DNA from: Lachnospiraceae bacterium | GTDB lineage: Bacteria; Bacillota; Clostridia; Lachnospirales; Lachnospiraceae | Reading direction: 5' to 3' | DNA: 44,588 nucleotides | Assembly: GCA_021199655.1 (NCBI GenBank) | Contig: JAJQHQ010000054.1 | Span: 1 to 44,588, forward strand | Shown: one piece after another, positions 1 through 44,588 of the stretch | Layout: every line of letters starts with the position of its first letter | How positions within the stretch are numbered: the first letter of the stretch is position 1 | Made by a program: the position numbers and the translations under genes | The notes under the pieces: generated by a model | What the model was told of the DNA's origin: nothing | The model's database searches: none | The model's input: only the letters and a program-made list of their open reading frames with translations

Positions 1-277
1 CTATACGTCTACTATAGTTTATCTTTGGTATGATATTATCATTATAGGCGAATTGGGATATGCACGCAAGAGAAATTTCATGTTTCACGGTATTTTGTTT
101 CGACATTGTAAGCAAGAGTTTTCATATCATTTTACAGACAGCGGACAAGTACACACCACATATATGGAGAAATTATGAAAAGGAAGCGGTATCCCATGCG
201 GATGCTTTCTTTTCTATGACAGAGCAGGCCTGGTAATAGTGAGATAAAATATTTAGCTGATATTTGCAAATAAATGC
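1..277. other. AT-rich stretch without a recognised gene
   Basis: No open frame of convincing length or family resemblance is visible on either strand. A short frame starting near 175 (MKRKRYPMRMLSF) stops after 15 codons or so and could be a decayed gene start. The region is markedly richer in A+T than the genes downstream, as expected for accessory DNA in front of an Rpn-type gene. Confidence 0.5.
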
Positions 278-306
278 TTGACATATATTCACATATCTGC
301 TAGAAT
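278..306 (+). promoter_or_regulatory. sigma-A type promoter for the Rpn-like gene
   Basis: A consensus -35 box TTGACA (278-283), a 17-bp spacer and a -10 box TAGAAT (301-306) lie 25 bp upstream of the ATG at 331. Transcription would begin near 312-314, leaving a leader of under 20 nt. Confidence 0.65.
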
Positions 307-330
307 AAAATCACACATCAAGAATAGAGA

Positions 331-1287
331 ATGATTGATGTGCGTGAATATGGAATCCGAAGAATATTCCAGAATTATAATTTGAAAAAGAGAATAAAAG
401 ATTTAAATCTGATTGACAATTTTCTGTTCGGCACTGTAGTTGATTATCCGGGTATGGGAGAGGAGTTTGTCAGACTGTTGCTGAAGACGATCTTCAACAG
501 GAATTTTGGCAAATTGCAGATTGTTCCGGAGAAGGAGTATAAGGGTGTGGATACAGATCTCCATGGTGTGAGACTGGACGTGTATGTGGAAGCAGCATCG
601 GACGACAATGCGAAAGATGTATCTGTTATCGACATTGAGCCGGAGAAGAATGATAAGGAAAAAGATGTGAAGACTTTGCCAAAGCGCACAAGGTATTATC
701 ATTCGAAGATTGACGCGATTGGTTTTGAGAGCGGAAAAGCGTACCGGTACTTGAAAGAAGCCATTGTTGTGATGATCATGTCGTTTGACCCATTTGGAAG
801 GGACAGGACCATTTATACCATCCGGAATATGTGCCAGGAAGAGCCTGATATACCTTATGATGATGGGGCGAGGACGATCTATCTTTATACGAAAGGTACT
901 CGCGGACGATCCAGGAAGAAGCTGCGGGAACTGCTCTGCTATATGGAAAAATCGAATGAGGATAACGCTGTCAATCCCGAATTAAGAAAACTTCATCATA
1001 TGGTGGAAAAAGTGAAAATGGATAAGGGGGTGTCTCTGAAATATATGAAATATCTTGAGCAGCAGGAAATGATACGTGAAGAAGGCCGTGAAGAAGGCCG
1101 CAAAGAAGAGATGGTAAATACGGAACGTGAAAGACTTAGAGCTGAAGCAGCAGAACAAAAAAACCAGGAAATTGTTTTTTCAAATATAAAAAATTTGATG
1201 AGAAATCTTGGCTTTACCGCAGAGCAGGCCATGCAGGCACTGAATATTTCTGAGGCATATAGACGATTATTCCGAGCACAGTTATAA
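331..1287 (+). CDS. Rpn / PD-(D/E)XK nuclease family transposase-like protein
   Basis: A 318-residue protein of the PDDEXK_2 / Rpn group, which is often annotated as a 'transposase' and includes E. coli RpnA-type recombination-promoting nucleases. The N-terminal part (about residues 20-180) carries the family opening KDLNLIDNFLFG and a nuclease core with D..(~20)..E-P-E-K, as in LDVYVEA and IDIEPEK. Residues 240-280 form a charged, probably coiled-coil segment rich in REEGR-type repeats. The C-terminus keeps the NLGFTAEQAMQALNIS tail typical of these proteins. The ATG at 331 has only a weak ribosome site (AGAG) but fits the promoter at 278-306. It stands alone, with a convergent AAA-nuclease downstream. 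DNA cleavage activity is inferred from the family. Confidence 0.8.
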   Translation: MIDVREYGIRRIFQNYNLKKRIKDLNLIDNFLFGTVVDYPGMGEEFVRLLLKTIFNRNFGKLQIVPEKEYKGVDTDLHGVRLDVYVEAASDDNAKDVSVIDIEPEKNDKEKDVKTLPKRTRYYHSKIDAIGFESGKAYRYLKEAIVVMIMSFDPFGRDRTIYTIRNMCQEEPDIPYDDGARTIYLYTKGTRGRSRKKLRELLCYMEKSNEDNAVNPELRKLHHMVEKVKMDKGVSLKYMKYLEQQEMIREEGREEGRKEEMVNTERERLRAEAAEQKNQEIVFSNIKNLMRNLGFTAEQAMQALNISEAYRRLFRAQL

Positions 1288-1402
1288 GCACGTAAGACGG
1301 GGACATTCCAGGAAATGCCGGTGTCGCGTGGAGGCGAGGGTCAGCCCCCCGTAGAGAAACGAGAAACGAAAAACTTCTTTAAGGCTTTATTAACAGTTTA
1401 AG

Positions 1403-1428
1403 ACAGGGGCAGTTTTCTCTGCCCCTGT
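1403..1428. terminator. strong GC hairpin between convergent genes
   Basis: ACAGGGGCAG pairs perfectly with CTGCCCCTGT around a six-base loop (1413-1418). It lies between the stop codons of the Rpn-like gene and the convergent ATPase gene, so it could serve both. The flanking T-tracts are poor on both strands, so termination strength is uncertain. Confidence 0.55.
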
Positions 1429-1486
1429 ATGATTTCTCCCTGCGCAAATTGTTTACCCGCAATGCAGTCAGAGAGCATTGATGAAT

Positions 1487-3067
1487 CTAAACCACAGCCT
1501 CAATCAATATTCGGTCACCCAAAACGAGTTCCTTTAACCCGATAGTTTTGTTTTTATTAAAGTTAAAGCTGAGCATATATCCTTTCTTCAGATGGAAATG
1601 ATCCAGATATTCGGCAAGCTGCACTTCTCCCCTTTCGTTATAGGCATTTCCGCGCCATATCTTACATTCGATCACGAATTGCTCTCCGTGATAGTCGATT
1701 ACCAGATCGGTTCGCTCACGATTGCGGGTTTCTGCTTCTACATAGCAGTGCCCCTCACCGTTGATGATGGGCTTGAGAAAAAGCATGAAATAGCGTCTTC
1801 CGGCGTCCTCAAGGAAGGTTTCATCCTGATCGCCATATAAGTCGTCAAAGCTTTCTACGAATCGCTCAAGAATCAGCCGGACATTCAGGTGGCCGCCTGT
1901 GACGAACTGATTCTTTTCCCTCAGAGCAGCATCATAAATCCTGCTGGTTTCATATTCTTCGGACATGAACCAGTTATAAAGGACGGTTTCAAAAATCCGG
2001 TTGTAGATGACAGCCATTCCATTTTCATTGCGGATAAAGCCAAACATGGCGGCTATTTCAATCGCATCATTCATCGCTGTAAAAGGCACTGGTTTGCCGG
2101 TGAATAACAGGGCATATAGTACATTTCGCAGCTTTGGATAATCTACCAGTTTTCCTTTCAGGGATAGAAACAATGCGTTTGTTTCGTTTTCCAGAAGCTT
2201 TACGGCCGCCAGAAGCCCCTGACTGGTCCACGCGTCAGACTTACTGGGAAAATCATTGCGTCCTGCGATTACTTCATCCATGAGCTTACACAGCCTGGAT
2301 ACAAGATAGGGATATCCGGAAGTGTAATCATAGATCAGCCCGGCTATTTCCTGAATATCCATATTGGTGTGCCAGTCAGACTCATAGTCTTTTAGCATAC
2401 CGGCAATATCCGAGACGGAAAAACTCATATCGACGTTAAAATCAGCCGCGATATTCCAGGGAGAATTTGTTTTATGCTCTTCATCGGGACGTATTTTTTG
2501 CCGGATATTTCTGATATCATAGACGCCTGCAAGAATGACGGACCAAAAGGCAGGAACTCTCGGCCTTTTCAGGTAATATGCCCGCAGCTGAGCGAGGAAG
2601 TCGATAAATATCTGGTTATTGGTTGCAGTATCAACCTCATCAATGATGAGGACTATCTTTTTGTCCGACATACCGCACCAGGTCTTAATTACTCTGAAAA
2701 GCGCATTTAAGGAATTGACTCTGGCCGTTTCTTCAGAGAAAGCCAGAAGCTGTTCTTCAATCTCATTCGGAAGAGTTTCTACGGCATCCAGAATTTCGCT
2801 GGCAAGTGCTGATACAAATGTCTCTACATTTGCAAATGAAAGCGCATCCATGGTCTGAAAATCCAGACTGATCACGATATAGTCACTTTTCAGGTAATCA
2901 GCGAGCGCATTCAGCGTAGTCGTCTTGCCAAATTGTCTTGCCCGGTTAATCGTAAAATAATCGCCGTTGTCTACCATTGTTTTTACTGCGTCCAACCGTG
3001 ACCGGATATTTACCATGTAGTGAACTCCCGGCCGACAGGCGCCGTTTACGTTAAAAATTTTTGCCAA
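1487..3067 (-). CDS. AAA-like ATPase with C-terminal PD-(D/E)XK nuclease domain
   Basis: A 526-residue protein. The N-terminal half is a STAND/AAA-like ATPase. Its P-loop region, RARQFGKTTT (about residues 43-52), keeps GKT but has Arg where the first Gly of Walker A is normal. Walker B is KIVLIIDEVD (about residues 140-149). A winged-helix-like region follows. The C-terminus (about 440-515) has a nuclease core: RTDLVIDYHGEQFVIECKIW supplies D, E-C-K and the downstream Gln (GEVQLAEYLDH). The TTG start at 3067 is chosen because GGGGGGAG sits seven to eight bases upstream. It resembles AAA-plus-PDDEXK_9 proteins, which are common as orphan accessory genes in Clostridia and Bacteroidetes; their role (defence, mobile-element maintenance) is not settled. 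Confidence 0.75.
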   Translation of the reverse strand: MAKIFNVNGACRPGVHYMVNIRSRLDAVKTMVDNGDYFTINRARQFGKTTTLNALADYLKSDYIVISLDFQTMDALSFANVETFVSALASEILDAVETLPNEIEEQLLAFSEETARVNSLNALFRVIKTWCGMSDKKIVLIIDEVDTATNNQIFIDFLAQLRAYYLKRPRVPAFWSVILAGVYDIRNIRQKIRPDEEHKTNSPWNIAADFNVDMSFSVSDIAGMLKDYESDWHTNMDIQEIAGLIYDYTSGYPYLVSRLCKLMDEVIAGRNDFPSKSDAWTSQGLLAAVKLLENETNALFLSLKGKLVDYPKLRNVLYALLFTGKPVPFTAMNDAIEIAAMFGFIRNENGMAVIYNRIFETVLYNWFMSEEYETSRIYDAALREKNQFVTGGHLNVRLILERFVESFDDLYGDQDETFLEDAGRRYFMLFLKPIINGEGHCYVEAETRNRERTDLVIDYHGEQFVIECKIWRGNAYNERGEVQLAEYLDHFHLKKGYMLSFNFNKNKTIGLKELVLGDRILIEAVV

Positions 3068-3113
3068 TTCTCTCCCCCCTTATTTTTAACAAAGTGTATT
3101 TCTTTTTAAATAG

Positions 3114-3122
3114 AGTATAGCA
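3114..3122 (-). promoter_or_regulatory. extended -10 promoter of the AAA-nuclease gene
   Basis: On the minus strand TGC-TATACT forms an extended -10 box about 45 bp upstream of the TTG start. No good -35 box is seen. The identical TGCTATACT occurs upstream of the diguanylate cyclase gene. Confidence 0.4.
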
Positions 3123-3226
3123 TATGCATTCCCTTTTTGCCATATTTTATTTTCAGGTTACAGGATTGTTGCATAAAGCCGGTGTCAGGCACTTCTAAGA
3201 ACGCTATGGACGCCTTGTCCTTTTTG

Positions 3227-3235
3227 TGCTACAAT
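3227..3235 (+). promoter_or_regulatory. extended -10 promoter of the surface-modification run
   Basis: TGC-TACAAT about 45 bp upstream of the ATP-grasp start reads as an extended -10. The -35 region is poor. This is the only plausible promoter seen in front of the 3.2-13.9 kb same-strand run. Confidence 0.35.
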
Positions 3236-3280
3236 GGACAAAAAATTTGTTAAAAATAATGTTAAAAAGAAAGAAAAGAA

Positions 3281-4738
3281 ATGATAGAAAAACAGACTGA
3301 GAATCAAACCGATAAGCTGAACGAAATCCGGCAGACAGAGCGTGTGCTGGTGATCGCGGGCGGCGCGTGGCAGACCCCTCTTGTGGAAAAAGTGAAGGCG
3401 ATGGGATATGAGGTTGTAAACAGTAATCTCTATGAGGATTCTCCGGCGTTTGCGTTTGCCGACTACTGCGAGGTGGCGGATGTACTGGACAAAGAAAAGA
3501 ATCTGGAGATCGCCCGGAAGTATCAGGTGCAGGCGGTGCTGACGGATGAGAGTGATATCGCGGTGCCGACGGTAGCTTATGTGGCCGGGAAGCTTGGGCT
3601 GCCGACGATCGGCGAGGATCGGGCCAGACTTTTTACAAATAAGTATGCGATGCGCTGCTTCTGCCGGGAGCATGGGCTGAAGACGCCGGAGTTCCGCCTT
3701 TGTGAAAGCGCGGATGAAGCTGCGGCGTTTGTAAGAGAGCTTGAAAGATCTGGCAATTCCGATGAATCCGGGAAGCCCGGGGAGTCTGAAGGACCTGGCA
3801 GATCAGAGAAATCCGGGAAGCGCTGCATCATGAAGCCGCTGGATTCGCAGTCGAGCCGCGGCGTTTATGTGCTGGAGAAGCCGGAGGACGCGTACGCGTA
3901 TTTTGAGTCGTCTGCGTCGTATTCCTCTGCCGGACATGCGGTGATCGTGGAACAGTATATTGAAGGCGTGGAGTTTACGGTGGACGGGATCGCGTACGCG
4001 GGAGAGCACCGCAGTCTGGCGATTTCGGAAAAGAAGCATTTTTCTTATAATACCAGTATTGCCTCGGAACTGTTTTTCTCGAAGACGAATGACCGGTATG
4101 ATTATGAGGCGCTTAAGAAGCAGAATGACCGTCTGGTGGCGCTGACTGGCCTGCCGTTTGGCCTGACCCATGCGGAGTATAAGTGGGAAGACGGCGAGTT
4201 TTATCTGATAGAGATTGCGGCGCGGGGCGGCGGTACGCGGATTTCCTCGCATATTGTGCCGCTGCTTACCGGGATTGACAATTATCGTTTCCTGATCGAA
4301 GCGGCGCTCGGGCATCCGGTTGATGCGGAAATTGTACGGTCTGCGGATTCGACAGATCCGGGCTGCCTGCAATCAGCGAATCCCGGGTTGCATTCTGGGT
4401 TTTTGCGGACGGGCGATCCTGCAGGCCGTCATACCGGCCGCTGCGCAGTGCTGGAATTTTTGAGCACGGATCAGGGTGACGGCCGGGAGGAAGGCGTGGT
4501 CGCTGCGATCCATGGGGCGGAAGAAGTGCGGGCGAATCCGTTTGTGCTGGAGCTGCGGCTGGAGTTTGCCGTGGGAGACCGCCTGAAGAGGGCCGATGAT
4601 GACCGCTCGCGGGTCGGTTTTTATATCGCGTACGGGGAGAGCGAGGAAGAGCTTCGCCGGACTATGCGTTGGGTGAAGGATACGCTGAAGATTGAGTATG
4701 CGGACGCTGCACCGGGGGAAGGATACGCTGAAGATTAA
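3281..4738 (+). CDS. ATP-grasp carboxylate-amine ligase-like protein
   Basis: A 485-residue enzyme with the ATP-grasp layout of the carbamoyl-phosphate synthase / biotin carboxylase-like group. There is a Rossmann-like start (VLVIAGGAWQTPLVEK, about residue 22), an ATP-binding segment CIMKPLDSQSSRGVYV (about 182-197), an acidic metal-binding strand (YLIEIAARGGG, about 307-318) and a C-terminal lid. It probably joins a carboxylate to an amine or sugar-linked group at the cost of ATP. Low-complexity inserts (SGNSDESGKPGESEGPGRSE region, about 152-179; about 360-388) interrupt the fold. The last residues after KIEYADAA come from an out-of-frame duplication (see 4675-4753), so the native C-terminus has been replaced. 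First gene of the surface-modification run; its substrate is unknown. Confidence 0.75.
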   Translation: MIEKQTENQTDKLNEIRQTERVLVIAGGAWQTPLVEKVKAMGYEVVNSNLYEDSPAFAFADYCEVADVLDKEKNLEIARKYQVQAVLTDESDIAVPTVAYVAGKLGLPTIGEDRARLFTNKYAMRCFCREHGLKTPEFRLCESADEAAAFVRELERSGNSDESGKPGESEGPGRSEKSGKRCIMKPLDSQSSRGVYVLEKPEDAYAYFESSASYSSAGHAVIVEQYIEGVEFTVDGIAYAGEHRSLAISEKKHFSYNTSIASELFFSKTNDRYDYEALKKQNDRLVALTGLPFGLTHAEYKWEDGEFYLIEIAARGGGTRISSHIVPLLTGIDNYRFLIEAALGHPVDAEIVRSADSTDPGCLQSANPGLHSGFLRTGDPAGRHTGRCAVLEFLSTDQGDGREEGVVAAIHGAEEVRANPFVLELRLEFAVGDRLKRADDDRSRVGFYIAYGESEEELRRTMRWVKDTLKIEYADAAPGEGYAED

Positions 4739-4753
4739 GTATGCGGACGCTGC
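4675..4753 (+). repeat. 36-bp direct repeat spanning the ATP-grasp stop codon
   Basis: Copies at 4675-4710 and 4718-4753 differ at one base. Their offset is 43 bp, not a multiple of three, so the second copy is read in a shifted frame; the one difference (G to A) makes the TAA stop at 4736-4738. The frame of the second copy continues open to 4895, which may represent the older C-terminus. Confidence 0.85.
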
Positions 4754-4910
4754 TGCGGGTTCGAAGCCCCATTATATGAAATGCGGGAATACAAAAGAAC
4801 TGATAAGCAGAAACTGGAAAGTATGGGAATACAGCCATACAGAAACACGGAAACATAGAAACATAAAAATACAGAAACAAGGAAACAGTAATTAAAAAGG
4901 AAGAAATACA

Positions 4911-6824
4911 ATGGAAACTACGGCACAGAACAGGATTGCCGCTCCCCGCGGCCGCCGATTCATAAAAGCCGCGCTGATCGCGCTGCTGATCCTCTACCCG
5001 TTTCTGGGAGCTTTTTTCGGACTGGATCTGGGAGATACCGGATATCACCTCTTTTTCTTCACGAATCTGGTCAGCAATCCGGATAAGGTGAATTATACGA
5101 CCTATTTTACTACGGTGATCGGCTATGTCTGGGATCAGCTGTTCGGAGGGCTGGGGCTGCTCGCGTTCAATCTGCTGGAGGTTTTTCTGGAATGGGCACT
5201 GATGGTGATCGTCTATCGGAATTTCCGGAAGCTTCTGGGGGAACTGACGACGCTTTTTGGTCTGCTGATCGCCGTGATCGCCGCGGATACGTATCTGAAT
5301 GTGTTTAATTACCACCAGCTGAACGTGCTGTTTCTGGTGGTGGTCCTGTGCCTGGTCAACCGGGCGATCCTCTCTGAAAAATACTGGCTGAGTCTGCTTG
5401 CGGGTGTTGCCTACACTTTTCTGGTGTTTGCCAGACTGGGCAGTGTTGTGGCGATCATCATCTGCTTTCTTTATATTTATGACAGCCTGATGTATGAGAC
5501 GTCCTGGAAAAAGACGCTGAAGCATCTGCTGATGTTCGCGGTCGGAATCGGCGTGGTCGGCGCAGGCTTTTTTCTGGTTTTCACCGCGACAGGAACCATG
5601 CAGAATTTTATCGACAATTTCTTTCGGCTGCGCGGTCTGGCGTCGGATTCCACTTCGGCCTACAGCTTCTGGACTCTTCTGGACACTCTGGTCTTCGATA
5701 ATCTGGAGACCGTGGCTTCCGGATTCATTTTTGCGGCCTCTGTGGGGGTATTGCTCTGTGCGTTCAATATCGCGTTTCGCCATTATAAACATAAGCTGCA
5801 GAAGGTGTTCTGCGTGTTGGTCGCCTGCTTTATCGGTGCGGTCGCGGTGTATCAGATGTATTATGCCTGGAATGTGAATCCGGCGGAGAACTGGCCGCAG
5901 CTGACGACCGGCCCGCGTTTTATCGCCGGTGTGTCATATGTCATTGCGTTCGGGTGCTTTATATTCTACGCGTTCCGGAAGGACAGACGCTCCCGGCAGA
6001 TGACGCTGCTGGTGCTTTCCTCCTACCTGCTGATTCTGCTGACCATCGCCGGTTCCAATACCGGGACGAAGCATGTGATGCTGGCGCTGTGGCTGATCGC
6101 GCCGGTGTGCGTTTATACCGTGCGCCGCCTTTGCTGTTCCGGGACGGTCGCCGAATGGTTCCGGGAATTCTTCTCGAAGATTCATCTGGAGCTCCACCGG
6201 CTTACTATTCCCTGCGCGACGGTGGTCTTTGCGGTTCTCTTTTTCGCGAAGTTTGCTCATTTTGCCTATTATACGTTCAATTATGACTGCATAGACCGCA
6301 CGCAGCTGACCGCTGTGGTGGATAATGATAAGGTGAAATACATTCGTACGACGGAGCGGGAGGCGGACGCGCTGGAAGGTGTGCTGGACGCCGTTGAGGA
6401 ATATGCGGAAGACGACGAGCAGCCGCTGATGGTATTTGGCGACTCCCTGCTGTTTTATTATATGACCGGCCGTGACGCGTACGCGGCGGCATGGCTGACT
6501 TCCTCCAGTTATTCTCTGGCGCAGTATCAGGCGGATATGGTGGATGCGGCGGAAGACTATGGCGATGAGCTGCCGGTGGTGATATACTGCAGGACCAATT
6601 ATTCGGACGGTTTTGCGGAAGAGTCTCTGGAGAATTATCAGCAGAAGGAGAATGCCCTCCTGTACGATGGGAAAAAGGAGTATTTCCGGAGCTTCCTCGA
6701 GGCGAACGGCTATGGGATCGTGTATATGAATGACTATTATGCGGTCCTTATGCCGATAGAAGAGGATGATTTTGACGAGCTGAGACGGGTCGTCAATGCG
6801 CCGGTGTATGAGGACGAGGAGTGA
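4911..6824 (+). CDS. polytopic GT-C-like membrane protein
   Basis: A 637-residue integral membrane protein with about eleven to thirteen hydrophobic helices in residues 18-480 and a soluble C-terminal region (about 490-637). The first helix is followed by GLDLGDTGYH (residues 37-46), whose acidic residues in the first outer loop resemble the catalytic Asp region of GT-C glycosyltransferases (PMT/ArnT/ALG type), which use polyprenyl-phosphate sugars. The extracellular end (MVFGDSLLFYYMTGRDAYAA) fits a globular acceptor domain. AAAAGGAAG lies eight bases before the ATG. In context with an ArnC-like and two ArnE/F-like genes, I infer it transfers a lipid-carried sugar to a surface polymer outside the membrane. 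It could also be an uncharacterised O-antigen-type membrane protein. Confidence 0.6.
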   Translation: METTAQNRIAAPRGRRFIKAALIALLILYPFLGAFFGLDLGDTGYHLFFFTNLVSNPDKVNYTTYFTTVIGYVWDQLFGGLGLLAFNLLEVFLEWALMVIVYRNFRKLLGELTTLFGLLIAVIAADTYLNVFNYHQLNVLFLVVVLCLVNRAILSEKYWLSLLAGVAYTFLVFARLGSVVAIIICFLYIYDSLMYETSWKKTLKHLLMFAVGIGVVGAGFFLVFTATGTMQNFIDNFFRLRGLASDSTSAYSFWTLLDTLVFDNLETVASGFIFAASVGVLLCAFNIAFRHYKHKLQKVFCVLVACFIGAVAVYQMYYAWNVNPAENWPQLTTGPRFIAGVSYVIAFGCFIFYAFRKDRRSRQMTLLVLSSYLLILLTIAGSNTGTKHVMLALWLIAPVCVYTVRRLCCSGTVAEWFREFFSKIHLELHRLTIPCATVVFAVLFFAKFAHFAYYTFNYDCIDRTQLTAVVDNDKVKYIRTTEREADALEGVLDAVEEYAEDDEQPLMVFGDSLLFYYMTGRDAYAAAWLTSSSYSLAQYQADMVDAAEDYGDELPVVIYCRTNYSDGFAEESLENYQQKENALLYDGKKEYFRSFLEANGYGIVYMNDYYAVLMPIEEDDFDELRRVVNAPVYEDEE

Positions 6825-6825
6825 C

Positions 6826-6838
6826 GGGGTCTGACCCC
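6826..6838. repeat. short perfect palindrome GGGGTCTGACCCC after a gene end
   Basis: A 13-bp palindrome with an odd centre sits directly on the stop codon of the GT-C-like gene. A related imperfect GTGTCAGGCAC lies at about 3182-3192. Short palindromes of this type recur in many bacterial genomes, sometimes with REP-associated transposases; none is present here. Confidence 0.5.
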
Positions 6839-6929
6839 TGGAAGAATAATGACAAACTTTCTTAAGACTTTATGAATCGACGAATCAGGAAATACGGGCT
6901 GCGGTTCGCAGCGAAAGGATGGTTGCACG

Positions 6930-7979
6930 ATGCGCAGAGAGGAATACGGAGGCTATCTGCCGTTTGAGACGCGCGTGGGAGAGGATTATTTCAGCCGCTA
7001 TGGCGAGGAGCATATCCTGCGGACAAATTCCGGCAAGGCGGCCATTTATTATGCGCTGAAGGCGGCAAAACCGCGAAAGGTGTATGCCCCGCATTATCTG
7101 TGTGACAGTGTGAGACGGATGCTGGTGGACAGCGGGATCGAAGTGGAGTATTTTTTTCTGGATGAGGAGATGCTGCCGCGGCTTTGGAAGGTTGAAAAGG
7201 GCGCGGCCTTACTTCTTGTGAATTATTACGGAGTGATGGAAGAGCAGATTCGGGAAGTAGCCGGGCGGTTTTCTTCGGTGATCATTGACAATGCGCATGC
7301 GTTTTTTGCGGAGCCGATTCTCCGGGAAGGCGTCTGGAATGTCTATTCCTGCAGGAAGTTTGTGGGCGTGCCGGACGGCGGCTATCTGGTGAGTGCGTCG
7401 CTGCCGCGTGTTCTGACGCCGGGCGCATCGCAGACTGGTACATTGTTGCCAGAGGCTTTGACGCCGGGCACATCTATGGTGGATGCTTCGGGATTTCAAC
7501 TCGAACCGGACCGGGTGAGCGCGCATTTCTCTTATCTGACGACGAGCCTGGAGTATGGCATGAATGCGGCGTATCAGGAGAAGCAGGACGCGGACCGGTA
7601 TTTTTACGGCAATTATGCCGGGATGTCGCGCATTTCGCGCAGCATGCTTTCCACGGCGGATTATGCGTATATCCGGGAAAAACGGGAAGAGAATTACAGC
7701 CGTCTTCATGAAAAACTGAAGGATGTCAATCAGCTGAAGCTTCCGGATACGGTTCCGGCGTGGCTTTATCCGTTCTGGCCCGGGGAGCGCGGTGCGGAGC
7801 TCAGAAAAGAACTTGTCGCGGAGAAAATCTATACACCGACGCTCTGGCGGGAACTGATCCGTCCGGACTTTGAGGGGTCGCTGGAATACCGCCTGTCCCG
7901 GGAAGTGATCTTTCTGCCGGTCGATCAGAGATATGACTGCGTGGATATGGAAGAGCTGGCCGGGAGGGTAACAGGATGA
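6930..7979 (+). CDS. DegT/DnrJ/EryC1-like PLP-dependent aminotransferase
   Basis: A 349-residue fold-type I PLP enzyme. Residues 30-60 (RTNSGKAAIYYALKAAKPRK) form the cofactor phosphate-binding start. VIIDNAHAFF (about 117-126) holds the Asp that meets the pyridine nitrogen. SCRKFVGVPDGGYL places the Schiff-base lysine at about residue 143. Members usually aminate or dehydrate nucleotide-linked keto-sugars. A low-complexity insert of about 30 residues (158-190, with two TPGxS units) follows the active-site strand and is not usual for the family. Start ATG 6930 has AAAGGATG upstream. It lies between the GT-C-like gene and a NeuD-like acyltransferase gene, a normal arrangement for making an N-acylated amino sugar. 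Confidence 0.75.
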   Translation: MRREEYGGYLPFETRVGEDYFSRYGEEHILRTNSGKAAIYYALKAAKPRKVYAPHYLCDSVRRMLVDSGIEVEYFFLDEEMLPRLWKVEKGAALLLVNYYGVMEEQIREVAGRFSSVIIDNAHAFFAEPILREGVWNVYSCRKFVGVPDGGYLVSASLPRVLTPGASQTGTLLPEALTPGTSMVDASGFQLEPDRVSAHFSYLTTSLEYGMNAAYQEKQDADRYFYGNYAGMSRISRSMLSTADYAYIREKREENYSRLHEKLKDVNQLKLPDTVPAWLYPFWPGERGAELRKELVAEKIYTPTLWRELIRPDFEGSLEYRLSREVIFLPVDQRYDCVDMEELAGRVTG

Positions 7980-8014
7980 TACGGCGGATGCCTGAGGCGA
8001 ACCGCCGGGCTTAG
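7976..8014 (+). CDS. possible 12-codon coupling peptide
   Basis: An ATG overlaps the TGA of the DegT-like gene (ATGA, 7976-7979) behind GGGAGGG, encoding MIRRMPEANRRA before TAG at 8012. A second five-codon frame starts at 8036 and stops at 8051, just before the acyltransferase ATG at 8059. These could relay ribosomes across the 80-bp gap or be chance. The hairpin CGGCGG/CCGCCG (7982-8007) lies inside. Confidence 0.2.
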   Translation: MIRRMPEANRRA

Positions 8015-8058
8015 AGGTGACAGGTAACCGTCAGGATGAATTCCGGAAGGTGATAGAT

Positions 8059-8715
8059 ATGAAAGAACTGGTGATATTCGGGACCGGCGATTTTTCAGAT
8101 GTGGTCTCTTATGTGTTGCGGGACAAGCTGGGCCGCGTACCGGCTGCTTATACAGTGAACAGAAGCTTTCTGACGGAGCCATCGCGCCACGGCGCGCCGG
8201 TCGTTGCGCTGGAAGAACTGGCAGAGATGTATCCGCCCGAAAAGTATGAGATCGTGCTGGGGCTGATCGGCCGGCAGATGTTTGACCAGAGATCCGAAGC
8301 GGCTTCTCTGCTTTGGAAAATGGGTTATCATCTGGCTAATGTCGTGGATCCGTCCGCACAGGTGGACACAGATGCATTGGGGGAAGGCAATATCATTCTT
8401 GCGAACACTTCCATCGAGCACCACTGTCAGATCGGCAGCGGGAATATTATCTGGCAGAATGTGGTGCTTCCCCATCATAACCGGGTGGGGGATTTCAATA
8501 ATCTGGCGCCTTCGGTCAGCCTTTCGGGCTACAGCGGGATCGGCAGCCACTGTTTTATCGGCAACAACGCCTGCATCAAAAATCGTGTGCAGATCGGCGA
8601 TTATACTTATATCGGCGCAGGCGCGTATGTCGCTTCGGCTCCGGAGCCCGGCAGCGTTTTTGTACCGCACCGCAGCTATGTGCTGGAGGGAAAAACAGGG
8701 AGGGATTTCCTTTGA
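8059..8715 (+). CDS. NeuD-like sugar O/N-acyltransferase, left-handed beta helix
   Basis: A 218-residue protein of the sialic-acid O-acetyltransferase NeuD / PglD group. The N-terminus is a Rossmann-like domain (LVIFGTGDFSDVVSYVL). Residues from about 95 onward show hexapeptide repeats (IGSGNIIWQNVVLPHHNRVG, IGSHCFIGNNACIKNRVQIG) that build the left-handed beta-helix binding acyl-CoA. The conserved catalytic-type His is in EHHCQIG. I choose ATG 8059 because AAGGTG lies just upstream and the Rossmann strand begins immediately; a GTG at 8017 would add 14 unconserved residues. Its stop overlaps the TTG of the next gene by four bases. It probably acylates the amino sugar made by the preceding aminotransferase. 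Confidence 0.8.
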   Translation: MKELVIFGTGDFSDVVSYVLRDKLGRVPAAYTVNRSFLTEPSRHGAPVVALEELAEMYPPEKYEIVLGLIGRQMFDQRSEAASLLWKMGYHLANVVDPSAQVDTDALGEGNIILANTSIEHHCQIGSGNIIWQNVVLPHHNRVGDFNNLAPSVSLSGYSGIGSHCFIGNNACIKNRVQIGDYTYIGAGAYVASAPEPGSVFVPHRSYVLEGKTGRDFL

Positions 8716-9689
8716 AGATTTCATTTGTGATACCGTGCTACAATTCCTCTAAAAATATCGAAGGCGTCCTGAAGGAGATCAGGGACGCGATGGCGGCCCG
8801 CCCGGAGGTAGAATATGAGGTGGTGCTGGTCAATGACTGTTCGCCGGATAATACCGCAGCGGTGATCAGGGAACTGGCAAAAAAAGATGCCCATGTCATC
8901 GCGGTGGATCTGGCGAAAAATGTGGGGCAGCCTAACGCAATGCTGGCCGGGTTCCACTATGTGAGCGGGGATTATATCATGACCTCGGACGACGACGGGC
9001 AGACGCCGGTCGGACGGGTCTTTGATTTTCTGGAAGAGATCGAAAAGGGCTATGACGTGGTCTGCGCCCGCTATACAGAGCGGAATCAGCCTTCTTTTTT
9101 CCGCAGGCTTGGCTCTTCTTTGAACCGCGGGATGTCGGACTGGCTGATCGCGAAGCCGAAGGGCGTCTATATGTCGGCTTTTTTTATGGCGCGGCGTTTT
9201 GTCGTGGATGAGATGATCCGATACCAGCAGCCATATGCCTATACGTCCGGGCTGATCCTCCGTGTGACGCAGAATGTGGGAAACATCGATGTGGAGCAGC
9301 GGCTACGCTCAAGCGGCAGCTCCGGCTACACGGTTTCGAAGCTTCTGCGCCTCTGGATGAACGGGTTTACGGCCTTTTCCATCAAGCCGCTGCGCGTGGC
9401 GACGGCGGTGGGCATGACGCTTTCGATGCTGGGCTTTCTGGCGGCGCTCATCACTGTCATCCGAAAGCTGGTGGTGCCGGGGATTCAGGTCGGATGGAGC
9501 TCGCTGATTGCTGTCAACCTGTTTATCGGAGGCCTGATCCTGTTCTTTATGGGACTGATCGGCGAATATATTGGAAGAATTTATATGTGTATCAATGAGA
9601 CGCCGCAGTATGTGGTGAAGGAGGTTACGCGTCTTGAAGAATCCAAAGAGCAGACCAAAGAGCGATCCGGAGAACAGTCCGGAGAGTAA
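8712..9689 (+). CDS. ArnC/DPM1-like glycosyltransferase family 2 with two C-terminal TM helices
   Basis: A 325-residue polyprenyl-phosphate glycosyltransferase. The GT2 domain starts at residue 2 (KISFVIPCYNSSKNIEGVL) and shows VNDCSPDNT (about 41-48) and the metal-binding SDDDGQTP (about 92-99). Two helices follow near residues 235-260 and 265-292, with an RIYMCINETPQYVVKEV tail, as in ArnC, GtrB and CsbB. These enzymes load a sugar from a nucleotide donor onto undecaprenyl phosphate at the inner membrane face. The TTG start overlaps the preceding stop (TTGA) behind AGGGAGG. The C-terminus adds a Glu/Lys/Ser-rich tail (EESKEQTKERSGEQSGE) that overlaps the start of the next gene. Confidence 0.85.
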   Translation: MKISFVIPCYNSSKNIEGVLKEIRDAMAARPEVEYEVVLVNDCSPDNTAAVIRELAKKDAHVIAVDLAKNVGQPNAMLAGFHYVSGDYIMTSDDDGQTPVGRVFDFLEEIEKGYDVVCARYTERNQPSFFRRLGSSLNRGMSDWLIAKPKGVYMSAFFMARRFVVDEMIRYQQPYAYTSGLILRVTQNVGNIDVEQRLRSSGSSGYTVSKLLRLWMNGFTAFSIKPLRVATAVGMTLSMLGFLAALITVIRKLVVPGIQVGWSSLIAVNLFIGGLILFFMGLIGEYIGRIYMCINETPQYVVKEVTRLEESKEQTKERSGEQSGE

Positions 9690-10080
9690 TTCAAAGAGTA
9701 ATCCGGCGGGCAGTCGGACAGGAAAAGCCGGCATTAACTGGCGGCATATCCTCATGCTTCAGGTCATCGTGTTTGTCTATTCGATGATCAGTATGCTGTC
9801 CAAACAGGTATCTTCGCTGATCTCGGCGAACGGTCTTTTTTCCTGGCAGACGATCTGCGGTGTAGGAGGCGTTTTCCTGGCGCTGGCCATTTACGCCTTT
9901 TTCTGGCAGAAAATCTTAAAAAAAGTAGATCTTTCCGTGGCTTATGCCAACAAGGCAGTGGGGCTTCTCTGGACGCTGCTGTGGTCAAGCCTGATGTTTC
10001 AGGAGAAGATCAGCGCAGGAAATGTCTTGGGGCTTGTGATCATCTGTGCGGGCGTACTGGTGGTGACGGGCAATGAGTGA
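9634..10080 (+). CDS. EamA/SMR-type four-helix membrane protein, ArnE-like flippase half
   Basis: A 148-residue protein with a hydrophilic Ser/Pro/Lys-rich leader (about 33 residues) followed by four hydrophobic helices. It ends GNVLGLVIICAGVLVVTGNE, typical of EamA/SMR and ArnE/ArnF subunits, which move undecaprenyl-phosphate-sugar across the membrane as pairs. The TTG at 9634 has AAGGAGGT nine bases upstream, so the gene begins 56 bp inside the glycosyltransferase gene. A second small SMR-like gene follows, as expected for a heterodimer. The low-complexity N-terminal leader is not usual for the family. Confidence 0.7.
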   Translation: MKNPKSRPKSDPENSPESNSKSNPAGSRTGKAGINWRHILMLQVIVFVYSMISMLSKQVSSLISANGLFSWQTICGVGGVFLALAIYAFFWQKILKKVDLSVAYANKAVGLLWTLLWSSLMFQEKISAGNVLGLVIICAGVLVVTGNE

Positions 10081-10183
10081 TGCAGGATGCGTGCATACTG
10101 GTGATGGCGCAATGCAGGATGCGCGCATACTGGTGATGACGGGCAATGCAGGATGCGTGCATATTGGTGGTGACGAAAAATGA
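10057..10183 (+). repeat. tandem repeat of about 34 bp joining two SMR genes
   Basis: Three units begin at 10081, 10113 and 10147 (32-34 bp, each opening TGCAGGATGCG). A partial unit, CTGGTGGTGACGGGCAATG, is the 3' end of the upstream coding region. The last unit supplies the GGTGGTGACGAAAAATG that starts the next gene. The array therefore arose by duplication of the junction between the two genes. Confidence 0.85.
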
Positions 10184-10524
10184 ATAACACGTATGTATTA
10201 TTGATGGTGCTGGCGGCGTTTCTGGCGGCGGTATCCCAGGTGCTTCTGAAGGTGAGCGCGGGCCGCGAACACAAGGGGCTTCTCGGAGAATATCTGAACG
10301 GATATGTGATCACGGGCTATGGTCTGCTGGCGCTGAGCCTTCTGATGAATATGTGGGCCTATCAGGGCGTCGAATACCGGTTCGGACCGGTAATCAACGC
10401 GGTCAGCTATGTGTTTGTCCTGATCCTGGGACGGCTGTTTCTGAAAGAAAAGATCACAGCGAGGAAGCTGCTGGGCAATGTGCTGATCATCGGCGGAATC
10501 GTTGTGTATGTGATGTGGAGCTGA
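10180..10524 (+). CDS. EamA/SMR-type four-helix membrane protein, ArnF-like flippase half
   Basis: A 114-residue protein with four predicted helices and no soluble domain. The motif VEYRFGPVINAVSYVFVLI followed by LFLKEKITARKLLGNVLIIG resembles the conserved end of EmrE/ArnF-type transporters. It is the likely partner of the preceding gene. The start is the ATG at the end of the tandem repeat; its ribosome site (GGTGGTGA) is weak, which may make it depend on translation of the upstream gene. Confidence 0.75.
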   Translation: MNNTYVLLMVLAAFLAAVSQVLLKVSAGREHKGLLGEYLNGYVITGYGLLALSLLMNMWAYQGVEYRFGPVINAVSYVFVLILGRLFLKEKITARKLLGNVLIIGGIVVYVMWS

Positions 10525-10582
10525 TCTGTCGGCGTGTCTGACAGTGGATGCCGACGTGAACAGATAAGGAGGCGAGCCGGGA

Positions 10583-11683
10583 GTGGAGTCTTTTACAAGA
10601 AAAGATACAAGGATCTGTAAAGGAATCGCGGTGATCCTGCTGATCGTTCACCACAGTGTGGCGGTGCTGGCAGCGACGACCTTTTTATCGGGCACAGAGA
10701 TCATGAGCCAGGCGGTTTCTCTGACAAAGCTGTGCGTCGGTATTTTTTCGGTCTTAAGCGGTTATGGGCTCTACTGTTCGTTTGACCGGAAAGAAGAAAA
10801 ATCGGTCAGAACTGCGGCCGGATTCGTGGGAAACCATCTGCTGAAGATCTATTCGGTGTTCTGGCTTACGGCGGCCTTCCTGTTCGCTGCGGTGCTGCTT
10901 TCCGGAAGGACGCCTGCGGATCTCTACGGAGAGCACGCGGCGGCATCCTTCGTGCTGGATATGTTGGGCCTGTCGTGGCTTACGGGAACCGGTATGTTCG
11001 TGAACTCATGGTGGTATATTACTCTGATTCTCGTTGACTATATTCTGTTCCCTGTGTTATACTTTCTGCTAAAAAGATTGAATATTTTTCTCGTCTGGCT
11101 TCTTATATTCACAGCGCTGCTGATACCGGCGGTCTGCGGGGAGAACAATGTGGCTGTTTACAGCTTTTTTTTCCTGTACGGCATGATCTTTGCCCGGCTC
11201 GATCTGTTTACCCGGCTGCTTGATCTTCCGAAGGATGGGGAGAAAAGACCCGGATTTGGGGTGCTTCTTTGTCTGCTGTATGCGGGGATATTATTTTTGC
11301 TGTGTGTGATCCGTCAAACTGCCGGTTCCGGCTGGAAGGTGCAGTATTATATGGACTGGCTGATCAGTGCGGTGCTGATCGCGCTTGTAAGCCGGTGCGT
11401 GCATATGCTCCGCTGGCGCCGGCGCGGGCCGTTGGAGTTTCTGGGCGAGTATTCATTTGAAATCTATCTGGTGCACGGGACCATCCTGAAATATTTCAGC
11501 GGTTTTGTGTACCGGGATTTTTTCTGGGGGCATGTGATCCTGCGCCTGCTGATCGCTTCTGCCGTCTGCGGCTGGCTGATCCGCCGGGTGGAGATCCTGC
11601 TGCATCTTCCCGGAACGAGAAGGCTTCTGCCACATATCTCTGGAGACGGAGGAGAAAAAGAGTCGGTAAATGAAAAGAAATAA
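10583..11683 (+). CDS. acyltransferase family 3 membrane protein
   Basis: A 366-residue integral membrane acyltransferase (OafA/WecH/NolL group). The opening TRICKGIAVILLIVHHSVAV contains the conserved histidine pair of helix 1. About ten further helices follow, and FLGEYSFEIYLVHGTIL (about 290-306) is the usual late signature. These enzymes move acetyl, succinyl or similar groups onto sugars exposed at the cell surface. The GTG at 10583 is preceded by AAGGAGG at ten bases. It suggests that the product of the run is further acylated after export. Confidence 0.8.
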   Translation: MESFTRKDTRICKGIAVILLIVHHSVAVLAATTFLSGTEIMSQAVSLTKLCVGIFSVLSGYGLYCSFDRKEEKSVRTAAGFVGNHLLKIYSVFWLTAAFLFAAVLLSGRTPADLYGEHAAASFVLDMLGLSWLTGTGMFVNSWWYITLILVDYILFPVLYFLLKRLNIFLVWLLIFTALLIPAVCGENNVAVYSFFFLYGMIFARLDLFTRLLDLPKDGEKRPGFGVLLCLLYAGILFLLCVIRQTAGSGWKVQYYMDWLISAVLIALVSRCVHMLRWRRRGPLEFLGEYSFEIYLVHGTILKYFSGFVYRDFFWGHVILRLLIASAVCGWLIRRVEILLHLPGTRRLLPHISGDGGEKESVNEKK

Positions 11684-11741
11684 AAGCATGCAGTAATAAA
11701 ATAAAAGCCGCATGAAAGAAAGGAATTAATGGGAAATAAAA

Positions 11742-12971
11742 ATGGAAAGTAAGAGGAACAGACCTACGATGCAGATCAGCGACCGGGTGAAGGAGATTCC
11801 GGAAGCACTTTCTATTTATATAAATAATATTGTTTATCAGATCCAGCGGCAGGGGGAGGATGTCACGGTTCTTTCCCTTGGTGAGGCATATTTTGATATT
11901 CCGTACTTTGGTTTTGACAATCTGAATATCCGTAAGGGCTGCCATTATTCGGAGAGCCGTGGGCTGCCGGAGCTCCGGGAAAAGATTGCCGGGTATTATA
12001 AGGAGCGCTACGGTGCTGCGGTGGACGCAGACCGGGAAGTGCTGATCTCAGCGGGGTCGAAGCCGCTGATTTTTATGGCGCTGCAGGCGGTGCTGAATTC
12101 CGGTGATGAAGTGCTGCTCCATGAACCGGCCTGGCTGAGCTATTCGACGCAGATTAAGCTGGCCGGAGGGGAACCGCGGTATATCCCGTGCGACTGCCCG
12201 GTGGAGCGGTTTGCGGACTATATCGGCGAAAAGACGCGGGTCCTGATCCTCAACAACCCGAACAATCCGGCCGGACGTGTTTACACGCGGCAGGAGCTGA
12301 GCCTTTTGTATCAGGAATTCCGCTCCAGAGGGGTGTATCTGCTGGTCGATGAGGCTTACAGTGATTTTGTTCAGGACGGCAGCTTTGCGTCCATGGCGCA
12401 GCTGGTACCGGACCGGGACGGCCTGATCGTGGTGAATTCTTTGTCCAAGAATCTGGGGATTTCCGGCTGGAGAGTCGGCTACGTGATCGCGCAGCCGGAG
12501 CTTATTTTCCATATCCTGAAGCTGAATCAGCATCTGATCACCTGCGCTCCGACCCTGCTTTTGATGTATCTGGCTGAGCATTTTGACGAGATGCTGGAAG
12601 CAACGCTTCCGCAGGCACGTCAGGTGACCGGCCGGCGCTGCGAAATTGAGCGCTACGCGAGGAGCAAAGGACTTGCGACGATGGGAGGCAGCGCGACGTT
12701 TTATCTGTTTGTCAGCATTGGCTCCTATCGGTATTCCTCACTTGATTTTGCGATGTATCTTTTGTTCCGCTATCATATTTCCGTGGTGCCGGGTTCCGCC
12801 TATGGCGAGAGCACGGAGCGTTATGTGCGGCTCAGCGTCGGTACGGAGCCGGACGAGGAAATCTGCAGGGCGATCGACATCATCCATGATGTGTCGGTAT
12901 CGCAGGAGTATGACGGTGTACTGATTGAGGAGAGCCTGCAAAAATACGGGATTGAGCGGTTTTGCGAGTGA
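11742..12971 (+). CDS. class I/II PLP-dependent aminotransferase
   Basis: A 409-residue AspC-like enzyme. HYSESRGLPELREKIAGYY (about 67-85) is the substrate-side signature, ILNNPNNPAGRVY (about 168-180) binds the cofactor ring, LVDEAYSDF holds the Asp/Tyr pair, and SLSKNLGISGWRVGY carries the Schiff-base lysine (about residue 232) and the phosphate-binding Arg. Length is normal. GGGAAATAAAA precedes the ATG; the methionine eleven residues later (MQISDRV) is an alternative start. It shares direction with the surface cluster and may supply an amino acid or aminated intermediate for it, but a housekeeping role is equally possible. Confidence 0.85.
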   Translation: MESKRNRPTMQISDRVKEIPEALSIYINNIVYQIQRQGEDVTVLSLGEAYFDIPYFGFDNLNIRKGCHYSESRGLPELREKIAGYYKERYGAAVDADREVLISAGSKPLIFMALQAVLNSGDEVLLHEPAWLSYSTQIKLAGGEPRYIPCDCPVERFADYIGEKTRVLILNNPNNPAGRVYTRQELSLLYQEFRSRGVYLLVDEAYSDFVQDGSFASMAQLVPDRDGLIVVNSLSKNLGISGWRVGYVIAQPELIFHILKLNQHLITCAPTLLLMYLAEHFDEMLEATLPQARQVTGRRCEIERYARSKGLATMGGSATFYLFVSIGSYRYSSLDFAMYLLFRYHISVVPGSAYGESTERYVRLSVGTEPDEEICRAIDIIHDVSVSQEYDGVLIEESLQKYGIERFCE

Positions 12972-12989
12972 GAGAAAGAAAAGGGAAAC

Positions 12990-13868
12990 ATGAAAAACAT
13001 TGCGATTGTGACGGACAGCAACAGCGGCATCACGCAGCAGGAAGCAAAAGAGCTGGGGATTTATGTGATTCCGATGCCGTTTTATATTAATGGGGAAGTG
13101 TTTTTTGAGGATATCAATCTGACACAGGAGGAATTTTATCAGCATCTGGCTGACGGGGCGGAGATTTCGACCTCCATGCCGGCGGTCGGCGACGTGACAG
13201 ACCTGTGGGATTCTCTTTTAAAAGAATATGATGAGGTTGTGCATATCCCGATGTCGAGCGGCTTAAGCAGTACCTGCAGCACAGCCATGATGCTGGCCGA
13301 GGATTACGGCGACCGTGTGGTCGTGGTGGACAATAAGCGTATCTCTGTGACGCAGAAACAGGCGGCGCTGGACGCGAAGCGGATGGCGGCGCTGGGATGG
13401 GATGCGGCCCGCATCCGTGCAAAGCTGCTCGAGACCATGTATGACGCGAGTATCTATATCACGCTGGATACGCTTTATTATCTGAAAAAAGGCGGGCGTG
13501 TGACGCCTGCCGTGGCGGCGATCGGGACGCTGCTGCGCATCAAACCGGTGCTGCAGATCCAGGGAGACAAGCTCGACTCCTTTGCCAACGCGCGGACGAA
13601 AAAAGCGGCGCGCACGATCATGCTGGACGCCCTGCGCAAGGACATCCGGGAGCGCTTTGGCGCGGAAGAGAAGATGGAGGATATCCAGATCGCGATGGCC
13701 TATACGGGCGGATATACGGAGGAAGTGCAGGCCTGGAGACATGAGCTGGAGGCGGCCTTCCCGGGAAACGCACCGGAGATGCTTGCCGACCCGCTCTCCC
13801 TTTCCGTATCCTGCCACATCGGCCCCGGCGCGATCGGGTACGGATGTATGAAAAAACTTACTCTGTGA
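12990..13868 (+). CDS. DegV family fatty-acid-binding protein
   Basis: A 292-residue DegV/FakB-like protein. Fatty-acid binding motifs are present: IVTDSNSGI (about 5-13), ISTSMPAVGD (about 58-67), SSGLSSTCSTA (about 90-100) and CHIGPGAIGYG near the C-terminus. FakB-type proteins present bound fatty acids to FakA kinase for phospholipid synthesis; no fakA is in this window. It starts 18 bp after the aminotransferase stop, behind AAAGGGAA, and its last 11 bp overlap the convergent DUF885 gene. Confidence 0.85.
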   Translation: MKNIAIVTDSNSGITQQEAKELGIYVIPMPFYINGEVFFEDINLTQEEFYQHLADGAEISTSMPAVGDVTDLWDSLLKEYDEVVHIPMSSGLSSTCSTAMMLAEDYGDRVVVVDNKRISVTQKQAALDAKRMAALGWDAARIRAKLLETMYDASIYITLDTLYYLKKGGRVTPAVAAIGTLLRIKPVLQIQGDKLDSFANARTKKAARTIMLDALRKDIRERFGAEEKMEDIQIAMAYTGGYTEEVQAWRHELEAAFPGNAPEMLADPLSLSVSCHIGPGAIGYGCMKKLTL

Positions 13869-15879
13869 GCCGTGCAATACACTGCTCCTCCAGAATATCA
13901 AACGGAGCCGGACCGGTCTCCAGAACGGCCTGATGAAATGCTTTCAGCGTAAAGCCGCTGATCGTTTCCGACAGCGTATCACGCAGTGAGACAAAGTTCA
14001 GATAGCCGACATAATACTGCAGATAGTTTGCAGGTGCTTCCAGGATGGCGGTATAAAGGGATTCCGCCGTGCTTTCCGAGAAGCCGAGCCGTGTAAGGAA
14101 GGCGCTGACTTCTTCGGGCGTGTAGCCGCGGTAGTGGATCCCGATGTCCAGCAGCGAGGCGAGGCCGAGCGTGAAAGAGCGGTTGAGCTGACTTATTGAT
14201 GCGGTGAGTGCGGAATCGCTCATACTGTCTGTGTTGATGTTTTCGTAGCCCGTGCCGGAGGTATCTGCATTGCCAGAGCCGCTGCCGGAGGCGCCCGCAC
14301 TGCCTGCATACGTGCCGAAATTGCCGGTGCCGGAATCCGTTCCGGATTCGTATCCGGCATAGAGCGAGTAGGCGTACATCTCCACATAAGTGGCCCAGCC
14401 TTCGGTGTAGCCGCCGACATCCAGAAGGTGCCGGATCAGGTCGGGCGACTGCGAGGCAAAATAAACATTCTGATAGAGGTGGCCGGGATAGCCCTCGTGG
14501 GCGAGAGTGGTATAGAGATCCAGCCCGGAATATCCGCTTGCCGGATTGATGTAAATCACATTGGTCGTGTAGTCGTCAATCGCGGGGCTTAGATAGAAAG
14601 CCGGACTTAAATACTCCTGCAGCGATTCATGGACGTATTTGATCTCGTAAGAGACGCTCGGCAGAAGCGGAAAATCATCCGTGATCTTCGCACGCAGATC
14701 CTCGAGCATGGAGGAGGCGCTGTTATCTGCCGTGCCTTCTGAATCACGGTAATCTGCCGGATCATCGGTATCTGCACCGGCGCTTTCTTCCAGCAGCTCC
14801 TGCATGGCGGCATAGTCCGCGACCATCTGTGCCTTGATCTGCTCTTCAATTTCCTCAATGCTGCGGCTGTCGCCGACCTGGCTTTTCACCAGATATTCGT
14901 AATATTCCTGCCCGTCCGGGTAATAATACAGCCCCATCTCATTCGTCCCTGTATCCTCAAGCTCAGCGAGGCCTGCGGCCAGCGCACGATACGCGGGCAG
15001 CACATAGCCGGTCAGGATCGTTTTGTTCTGCTCTTTATATGCGATCTTTTCATCGGCAGTCAGATTGGTGACTGCGTCGATTTTTTCATCAAAGATTTCA
15101 AGCAGATAGTGGTATTCTTCGCCCGCGGCAAAATCCAGACACTGTTCGATCACATCAAGCGCACAGTCACTGCTCATAAACAGCCCGGCGTCGGATTTAT
15201 CCTGCTCGAATTCCAGGATCGAGTCAAAATAATCCGGAACCTGCGCAAGCAGCGCAAGATAGTCCTCGATATCGCCTTTCGTGTGGAACGCATATTCTGC
15301 CAGAAGGATCGGCAGCTGCGCCTGTACGCCGAGCGTGGGGCCGAGCGGTTCGTCGTATAGCAGAAGCTCCGCTGCACCCAGCTCCGTTTCCAGGTAATTC
15401 AGAAAAATATCGTAGGTGAGCTGTCTCTTAGAGGACAGTTTTTCATAATCAAATTTCAGAAGCGCTTCAAGATCATTTTCCAGAGCCGCGTAAGAAGCTT
15501 CCCGGGCTTCTGTTGAGGCGCTGCCGAGAGACACTTCGGCATCCTCCAGTCCGTACGAGGCCGGATCCGCGACCAGATAATGAAGGTTCAGCGTATTTCC
15601 CGACAGCTCGCTGCGGAAGACATTTTCGGTAAACGTGACGAAACGCTCCTCCTCCGACTGGAGAAAGGCGGGAGGATGCGTGAAAACATGACAGAGGGCA
15701 AGAGTGATCACAGCGGCAATGACCGCCGGGGCAAACAGGCGGAAAATGCGGGCAGCGCGGCTTGCACTGTCGGTTCGATTTGCGCGGCCGGTCCGCCTGC
15801 TCTGATAAGTGGAAACATTTGTGAAAGAATCAGCGGAAGGAGCACTGGTTTCCTCAGAATAAAAAAATTTACGCGGCAT
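13858..15879 (-). CDS. DUF885 family membrane-anchored metallopeptidase-like protein
   Basis: A 673-residue protein. One hydrophobic segment (about residues 45-60, FAPAVIAAVITLALC) after a basic stretch anchors it outside the membrane. The DUF885 hallmark, LAHEGYPGHLYQ (about residue 460), supplies an HExxxGH-like zinc site of this peptidase-like family. A Gly/Ser/Thr-rich insert of nearly 50 residues (about 510-556) and an Asp/Ser-rich one (about 365-390) are unusual. The ATG at 15879 is preferred over an upstream TTG at 15906 because GGAG lies nine bases before it. Its upstream region is shared with the divergent hicAB promoter. Substrate unknown. Confidence 0.8.
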   Translation of the reverse strand: MPRKFFYSEETSAPSADSFTNVSTYQSRRTGRANRTDSASRAARIFRLFAPAVIAAVITLALCHVFTHPPAFLQSEEERFVTFTENVFRSELSGNTLNLHYLVADPASYGLEDAEVSLGSASTEAREASYAALENDLEALLKFDYEKLSSKRQLTYDIFLNYLETELGAAELLLYDEPLGPTLGVQAQLPILLAEYAFHTKGDIEDYLALLAQVPDYFDSILEFEQDKSDAGLFMSSDCALDVIEQCLDFAAGEEYHYLLEIFDEKIDAVTNLTADEKIAYKEQNKTILTGYVLPAYRALAAGLAELEDTGTNEMGLYYYPDGQEYYEYLVKSQVGDSRSIEEIEEQIKAQMVADYAAMQELLEESAGADTDDPADYRDSEGTADNSASSMLEDLRAKITDDFPLLPSVSYEIKYVHESLQEYLSPAFYLSPAIDDYTTNVIYINPASGYSGLDLYTTLAHEGYPGHLYQNVYFASQSPDLIRHLLDVGGYTEGWATYVEMYAYSLYAGYESGTDSGTGNFGTYAGSAGASGSGSGNADTSGTGYENINTDSMSDSALTASISQLNRSFTLGLASLLDIGIHYRGYTPEEVSAFLTRLGFSESTAESLYTAILEAPANYLQYYVGYLNFVSLRDTLSETISGFTLKAFHQAVLETGPAPFDILEEQCIARLTE

Positions 15880-15938
15880 TGGAAGAACTCCGAAAAATAC
15901 GTTCAAAACAGTTTATGCGGAAGTCGGAAATTTATACA

Positions 15939-15967
15939 TTGACATACGTAATATTACGTAATATAAT
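15939..15967 (+). promoter_or_regulatory. hicAB promoter with palindromic operator in the spacer
   Basis: -35 TTGACA (15939-15944), a 17-bp spacer and -10 TATAAT (15962-15967). A perfect 16-bp palindrome, TACGTAATATTACGTA (15945-15960), fills the spacer. This is the expected place for an autorepressing antitoxin (HicB or HicA-HicB complex) to block RNA polymerase. It may also touch a weak divergent promoter of the DUF885 gene. Confidence 0.8.
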
Positions 15968-16000
15968 AAATTTGAATTCAAGAGGGGAGGTTTTGGAACG

Positions 16001-16189
16001 ATGCCAATGAAGCCTATTGATATGATTAAGCTGTTGAAGCAAAACGGCTTTATCACTATAAGTCAAAACGGCTCGCATGTAAAATTGCGAAATTCGGAGA
16101 CTGGCAGGCAGGTTATAGTTCCACTTCATAGTAAGGAAATGAAGAAAGGGACGGAACAGGATATTTTAAAACGGGCGGGGTTAAAATAA
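16001..16189 (+). CDS. hicA: HicA-type mRNA interferase toxin
   Basis: A 62-residue protein with the HicA double-stranded-RNA-binding-like fold: DMIKLLKQNGFITISQNGSH followed by VKLRNSETGRQVIVPLHSKE. The histidine of NGSHVKL is the family's catalytic residue. HicA toxins cleave mRNA when free of HicB. GGGGAGG lies about eleven bases before the ATG. It is followed at 32 bp by the antitoxin gene and preceded by a strong, probably autoregulated promoter. Confidence 0.9.
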   Translation: MPMKPIDMIKLLKQNGFITISQNGSHVKLRNSETGRQVIVPLHSKEMKKGTEQDILKRAGLK

Positions 16190-16221
16190 GCCCTGCAAAA
16201 TATAAAGGAGGATGCGAAACT

Positions 16222-16620
16222 ATGAAAAAGCTTTTTTATCCGGCGTTATTTCATCCGGCGGAAGAAGGAGGCTACTGGGTAACATTTCCAGATATTCCGG
16301 AATGTGTGACAGAAGGCGATGATATGGAGGAAGCATACAGCATGGCTGTAGATGCTTTGGGGTTAGCGTTGACAGAACGGATGAAAGAGAAAGAGGTTCT
16401 TCCGGAAGCATCAAAAGTAGAAGACATAACGGAAGACGGAACAGTTGTGGTCATACAGTTTGATCTGGCTGAATACAACCGTAAACACAATAGTAAGGCT
16501 GTAAAAAAGACCTTAAGCATTCCTGAATGGCTGAATGAAGAAGCGATGGCTGCAAGTATAAACTTCTCTCAGGTGCTGCAGGAAGCATTGATGGCAAAAT
16601 TGAGAGTAGCTGAATCATAA
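16222..16620 (+). CDS. hicB: HicB-type antitoxin
   Basis: A 132-residue antitoxin. The N-terminal HicB fold reads YPALFHPAEEGGYWVTFPDI then PECVTEGDDMEEA, the canonical YxAxFxxxxxGxxVxFPDxPGC pattern. The C-terminal part (TLSIPEWLNEEAMAASINFS) is a ribbon-helix-helix DNA-binding domain, which would recognise the palindrome in the promoter. AAAGGAGG precedes the ATG. Directly downstream begins a mobile repeat. Confidence 0.9.
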   Translation: MKKLFYPALFHPAEEGGYWVTFPDIPECVTEGDDMEEAYSMAVDALGLALTERMKEKEVLPEASKVEDITEDGTVVVIQFDLAEYNRKHNSKAVKKTLSIPEWLNEEAMAASINFSQVLQEALMAKLRVAES

Positions 16621-16658
16621 TGTGAACTGTAAAAAATGTATTCATATGAGAAACAATT

Positions 16659-16792
16659 GTAATTATCAGGACAGGTCTTCGCACCTGCTGCGAAGACCGT
16701 ATGAAAACGATTAACATGTGGGGAAAAGCCTCATCGCGCAGCGATTTTAAATAGGCTTTTCCCTCGTAACTGTGAAGGTACTGAACAGTTAC
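16659..16792 (+). mobile_element. MITE copy 1, 134 bp, with perfect 8-bp target duplication
   Basis: The left end is GTAATTATCAGG and the right end CTGAACAGTTAC. Inside are three hairpins: GTCTTCGCA/TGCGAAGAC, a GGGGAAAAGCC/GGCTTTTCCC stem enclosing ATCGC/GCGAT, and the terminal TAACTGT/ACAGTTA. AAACAATT occurs at 16651-16658 and again at 16793-16800, an 8-bp direct duplication. It lies between hicB and the MATE gene. Confidence 0.85.
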
Positions 16793-16838
16793 AAACAATT
16801 CATCAAAAGCGTGCGCAGGGAGTAAATTTCGAAACAAC

Positions 16839-18260
16839 ATGAATACGAAAATGAATACGAAAATAAACAACAGACAGCCGGTCAGCCGGCTGTTTTCCAA
16901 CCATGATCTGCTGATCCTGATTCTGCCGCTGGTGCTGGAGCAGGCGCTTGCGATCACGGTCGGGATGGCGGATACCATGATGGTATCTAACGCGGGAGAG
17001 GCCGCCGTTTCCGGCGTGTCTCTGGTAGATATGTTTAATAACCTGGTGTTCGCGGTGCTTTCCGCGCTTTCGACCGGCGGCGCGGTCGTGACGTCACAGT
17101 TTCTGGGAGCCAAAAAGCGCGAAAGCGCCTGCCATTCGGTGATGCAGCTGATCGTTTCGACCCTCTTGATCACGATCGTTCTTTCTGTTTTGATCATACT
17201 GGGCAGGCAGCCGCTGATCCGTTTGTTTTTCGGCAGCATTGACGCGGATGTGTTTGCAGCGGCCGCGCTTTATATGGGGATTTCAGCGCTGTCTTACCCG
17301 TTTCTGGCTGTGTATAACGCTTCCGCCGCAATTTTCCGCGTGATGAATAACGCGAAGATCACGCTGAAGGTATCTATTGTCATGAATCTGATCAACGTGG
17401 TCGGCAATGCCATTGGTATTTTCGCCTTGCATGCGGGTGTGGTCGGCGTTGCTGTGCCGTCGCTGATTTCCCGCGCGTTTGCGGCGATCGTCCTGTATGT
17501 ATTGCTGCGTAATCCGAAGCTGGAGATTCACATTGATCCGGGAAAATTCCGCTTTGATCCGAATCTGATCCGGCGCATTTACAGGATCGGTATACCGAGC
17601 GGGATTGAGAACGGCATTTTTCAGCTGGGGCGTGTTGTGGTCGTCAGCATCATTTCCGGCTTCGGCACGGTTCAGATCGCCGCAAACGGCGTAGCCAACA
17701 GCCTGGACGCCATGGGCTGTATCGGCGGACAGGCCATGAATCTGGCCATGATCGCCGTGATCGGCCGCTGTGTCGGGGCGGGTGACGAGGAGCAGATCCG
17801 TTACTACACCAGAAAACTGATCCTCTGTACATATGGGCTGACACTGCTGTGTGCCGGCTCCATTCTGCTGTTCCTGGAGCCGATTCTGAGTCTTTACGGA
17901 CTGGGAGAGGAGACTACCGCGCTGGCGGCTCTGCTGGTGCGGATCCATGACGGGTTTGCGATCCTGCTCTGGCCGATGGCATTTACCTTTCCAAACATGC
18001 TGCGTGCATGCAATGATGTGAAATATACCATGGGCATTTCGATTTTTTCCATGTGCGTCTTTCGGATCGGCATCAGTATCGTGCTGGGGCAGCAGATGGG
18101 CTACGGCGCGGTCGGAGTCTGGATCGGTATGGTGATCGACTGGGTGTTCCGGATTCTGTGTTTTATGATCCGCTATTTCCGGGGAAGCTGGCGGCTTACT
18201 ATTCACGGCGAGCCTGACACTTGCTGTCAGGCTGCGCCAGAACACGTTTCGGATGTGTGA
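16839..18260 (+). CDS. MATE family efflux transporter with C-terminus altered by a mobile repeat
   Basis: A 473-residue multidrug/toxin exporter with twelve predicted helices. The first shows LPLVLEQALAITVGMADTMM, the usual MATE helix-1 pattern; VSGFGTVQIAANGVANSLD and the symmetric half are also clear. It likely exchanges cations for organic substrates. The start is uncertain: GGGAG lies about seventeen bases upstream of ATG 16839, and ATGAATACGAAA is present twice in a row. The last 21 codons (from LTIHG) are encoded by a mobile repeat inserted at 18195; a decayed copy at 19120-19222 preserves the uninterrupted ending (GSWRRLAML). MITE copies flank the gene on both sides. Confidence 0.85.
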   Translation: MNTKMNTKINNRQPVSRLFSNHDLLILILPLVLEQALAITVGMADTMMVSNAGEAAVSGVSLVDMFNNLVFAVLSALSTGGAVVTSQFLGAKKRESACHSVMQLIVSTLLITIVLSVLIILGRQPLIRLFFGSIDADVFAAAALYMGISALSYPFLAVYNASAAIFRVMNNAKITLKVSIVMNLINVVGNAIGIFALHAGVVGVAVPSLISRAFAAIVLYVLLRNPKLEIHIDPGKFRFDPNLIRRIYRIGIPSGIENGIFQLGRVVVVSIISGFGTVQIAANGVANSLDAMGCIGGQAMNLAMIAVIGRCVGAGDEEQIRYYTRKLILCTYGLTLLCAGSILLFLEPILSLYGLGEETTALAALLVRIHDGFAILLWPMAFTFPNMLRACNDVKYTMGISIFSMCVFRIGISIVLGQQMGYGAVGVWIGMVIDWVFRILCFMIRYFRGSWRLTIHGEPDTCCQAAPEHVSDV

Positions 18261-18337
18261 TTTCGCCCCCATGCATCGAAGATGCATTTAAAATGGGGCG
18301 AAATCGTTACATTCACAGCGCAGCTGTGAATAGTAAC
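18195..18337 (+). mobile_element. MITE copy 2, 143 bp, inserted in the MATE gene 3' end
   Basis: The ends are CTTACTATTCAC and GTGAATAGTAAC, with the same internal plan as the 135-bp copies: GCCTGACA/TGTCAGGC, a GATTTCGCCCC/GGGGCGAAATC stem holding ATGCATC/GATGCAT, and a terminal GTTAC..GTAAC hairpin. The flanks GCTGGCGG (18187-18194) and GCTGGAGG (18338-18345) match at 7 of 8 bases. Diverged in sequence from copy 1 but equal in architecture. Confidence 0.8.
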
Positions 18338-18413
18338 GCTGGAGGCGGCTGGCAATGCTTCTTTGAAAAAGATAAAAGAGGAACAAACAGCGTGAATGAA
18401 ATATAAAAACGTA

Positions 18414-18442
18414 TTGCATGATGCTATACATTTTGCTATAAT
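18414..18442 (+). promoter_or_regulatory. promoter of the dinJ/relE-type pair
   Basis: TTGCAT (18414-18419), a 17-bp spacer and TATAAT (18437-18442) lie 27 bp before the antitoxin ATG. A strong ribosome site, AAAGGTGG, follows. Confidence 0.65.
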
Positions 18443-18469
18443 CGTCAATATCAGAAAGGTGGTGTCGTA

Positions 18470-18769
18470 ATGGCAGTAAAAAGTGCAAACGTAACAGCAA
18501 GGGTGGAACCGGAAGTGAAAAGCGAGGCAGAAGCAATTATTTCTGAGCTGGGTCTTTCCGTATCCACGGTTATTAATTCTCTGTATAAACAAATTATTTT
18601 AAGGAGAGGTATTCCCTACACCCTGACATTATCTGTGGAGCCGAAACCGGTATCGGAAATGTCAAAAGCAGAATATGATCTTATGATGAAAACAGGGCTT
18701 GAACAGGCAAAAAACGGGGAATCGTTAGATGCCGATGAAGTGTTTGATGAGCTTTTGAGGGAGATTTAG
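18470..18769 (+). CDS. RelB/DinJ family antitoxin
   Basis: A 99-residue protein. The N-terminal half (VTARVEPEVKSEAEAIISEL then GLSVSTVINSLYKQII) is the ribbon-helix-helix domain of DinJ/RelB antitoxins. The tail from about residue 60 is acidic and probably disordered, wrapping the toxin. The toxin gene follows at 4 bp. The pair sits between the MATE gene and a decayed MATE copy, so it looks like a later arrival in a rearranged site. Confidence 0.85.
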   Translation: MAVKSANVTARVEPEVKSEAEAIISELGLSVSTVINSLYKQIILRRGIPYTLTLSVEPKPVSEMSKAEYDLMMKTGLEQAKNGESLDADEVFDELLREI

Positions 18770-18773
18770 TCTG

Positions 18774-19118
18774 GTGGAACGATATAAAATAAAAATTACC
18801 CCTTACGCAAGAGAACAAATGAAAGAGATCAGAGATTATATCGCCTGCCAGTTATTAAATCCGGACGCTGCCCGAAATACCATTAAGGCTATTCGGAAAG
18901 AAGTGAACAGTTTATCAACAATGCCGGATCGTTTGCGGACGGTAGATGAGGAACCCTGGGGAAGTCTGGGTGTTAGAAAAATATCTGTAAAAAATTATTA
19001 TGCTTATTACTGGATTGAGGAAGAAGCACAGGTCGTTCATGTAACGGCAGTAGCCTATGCTATGAGAAATCAGGAAAATGTTCTTAAACAAATCAGGGAC
19101 GAGAAATTCAAAGCCTGA
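18774..19118 (+). CDS. RelE/ParE superfamily toxin
   Basis: A 114-residue toxin. It reads YKIKITPYAREQMKEIRDYI at the start, MPDRLRTVDEEPWGSLGVRK in the middle and KNYYAYYWIEEEAQVVHVTA near the end, the usual RelE/ParE strand order with basic and aromatic residues. It may cleave mRNA at the ribosome (RelE/YafQ type) or poison gyrase (ParE type); the sequence alone does not decide. It starts with GTG four bases after the antitoxin stop. Confidence 0.8.
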   Translation: MERYKIKITPYAREQMKEIRDYIACQLLNPDAARNTIKAIRKEVNSLSTMPDRLRTVDEEPWGSLGVRKISVKNYYAYYWIEEEAQVVHVTAVAYAMRNQENVLKQIRDEKFKA

Positions 19119-19119
19119 T

Positions 19120-19222
19120 TACGGCCGCTGGTGCTTGCAATCACTGTTGGAATGGCGGATAGCGTATCTAAGCTTTACGATCCGCTATTCCCGGGGAAGT
19201 TGGCGGCGGCTGGCAATGCTGT
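19120..19222 (+). pseudogene. internally deleted remnant of a MATE gene
   Basis: 19120-19172 aligns with the MATE helix-1 coding region (about 16925-16988) with small deletions. 19173-19222 aligns directly with the MATE 3' end (about 18163-18194) and then runs without interruption into CGGCTGGCAATGCT, the sequence found after the mobile repeat at 18346. The remnant thus joins the first and last parts of a MATE gene and keeps the site empty of the mobile repeat. Confidence 0.8.
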
Positions 19223-19263
19223 AGATGTGAATTCAGGGGTTGACATTTATTAAAATTGTGGCA

Positions 19264-19280
19264 TGGCGGCATCTCTGTAA
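19264..19280 (+). repeat. 17-bp direct repeat of the AAA relic 3' end
   Basis: TGGCGGCATCTCTGTAA is identical to 21484-21500, the last codons and stop of the chimeric AAA gene. The two copies bracket the tnpB element and the relic. The stretch 19223-19375 otherwise holds no recognisable gene. Confidence 0.75.
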
Positions 19281-19375
19281 CGAGGTGTGTGAAAATGGAA
19301 CTGGCACAATAAAAAGCGTGTATTTGTGAAAGCGCCGCGGAGGCGGCCATTAAGGCTTTATTCTTTGCCTCTTGA

Positions 19376-19545
19376 GTGAACTACCCATTGTCTGAAGCCA
19401 ATGGGCTTCCTGCTTCATCAGTCTTTGTTCCGCTACGGTCGACGCTAAACGGACATCCACTGGATGCTCGGCGCCCTCGTAACCTATATCTCCACAGGCG
19501 TAAATTCGGGCGGTCCCCGCCCTATCAGAATTTCTTTATGCGATT
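19376..19545 (-). ncRNA. putative omega-RNA (reRNA) of the TnpB element
   Basis: The minus strand from the tnpB 3' end outward shows the hairpin GGGCGG/CCGCCC (19522-19508) and a terminal hairpin of CCCATTG/CAATGGG (about 19404-19382) ending GGTAGTTCAC, a typical right-end fold of IS605-group elements. Such RNAs overlap the tnpB end and carry a guide read from the flanking DNA. Here the guide would start just after the TTCAC at about 19380-19376 and run toward 19350. Confidence 0.6.
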
Positions 19546-20639
19546 TGCCGTAATCCCTCTGACAGTATGTTTTTTGCTGCATTTATATCCCTGTCATGTT
19601 GCGCTCCACATACCGGGCATATCCATGACCGAACCGACAGGTCCTTTGTATCTGAATTCTTATATCCGCATACAGAACACAGCTGGCTGCTGGCATAAAA
19701 CGGATCCGTCTTGATATAGTTTCTTTCGTTCCATTTTGCCTTATATTCCAGCTGCCTCGTCAGCTCGTACCAAGAAGCATCCGCTATGCTCTTTGCCAGA
19801 TGATGATTTTTGACCATGTTTTTTATCCGCAGGTTCTCTGAGACGATCACTTGGTTTTCGCTGACAATCTCATGGGAAATCTTATGCAGATAATCTTTCC
19901 TGGTATTTGATATCCTCTCATGGCATTTCGCTATTTGTTTCCTGGTTTTATAATAATTGCTGCTTCTTTTTTCTTTATGCGCCAACTGCCTTTGCAGACG
20001 CACCAGTTTCTTTTCCTGCTTCGCCAGCGCTCTGGGGTTCTCATATTTCTGCCCGTTTGATGTGATACATAAATCCTTCAGTCCCAGGTCCAGACCGATC
20101 TGCCCTTCTGCTTTTGGCATAACTTCATGTACGGTCTCCACCAGCACAGAAACATAATATTTTCCACTCGAAACCTGCGAAACCGTGGCCGATTTTATCC
20201 GGCCAGTAAATTCCCTGTGCAGCTTTGCCTTTATCTGTCCAAGTTTCGGCAGCTTTACTTTCCCAGACTCAAAATTTACGCCGATGTTTCCATTCGTAAA
20301 GTTGGTTGTATAAGATTTATGGCTGTTATGTTTGCTTTTATATTTGGGGTATCCCGCATGTTCTTTAAAAAATTTTCGGTATGCAGAGTCCATGTTATAA
20401 ACTGCGTTTGTCAAAGCAAATTTGTCCACTTCCCTCAGCCATTCGTATTGCACTTTCAGTTTCCGGTTGCAATAATTGTTACAGTCCGTCCTGCTTACCG
20501 TTTTCTTTTCTTTTTCGTATCTGTTTTTCCGATACGACAGAGTTTGATTATAAACAAAACGGCAGCAGCCAAATGTCCTGGCAAGGAGGTCTTTCTGTGT
20601 TGTGTTGGGATATATGCGGTATTTATAAGCTTTTAGCAT
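19536..20639 (-). CDS. tnpB: TnpB RNA-guided endonuclease (IS200/IS605 group)
   Basis: A 367-residue protein of normal length with every key site visible. The N-terminus is MLKAYKYRIYPNTTQKDLLA. RuvC-I is IGLDLGLKDLCIT (catalytic Asp). RuvC-II is VIVSENLRIKNM (Glu). The zinc ribbon is CSVCGYKN...CPVCGAQHDRD, and RuvC-III is HDRDINAAKNI (Asp). TnpB nucleases cut DNA matching the guide of their omega-RNA and help retain the transposon after excision. A promoter lies at 20710-20738. The intact active site in a lone tnpB suggests selection for nuclease activity. Confidence 0.9.
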   Translation of the reverse strand: MLKAYKYRIYPNTTQKDLLARTFGCCRFVYNQTLSYRKNRYEKEKKTVSRTDCNNYCNRKLKVQYEWLREVDKFALTNAVYNMDSAYRKFFKEHAGYPKYKSKHNSHKSYTTNFTNGNIGVNFESGKVKLPKLGQIKAKLHREFTGRIKSATVSQVSSGKYYVSVLVETVHEVMPKAEGQIGLDLGLKDLCITSNGQKYENPRALAKQEKKLVRLQRQLAHKEKRSSNYYKTRKQIAKCHERISNTRKDYLHKISHEIVSENQVIVSENLRIKNMVKNHHLAKSIADASWYELTRQLEYKAKWNERNYIKTDPFYASSQLCSVCGYKNSDTKDLSVRSWICPVCGAQHDRDINAAKNILSEGLRQIA

Positions 20640-20709
20640 TTTCTGCTGACCTTCCTTATTGCAATAAATATTTATTTCTGTTTTTTGATTTCCATTTTGT
20701 CATGCTGAA

Positions 20710-20738
20710 ATTATAACATAAAAATTTGCTTTTGTCTA
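20710..20738 (-). promoter_or_regulatory. tnpB promoter
   Basis: Minus strand TAGACA (20738-20733), a 17-bp spacer and TATAAT (20715-20710), about 70 bp upstream of the tnpB ATG. Confidence 0.55.
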
Positions 20739-20825
20739 CCCTAATACATCACCTAAAGCTAATGGGATTGCGGCTGACCCATTTCGATCAAACAGACGGA
20801 AAGCGGAAAACGCATTCAGATACTG

Positions 20826-21500
20826 ATGCGTGAAAAGGGCTTCAGTGTCCGGGAAATTCAGGAGATCATGGGATTTGAAAATCCTCAGGCTGTCTATATC
20901 GAAGTCTCGAGTCTCCTTTCCCTTACGAACAGCAACAGTCTGCCATTTTCAGAGGATATCTCCGAAGATATCATTCCTTTTTTAGATCCGATGATCGAGA
21001 AGCTGTATTTTGACCGGAGTGATAAGAAAACACTGGTACACATCAAATTCAAGGGTAAGGATGAAATCATAATAAACAACCCCGCGGATCTGGAACTCTA
21101 TCTGTCATCAGGCACGATCAAGGGAATTGTGACTTTCCAGATGGCACGCAATGTGCTAAAATCCGGAGGTTACCTGGTGGTCGATGAGATCGAGAATCAT
21201 TTTAACAAAGAAATTGTGGCTACCCTTATCCGCTTTTTTATGGATACCAGATTGAATAAACATGGGGGAACGTTGATCTTCTCAACACATTATCCGGAAA
21301 TTCTGGACGAATACGACCGGAACGACAGTATTTATATTATGAGGAACAGAGACGGGATAACCGCGAATAATCTGTGCAGCCTGCTGAAGCGGAACGATAT
21401 CAAAAAAAGTGAAGCTTATGAAAGCGGATTACTGGACAGGACAGTTCCTGCCTATGAGGATTATCTTCAGTTGAAGAAAAGCCTGGCGGCATCTCTGTAA
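20826..21500 (+). pseudogene. chimeric relic: HTH fragment joined to a truncated AAA ATPase
   Basis: A 224-codon open frame made of two unrelated parts. Residues 1-23 (REKGFSVREIQEIMGFENPQ) match the start of a small helix-turn-helix protein type common in Lachnospiraceae; the frame is open upstream to about 20778. From about residue 25 the sequence becomes the C-terminal half of an ABC/SMC-like AAA protein: Walker B GGYLVVDEIENHFNKE and the switch His in LIFSTHYPEIL are present, but Walker A is missing. It is therefore unlikely to hydrolyse ATP. Its 3' end is repeated at 19264-19280. It appears to be a deletion joint produced near the tnpB insertion. Confidence 0.65.
21484..21500 (+). repeat. 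17-bp direct repeat, second copy
   Basis: Identical to 19264-19280; here it forms the final codons and stop of the AAA relic. Confidence 0.75.
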
Positions 21501-21520
21501 AGCGTTTACGTGACGACTAT

Positions 21521-21567
21521 GTTTAATTAGATTGACAAAATAGAGAGAAAGGTTTATTATATTAAAC
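21521..21567 (+). promoter_or_regulatory. hipBA promoter bracketed by an inverted repeat
   Basis: -35 TTGACA (21532-21537), 17-bp spacer and -10 TATTAT (21555-21560). Perfect half-sites GTTTAAT (21521-21527) and ATTAAAC (21561-21567) flank the promoter with centres about 40 bp apart, near four helix turns. This fits binding of two HipB dimers or looping for autorepression. AGGAGA precedes the ATG at 21584. Confidence 0.7.
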
Positions 21568-21583
21568 ATAAGGAGAATTTGAT

Positions 21584-21901
21584 ATGAGTAAAAGGACAGT
21601 GGTTGTGATGCCGGAAACACAAAAAATATTAGAAACAATGGGTGAACAAATTAAAATGGCTCGATTAAGAAGAAATCTTGCCACAGAATTAGTTGCTGAA
21701 AGAGCTGGAATTAGTCGTGCCACATTATGGTCAGTGGAAAAGGGTACCCCAACAGTATCGATAGGGACTTATGCAGCTGTATTACATGCACTTGGCGGAA
21801 TGGATAAAGATTTTGAATTCGTTGCTAAGGATGATGAATTTGGAAGAAAATTGCAGGATTTAAATATTCAGACTCGCGGCAGGGCGAAAAGGGCTAAATA
21901 G
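21584..21901 (+). CDS. HipB-like Xre family antitoxin/repressor
   Basis: A 105-residue protein with a helix-turn-helix in residues 20-75: MGEQIKMARLRRNLATELVA, then ERAGISRATLWSVEKGTPTV. Its partner, a HipA kinase gene, starts 2 bp after its stop. HipB proteins bind DNA upstream of their own operon and neutralise HipA. The coding region is richer in A+T than the chromosomal genes around it, suggesting transfer as an accessory unit. Confidence 0.85.
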   Translation: MSKRTVVVMPETQKILETMGEQIKMARLRRNLATELVAERAGISRATLWSVEKGTPTVSIGTYAAVLHALGGMDKDFEFVAKDDEFGRKLQDLNIQTRGRAKRAK

Positions 21902-21903
21902 AT

Positions 21904-23163
21904 ATGGCGGATGCAAGAATTATTTATGTATATAAGGATTGGGATACTGTTATTCCTGAAAAAATAGGAACTATTTATGTGGAAGGTGGAAAGGGAAAGG
22001 AAGTTATTTCCTTTGAATATGATGATTCCTGGCTTGAAAATGTAGATACAAGTCTTATTTTTGATCCGGATTTGATGTTATATAAAGGCCGTCAGTATGC
22101 CCCGTTAAACAAATCTGTGTTTGGAATTTTTGCAGATTCCTGTCCGGATAGATGGGGACGTACATTGATGAAACGTCGCGAAGCAATTATTGCTAAGAAG
22201 GAAGAAAGAAAACCAAAGCGTCTTACAGATATTGACTATCTCCTTGGAGTTTTCGACGAGACGAGAATGGGTGGATTACGGTTTTCTGTAAACGAAGGCG
22301 GCCCATTTTTGTCTGATGATAAAGAATTAGCGACCCCTCCATGGACAACTCTTCGTAAATTGGAATCTGCATCATTGGCATTTGAAAAAAATGAAGATGG
22401 GATGGAAGAAAAATGGCTGAAGCAATTATTAGCACCGGGATCGTCACTGGGAGGGGCGAGGCCTAAAGCATCGGTATCTGCTCCGGATGGTTCATTGTGG
22501 ATTGCAAAATTCCCATCCAAACATGATGATACGAATGTGGGTGCATGGGAAATGGTTGTGCATGATTTAGCGATGATGTGCGGCCTTGATGTCCCGGAAG
22601 CAAAAGTTGAAAATTTTTCAAAGACAGGAAGCACATTTTTGATAAAACGATTTGATCGGGAGGGGAAAAGAAGAATCCATTTTGCATCCGCAATGACATT
22701 GCTGGGTAAGAATGATGGCGCGGGTGCTGCTGATGGATCAGGTTATCTTGATCTTGTTTCTTTGATAAGAAAATATGGTGCTGCTCCTAAAAAAGATTTA
22801 TCGGAATTATGGAAGCGTATTGTGTTTAATATGGCAGTTTCCAATACAGATGATCATTTGAGAAATCATGGTTTTCTCTTAACAAATGAAGGATGGCAGT
22901 TGTCACCTTTGTATGATGTGAATCCAGATCCAGAGGGAGATGTGTTATCTTTAAATGTGGATGAGAATAATAATTTAATCGATTTTGAGTTGGCATTGGA
23001 TGTTGCGTCTATGTTTGGGATAGCTGAAAAACAAGCGAGGATATGCTTGGATGAGATCAGAAGTATTGTAGAAAATAATTGGAGAATATTGGCAAAAAAA
23101 CATGGCCTTACAAGAGGAGAGATTGAGAGAATGGCACCAGCATTTGATATGGAATTTAAGTAA
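21904..23163 (+). CDS. HipA-like serine/threonine kinase toxin
   Basis: A 419-residue protein. The N-terminal HipA subdomain ends with FGIFADSCPDRWGRTLMKRR. The ATP-binding loop region SSLGGARPKASV (about 178-189) is followed by LWIAKFPSKHDD, with the ATP-binding lysine. The catalytic loop is NMAVSNTDDHLRNHGFLL (Asp and Asn, about 309-326), and YDVNPDPEGD is the metal-binding DxD-like end. All key residues are intact. HipA kinases phosphorylate aminoacyl-tRNA synthetases and cause growth arrest; metG lies next door, but no link is known. A+T-rich like its partner. Confidence 0.85.
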   Translation: MADARIIYVYKDWDTVIPEKIGTIYVEGGKGKEVISFEYDDSWLENVDTSLIFDPDLMLYKGRQYAPLNKSVFGIFADSCPDRWGRTLMKRREAIIAKKEERKPKRLTDIDYLLGVFDETRMGGLRFSVNEGGPFLSDDKELATPPWTTLRKLESASLAFEKNEDGMEEKWLKQLLAPGSSLGGARPKASVSAPDGSLWIAKFPSKHDDTNVGAWEMVVHDLAMMCGLDVPEAKVENFSKTGSTFLIKRFDREGKRRIHFASAMTLLGKNDGAGAADGSGYLDLVSLIRKYGAAPKKDLSELWKRIVFNMAVSNTDDHLRNHGFLLTNEGWQLSPLYDVNPDPEGDVLSLNVDENNNLIDFELALDVASMFGIAEKQARICLDEIRSIVENNWRILAKKHGLTRGEIERMAPAFDMEFK

Positions 23164-23225
23164 CAATTATTGTTTACCGATATCTGGATCAGGAAAACGC
23201 GGCCGGAACGTGCTGAAAATCAGTC

Positions 23226-23377
23226 TTGTGAAAAGCGGGATATGAGGGTATAATGTGACTTGTCGGAAGGCGAGGGTGCTGAGCGCCAGTGGCGCTCGTT
23301 TAGCACCGACCGGAGCGGAAGCGGAGAGCTTGCGGACTTTTTTTGATATATCGGGACAGAGTTTGAGGAGGGAAATT
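23226..23377 (+). promoter_or_regulatory. metG promoter and structured leader
   Basis: TTGTGA (23226-23231), 17-bp spacer and TATAAT (23249-23254). The leader from about 23261 holds a long hairpin: GGTGCT/AGCACC and GAGCGCC/GGCGCTC around AGT (23275-23307), extended by GTCGG/CCGAC. It is followed by a T7 run at 23338-23344 after GCTTGCGGAC. No T-box motif (AGGGTGGNACCGCG) was found. It could be a terminator for hipBA or an attenuator. Confidence 0.5.
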
Positions 23378-25531
23378 ATGAGCAAACCAAAATATTATAT
23401 GACGACGGCGATCGCCTACACGTCGGGCAAGCCGCACATCGGAAATACGTATGAGATCGTGCTGGCGGACAGCATCGCCCGCTTCCGCCGGGAGCAGGGC
23501 TATGATGTGTTTTTCCAGACGGGGACGGATGAGCACGGACAGAAGATCGAGCTGAAAGCCGCTGAGGCGGGCGTGACACCGAAGGAATATGTGGACAAGG
23601 TGGCCGGAGAGATTCACAGGATCTGGGATCTGATGAACACTTCTTATGATAAATTCATCCGCACGACAGACGCCGACCACGAGGCGCAGGTGCAGAAGAT
23701 TTTCAAAAAGCTGTATGATCAGGGCGACATTTATAAGGGCTCTTATGAGGGAATGTACTGTACGCCGTGCGAGTCGTTCTGGACGCAGTCCCAGCTTGTG
23801 GACGGCAAATGTCCGGACTGCGGCCGCGAGGTAAAGCCTGCGAAGGAAGAGGCATATTTCTTCCGTATGAGCAAGTACGCGGATCGTCTGATCGACCATA
23901 TCAATACGCATCCGGAGTTTATTCAGCCGGTGGCGCGCAAAAATGAGATGATGAACAATTTCCTGCTGCCGGGGCTGCAGGATTTGTGCGTGTCCCGCAC
24001 GTCGTTTAAATGGGGCATCCCGGTCACTTTTGACGACAAGCATGTCGTTTATGTGTGGCTGGACGCGCTGACCAACTACATCACGGGTATCGGTTATGAC
24101 GCGGAGGGAAACAGCACGGAGCAGTTTGATAAGCTCTGGCCGGCCGACCTGCATCTGATCGGAAAGGATATCATCCGTTTCCATACGATCTACTGGCCGA
24201 TCTTCCTGATGGCGCTGGATCTGCCGCTGCCGAAGCAGGTATTCGGACATCCGTGGCTGCTGCAGGGCGGTGAGAAGATGAGCAAGTCGAAGGGCAATGT
24301 GCTCTATGCGGATGATCTCGTGGATGTGTACGGCGTGGACGCGGTACGTTTCTTCGTGTTGCATGAGATGCCGTTTGAAAATGACGGTGTGATCACCTGG
24401 GAGCTGATGACGGAACGCGTCAACTCCGAATTGGCCAACACGCTTGGTAATCTGGTGAACCGCACGATCTCCATGACTAACAAATATTTTGGCGGCGTGG
24501 TGACGAAGACCGGCGTGACCGAGCCGGTGGATGAGGATCTGAAAGCGACCGTGCTGGCTGTTCCGGTCAATGTCGTAAAGAAGATGGACGAGCTGCGGGT
24601 CGCGGACGCGATTACGGAGATCTTTACGCTGTTCAAGCGCTGCAATAAATACATTGACGAGACAATGCCGTGGGTACTTGCGAAGGATGAGGCGAAAAAG
24701 GACCGTCTGGCTGAGGTGCTTTACAACCTGACGGAAAGCATCGCGATCGGTGCGTCCCTGCTCGAATCCTTTATGCCGGAGACCTCGGAGCGGATCTTAA
24801 AGCAGCTGAACGCCGCGAAACGCACTCTGGATTCCATGGATACGTTTGGATTGTATGAGTCCGGCACGAAGGTGACGGACAAGCCGGAGATCCTGTTCGC
24901 GCGTCTGGACGGAAAGGAAGTGCTCGCGAAGGCGGAGGAGATCCGCAAGGCGCAGAAGGCGGAATTCGAGGCGGAGAACGCGAAGGCGGCTGCCGCGGCT
25001 GGGGGAAATGCGCCGGGCGTGGGGACTGCCGGTGGTACATCAGATAAGGCAAACGCAGCCGGAAGTGCCGGCTCTTTGACAGACGGTGCGGCTGGAACAG
25101 GCGCAAACAGCACTGGCGCGGCCGGGACAAGTGCGGACAGTGATATTGCTGCGGATACCGCGAACGGCGGCAGCGCCGCACAGGACATCGAGCTTACCCT
25201 GAAGGATGAGATTACCTACGACGATTTCGATAAGCTTCAGTTCGCGGTGGGCGAGATCATTGCTTGCGAGGAAGTAAAGAAGTCGAGAAAGCTGCTCTGC
25301 TCTCAGGTAAAGATCGGCAATCAGGTAAAACAGATCCTCTCCGGGATCAAGTCGGACTACTCTCCGGAGGAGATGGTCGGCAAGAAAGTGATGGTGCTGG
25401 TGAACTTAAAGCCCGCAAAGATGGCTGGGCTGGTATCGGAAGGCATGCTGCTCTGCGCGGAGGACGCCGACGGGAAGCTGTCCCTGATGACGCCTGAGAA
25501 GGAGATGCCGTCCGGAGCGGAGATCTGCTGA
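23378..25531 (+). CDS. metG: methionine-tRNA ligase
   Basis: A 717-residue class I synthetase that charges tRNA-Met. GKPHIGN (about residue 20) is the HIGH motif. Four cysteines (CTPC...CPDC, about 128-150) form the zinc knuckle, and GEKMSKSKGNV (about 297-307) is the KMSKS loop. The C-terminal 110 residues (YDDFDKLQFAVGEIIACEEV onward) form the Trbp111/EMAP-II-like tRNA-binding domain. An Ala/Gly/Ser/Thr-rich linker of some 65 residues (about 541-605) separates the two parts and is not usual. I choose ATG 23378 because GAGGAGGGAAA precedes it and the family start MSKPKYYMTTAIAY follows; the open frame extends further upstream without family similarity. Confidence 0.95.
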   Translation: MSKPKYYMTTAIAYTSGKPHIGNTYEIVLADSIARFRREQGYDVFFQTGTDEHGQKIELKAAEAGVTPKEYVDKVAGEIHRIWDLMNTSYDKFIRTTDADHEAQVQKIFKKLYDQGDIYKGSYEGMYCTPCESFWTQSQLVDGKCPDCGREVKPAKEEAYFFRMSKYADRLIDHINTHPEFIQPVARKNEMMNNFLLPGLQDLCVSRTSFKWGIPVTFDDKHVVYVWLDALTNYITGIGYDAEGNSTEQFDKLWPADLHLIGKDIIRFHTIYWPIFLMALDLPLPKQVFGHPWLLQGGEKMSKSKGNVLYADDLVDVYGVDAVRFFVLHEMPFENDGVITWELMTERVNSELANTLGNLVNRTISMTNKYFGGVVTKTGVTEPVDEDLKATVLAVPVNVVKKMDELRVADAITEIFTLFKRCNKYIDETMPWVLAKDEAKKDRLAEVLYNLTESIAIGASLLESFMPETSERILKQLNAAKRTLDSMDTFGLYESGTKVTDKPEILFARLDGKEVLAKAEEIRKAQKAEFEAENAKAAAAAGGNAPGVGTAGGTSDKANAAGSAGSLTDGAAGTGANSTGAAGTSADSDIAADTANGGSAAQDIELTLKDEITYDDFDKLQFAVGEIIACEEVKKSRKLLCSQVKIGNQVKQILSGIKSDYSPEEMVGKKVMVLVNLKPAKMAGLVSEGMLLCAEDADGKLSLMTPEKEMPSGAEIC

Positions 25532-25638
25532 GCAGATTCCGGATTCATATTCCCTGTGCCGCCTGGAAAATCGACCGCAGGTCAATTGGCTTTAGAAGAT
25601 AGGGAGTTCACTCATATTATAGAATCAGAAAACATAAG

Positions 25639-25671
25639 AAAACCCATCGGAGCATTGCCCCGGTGGGTTTT
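25639..25671. terminator. bidirectional terminator between metG and the cyclase gene
   Basis: AAAACCCATCGG pairs with CCGGTGGGTTTT (one G:T pair) around a nine-base loop. T-tracts occur on both strands, so it can serve the convergent genes on either side. Confidence 0.8.
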
Positions 25672-25699
25672 ATCATAAGCTGTGTGTTATTTGTTATTT

Positions 25700-25808
25700 G
25701 GCATCGCAGAATCTGCGCCTGGTATTTTATCGCCTTGATATTACGGAATCTGCGCCTGGTATTCTATCGTCCGGTCATTGCAGAATCTGCGCCTGTCACT
25801 CCATCGTC
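25700..25808 (-). repeat. tandem repeat (37-38 bp, three units) across the cyclase stop codon
   Basis: On the minus strand, units starting GACGATGG, GACGATAG and GCGATAAA share the core CCAGGCGCAGATTC (first unit ACAGGCGCAGATTC). The first unit includes the last codons and TGA of the diguanylate cyclase gene. Confidence 0.85.
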
Positions 25809-27292
25809 CGGATATCATAGAGCGTGTACTGGTCGCGCCCGCTGTTCTTGGAAAGATAGAGCGCCTTGTCTGCTTTTTCGTACAGATCCTGGAAATTCTT
25901 CGCGTGCTGCGGGAACAGCGCGACACCGATGCTGCAGGATACAGAAAGGGTCGGCGCGGTATCCACCTTGATGGAGCGCACCATCTGACAGACCATCTCC
26001 GCCCGCTCGACTGCGGCTTCCGGCGTGGCGTTTTTCATGAAGATACCGAATTCATCGCCGCCGAGACGGCCGATGATATCACTCTCGCGGAAGATTTCCT
26101 TCAGACCGTTGCCGACCGCGCTCAGAACGATGTCTCCGACTGCGTGGCCGTAACCGTCATTCACATGCTTGAAAAGGTCGATATCCAGCATCAGGAAGGC
26201 CTGTGTGCCGTAGCAGGCTTCGTCAGCCAGCCAGAGCTTGATGTATTCCTCCGCAGTCTTTTTGTTGTTGATGCCGGTCAGGGCGTCCGTCTCCGCGAAG
26301 TGTACAAGGGTCTTTTGCTTGCGGAAGGTGACGATGATCAGGATCAGCACCATGATGAACAGTCCGGCAGCCAGCACCTGGAACAGTCTCGTCTCGTAGA
26401 ACGTGAACTGGCTGTAGGAAGCATGCGCGTTGTCAACAGATACAACATAGCAGAGCATCCAGTCGCTTACCCCAAGCGATTCAAAATAGCAGTAGTAGGA
26501 ACCTTTGGCGTCAACCATGGTAAGCAGACGGGATTCTCCTGCCTCAATATCTTCTTTCCAGGCAGTCACGGTATATTTTTCTGAACCGTCGTCCGTGACA
26601 GTCGTTACGGTTCGGTAATCCGTAAAAACATTGAAAATAATGCTGTCTGTTTCCAGCTCAAAAATACTTGTGCCGTTCTGGGAGACGACAGAACCATCCT
26701 CCTGTGTGACGATGAGGAACTGCCCGGTCCCCTCATAGAGCTCGTTGAACAGCAGGCTGCCGAGAGCCTGAATATCATAGGAACCGCCGAGCACACCGAC
26801 GACAGTGTCACCGCTGAAAATAGGCACACTTAAAACGACACGGGTAGACCCGTCTACCTTACTGACAACAGGGGAACTTAAGGAACGCTCTCCGGCCATG
26901 GAATTGTTGAAATACTCGCGACCTGAGAGATTCCGCGTGTTATTGTTGCTGTACCAAGCTGTGCCATCCTCGTCGATCAGTGCGATCAGGCTGAAGGAGC
27001 TGTTCTCCGCGACACTGGAAATCAGCTGCAGAGAGTTCTCGTTGATCAGGTCGTCACTTTCGTTCTCTCCGAGATAAGCGGCAAGCCCTTCCAGATATTC
27101 ATACTGGGATTCGATCGTGGTCGCAAAATGAGACTGTTCACGATTTACACTTTCAATAATGGTATCCTGCGCATTTTCCGTGACGGCTTTCCTGTAAAAA
27201 TGAAAAAATACAAAGATGCTGGCTACCGCAAACAAAATGAATACAGAAAAGCAGATCGCGTAAAAAGGCGTGAGGTTTTTATTTTTTTGCAC
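25796..27292 (-). CDS. dCache-type sensor diguanylate cyclase (GGDEF)
   Basis: A 498-residue membrane sensor making cyclic di-GMP from two GTP. A helix near residues 10-30, an extracellular double-Cache-like ligand domain (about 35-310, with GREYFNNS and VLGGSYDIQALG) and a second helix (about 315-337) precede the GGDEF domain (DALTGINNKK at about 345). The active site RLGGDEFGI is intact near residue 411. The inhibitory I-site is present as RESD five residues before it, so product feedback is expected. I choose GTG 27292 because GGGAGGA lies eight bases upstream; a GTG at 27331 would add 13 residues. Its 3' end has been tandemly duplicated. Monocistronic. Confidence 0.9.
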   Translation of the reverse strand: MQKNKNLTPFYAICFSVFILFAVASIFVFFHFYRKAVTENAQDTIIESVNREQSHFATTIESQYEYLEGLAAYLGENESDDLINENSLQLISSVAENSSFSLIALIDEDGTAWYSNNNTRNLSGREYFNNSMAGERSLSSPVVSKVDGSTRVVLSVPIFSGDTVVGVLGGSYDIQALGSLLFNELYEGTGQFLIVTQEDGSVVSQNGTSIFELETDSIIFNVFTDYRTVTTVTDDGSEKYTVTAWKEDIEAGESRLLTMVDAKGSYYCYFESLGVSDWMLCYVVSVDNAHASYSQFTFYETRLFQVLAAGLFIMVLILIIVTFRKQKTLVHFAETDALTGINNKKTAEEYIKLWLADEACYGTQAFLMLDIDLFKHVNDGYGHAVGDIVLSAVGNGLKEIFRESDIIGRLGGDEFGIFMKNATPEAAVERAEMVCQMVRSIKVDTAPTLSVSCSIGVALFPQHAKNFQDLYEKADKALYLSKNSGRDQYTLYDIRTME

Positions 27293-27359
27293 AGAACTGT
27301 TCCTCCCACAAAAGGCACAAGTACTTAACACGTTTTCGTAAATTTCGTGCTTTTTCGTT

Positions 27360-27368
27360 AGTATAGCA
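27360..27368 (-). promoter_or_regulatory. extended -10 promoter of the cyclase gene
   Basis: Minus strand TGC-TATACT, about 68 bp before the chosen GTG. The same nine bases precede the AAA-nuclease gene at 3122-3114. Confidence 0.4.
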
Positions 27369-27370
27369 TA

Positions 27371-27562
27371 ATGTTTCGAAAAAGGGTAGAACTTTTATGG
27401 GCGAATCAGCAAAAAAATAACTTTTTCGGCAGCGAAACGTCTTTGGTGGCCGATCAGGGACTTTACTCCATCGCGGTCGCCGGGATTATGGCGGTGGCCA
27501 TTCTGCTGGTCTCTACCGTTGTGCGTTTGTGTTTTTATGACCGGATGAAAAACGGAAATTGA
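27371..27562 (+). CDS. uncertain small membrane protein or gene remnant
   Basis: A 63-codon frame with one hydrophobic helix (LYSIAVAGIMAVAILLVSTV) near the end. No ribosome site is seen before the ATG, and it overlaps the divergent cyclase promoter. Beyond its TGA the same frame stays open through the 33-bp repeat units. Because tandem duplications in this window tend to span real gene ends, it may be the tail of a former gene. No family recognised. Confidence 0.25.
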   Translation: MFRKRVELLWANQQKNNFFGSETSLVADQGLYSIAVAGIMAVAILLVSTVVRLCFYDRMKNGN

Positions 27563-27566
27563 TCCT

Positions 27567-27655
27567 GGTTGGAAAAACACAGAAATATATGCGAATTCAG
27601 GTTGGAAAAACACGGAAATGCGCACGAATTCAGGTTGGAAAAACACAAAATATTA
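27567..27655 (+). repeat. 33-bp tandem repeat (2.7 units)
   Basis: Units start at 27567, 27600 and 27633 with GGTTGGAAAAACAC. The period of 33 is a multiple of three, and all units share the frame of the small ORF just upstream, reading RLEKHGNAHEF-like repeats after its stop. Confidence 0.85.
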
Positions 27656-27667
27656 AAGGAAATACGG

Positions 27668-27723
27668 TTGTATAAATACGACCATTATGCTATAGTAAAC
27701 GACAACAATAATTTGTTGTTTAC
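27668..27723 (+). promoter_or_regulatory. promoter and near-perfect palindrome before the DUF4143 ATPase
   Basis: TTGTAT (27668-27673), 17-bp spacer and TATAGT (27691-27696). A 29-bp imperfect palindrome, with outer arms GTAAAC and GTTTAC (27695-27723) and inner ACAA/TTGT, begins inside the -10 box. A repressor there would cover the transcription start. No obvious repressor gene is adjacent. Confidence 0.5.
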
Positions 27724-27762
27724 TTATGAACAGGAAAAACCAGAATTTCAGAGGTGTGCCGT

Positions 27763-29097
27763 ATGATCAACAGAAAAGCGGAAGAAGAGATGGAGCGTTT
27801 CTTAAAAGAGGGCAGGAACAAGGCACTTCTTGTCACCGGTGCAAGACAGACGGGGAAGACGTTTTCCATCCGCCGTGTGGCCGGAAAACTGAATCCGGAT
27901 TTTGTCGAACTGAATTTTCTGGAAAACCGCGATGCCAGGGAACTTTTTGCGTCCGCGCGTGACAGCAGGGAGATTTTATTGAGTATTTCCGCCCTATCAC
28001 AGAAGGAATTAAAGCCTCATGAGACGATTATTTTTCTGGATGAGATACAGGAATGTAAAGAAATTCTGACAGCGATCAAGTTTCTGGTGGAAGAGGGCAG
28101 CTACCGATATGTTTTAAGCGGGTCTCTTCTGGGGGTGGAAATGAAAAATATCCGTTCCATGCCGGTTGGCTATATGGGGATTATCGAAATGTTTCCGTTG
28201 GACTTTGAGGAATTCTGCCGGGCGAATGGGGTGAGCGATGCTGTGCTTACACATGTGTCTGAATGCTTTTCGGAAAAGAAGCCTGTGATGGAAACCATCC
28301 ATCAGAAGCTGCTGTCCCTGTTCTGGCTGTATCTGATCGTGGGCGGGATGCCGGAGGCAGTGCGCGTATATCTGGAGACGAACAACCTTCGGGAAGTTTA
28401 CAACGTGCAGAAGTATATCTGCGAATTGTACCGGCAGGATATCGCGAAATACGATCCGGAGGAAAGGCAGTATCTGTCAGAGATTTTTGACCTGATTCCC
28501 AGTGAACTGAACAATCAGAACAAACGTTTTATTATGAAAAACCTGAATGAGCGGGCGGTCTATTCAAAATATGAAAACAGCTTTCTCTGGCTGAAGGAGG
28601 CTGGGGTGGCGCTTCCGGTTTATTGTGTGGATGAGCCGAAGCCTTCGCTGATTTTGTCAAAGGCCACGAATCTTTTTAAATTGTTTGCTTCGGACGTGGG
28701 ACTTCTGGCGAGTATGTATGCGGAGGGAATACAGATTCAGATTTTAAAGCATGAAATTGATATCAATTATGGCGCGATATTTGAAAATGCCGCCGCACAG
28801 GAGCTGCACAGTCACGGGTTTCCGCTTTACTATTACCGGAATAAGAAGCTGGGAGAACTGGATTTTGTGATCGAGCAGAAGGGAAAGGTGATTCCCATTG
28901 AGATCAAATCCGGAAAAACGTATAAAAGGCATTCGGCCATGAAAAATATGATTGAGACATACAAATCGACGGAGACTTTGGTATTTTGTCTGGATCAGCT
29001 CTCGGTGGAAGGGCCGGTTGTGTATTGCCCGGTTTATATGCTGATGTGTTTGAAAAAAGAGGAACTGGGTGACGTGATTTATAAAATACCGGAATAA
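27763..29097 (+). CDS. AAA ATPase with DUF4143 and PD-(D/E)XK-like C-terminus
   Basis: A 444-residue protein of the widespread AAA_14/DUF4143 group. Walker A is TGARQTGKT (about residues 25-33). Walker B is TIIFLDEIQE (about 88-97), followed by the sensor YVLSGSLLG. The DUF4143 region covers about 200-420 and ends with a nuclease-like core, LGELDFVIEQKGKVIPIEIK, which keeps D..E-x-K. The ATG at 27763 follows AGAGGTG; a GTG at 27754 is possible. Members are common orphans in gut anaerobes with proposed roles in defence or DNA handling; function is not established. A+T-richer than the GTPase gene that follows. Confidence 0.8.
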   Translation: MINRKAEEEMERFLKEGRNKALLVTGARQTGKTFSIRRVAGKLNPDFVELNFLENRDARELFASARDSREILLSISALSQKELKPHETIIFLDEIQECKEILTAIKFLVEEGSYRYVLSGSLLGVEMKNIRSMPVGYMGIIEMFPLDFEEFCRANGVSDAVLTHVSECFSEKKPVMETIHQKLLSLFWLYLIVGGMPEAVRVYLETNNLREVYNVQKYICELYRQDIAKYDPEERQYLSEIFDLIPSELNNQNKRFIMKNLNERAVYSKYENSFLWLKEAGVALPVYCVDEPKPSLILSKATNLFKLFASDVGLLASMYAEGIQIQILKHEIDINYGAIFENAAAQELHSHGFPLYYYRNKKLGELDFVIEQKGKVIPIEIKSGKTYKRHSAMKNMIETYKSTETLVFCLDQLSVEGPVVYCPVYMLMCLKKEELGDVIYKIPE

Positions 29098-29170
29098 AGA
29101 AATTTACTGATCGGATGATTCGTAATTGTGCAATCAGTTATCGTAAGCAGGAGCCGGGAGGAGGCTTTTT

Positions 29171-32100
29171 ATGGGCGAACAGGCAGGAAAAACAGCAGAG
29201 GGAAATGGCCCGGATCCGGCTGGCAAATTCAGGACAGGTAAAAGGATATGTGCCGGTCTTCTGGCTCATGTCGACGCCGGGAAAACAACGCTGGCGGAGG
29301 GCATCCTGTATCTGACCGGAGGTATACGTCATCTGGGCAGGGTCGATCATCAGGACGCCTTTTTGGACAATTTTGCACTGGAACGGGAACGGGGGATCAC
29401 CATTTTCTCCAAGCAGGCGCAGGTGGTGCTGCGCCCGGGGACAAGTGCTGCGGCCGATCATGCTGCAGCTGCTTTGCGCGAAGGAGCTATGGGTTCTCTT
29501 TCGCTGCGGAAAGATGGGCTGGAAGATTCGGATCTTCACCTGACGCTTCTTGACACCCCGGGGCATGTGGACTTTTCTGCGGAGATGGAGCGGACGCTGC
29601 AGGTGCTGGACTACGCGGTGCTGGTGATCAGCGGCGCGGACGGCGTGCAAAGCCATGTAGAGACCTTATGGAGACTGCTGGCACGCTATGAGATTCCGGT
29701 ATTTCTGTTTGTCAATAAGATGGATCAGCCGGGGACGGATCAGACGGCGTTGATGGCGGAGCTGTCGCAGAAGCTGGATGAGCGGTGCGTGGATTTCTCC
29801 GGCCCGCTGGCAGTCGAGAGAATGTCTGAAAAGGCTCCTTTAAAGGATACTGCCTTCAAAAATGCAAATAGTAAGAATGCGTCATCAAAATGGAATGCGA
29901 AGGCTGCAGGAGAAGATGGCGGATATTTTGTGTCAGAAGAATTTCAGGAAGCCCTGGCGATGTGTGATGAGGAACTGCTGGAGATTTATGCTTCCGGAGA
30001 AGTGATTGGGACGGAGGCGATACGGAGCGCGATTGCAGCCCGAAAGGTATTTCCCTGTTATTTCGGTTCGGCGCTGAAGCTGTGGGGTGTGCAGGAGCTG
30101 CTGGACGGAATCCGTGTCTACAGCGTTTCGAAAGAATATTCGGACGAATTCGGCGCGAGGGTCTACAAAATCACGCGTGATGCGCAGGGCAATCGTCTGA
30201 CGCATATGAAAATCACCGGCGGTACGCTGCGGGTGAAGGACGTGTTGACGAACCGCAGAAAAGGAGAAAACTCCGGAACGGACGGATTAAGTGAACGGGG
30301 CAGAGGAACAGTTTGGGAAGAAAAAGTCAATCAGATACGCATTTTTTCCGGCGCGGGCTATGAAGCCGTGAGTGAGGCGGAGACAGGAAGCATCTGCGCG
30401 GTCACAGGGCTGGAGCATACCTACGCGGGAGAAGGACTGGGCGCGGAGCCGGAAGGAGAACTTCCGGTGCTGGAGCCGGTCCTGTCGTATCGGATCGAAC
30501 TGTTGGAAGGGACGGATGTGCATCAGGCGTTCCGGCAGCTGAAGCAATTGGAGGAAGAAGAACCGCAGCTGCATATTACGTGGGTGTCGGGAGCCGGAAG
30601 GCACATGACAGACGGCAGCTCTGCCCTGCGTTCTGATGAGAAAAATTCAGGAGGGCGTTCTGCCGGCGCGGCTGCCGCACCGCAATCCGATAATACGGCA
30701 CCCGGAAAAGACAGCCGGATGAGCAGCGGTAACGGTGAGATCCACGCGCAGCTCATGGGCGAGGTGCAGATCGAGATTCTGCAGAGTATGATCCGGGATC
30801 GTTTTGGCCTTGCTGTGAAATTTGGCGAGGGCAGCATCCTGTACCGGGAGACCATTGCCGCGCCGGTCGTCGGCATGGGACATTTTGAGCCTCTGCGCCA
30901 TTACGCGGAGGTGCACCTTCTGATGGAACCGGCGGAGCGTGGCAGCGGCCTGCAGTTTGATACCATCTGCAGTGTGGATGATCTGGCCCTGAACTGGCAG
31001 CGCCTGATCCTGACACATCTGGAAGAAAAAACGCACCTCGGCGTGCTCACCGGGTCAGAAATTACAGATATGAAGATCACGCTCATCGCGGGAAGAGCGC
31101 ATCAGAAGCACACAGAGGGCGGCGATTTCCGGCAGGCGACCTACCGCGCCGTGCGGCAGGGGCTTTGCCGTGCGCAGTCGGTTCTGCTGGAGCCGGTCTA
31201 CAGCTTCCGCATGGAAGTGCCGATGGAATCCGTAGGGCGGGCATTGTCCGACATTCAGCGCATGTACGGCACTGCGGAGCCGCCGGAACTGATGCAGTCG
31301 ACGCGTGGATACAAAGGTGCCGGGGGCGGTGCTGCAATCCCGGGGACTGCCGGAATGCCAGATGGCAGCATTTCATCAGGCAGCGGTTCACCGGGCGGCA
31401 GTTCTTCATCGGGTGCTGGCTCGCCGAACAGTGCCGGATCGGCTGACGGCGACTGGATGGTGATCCGGGGCACCGCGCCGGTCGTGACGATGCGCGGCTA
31501 TCAGAGCGAGCTTCTTTCCTATACAAAAGGCCGCGGCCGCCTTTTCTGCCGGATGAGCGGCTATGAAGAGTGTCACAATGCGCAGGAAGTCATTGAGGCA
31601 CGCGCTTATAATGCGGAAGCGGATCTGGAGAATCCGTGCGGATCAGTGTTCTGTGCGCACGGAGCCGGTTTTGTGGTGAACTGGGAGGATGTGCCGGACT
31701 ATGTGCACATTGCCGGGACGGATGCGTTTGCGGCGGATGCATTTGCGGAAGATGCGCCTGCAAAAGGTGCGTCTGTAAAAGATGCGGAGGCGAGTCTACG
31801 CGGGGAAAATCCGTCGCGTGACTTTGCGGATGTGTCTGATAGGAACGGATTGAGCGGAGCGCAGGGAGTACATGGTTCACAGCCAGGAAGGAGTCAACCA
31901 GGTGCAGCATCTTCAGACAGCAGCCGCGAAGGAGACGTATCGGGACGGGGAATGCCCCGCAGTGTACGTACCAGTGCGGCTCCTGCCCCTTCGGCCAGTG
32001 ACGAGGAGTTAAAGCAGATTTTTGAACGAACGTATGGCGAATCGAAGTGGGACACCAACCGTTCCCGTTATGGCTCCGAAACCGGGACAGGCCGGACGTC

Positions 32101-32647
32101 CGATGCGGCCGGAACTGTCAGAGACTTTAACAGGAAGCGAAAGTCCGCGCATAGCTTGGACGCTCAGGAGGAATGCCTTCTTGTGGACGGCTACAACGTG
32201 ATCTTTGCCTGGGACGAGCTGAAGGAGCTGGCAAAGATCAGTCTGGAGAGCGCCCGCGGCCGGCTTCTCGATCTGATGAGCAATTATCAGGGTTACAAAA
32301 ACAATTATCTGATCGTGGTGTTTGACGCCTACCGGGTAGAAGGCCATGCGACAGAGGTTTCCCGCTATCACAATATTTATGTCGTTTTCACAAAGGAAGC
32401 GGAGACCGCCGATCAGTATATCGAGAAAACAGTGCGCCTCATCAACCGGAAATATCATGTGACTGTGGCGACTTCGGATGCGCTCGAACAGGTCATTATT
32501 TTCGGCGCGGGAGCGTCCCGCATGTCCGCGCTGGGCCTGCGCGATGAAGTGGAACTGATGCAGAAGGATCTGCGGGAGAATTTTCTGAACGTGCAGCCCA
32601 AGGGCGGAAAAGTATATCTGCTGGATGAAAACAGGAATTATTTGTAA
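29171..32647 (+). CDS. TetM-like translational GTPase fused to a YacP/Rae1-like NYN endoribonuclease
   Basis: An 1158-residue fusion. The first 840 residues follow the EF-G/TetM plan: G1 AHVDAGKTT (32-40), G2 RGIT (74-77), G3 DTPGH (128-132), G4 NKMD (182-185), G5-like GSALK near 297, domain II (VYKITRDAQGNRLTHMKITG), domain IV (GMGHFEPLRHYAEVHLLMEP) and domain V (LLEPVYSFRMEVPMESVGRA). The C-terminal 155 residues (LLVDGYNVIFAWDELKELA, VVFDAYRVEG, ETADQYIEKTV, VATSDALEQVIIFGAGA) match the NYN/PIN-like YacP family; B. subtilis Rae1 of that family cuts mRNA in the ribosomal A site. Long low-complexity inserts lie at about 87-121, 218-250, 478-520, 716-757 and 851-995. GGGAGGAGG precedes the ATG. 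It probably acts on ribosomes; antibiotic protection is uncertain. Confidence 0.85.
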   Translation: MGEQAGKTAEGNGPDPAGKFRTGKRICAGLLAHVDAGKTTLAEGILYLTGGIRHLGRVDHQDAFLDNFALERERGITIFSKQAQVVLRPGTSAAADHAAAALREGAMGSLSLRKDGLEDSDLHLTLLDTPGHVDFSAEMERTLQVLDYAVLVISGADGVQSHVETLWRLLARYEIPVFLFVNKMDQPGTDQTALMAELSQKLDERCVDFSGPLAVERMSEKAPLKDTAFKNANSKNASSKWNAKAAGEDGGYFVSEEFQEALAMCDEELLEIYASGEVIGTEAIRSAIAARKVFPCYFGSALKLWGVQELLDGIRVYSVSKEYSDEFGARVYKITRDAQGNRLTHMKITGGTLRVKDVLTNRRKGENSGTDGLSERGRGTVWEEKVNQIRIFSGAGYEAVSEAETGSICAVTGLEHTYAGEGLGAEPEGELPVLEPVLSYRIELLEGTDVHQAFRQLKQLEEEEPQLHITWVSGAGRHMTDGSSALRSDEKNSGGRSAGAAAAPQSDNTAPGKDSRMSSGNGEIHAQLMGEVQIEILQSMIRDRFGLAVKFGEGSILYRETIAAPVVGMGHFEPLRHYAEVHLLMEPAERGSGLQFDTICSVDDLALNWQRLILTHLEEKTHLGVLTGSEITDMKITLIAGRAHQKHTEGGDFRQATYRAVRQGLCRAQSVLLEPVYSFRMEVPMESVGRALSDIQRMYGTAEPPELMQSTRGYKGAGGGAAIPGTAGMPDGSISSGSGSPGGSSSSGAGSPNSAGSADGDWMVIRGTAPVVTMRGYQSELLSYTKGRGRLFCRMSGYEECHNAQEVIEARAYNAEADLENPCGSVFCAHGAGFVVNWEDVPDYVHIAGTDAFAADAFAEDAPAKGASVKDAEASLRGENPSRDFADVSDRNGLSGAQGVHGSQPGRSQPGAASSDSSREGDVSGRGMPRSVRTSAAPAPSASDEELKQIFERTYGESKWDTNRSRYGSETGTGRTSDAAGTVRDFNRKRKSAHSLDAQEECLLVDGYNVIFAWDELKELAKISLESARGRLLDLMSNYQGYKNNYLIVVFDAYRVEGHATEVSRYHNIYVVFTKEAETADQYIEKTVRLINRKYHVTVATSDALEQVIIFGAGASRMSALGLRDEVELMQKDLRENFLNVQPKGGKVYLLDENRNYL

Positions 32648-32719
32648 GCCTTGCGGTGCAATCGGACAGGAGGGCGGCTTTAGCCGCAAAGCTCCCTGCC
32701 CGGCTCTGTGCATAAAAAA

Positions 32720-32754
32720 CGCCCGGGAGATGTTTTGCCTCCCGGGCGAAAATA
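32720..32754 (-). terminator. terminator of the Ssu-like operon
   Basis: CGCCCGGGAG and CTCCCGGGCG pair perfectly around nine bases (32730-32738). On the minus strand the stem is followed by a T6 tract (32719-32714), so it ends transcription from the transporter genes. No T-tract follows on the plus strand. Confidence 0.8.
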
Positions 32755-32789
32755 CCTCTTGCAGCCCTGCGCATTAAAAGAAATAGAGC

Positions 32790-33758
32790 TTACTCAGTCA
32801 CAAGCGAAAAGAAATCCGTCAGGTCATCGGTTTCACATTCGCCTTTTTCCATCCAGAAATCAGCCATATCCTGACTGATCGCGTAAATGGATTCCTCATT
32901 GTCTGCATCATTGAGCGTTTCGTTTTCTTCACGCCCATAGAAGAGAAGTCCCTCTACATCGCTTGCGACATCTTCTGCGGAAACCTCGTCAAAGCCGCTC
33001 GCCATCATCTCATAGGCCTCTTCCGGATTCTCATTCAGGAAGTCAATCGCCTGATACCACGCTTCCTCCACGGCTGCTACCACATCCGGATTTTCCTCAG
33101 CAAATGCGGTATTTACGACAAGGGAATCCAGAATGGTATTCGGGTAATCGGCGCTTGTCACCAGTGCGTGCGCGCCTTCTACGGAATCAAGCGCTTCGGA
33201 GAGCTCCGGCTCCCACATGATCGCGGCGTCCACGGAACCGCCCATGAAAGCCAGCCCGGCTTCGGTGGTGTCTCCCATATCGATCACATTGATGTCATCT
33301 TCTGTCAGACTGCTTCCGTTTTCCAGCGCGGTCAGGAAGAAATAATAAGAAGACGCGGATTTGTCAAGGGCCACGGTCTTTCCGGCAAGATCATCCAGAG
33401 TCTCGATATCCTCCACTGCTACCAGACCGTCCGCGCCGACAGAAGCGTCCATGGTCAGTACGAAGCGGCTGGTCGCGCCATTGGCATACATTTTGATGTT
33501 CGGATCCTGCGCAGTCGCCAGGAACTGAATGCTGCCCTTTGTGATTAGCGCGGCGTAGGTCGATTCATCTTCAATGATCTGAATATCGACGTTTAGTCCG
33601 GCTTCTTCAAAGTAGCCGTTTTCCTGTGCAATAAACATCGGTGAATAACCGGTCCAGGTACAGAAGGCCATGGTAATATCGGTCGTCTCTGCCGCGGAAA
33701 CAGTCAGCGCGCCGCTAAGCAGCGCCATTGCCGGTAACAGTGCAATTCGTTTTTTCAT
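32790..33758 (-). CDS. SsuA/NMT1-type ABC transporter substrate-binding protein
   Basis: A 322-residue extracytoplasmic binding protein. A signal peptide (KKRIALLPAMALLSGALTVSA, about 24 residues) is followed by the NMT1/SsuA fold: YSPMFIAQENGYFEEAGLNV, a Thr/Ser-rich anion-binding region (LDKSASSYYFFL) and IMWEPELSEAL. The ligand may be a sulfonate, taurine, nitrate-like anion or a thiamine-precursor pyrimidine; the sequence does not tell. Unusually for a Gram-positive binding protein, no lipobox cysteine is present at the cleavage site. ATG 33758 is chosen for GAGGAGGAA upstream and the signal peptide. Last gene of the operon, separated from the ATPase gene by a mobile repeat and a 33-bp array. 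Confidence 0.85.
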   Translation of the reverse strand: MKKRIALLPAMALLSGALTVSAAETTDITMAFCTWTGYSPMFIAQENGYFEEAGLNVDIQIIEDESTYAALITKGSIQFLATAQDPNIKMYANGATSRFVLTMDASVGADGLVAVEDIETLDDLAGKTVALDKSASSYYFFLTALENGSSLTEDDINVIDMGDTTEAGLAFMGGSVDAAIMWEPELSEALDSVEGAHALVTSADYPNTILDSLVVNTAFAEENPDVVAAVEEAWYQAIDFLNENPEEAYEMMASGFDEVSAEDVASDVEGLLFYGREENETLNDADNEESIYAISQDMADFWMEKGECETDDLTDFFSLVTE

Positions 33759-33798
33759 AATCAGCTTCCTCCTCATGATAAAAATATTACGTGACCTC

Positions 33799-33848
33799 AT
33801 AACTGTTCAGGACATTCAAAGTTATGAGGTGCTGTCCTGAATAGTTAC
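33799..33848 (-). mobile_element. MITE copy 3, 50-bp form
   Basis: The ends are ATAACTGTTCAG and CTGAATAGTTAC. The flanks GTGACCTC (33791-33798) and GTGACATC (33849-33856) match at 7 of 8 bases. The form equals the 135-bp element with its middle removed. It lies between the ATPase and binding-protein genes. Confidence 0.8.
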
Positions 33849-33891
33849 GTGACATCTATAAGTAAAGGACAAAATTGCCGTCCTCAACTTC

Positions 33892-34023
33892 CTGGTGATC
33901 CATCGCTGCGCCGCTGCTTTCCTCCTAACGGTCCATCGCTGCGCCGCTGCTTTTCTCCTGGCGGTCCATCGCTGCGCCGCTGCTCTCCTCCTAACGGTCC
34001 ATCGCTGCGTCATTGCTTTCTTC
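33892..34023 (-). repeat. four in-frame 33-bp units across the ATPase stop codon
   Basis: Units on the minus strand are 34023-33991, 33990-33958, 33957-33925 and 33924-33892, each reading like EESSGAAMDRQ. The final codon is TAG, CAG, TAG, CAG in order, so the first unit now ends the protein. After unit four the frame continues to a natural-looking stop at 33858-33856. Confidence 0.9.
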
Positions 34024-34782
34024 CCAGAGCATGTCCATGATCGTCTTTTTGATTTCCAGAAATTCGGGCAGGACCAGAGAATTGTGACTGCGCTCTCCGG
34101 GAAGCGAGACATGGATGGAATCACGCACTGTACCCGGTCTGCGGCTCATGACATAGATGCGGTCTCCAAGCAGCACGGCCTCGTCGATATCATGTGTAAT
34201 AAACAGGATGGTCGTGCCGGTCGTCTGGCTGATTTTTGCCAGAAGCTCCTGCATCACGACTCTCGTCTGTGCGTCCAGGGCGCCAAAAGGTTCGTCCATT
34301 AACAATACCTCCGGCTCATTTGCCAGAGTACGCGCAATGGCTACCCGCTGCTTCATGCCGCCGGACAGTTGTTTTGGAAGCGCGTTTTCAAATCCTTCAA
34401 GCCCGACCAGCCGGATATATTTTGCCGCCGCTTCCGCACGCTGAGCTGCCGGTATATTTTTCATTTTCAGACCGAACTCTATATTTTTCTGTACGGTCAG
34501 CCATGGAAACAGGCTGTATCCCTGAAAGACCATGCCGCGGTCTGCGCCTGCTTCCCGGACCGGGTGCCCGTCAAGCAGCACCTCGCCGGAAGTCGCGGTG
34601 TCCAGCCCGCCGATGATGTTGATCAGGGTGGTTTTGCCGCAGCCGGAGGGACCGACGATCATCACGAATTCAGATTCTTTTACAAAGAGATTGACGTCCT
34701 GCAGTGCGGTTACCGTCCCCGCACCCCCATCGCCGAATGTTTTTGTCAGGCCTTTTACCTGCAGTTTTATTTTTTGTTCCAT
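33991..34782 (-). CDS. SsuB/TauB-type ABC transporter ATP-binding protein
   Basis: A 263-residue ATPase that powers the transporter. Walker A is GPSGCGKTT (about 41-49), the signature is LSGGMKQRVAIA (about 138-149), and Walker B with the catalytic Glu is VLLMDEPFGALD (about 158-169), followed by the switch His in FITHDIDEAVLL. It belongs to the nitrate/sulfonate/taurine branch. The current stop is the TAG of the first of four 33-bp repeat units; read through CAG there the protein would gain up to 45 residues ending VEDGNFVLYL. The gene lies between the permease and binding-protein genes, separated from each by a 50-bp mobile repeat. Confidence 0.9.
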   Translation of the reverse strand: MEQKIKLQVKGLTKTFGDGGAGTVTALQDVNLFVKESEFVMIVGPSGCGKTTLINIIGGLDTATSGEVLLDGHPVREAGADRGMVFQGYSLFPWLTVQKNIEFGLKMKNIPAAQRAEAAAKYIRLVGLEGFENALPKQLSGGMKQRVAIARTLANEPEVLLMDEPFGALDAQTRVVMQELLAKISQTTGTTILFITHDIDEAVLLGDRIYVMSRRPGTVRDSIHVSLPGERSHNSLVLPEFLEIKKTIMDMLWEESNDAAMDR

Positions 34783-34798
34783 AAATGCTCCATATTTC

Positions 34799-34848
34799 GC
34801 AGCTGTTCAGTACTTTCGCAGCTGCGAGGTACTGTCCTGAATAGTTAT
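34799..34848 (-). mobile_element. MITE copy 4, 50-bp form
   Basis: The ends are GCAGCTGTTCAG and CTGAATAGTTAT. The flanks CATATTTC (34791-34798) and CATATTTT (34849-34856) match at 7 of 8 bases. Same length and layout as copy 3, but with a compensated inner hairpin (CGCAGCTG/CAGCTGCG). It lies between the permease and ATPase genes. Confidence 0.75.
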
Positions 34849-34888
34849 CATATTTTCATAAATCAGAATCTGTATAACTGCCTGCCGG

Positions 34889-35683
34889 TCATCGGTCGCG
34901 GTCGCTCAGCCGGTCATGCCACGGCGCCACGAGTCTTGTCAGAATCCGGAAGATCCAGTCGGTCAAAAGCCCGATCAGTCCGATCAGGATCAGACCGGCA
35001 AAAATGGTGTCTGTTGCGAGATAGCGCTGCGATTTCAGGATCATGTATCCCAGACCGTCACTGGCGGCTACCATCTCCGCAACCACCAGATAAGTCCAGG
35101 CCCATCCGATGGTCAGACGAAAATCATCCATCAGCCCCGGAAGCGCAGCCGGGAAGATCACTTCTTTGTAGATCTGCCATCTGCCCGCGCCCAGCGTCTT
35201 TGCGGCATTGATCATGTTCTGATCCACGCCTGAGACGGTATCACATACCATCAGCACTAATTGAAAAAAGGTGCCAAGAAAAATAATCGTATATTTCTGG
35301 GTTTCCCCGATACCCAGATACAGAAGTGTCAGCGGCACCAGAGCCACCACCGGAAGGTACCTGGCGAATTCTATGATGGGTTGGATAAATGCGCTGAATT
35401 TTCGCGAATTTGCCATGAGCATACCAGCGGGAAGAGCGACAATGACGGACCAGATCCAGCCGATCATGACGCGGCAGATGGAAGCCCGGCAGCTTGCCCA
35501 CAGCGATCCGTCTGCTGCCATGGAGAGAATCTTTTCAATGACTGCTGTTGGCGACGGTAAAAAGATTTCTGTGACAAGACCGCCGTAGGAACCGATGCAC
35601 CAGATTGCAATCAGCAACAGGAAACAGATGAGGGAAAGTGCTTTTTCACTGGCTGCAGATTTGTTTTTCTTTTGATTGTTCAT
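34889..35683 (-). CDS. SsuC/TauC-type ABC transporter permease
   Basis: A 264-residue inner-membrane permease with six predicted helices. The EAA coupling loop reads AAKTLGAGRWQIYKEVIFPA followed by ALPGLMDDFRLTIGWAW, which docks the ATPase. The family ending TDWIFRILTRLVAPWHDR is typical of SsuC. First gene of the minus-strand operon permease-ATPase-binding protein. The ATG at 35683 is used; a GTG at 35695 would add four residues and its ribosome site is no better. Confidence 0.85.
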   Translation of the reverse strand: MNNQKKNKSAASEKALSLICFLLLIAIWCIGSYGGLVTEIFLPSPTAVIEKILSMAADGSLWASCRASICRVMIGWIWSVIVALPAGMLMANSRKFSAFIQPIIEFARYLPVVALVPLTLLYLGIGETQKYTIIFLGTFFQLVLMVCDTVSGVDQNMINAAKTLGAGRWQIYKEVIFPAALPGLMDDFRLTIGWAWTYLVVAEMVAASDGLGYMILKSQRYLATDTIFAGLILIGLIGLLTDWIFRILTRLVAPWHDRLSDRDR

Positions 35684-35731
35684 GTATTTGATCACTTTCT
35701 TGCGTTATCTGACTAAAATCACACCGCTTTT

Positions 35732-35763
35732 ATCTTACTTTATAACAGGTGATCTTGCAAGAT
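35732..35763 (-). promoter_or_regulatory. Ssu-like operon promoter with palindrome on the -35 box
   Basis: Minus strand TTGCAA (35760-35755), 17-bp spacer, TAAGAT (35737-35732). The -35 box is the centre of a perfect 12-bp palindrome, ATCTTGCAAGAT (35752-35763), a candidate operator. Confidence 0.5.
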
Positions 35764-35814
35764 TTTTTTATAGAAAATCTTAATGAATTGTTTTGTGGAA
35801 TTTAATTGAAAAGC

Positions 35815-35843
35815 TTGCATTATGGCTCTGAATTTTGTATCAT
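35815..35843 (+). promoter_or_regulatory. promoter of the FGGY kinase gene
   Basis: TTGCAT (35815-35820), 17-bp spacer, TATCAT (35838-35843), 130 bp before the chosen start. A 70-bp mobile repeat begins 15 bp downstream of the -10 box and would lie in the transcript leader. Confidence 0.45.
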
Positions 35844-35857
35844 ATGAATATATTTTG

Positions 35858-35927
35858 GCAACAGTTCAGAACAGCATGGAAATGAAAAACAGGTTGTGCA
35901 GGTTTGCCTGCTATTCTGAATCGTTAC
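35858..35927 (+). mobile_element. MITE copy 5, 70-bp form, degenerate
   Basis: Imperfect terminal repeats GCAACAGTTCAGAACAGCA and TGCTATTCTGAATCGTTAC. The flanks ATATTTTG and GGTTTTGG match at only 5 of 8 bases. Same length as the copy at 40047-40116. Confidence 0.6.
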
Positions 35928-35972
35928 GGTTTTGGGACAATATATGAAAATAAAACACAGGAGGTTACGAAA

Positions 35973-37655
35973 ATGGGCTTCGATAAGGAAAACGCAAAGA
36001 AGACGATCGAGAGCGGCAAGGCGGTACTTGGTCTGGAGTTTGGCTCCACGAGGATCAAGGCGGTGCTGGTGGATGAGGCAAATCAGCCGATCGCTTCCGG
36101 CAGCCATGAGTGGGAAAATCAGCTGGTATATATGGATTTGCCCCCTCACCAGAGTTCGGCGGCAGGTCGTGCCGACCATGAAGAAAACGCTGCGCGTTTG
36201 GCCGGCACTGGAGTCTGGACATACAGCATGGATGCGATCTGGAGCGGACTTCAGGACTGCTACAGCGATCTGGCAGCGGATGTGAGAAAGAAATACGGCA
36301 TTGTGATCGAGAATCTCGCGGCGATCGGTTTCAGCGCGATGATGCATGGCTATCTCGCGTTTGATAAAAATGATCAGCTTCTGGTGCCGTTCCGCACCTG
36401 GAGAAATACGATCACGGAGCAGGCTTCCAAAGAACTGCTTGACCTGTTCCAGTTCAATATCCCGCAGAGATGGAGCATTTCTCATCTGTATCAGGCAATC
36501 TTGAACGGCGAGGAGCATGTAAAAGATGTCGCATTCTTTACGACGCTGGCAGGTTACATTCACTGGCAGATGACCGGGCAGAAAGTGATCGGTATCGGCG
36601 ACGCATCCGGTATGTTCCCAATCGACAGTGAGACCAGAGATTATAATCAGAAGATGATCGACCAGTTTGACGCGCTGGTGGCGCCGAAGGGCTATCCGTG
36701 GAAGCTGCGCGATATTTTGCCGAAGGCGCTTCTCGCAGGCGAAGACGCCGGTGTCCTTACGGAAGAAGGCGCGAAGAAGCTGGATGTGTCCGGTATGCTT
36801 AAACCCGGCGTTCCGATCGCTCCGCCGGAAGGCGACGCGGGCACCGGTATGGCTGCGACCAACAGCGTAGCAGTCCGCACCGGCAACGTATCCGCGGGTA
36901 CCTCCGTATTTGCGATGATCGTGCTGGAAAAAGAACTTTCAAAGGCATATCCGGAGATCGATATGGTGACGACGCCGACCGGCGACGCGGTGGCGATGGT
37001 ACACTGCAACAACTGCACCTCCGACCTGAATGCGTGGGTGGGCCTGTTCCGTGAATTTTCAGAGACATTTGGCATGGATGTAGAGATGGATCATCTGTTT
37101 GGCACCCTTTACAATAAGGCACTCGAAGGTGATAAAGACTGCGGCGGTATCGTAGCGTACAATTATTTCGCCGGCGAGCCGGTGACCGGTCTGAACGAGG
37201 GACGTCCGCTTCTGGTGCGTACCCCGGACGCGAAGTTTAACCTTGCGAACTTCATGCGCGCGAACCTGTACGCGTCTCTTTCCACGCTGAAGATCGGACT
37301 GGATCTTCTGCTGAAGAATGAGGATGTCAAGGTGGATAAGATCATGGGCCACGGCGGTCTCTTCAAGACAAAAGGCGTCGGCCAGAGCATCCTTGCGGCG
37401 GCAATGGATTCGCCGGTATCCGTGATGGAGACGGCAGGAGAGGGCGGCCCGTGGGGCATGGCGCTTCTGGCTTCCTATCTTGTCAACAAAAAAGACGGAG
37501 AGTCTCTGGATGCGTTCCTCAATGAGAAAGTATTCGCGGGCAGCGAGGGAGTAGAGATTCAGCCGGATCCGGCGGATGTGGCCGGTTTCGATCAGTACAT
37601 TGAGAGCTACAAGGCCGGCATCGCGATTGAGAAAGCGGCGGTCAAGGCAATCTGA
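35973..37655 (+). CDS. FGGY family carbohydrate kinase
   Basis: A 560-residue sugar kinase of the xylulokinase/ribulokinase superfamily. The phosphate-1 loop is [18 protein letters not shown] (about 17-34). [14 protein letters not shown] and FRTWRNT are substrate-side motifs. The adenosine end is [20 protein letters not shown] with [19 protein letters not shown]. It phosphorylates a sugar or polyol; which one is not evident. About 27 residues ([20 protein letters not shown] region, near residue 55-80) look like an extra insertion. ATG 35973 is chosen for ACAGGAGG upstream. It is divergent from the Ssu-like operon. Confidence 0.85.
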
Positions 37656-37753
37656 GATACATAATGTGTGATTCCTGGCTTGATGCGCAGCAGGCTTATC
37701 AGGAATAGGAGATACTGTTTAGACGGAATGAGACTGAATAAGGAGGGACAATT

Positions 37754-38290
37754 ATGAGCAAATACACAGGAACACAGACAGAAAAGAATCTTCAGGCAGC
37801 GTTTTCGGGAGAATCCGAGGCGAGAAACAAATACACTTATTTTGCTTCCACAGCGAAAAAGGAAGGCTATGAGCAGATCGCGGCTCTGTTCCAGAAGACG
37901 GCGGACAACGAGAAAGAGCACGCAAAGATGTGGTTCAAGGAGCTGGAAGGCATCGGCGACACGGCGGCGAACCTGCTGGCGGCGGCGGAAGGCGAGAATT
38001 ACGAGTGGACCGATATGTATGAGGGCTTTGCAAAGACCGCCGAGGAGGAAGGCTTCAAGGAGCTGGCTGCTAAATTCCGTCTGGTAGCAGCGGTTGAGAA
38101 GCATCATGAGGAGCGTTACCGTGCTCTGCTTAAGAACGTCGAGACGGCTCAGGTGTTCGAGAAGAGCGAAGTGAAGGTATGGGAATGCCGCAACTGCGGA
38201 CACATTGTGGTTGGCACGAAGGCTCCGGAGGTTTGCCCGACCTGCAATCATCCGCAGAGTTATTTTGAGGTGCGCGCAGAGAACTACTGA
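37754..38290 (+). CDS. rubrerythrin
   Basis: A 178-residue peroxide-reducing diiron protein of anaerobes. The four-helix ferritin-like domain carries [11 protein letters not shown] (Glu20), [10 protein letters not shown], and the second half [10 protein letters not shown] and VEKHHEERY. The C-terminal rubredoxin-like domain binds iron through Cys145, Cys148, Cys161 and Cys164 (CRNCG and CPTC). Length is normal. AAGGAGGG precedes the ATG. It lies about 100 bp behind the kinase gene and ends at the terminator at 38467-38502, into whose edge a MITE has inserted. Confidence 0.95.
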
Positions 38291-38332
38291 TATATGTCAC
38301 AGATTTGTTTTGCATGAATTCAATCCGCAGCT

Positions 38333-38467
38333 GTAACTGTTCAGTACCTTCACAGTTACGAGGAAAAAGCCCATTTAAAATCGCTGCGCGATGGGGCTTT
38401 TCCCCACATGTTATACGCTTTCATACGGTCTTCGCAGCAAGTGCGAAGACCTGTTCTGAATAGTTAC
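38333..38467 (-). mobile_element. MITE copy 6, 135 bp, with perfect 8-bp target duplication
   Basis: The ends are GTAACTGTTCAG and CTGAATAGTTAC. CCGCAGCT occurs at 38325-38332 and 38468-38475. The three-hairpin plan equals copy 1 in reverse orientation. The insertion site is the left arm of the rubrerythrin terminator, which the target duplication leaves intact. Confidence 0.9.
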
Positions 38468-38502
38468 CCGCAGCTTATCATTTATGGGGCTGCGGGTTTT
38501 TT
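38467..38502 (+). terminator. rho-independent terminator after rubrerythrin
   Basis: CCCGCAGC (38467-38474) pairs with GCTGCGGG (38489-38496), followed by T6. Confidence 0.85.
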
Positions 38503-38508
38503 CTTTTC

Positions 38509-38562
38509 GATGCTGTTCAGAACAGCAGGCCACAGACCGCCTTCTGTTCGGAATTGTTTTAC
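38509..38562 (+). mobile_element. MITE copy 7, about 54 bp, degenerate
   Basis: GCTGTTCAGAACAGCAGG with CCACAGACCGCCTTC resembles the reverse complement of the copy at 40047-40116, and the right end reads CTGTTCGGAATTGTTTTAC. No clear target duplication. Confidence 0.5.
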
Positions 38563-38569
38563 AAAATAC

Positions 38570-38598
38570 TTGCAAAATGCAAAACAATCCTTTATAAT
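38570..38598 (+). promoter_or_regulatory. promoter of the MBL-fold gene
   Basis: TTGCAA (38570-38575), 17-bp spacer, TATAAT (38593-38598). It starts eight bases after the degenerate MITE copy 7. Confidence 0.65.
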
Positions 38599-38671
38599 AG
38601 TCCGTAAATCAGAACAAACGTTCGAACTGAAATGATCAGGAAAGGATTACAGGGCAGGGAATCGGTATTAT

Positions 38672-39874
38672 ATGAAGAAAAAGAAATTCGGGAAATCGAC
38701 AGTCCTTTTTATCATATGCTGGCTTTTGATAAGTCTTTGGCATGGAGGGTTTTTCAATGAGAACGAGCTGACAGAACATGCCGCAGGACGTTCAAAAGCC
38801 GCGGAGAGTGAGGAAGCTTCGTTTGAGATCCATATCCTCGACGTCGGGCAGGGTTTAAGCGTCCTCGTGGAAGCGGACGGATATTCTATGCTGTATGACG
38901 GAGGAGGACGTGAATATTCTTCCTATGTAGTGGCATATCTGAAAGAGAAGGGCATTGAAACGCTTTCGTATCTTGTTGCTTCTCATTACGATGAAGATCA
39001 TATAAGCGGCCTGATCGGTGTCCTCAATACGACTACGGTAGAGACTGCCCTTACACCCGATTATGAGGCGGACAGTGACATTTATCAGTCCTTTCGGTCC
39101 ATGCTGGAGGGCAGCGGTGCGGCGGAAGTTCATCCGGCGGCAGGCGACATCTATCAGCTTGGCTCTGCCGAGATACAGATTCTGAATCCCACGGCCTATA
39201 CCTATGAGGATGAGAATGACAATTCCATTGCCATACGCATAGAATACGGAGATTTCAGCTGCATTCTTACCGGCGATGCGGAAGAGGCGGCTGAAGCGGA
39301 TATGATCGCGTCAGGGTACATTCTGGATTCCGACCTGTATGTTGCGGGGCATCATGGGAGTTCTTCGTCATCCTCAGAAGCTTTTGTCAGTGCCGTCTCC
39401 CCCGACTATGTTGTGATCAGCGCGGGAGCAGGCAATTCCTATGGGCATCCGACAGAAAGAACACTGTCGACGATAAAGCAGTCCGGAGCAGAATTGTATC
39501 GCACGGATGTGCAGGGAGAGATCATCTGTTACACGGATGGAATGAGCACAGATGAGTCAGACAGCGGAGCGGATACAGGCGAAGCAGATGCGGGCGGATC
39601 AGATACAGATACAGGCAAAGTGAACTGCTGGTTTAACGTAGCTGCCTGCGATAACTGGCAGTCCGGGACGGAGCTTTCGCAGGAATTGGGCGTGTCATCA
39701 GACACTTTGACCGGATCATCGGAATATGTGCTGAATACGCGTTCCATGAAGTTTCACTATCCGGACTGCCAGAGCGTGTCTCTGATGAGTGAGGCAAACA
39801 AAGAGACGGTCACGGCCGACAGGGAAACCCTGATAGAGGAAGGATATTCTCCCTGTGGGAACTGCAATCCCTGA
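38672..39874 (+). CDS. secreted or anchored ComEC/Rec2-like metallo-beta-lactamase fold protein
   Basis: A 400-residue protein. One N-terminal hydrophobic segment (STVLFIICWLLISLW) directs export. The MBL domain (about 50-290) resembles the C-terminal domain of ComEC: IHILDVGQGLSVLVE, the metal-binding SHYDEDHISG (about 103-112), LTGDAEEAAE and VAGHHGSSSS. ComEC-type MBL domains are thought to degrade one DNA strand. After an Asp/Gly-rich linker (about 293-315), the last 50 residues (YVLNTRSMKFHYPDCQSV and CGNCNP) form a small Cys/His zinc-binding module like those at the end of secreted nucleases. Role could be extracellular DNA use. Promoter at 38570-38598. Confidence 0.8.
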   Translation: MKKKKFGKSTVLFIICWLLISLWHGGFFNENELTEHAAGRSKAAESEEASFEIHILDVGQGLSVLVEADGYSMLYDGGGREYSSYVVAYLKEKGIETLSYLVASHYDEDHISGLIGVLNTTTVETALTPDYEADSDIYQSFRSMLEGSGAAEVHPAAGDIYQLGSAEIQILNPTAYTYEDENDNSIAIRIEYGDFSCILTGDAEEAAEADMIASGYILDSDLYVAGHHGSSSSSSEAFVSAVSPDYVVISAGAGNSYGHPTERTLSTIKQSGAELYRTDVQGEIICYTDGMSTDESDSGADTGEADAGGSDTDTGKVNCWFNVAACDNWQSGTELSQELGVSSDTLTGSSEYVLNTRSMKFHYPDCQSVSLMSEANKETVTADRETLIEEGYSPCGNCNP

Positions 39875-39880
39875 TGCCAT

Positions 39881-39907
39881 ATAACTGTTCGGTACCTTCA
39901 CAGTTAC
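39881..39907 (-). mobile_element. MITE copy 8, 27-bp terminal hairpin
   Basis: ATAACTGTTCGG to CACAGTTAC equals the end hairpin of the 135-bp elements. GATGCC occurs just before (39873-39878) and shortly after (39911-39916), perhaps a worn target duplication. The stretch up to 40003 holds no gene. Confidence 0.55.
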
Positions 39908-40011
39908 GAGGATGCCTGATAATACAGTGGAAATCGAATTGCCGATTCGGAAAAATCCATCATCCGGGACGGATTGTCTGATTCTCAAACCGGGGTGGGT
40001 GTAGTATAATC

Positions 40012-40038
40012 GTAACTGTGAAGGTGCTGAACAGTTAC
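40012..40038 (+). mobile_element. MITE copy 9, 27 bp, with perfect 8-bp target duplication
   Basis: GTAACTGTGAAG to CTGAACAGTTAC, only the terminal hairpin, flanked by GTATAATC at 40004-40011 and 40039-40046. It is the smallest copy here with a clean duplication. Confidence 0.8.
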
Positions 40039-40046
40039 GTATAATC

Positions 40047-40116
40047 ATAACAATGCTGAACGGGCTTTCGTGCCTGCAGCGAAGACCGTCTGTGGCCTGT
40101 TGTTCTGAACAGTTAG
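40047..40116 (-). mobile_element. MITE copy 10, 70-bp form
   Basis: On the minus strand it begins CTAACTGTTCAGAACAACAGG and ends AGCATTGTTAT. It carries a CTTCGCTGCAGGCACGAAAG stem and matches copy 7 at its start and copy 5 in length. It abuts the target duplication of copy 9. An AGTAAAA/TTTTACT hairpin follows at about 40128-40151. Confidence 0.55.
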
Positions 40117-40184
40117 CTTATTTTTATAGTAAAAGACGTAAGACGTTTTACTTTGCGCGAAACAGATAAAGGAGAGGACTCATT

Positions 40185-40892
40185 ATGATGATGTATTATG
40201 CAATGCTTCTGATCGGGCTGATCTATCTGGTGCTGATGATCGTCATGAGGGTACAGCACGGATCGAACTGGCAGGCTACCGTCCTGAAAGCCTTTACCAG
40301 CTTCTTTTTCCTGATGACGCTTGGTGCTGCAATCCTGACGGAACGGGTGCATCTGCAGTTTGCTGTTTTCATCGGCGGCGGTCTGCTGCTGGGGCTGCTG
40401 GGGGATATCTGGCTCGATCTGAAATATCTGTATCCGCTGGATTCGGATATCTGGACGATGATGGGCTTTCTGATGTTTCTGGTGGGCCATTTCTTTTATC
40501 TGGCGGCGGTATTCCTCACGGTTGGCATTCAGGCGGCAGCACTGATCGCCGGTCTTGTTGGTGCGATCTTTGCAATCATTTTTATTTATGCCGGAGAAAA
40601 GCCGATGCACCTTGCCTATGGGAAATTTAAGACCATATCCGCGGTCTATGGTTCGGTTCTCTTTTTTATGGCGGTGTATACACTTGGCTGTGCAATCCTT
40701 CTGCACAATCTCGGCCTGCTGGTCATGGGGATTGGCGGCGGCCTGTTTCTGCTCTCGGATCTGGTACTCTCCAATATTTATTTTGGAGAAGGAGAGCATG
40801 GACCCGTCTGGATCGCGGTCAACTATGTCCTGTATTATGCGGGACAGTATATGATCGCGTCGTCTGTGCTGTGGATCGGGGATGTTTTTTGA
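40185..40892 (+). CDS. YhhN/TMEM86-like membrane protein (possible lysoplasmalogenase)
   Basis: A 235-residue protein with about eight helices. The pattern GDIWLDLKYLYP, FLVGHFFYLAAVF and LFLLSDLVLSNIYF supplies the conserved Asp/His/Ser-Asp residues of the YhhN family, whose animal member TMEM86B hydrolyses lysoplasmalogen. Anaerobic Clostridia make plasmalogens, so a role in ether-lipid turnover is plausible. A ribosome site GGAGAGGA precedes the ATG. It is isolated between two MITE clusters. Confidence 0.7.
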   Translation: MMMYYAMLLIGLIYLVLMIVMRVQHGSNWQATVLKAFTSFFFLMTLGAAILTERVHLQFAVFIGGGLLLGLLGDIWLDLKYLYPLDSDIWTMMGFLMFLVGHFFYLAAVFLTVGIQAAALIAGLVGAIFAIIFIYAGEKPMHLAYGKFKTISAVYGSVLFFMAVYTLGCAILLHNLGLLVMGIGGGLFLLSDLVLSNIYFGEGEHGPVWIAVNYVLYYAGQYMIASSVLWIGDVF

Positions 40893-40908
40893 AAAAGATA
40901 GAAATAAG

Positions 40909-40937
40909 TTGAAAAACAGGCTAAAAGCGGTTATATT
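40909..40937 (+). promoter_or_regulatory. predicted promoter of the ECF operon
   Basis: TTGAAA (40909-40914), 17-bp spacer, TATATT (40932-40937). MITE copy 11 starts eight bases downstream of the -10 box, close to the expected transcription start. Confidence 0.5.
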
Positions 40938-40945
40938 GTAAAAAG

Positions 40946-41080
40946 GTAATTGTTCGGGACAGTACTTCGCACTTGCTGCGAAGTACGTATGAAAACATAT
41001 ATTACGTGGGGAAAAGCCCCATCGCGTAGCGATTTTAAATGGGTTTTTCCCACGTAACTGTGAAGGAACTGAACAGTTAC
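40946..41080 (+). mobile_element. MITE copy 11, 135 bp, in the ECF operon leader
   Basis: The ends are GTAATTGTTCGG and CTGAACAGTTAC, with the full three-hairpin plan in the same orientation as copy 1. The flanks GTAAAAAG (40938-40945) and GTAGAAGG (41081-41088) agree at 6 of 8 bases. Confidence 0.75.
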
Positions 41081-41131
41081 GTAGAAGGTTGTTTTACACT
41101 TTTTTTACAAATCCTATGAGGAGGAACGGTT

Positions 41132-41686
41132 ATGGAGAAAAAATTTGGGATCAAAGAAGTAGTTGCCATCGGTATCGGCACGGCGCTGTTCGTAGTGCTG
41201 ACGAATGTACAGATTCCGGTCGGGTTTATCCCGAACACGGCAATGCAGACGCGTGTACCGGTGCTGGCGTTTTTCGCGGCAATCTTTGGACCGGTAGTCG
41301 GCGGTGCGATCGGACTGATCGGGCATGCGCTTGGAGATGCGCTGTTCTATGGAAGCGTGTGGTGGAGCTGGGTATTCCCGGATGCGCTGTTTGGTCTGGC
41401 GGTCGGTCTGTTTGTGAAGCAGTATAAGGTACGCGAAGGCGGATTTGATAAAAAAGCAATCGTATTGTTCAATGTCGTGCAGGTAGTGGCGAACGCAGTG
41501 GCATGGATCCTGCTGGCGCCGGTTCTGGATATTCTGATCTATGCTGAGCCGGCGAACAAGGTGTTCACGCAGGGCGCAGTGGCATGTGTACTGAATGTTG
41601 TGATCACAGCGATTCTGGGCACATTGCTTCTGGTGGCATATTCGAAGGTGGGCGCAAAGTCCGGGAGCCTTTCGAAGGAAGAGTAA
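41132..41686 (+). CDS. ECF transporter S component, UPF0397 family
   Basis: A 184-residue substrate-binding membrane subunit with five to six helices. The family pattern is clear: FGIKEVVAIGIGTALFVVL, IGHALGDALFYGSVWWSWVF, FNVVQVVANAVAWILLAPVL, then EPANKVFTQGAVA and the ending KVGAKSGSLSKEE. UPF0397 proteins are S subunits thought to take up a thiamine-related or other vitamin precursor; the ligand is not fixed by the sequence. AGGAGGAACGG precedes the ATG. It is followed by the energising ATPase and T-subunit genes. Confidence 0.9.
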   Translation: MEKKFGIKEVVAIGIGTALFVVLTNVQIPVGFIPNTAMQTRVPVLAFFAAIFGPVVGGAIGLIGHALGDALFYGSVWWSWVFPDALFGLAVGLFVKQYKVREGGFDKKAIVLFNVVQVVANAVAWILLAPVLDILIYAEPANKVFTQGAVACVLNVVITAILGTLLLVAYSKVGAKSGSLSKEE

Positions 41687-41818
41687 TCTCGCGGATGTTT
41701 TTTATAGAATGTTGCCGCGATGCCATCAACGAAAGAGGATGGGTGATTCACTTTCCCGGTATTGGAATTGCGTACGGATGATATCAGCGCAGAGGCGGGA
41801 AATAATGAGGATTAACAC

Positions 41819-43690
41819 ATGAATCCGATCATTGAGTTTAAAGACTATACGTTTAAATATCGGGCACAGAAGGAGCCGACTCTCCGGAATATTGATCTGA
41901 CGATTTATCCCGGGGAGAAGGTTCTGATCGTGGGACCATCCGGGTCAGGAAAATCGACTCTGGTGCACTGCATCAATGGGATGGTTCCTTTTTCATACCC
42001 GGGAGATGCGACCGGTACGCTGACCGTGAAGGAAAAGGATCCTGCGAAGACGGGAATTTTCGGGATGTCGAAGATTGTCGGGACAGTGCTGCAGGACACG
42101 GACGGGCAGTTCATCGGACTGACAGTGGCGGAGGATGTCGCTTTTGCGCTGGAGAACGACTGTGTGCCGCAGGACGAGATGTTCAGCATGGTAAATGATG
42201 TCGCCGATGTGGTGGACATCCGGGAGCTTTTACCGAATTCTCCCACAGAGCTGTCCGGCGGGCAGAAACAGCGCGTATCCATGGCGGGCGTGCTTGTGGA
42301 CGATGTGGACATCCTGCTGTTCGACGAGCCGCTGGCGAATCTGGACCCCGCGACAGGCAAGCGTGCGATCGACCTGATCGATAAGATTTGCCGGGAGCGG
42401 AGCAAGACGGTCATCATCATCGAGCACCGGTTGGAGGACGCGTTGTATCGGGACGTCGACCGGATCGTGGTGATCGGAGAAGGACGCGTGGCTGCAGATT
42501 GTACGCCGGATGAGCTTCTCGCTTCGGATATCCTGATCCGCGAGGGTATCCGTGAGCCGCTGTATGTGACGGCACTCAAGCATGCGGGCTGCACGGTGCG
42601 TGCGGAAGATCATCCGCAGCACATTGAGACGATGAACCTGGATTCCTGTAAAGAACGCGTGAAAGAATGGTTTGAAGAGGTAGAGCTTCCGGAACCAAAG
42701 CCGAAAAAAGAATCGGCGCTGGAGGTTCTGAATCTGGATTTTTCTTACATATCCGGGCATCCGGTGCTCTCTGATATCCGTTTTCGGATTGAAAAGGGAG
42801 AGATGCTGGCGATCGTCGGCAAGAACGGTGCAGGAAAGAGTACACTTTCCAACCTGATCTGCGGATTCTTACATCCGGATCGCGGACAGATTCTGCTCAA
42901 TGGTTCTGACATTGCGGATAAATCCATCAAAGAGCGCGGGCAGGTCATCGGACTGGTGATGCAGAATCCGAACCAGATGATCTCCAAGCCCATGATTTTT
43001 GACGAGGTGGCGCTGGGGCTGCGTGTGCGCGGCGTGCCGGAGGAGGAAGTGAAGGAGCGTGTCTATGACAAGCTGAAGATCTGCGGCCTTTATCCCTTCC
43101 GCAACTGGCCGGTCTCGGCTTTAAGCTTTGGCCAGAAGAAGCGCGTCACTATCGCCTCGATCCTTGTTATGGATCCGGAGATTCTGATCCTGGATGAGCC
43201 GACAGCGGGGCAGGATTACCGGCATTACACGGAGATAATGGAGTTCCTGAAGGAGCTGAACGAGTCACTTGGCATCACAATTGTCATGATCACCCATGAC
43301 ATGCATCTGATGCTGGAATATACCGACCGCGCCATCGTGATCGCCGACGGACAGATGATCGCGGACGACACACCGGCAAACGTGCTTACGAACGAGAGTG
43401 TGGCCGACCGGGCTTATCTGAAAAAGACATCCCTCTACGATCTCGCGGTGCGCTGCGGGATTGAGGATGCGTCCGGATTTGTTGAACGGTTTATTTATTA
43501 TGAGAGGACTGTAGCGCGAAAGACGGCAAATGAAGGAACGGCAGACGGCGCTTCGAAGTACGTAAAGGCGGCAGAAGAAGAACATACGGGAAATGAACCA
43601 GCCGGAAGGGCTTCGACAGGAAAGCCGGATGGAGCATCTGGCAGAAAAGCCCCGGCAGCGGGAAAGAAGGTGACTTCGGATGGCAGGTAG
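41819..43690 (+). CDS. ECF transporter double ATPase (EcfA1-EcfA2 fusion)
   Basis: A 623-residue protein with two ATP-binding domains in one chain. Domain 1: Walker A GPSGSGKST (about 40-48), LSGGQKQRVSMAG, Walker B LLFDEPLANLDP, switch His IIEHRLED. Domain 2: GKNGAGKST (about 335-343), LSFGQKKRVTIAS, LILDEPTAGQD, MITHDMHLM. Both look active; the second signature is LSFGQ rather than LSGGQ. A charged, low-complexity tail (about residues 563-623) is probably disordered. Its end overlaps the start of the T-subunit gene by 11 bp, implying coupled translation. Confidence 0.9.
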   Translation: MNPIIEFKDYTFKYRAQKEPTLRNIDLTIYPGEKVLIVGPSGSGKSTLVHCINGMVPFSYPGDATGTLTVKEKDPAKTGIFGMSKIVGTVLQDTDGQFIGLTVAEDVAFALENDCVPQDEMFSMVNDVADVVDIRELLPNSPTELSGGQKQRVSMAGVLVDDVDILLFDEPLANLDPATGKRAIDLIDKICRERSKTVIIIEHRLEDALYRDVDRIVVIGEGRVAADCTPDELLASDILIREGIREPLYVTALKHAGCTVRAEDHPQHIETMNLDSCKERVKEWFEEVELPEPKPKKESALEVLNLDFSYISGHPVLSDIRFRIEKGEMLAIVGKNGAGKSTLSNLICGFLHPDRGQILLNGSDIADKSIKERGQVIGLVMQNPNQMISKPMIFDEVALGLRVRGVPEEEVKERVYDKLKICGLYPFRNWPVSALSFGQKKRVTIASILVMDPEILILDEPTAGQDYRHYTEIMEFLKELNESLGITIVMITHDMHLMLEYTDRAIVIADGQMIADDTPANVLTNESVADRAYLKKTSLYDLAVRCGIEDASGFVERFIYYERTVARKTANEGTADGASKYVKAAEEEHTGNEPAGRASTGKPDGASGRKAPAAGKKVTSDGR

Positions 43691-44512
43691 ACTTCTTACA
43701 TATATGCCCAAAGAGACATGGATCCACCGGCTTTCCGGCGTCTCCAAGATGATTTTTTCCTGCTCTGGTCGATCACCGGGATGCTGACCTATGATACCCG
43801 GATCCTTCTGCTGATGCTGGTGATCAGCCTGGTGATTTTTAAAGTATCAAAGACCGAATGGAAGCAGGTTGGCACTGTCTTCAAATTCATTCTTTTGTTC
43901 CTGTGCCTGAATCTGTTTGCGGTCTGGCTGTTCTCCCCTTATCAGGGGACTGTCGTTTACGGCACAAAAACGGTGCTCCTAAAGGTGGTGGGAGACCACG
44001 ACATCACGGCAGAGCAGCTGTTTTATGAGTTCAACATCATGCTGAAATATTTTACGGTGACGCCGGTGGTGCTGATGTTCATCGTGACGACCAATCCGAG
44101 TGAGTTTGCGGCGAGCCTGAACCGGCTCGGCGTCAGTTACAACATCGGCTATGCGATCGCTATCGCCCTGCGCTATGTGCCGGATGTGCAGGCGGATTTT
44201 ACAAAGATTAAGCATGCGCAGGAGGCGCGCGGTATCGAGATGAGTAATAAAGCCTCGATTCCGAGCCGCATTAAGAACATGAGCGCGATCATCTTTCCGC
44301 TTTTGTTTTCCAGCATGGACCGCATTGATGTAGTCAGCAACGCAATGGAGCTGCGCGGCTTCGGCAAGAACAAAAAACGTACCTGGTATATGGGGAAAGC
44401 ACTGGAGCGGAACGATTATATGACGATCGGCTTCGCGCTGGTGTTCATGGTCGCTGGTCTCGCGATCACATTCGCCGACGGAAGCCGATTCTGGAATCCA
44501 TTTATGAGATAG
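43680..44512 (+). pseudogene. ECF transporter T component (EcfT), frameshifted near the start
   Basis: The ATG at 43680 overlaps the ATPase stop behind GAAGGTGA and opens MAGRLLTYMPKETWIHRLSG then VSKMIF, a normal EcfT beginning. At a run of six T (43753-43758) the frame breaks; the rest (FLLWSITGMLTYDTRILLLM to the stop at 44512) continues in the frame one base over. A seventh T would restore one reading frame of about 277 residues. The second part keeps both EcfT coupling motifs (AQEARGIEM and AMELRGFGK) and four helices. A start at 43718 in the second frame exists but lacks a ribosome site. Either a true mutation, a sequencing indel, or slippage on the T run. Confidence 0.8.
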
Positions 44513-44537
44513 ATTTGTTCAGACTTAATAATTATTC

Positions 44538-44588
44538 GTAACTGTTCAGTACCTTCACAGTTACGAGGGAAAAGCCCATTTAAAATCG
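44538..44588 (-). mobile_element. MITE copy 12, cut by the window end
   Basis: GTAACTGTTCAG opens the same sequence as copy 6, continuing through the first hairpin and GGGAAAAGCCC into the second. The other end lies outside the window. With copy 11 it brackets the ECF operon in inverted orientation. Confidence 0.8.

Follow-up and report, generated by a model that had tools for sequence, protein, structure and literature searches.

Bacterial MITEs are short elements without genes that carry terminal inverted repeats, are flanked by target duplications and reach high copy numbers; they are usually regarded as remnants of transposons, of which the ends alone are important. Folded single-strand sites in which unpaired letters are conserved and stems vary are known from integron attC sites and from IS200/IS605 ends. 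The accessory proteins of IS66 are not known to have a role. A table in PMC3281130 lists two IS66 elements with 8-bp duplications.

The window analysed here, the whole stretch of 44,588 nucleotides of contig JAJQHQ010000054.1 from a Lachnospiraceae bacterium, contains hairpin-rich elements that have the above features of bacterial MITEs but differ from them in that their hairpin core has been retained in many genera: its stems covary and certain unpaired letters are conserved. Conserved unpaired letters and variable stems are shared with attC and IS200/IS605 ends, whereas the target duplications of 8 bp suggest a double-strand mechanism of the DDE type. The copies in the window are best explained as members of two sister families, A and B, within a larger superfamily of miniature transposons that carry no genes and occur in this bacterial family.

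Copies in the window

The end motif GTAACTGTTCAG had 23 matches in the window with at most 2 mismatches, compared with 1.85 expected, and none of 100 shuffles reached 23. The flanks of ten intervals were compared: three were duplicated at 8/8, three at 7/8 and one at 6/8, and three were unsupported. An earlier note on this DNA had counted the same perfect and imperfect duplications, and seven window copies are thereby confirmed.

Three long copies belong to family A. The 134-bp copy at 16659–16792 (minus strand, left end at 16792) is flanked by AAACAATT (8/8) and scored 61.2 bits with a model of hairpin 2, the second of the fold; the 135-bp copy at 38333–38467 (plus strand) is flanked by CCGCAGCT (8/8; 57.8 bits), and the 135-bp copy at 40946–41080 (minus strand) by GTAAAAAG/GTAGAAGG (6/8; 51.6 bits). 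Two 50-bp family A copies lie on the plus strand, both with a duplication of 7/8: the copy at 33799–33848 has the look of an internal deletion, and that at 34799–34848 carries paired changes in its end hairpin (GCAGCTG/CAGCTGC). A 27-bp solo left-end hairpin (40012–40038, minus strand) is flanked by GTATAATC at 8/8. An eleventh, family A copy (44538–44588, plus strand) is cut at the contig and window end and retains the left end and the first half of hairpin 2.

The remaining duplicated copy, of 143 bp (18195–18337, minus strand), belongs to family B. Its ends, read inwards, are CTTACTATTCAC and GTTACTATTCAC, its flanks GCTGGCGG/GCTGGAGG match at 7/8 and its second hairpin scored 45.5 bits; the right end equals GTTACTATTCACAG at 14/14. 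The earlier statement that all copies share the same ends is thus correct for family A (GTAACTGTTCAG/CTGAACAGTTAC) and not for this copy. Three other listed copies are candidates without a supported duplication: a degenerate 70-bp candidate copy (35858–35927, plus strand, 4/8), a 27-nt left-end-like segment (39881–39907, plus strand, 3/8) and a degenerate 70-bp fragment with one end motif (40047–40116, minus strand, 2/8).

Copy number and target duplications in the genome

The genome (3.98 Mb, 110 contigs) contained 186 matches to the exact end 12-mer and none to the reversed control, and 190 matches to the 27-nt left end GTAACTGTTCAGNACCTTCACAGTTAC with at most 2 mismatches, again with none in the control. 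Once duplicates had been discarded, the window and 112 loci yielded 183 candidate pairs of ends. Flanks matched at 6/8 or better in 74 of these (37 at 8/8, 26 at 7/8 and 11 at 6/8); when the right flank was shifted by 8 to 40 bases, just 1–3 of the 183 pairs reached this level. Perfect duplications were found in 37 of 183 pairs at a length of 8 bp, and in none or one at lengths of 4–7 and 9–12 bp. The genome-wide search that had been proposed therefore yields about 190 left ends, and 8 bp is the only duplication length that works.

The 74 elements supported by a target duplication range from 27 to 237 bp: 28 are of 27–31 bp, 8 are intermediate and 38 are long. No transposase gene is present inside. 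With inverted ends, a fixed 8-bp duplication, no genes and many copies, the elements are MITEs with 8-bp duplications, as had been claimed.

The family B end GTTACTATTCACAG, with at most 1 mismatch, had 34 matches in the genome vs 2 in the control. Among the 10 B end pairs listed, 7 are of 142–143 bp and 8 have duplications of at least 6/8. One B copy lies within an A copy (L102:2822–2964, duplication 7/8) and must have transposed later than the A copy that it entered.

Judging from their junctions, the forms of 27 to 78 bp would be internal deletions at short direct repeats. By eye, the junctions of the 27-bp form lie between two copies of ACAGTTAC or of AGTTAC, those of the 50-bp form at CGAGG and those of the 52-bp form at GTACCT. 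A 33-bp solo element of family B (L220, duplication 8/8) is a left/right hybrid.

A three-hairpin fold with covarying stems

Long elements consist, in order, of a left-end hairpin, hairpin 2, a linker, hairpin 3 (stem around GCAAG) and the right end. The left end folds back on itself, the terminal repeat and an inverted copy making up 26–39 nt. Hairpin 2 is built of an outer stem and a short inner stem, with a conserved bulge on the 5' side (about ATTTAAA). Many members have a hairpin 3 whose loop region reads CAG(C/T)NN(G/A)TG; in three other genomes (G102, G136 and G027) the third hairpin is of another kind. Seven full-length elements gave folding z-scores of −4.5 to −9.1. Families A and B are built on one three-hairpin plan, in which stems covary and unpaired letters are conserved; since the 18195–18337 copy is family B, the paired-stem example given earlier (GTCTTCGCA vs GCCTGACA) compares A with B.

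Covariation within family A was measured in alignment A3, 33 distinct rows drawn from 63 candidate long pairs (length 125–140, duplication at least 5/8). Over 34 pairs, 97.0% of the cells were paired. Cells changed on both sides numbered 52, compared with 17.9 in shuffles (0 of 500 reached 52); the number of pair types did not exceed that of the shuffles (15 vs 16.7). For hairpin 2, 22 distinct rows from A, B, G102 and G067, three genera in all, had both sides changed in 12 of 15 pairs, with a score of 0.597 vs 0.187 in the control. For hairpin 3 (alignment A6, 19 gap-free rows from 16 genomes), 8 of 10 pairs were changed on both sides and the score was 0.596 vs 0.145; these rows were picked by the loop pattern, so conservation of the loop is partly built in, whereas stem pairing was not selected in this way. 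Stem covariation thus greatly exceeds that of shuffled and slid controls, both among A copies and when A, B and other genera are compared, as had been anticipated. Because stem letters change in pairs while the bulge letters stay, the fold is constrained.

The distribution of changes among copies indicates where this constraint acts. In A3, changes common to at least three copies preserved pairing at six stem positions and produced wobble at one other; pair 33–72 also had 6 unpaired cells, in copies that are one base out of register there. Changes present in one or two copies occupied 36 stem cells, of which 16 came from two misaligned copies of one subfamily (L050 and L101) and were set aside. 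Among the remaining 20 cells, 14 break the pair, 4 are wobble and 2, representing one event, are compensated. Single copies seem to decay while spreading lineages keep pairing: as rare changes mostly break pairs, the fold is seemingly kept in the propagating lineage and not at each insertion site.

A transcript under selection should tolerate one of the G-U and A-C classes on its own strand. No strand asymmetry was observed in A3, with 14 GU/UG and 17 AC/CA cells; these are small numbers, 8 of the 14 GU cells come from one end pair and some A-C cells are register errors. A control on G-U pairs in tRNA acceptor stems was discarded, 41 of 189 pairs being unpaired and the alignment probably out of register. 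The similar scarcity of the two classes favours a DNA fold over an RNA fold, though it does not prove one. Of the earlier proposal that an RNA or DNA fold is selected, the covariation is borne out above controls, rare changes mostly break pairs and the DNA alternative is the favoured one.

The explanation that we prefer, and regard as probably correct, is that these are gene-less elements mobilised by IS66 whose folded DNA is needed for propagation. An IS66-type transposase acting in trans would cut at the GTWACWRTTCAS ends and make the 8-bp duplication; the ends and duplications are observed, and the enzyme is inferred. Pairing is preserved by changes found in several copies and mostly lost through rare ones, so the constraint would act during propagation, most simply on folded DNA (a single strand or a cruciform) that is bound or processed in transposition. 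The common three-hairpin plan of A and B, conserved across genera, is new and suggests that the fold matters for spread. More tentatively, an IS66-type system may recognise or process its non-autonomous partners partly via folded DNA: the three-hairpin structure, with its fixed loop and bulge letters, would be a structural signal beside the terminal repeats, and the elements would so have spread across many genera while repeats and stems diverged together.

Orientation relative to genes

Genes were called by longest-frame heuristics. Among 130 left ends with gene calls, 16 were inside an open frame and 67 lay between genes of the same direction; in 58 of these 67, the left-end strand opposes the genes. 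The same orientation was found in 35 of 42 cases among the 74 duplication-supported copies (p 1.5e-5). Two other genomes, G102 and G111, each gave 9 to 3 (p 0.15 each, not significant alone). A gene 3' end was no more than 20 bp away for 14 of 40 right ends and for 7 of 12 left ends.

A target preference is present beside the left end, with T in 49 of 74 copies at position 7 and C in 46 of 74 at position 8. This motif alone was rejected as the cause of the orientation: taken from the same copies and applied to 55 gaps, it predicts 58.6%, compared with the 83–87% observed. An orientation driven by replication, as for single-strand transposons, is also disfavoured, because the bias persists for genes that GC skew places on the lagging strand (7 to 1). 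Where the neighbouring genes converge or diverge, 21 elements oppose the leading strand and 12 do not. Insertion may be coupled to transcription, or else the opposite orientation may be harmful.

A purely DNA-level fold does not explain an orientation that follows transcription, and this counts against the preferred explanation. The orientation would be accounted for if the elements, lying near genes, were co-transcribed right-end-first and their hairpins affected the stability, processing or 3'-end function of the transcript, so that selection on the transcript kept the fold. The persistence of the bias beyond the target motif and on the lagging strand, its direction in G102 and G111 and the proximity of ends to gene 3' ends all agree with such a role. 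So does a sub-threshold match to the Rfam GA-cis RNA (RF02987), found in one family on the right-end-first strand (27.5 bits, gathering threshold 34.7), in which the first GA-cis hairpin resembles hairpin 2. The second GA-cis hairpin is unshared in that match, and the hairpin-2 model does not match the window's GA-cis match; no Rfam family was found at threshold for the elements. The scarcity of G-U pairs, their lack of strand asymmetry and the breakage of stems by rare changes also argue against an RNA function, which we consider unlikely as the reason for the fold. The elements also serve as a caution that covariation, the usual sign of a structured RNA, can stem from a mobile DNA element.

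Somewhat less likely still is a mutational origin, in which template switching within hairpins perfects imperfect palindromes and stems are complementary without any function. Such a process fits the near absence of wobble intermediates (139 two-sided cells vs 1 one-sided cell in A5, a model-fitted alignment in which some matches lie on both strands of one palindrome), and paired changes are present in the end hairpins of the damaged 50-bp copies as well. It leaves unexplained the bulge letters conserved across genera, and only one compensated event was present among the 20 rare cells. The number of these rare changes is small, and mutation templated by hairpins could yield paired changes without selection, which weighs against the need for folded DNA in the explanation that we prefer.

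Relationship to IS66

A single IS66 DDE match was found in the genome, a relic fragment on contig C6. It keeps ...GTGAATAGTAAC, the exact terminal repeat of family B (C6:1625–1638). Relatives of the relic in named genomes comprised 47 loci, mostly in Lachnospiraceae or other Bacillota, with six copies in Schaedlerella arabinosiphila. In 12 of the 47 loci, GTTACTATTCAC was present at both ends together with perfect 8-bp duplications. Locus L173 has GTTACAATTCAC ends with a perfect 8-bp duplication; L146, a shorter relic with 97% identity to the C6 fragment, has a duplication of 7/8; and L183 has a duplication of 8/8 and a doubled right end. Further IS66 elements in relatives start with GTAAACGTCAAACC or GTAAGTGCTTAA, i.e. 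with GTAA, and make 8-bp duplications too.

Intact IS66 elements flanked by 8-bp duplications have exactly the ends of family B. For family A, the usual right end GTAACTATTCA differs from GTTACTATTCA by one base (10/11) and the left end GTAACTGTTCA differs from it by two (9/11). The IS66 subgroup with GTTACTATTCACAG ends, for instance in S. arabinosiphila, therefore has a repeat identical to B, similar to A at these levels, and the same duplication length; it differs in that the miniature elements lack genes and that the hairpin-2 model had no match in the IS66 loci to which it was applied. Judged by hairpin 2, the element cores are probably not IS66 remnants, a point that counts against the preferred explanation.

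No IS66 element with exact family A ends was found among the loci examined, many of which lack resolved ends; the closest was 10/11. The relatives searched for the DDE domain were 15 genomes, 14 with A left ends and the one genome of the same genus, G152, without them; 7 of the 15 had a match, among them 6 of the 14 bearing A ends, so that 8 of the 14 had none. The partner search for family A also took in the genera of G102 and G067. Across the bacterial family, the IS66 DDE domain was matched in 74 of 200 genomes, and a scan for ends covered 28 further loci from these. It gave a single A- or B-like end (at most 1 mismatch), at L266:996, upstream of the domain and without a partner. Terminal repeats and duplications were resolved in only two of the 28, L242 and L257 (GTAACCGTCAAATAAC, GTAAGCGTCAAATAA), and some loci do not extend as far as the two element ends. 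In G067 and G025, intervals of about 3.5 kb that run from end to end had no duplication of at least 6/8, and their larger frames were not transposase-like by eye.

On these sequence comparisons, IS66 as the driver of family B is well supported; for family A, whose ends are similar and whose plan is shared with B, IS66 is the best inference. The IS66 driver suggested in the earlier note, and the full-length element with the same ends that was to be looked for, are thus well supported for B, while an exact partner for A was not found among the loci examined. The lack of an exact-A-end IS66 and of a DDE match in 8 of 14 relatives bearing A ends counts against the preferred explanation and would be expected if another transposase family with 8-bp duplications moved family A and its IS66-like ends were convergent; this is improbable, as absence from draft genomes is weak evidence, family B combines the shared plan with exact IS66 ends, and the other IS66 elements in relatives start with GTAA and make 8-bp duplications.

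Relatives in other genomes

The A left end, with at most 3 mismatches, was present in 15 of 200 genomes of the bacterial family, its own included, and was absent from G152, the sole genome of the same genus. A wider search used the hairpin-2 model R1, built from sequences of the genome itself, G102 and G067, with a threshold of E ≤ 0.001; at most 30 candidates were scored per genome, under stricter filters. R1 matched 31 of 200 genomes, no two of the same genus; 3 of the 31 match by construction, since they supplied the sequences of the model, and 28 are outside model building. A hairpin core present in up to 31 genera, with covarying stems that rare single-copy changes mostly break, amounts to a natural experiment on whether DNA structure plays a part in IS66-type transposition.

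Thirty loci, less that of the genome itself, left 29 R1 loci, one per genome. Fourteen were bounded by terminal repeats with duplications of 6/8 to 8/8; the other 15 had no clear ends, and the weakest of them may be chance hairpins. Left ends among the fourteen included GTTACTGTTCACACG (G111), GTAACTGTTCACAG (G148), GTTACTATTCACAG (G112) and GTTACAATTCAG (G079). G067 and G025 contain further hairpin-rich elements with GTAACTRTTCAG ends, 8-bp duplications and other cores.

In open-licence literature, including sections of PMC11701678 and PMC3281130, no description of these elements was found; the end 12-mers turn up in 16 open-licence papers, none of them titled on transposable elements. The exact 27-mer had no match in viral contigs and the 135-bp element none in plasmids. 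Two unannotated and unverified human-fecal records named 'Bacteriophage sp.' hold relatives, with duplications of 8/8 and 5/8. In an empty-site comparison with G152, matches were only 67–84% identical and none spanned MITE copies; what emerged was a gene that contains an insertion with a GA-cis match.

A second hairpin insert in family A

A second type of hairpin insert, about 53 bp long (CCGCTTCGGTCGG ... CACTGG), was located in hairpin 2, where it lies within the inner loop. It was present in hairpin 2 of family A, a gene-less miniature element, at six of the loci read (L004, L027, L039, L058, L067 and L077), and the copies that host it differ from one another in the outer stems of this hairpin. 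At L039, the insert was nested within another copy of itself. A stretch related to it was also found at L232, a member of the second miniature family, family B.

Six contigs of the genome (C15, C54, C68, C72, C95 and C99) end within, or adjoining, a family A copy; therefore, the copy number of this family may be higher once the genome is finished. Relatives of family A were observed in two human-fecal records labelled 'Bacteriophage sp.' (MT836459.1 and MT839789.1), in one of which the relative is flanked by a perfect 8-bp target duplication. Both records are unverified and unannotated, and may be DNA of bacterial origin.

Other elements and features

Window positions 36127-36209, inside an FGGY-type kinase frame (35904-37655), match the Rfam family GA-cis RNA with 43.7 bits, above the threshold of 34.7. 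The match coincides with an in-frame stretch of about 80 extra bp in this carbohydrate kinase gene; the stretch is absent from the related kinase gene of G152, a same-genus genome. GA-cis, an RNA already listed in Rfam, may itself be mobile.

Further hairpin-rich elements of about 141-175 bp were observed in two genomes of the bacterial family, G067 and G025 (loci L193-L212); they have GTAACTRTTCAG ends and 8-bp duplications, but their cores differ from those of families A and B.

The window also carries short tandem repeats with periods of 33 (33890-34021 and 27562-27680), 37 (25702-25815) and 43 (4658-4743), and a 1158-aa frame (29171-32647) with EF-G-like GTPase domains and an NYN_YacP domain at its C-terminal end.
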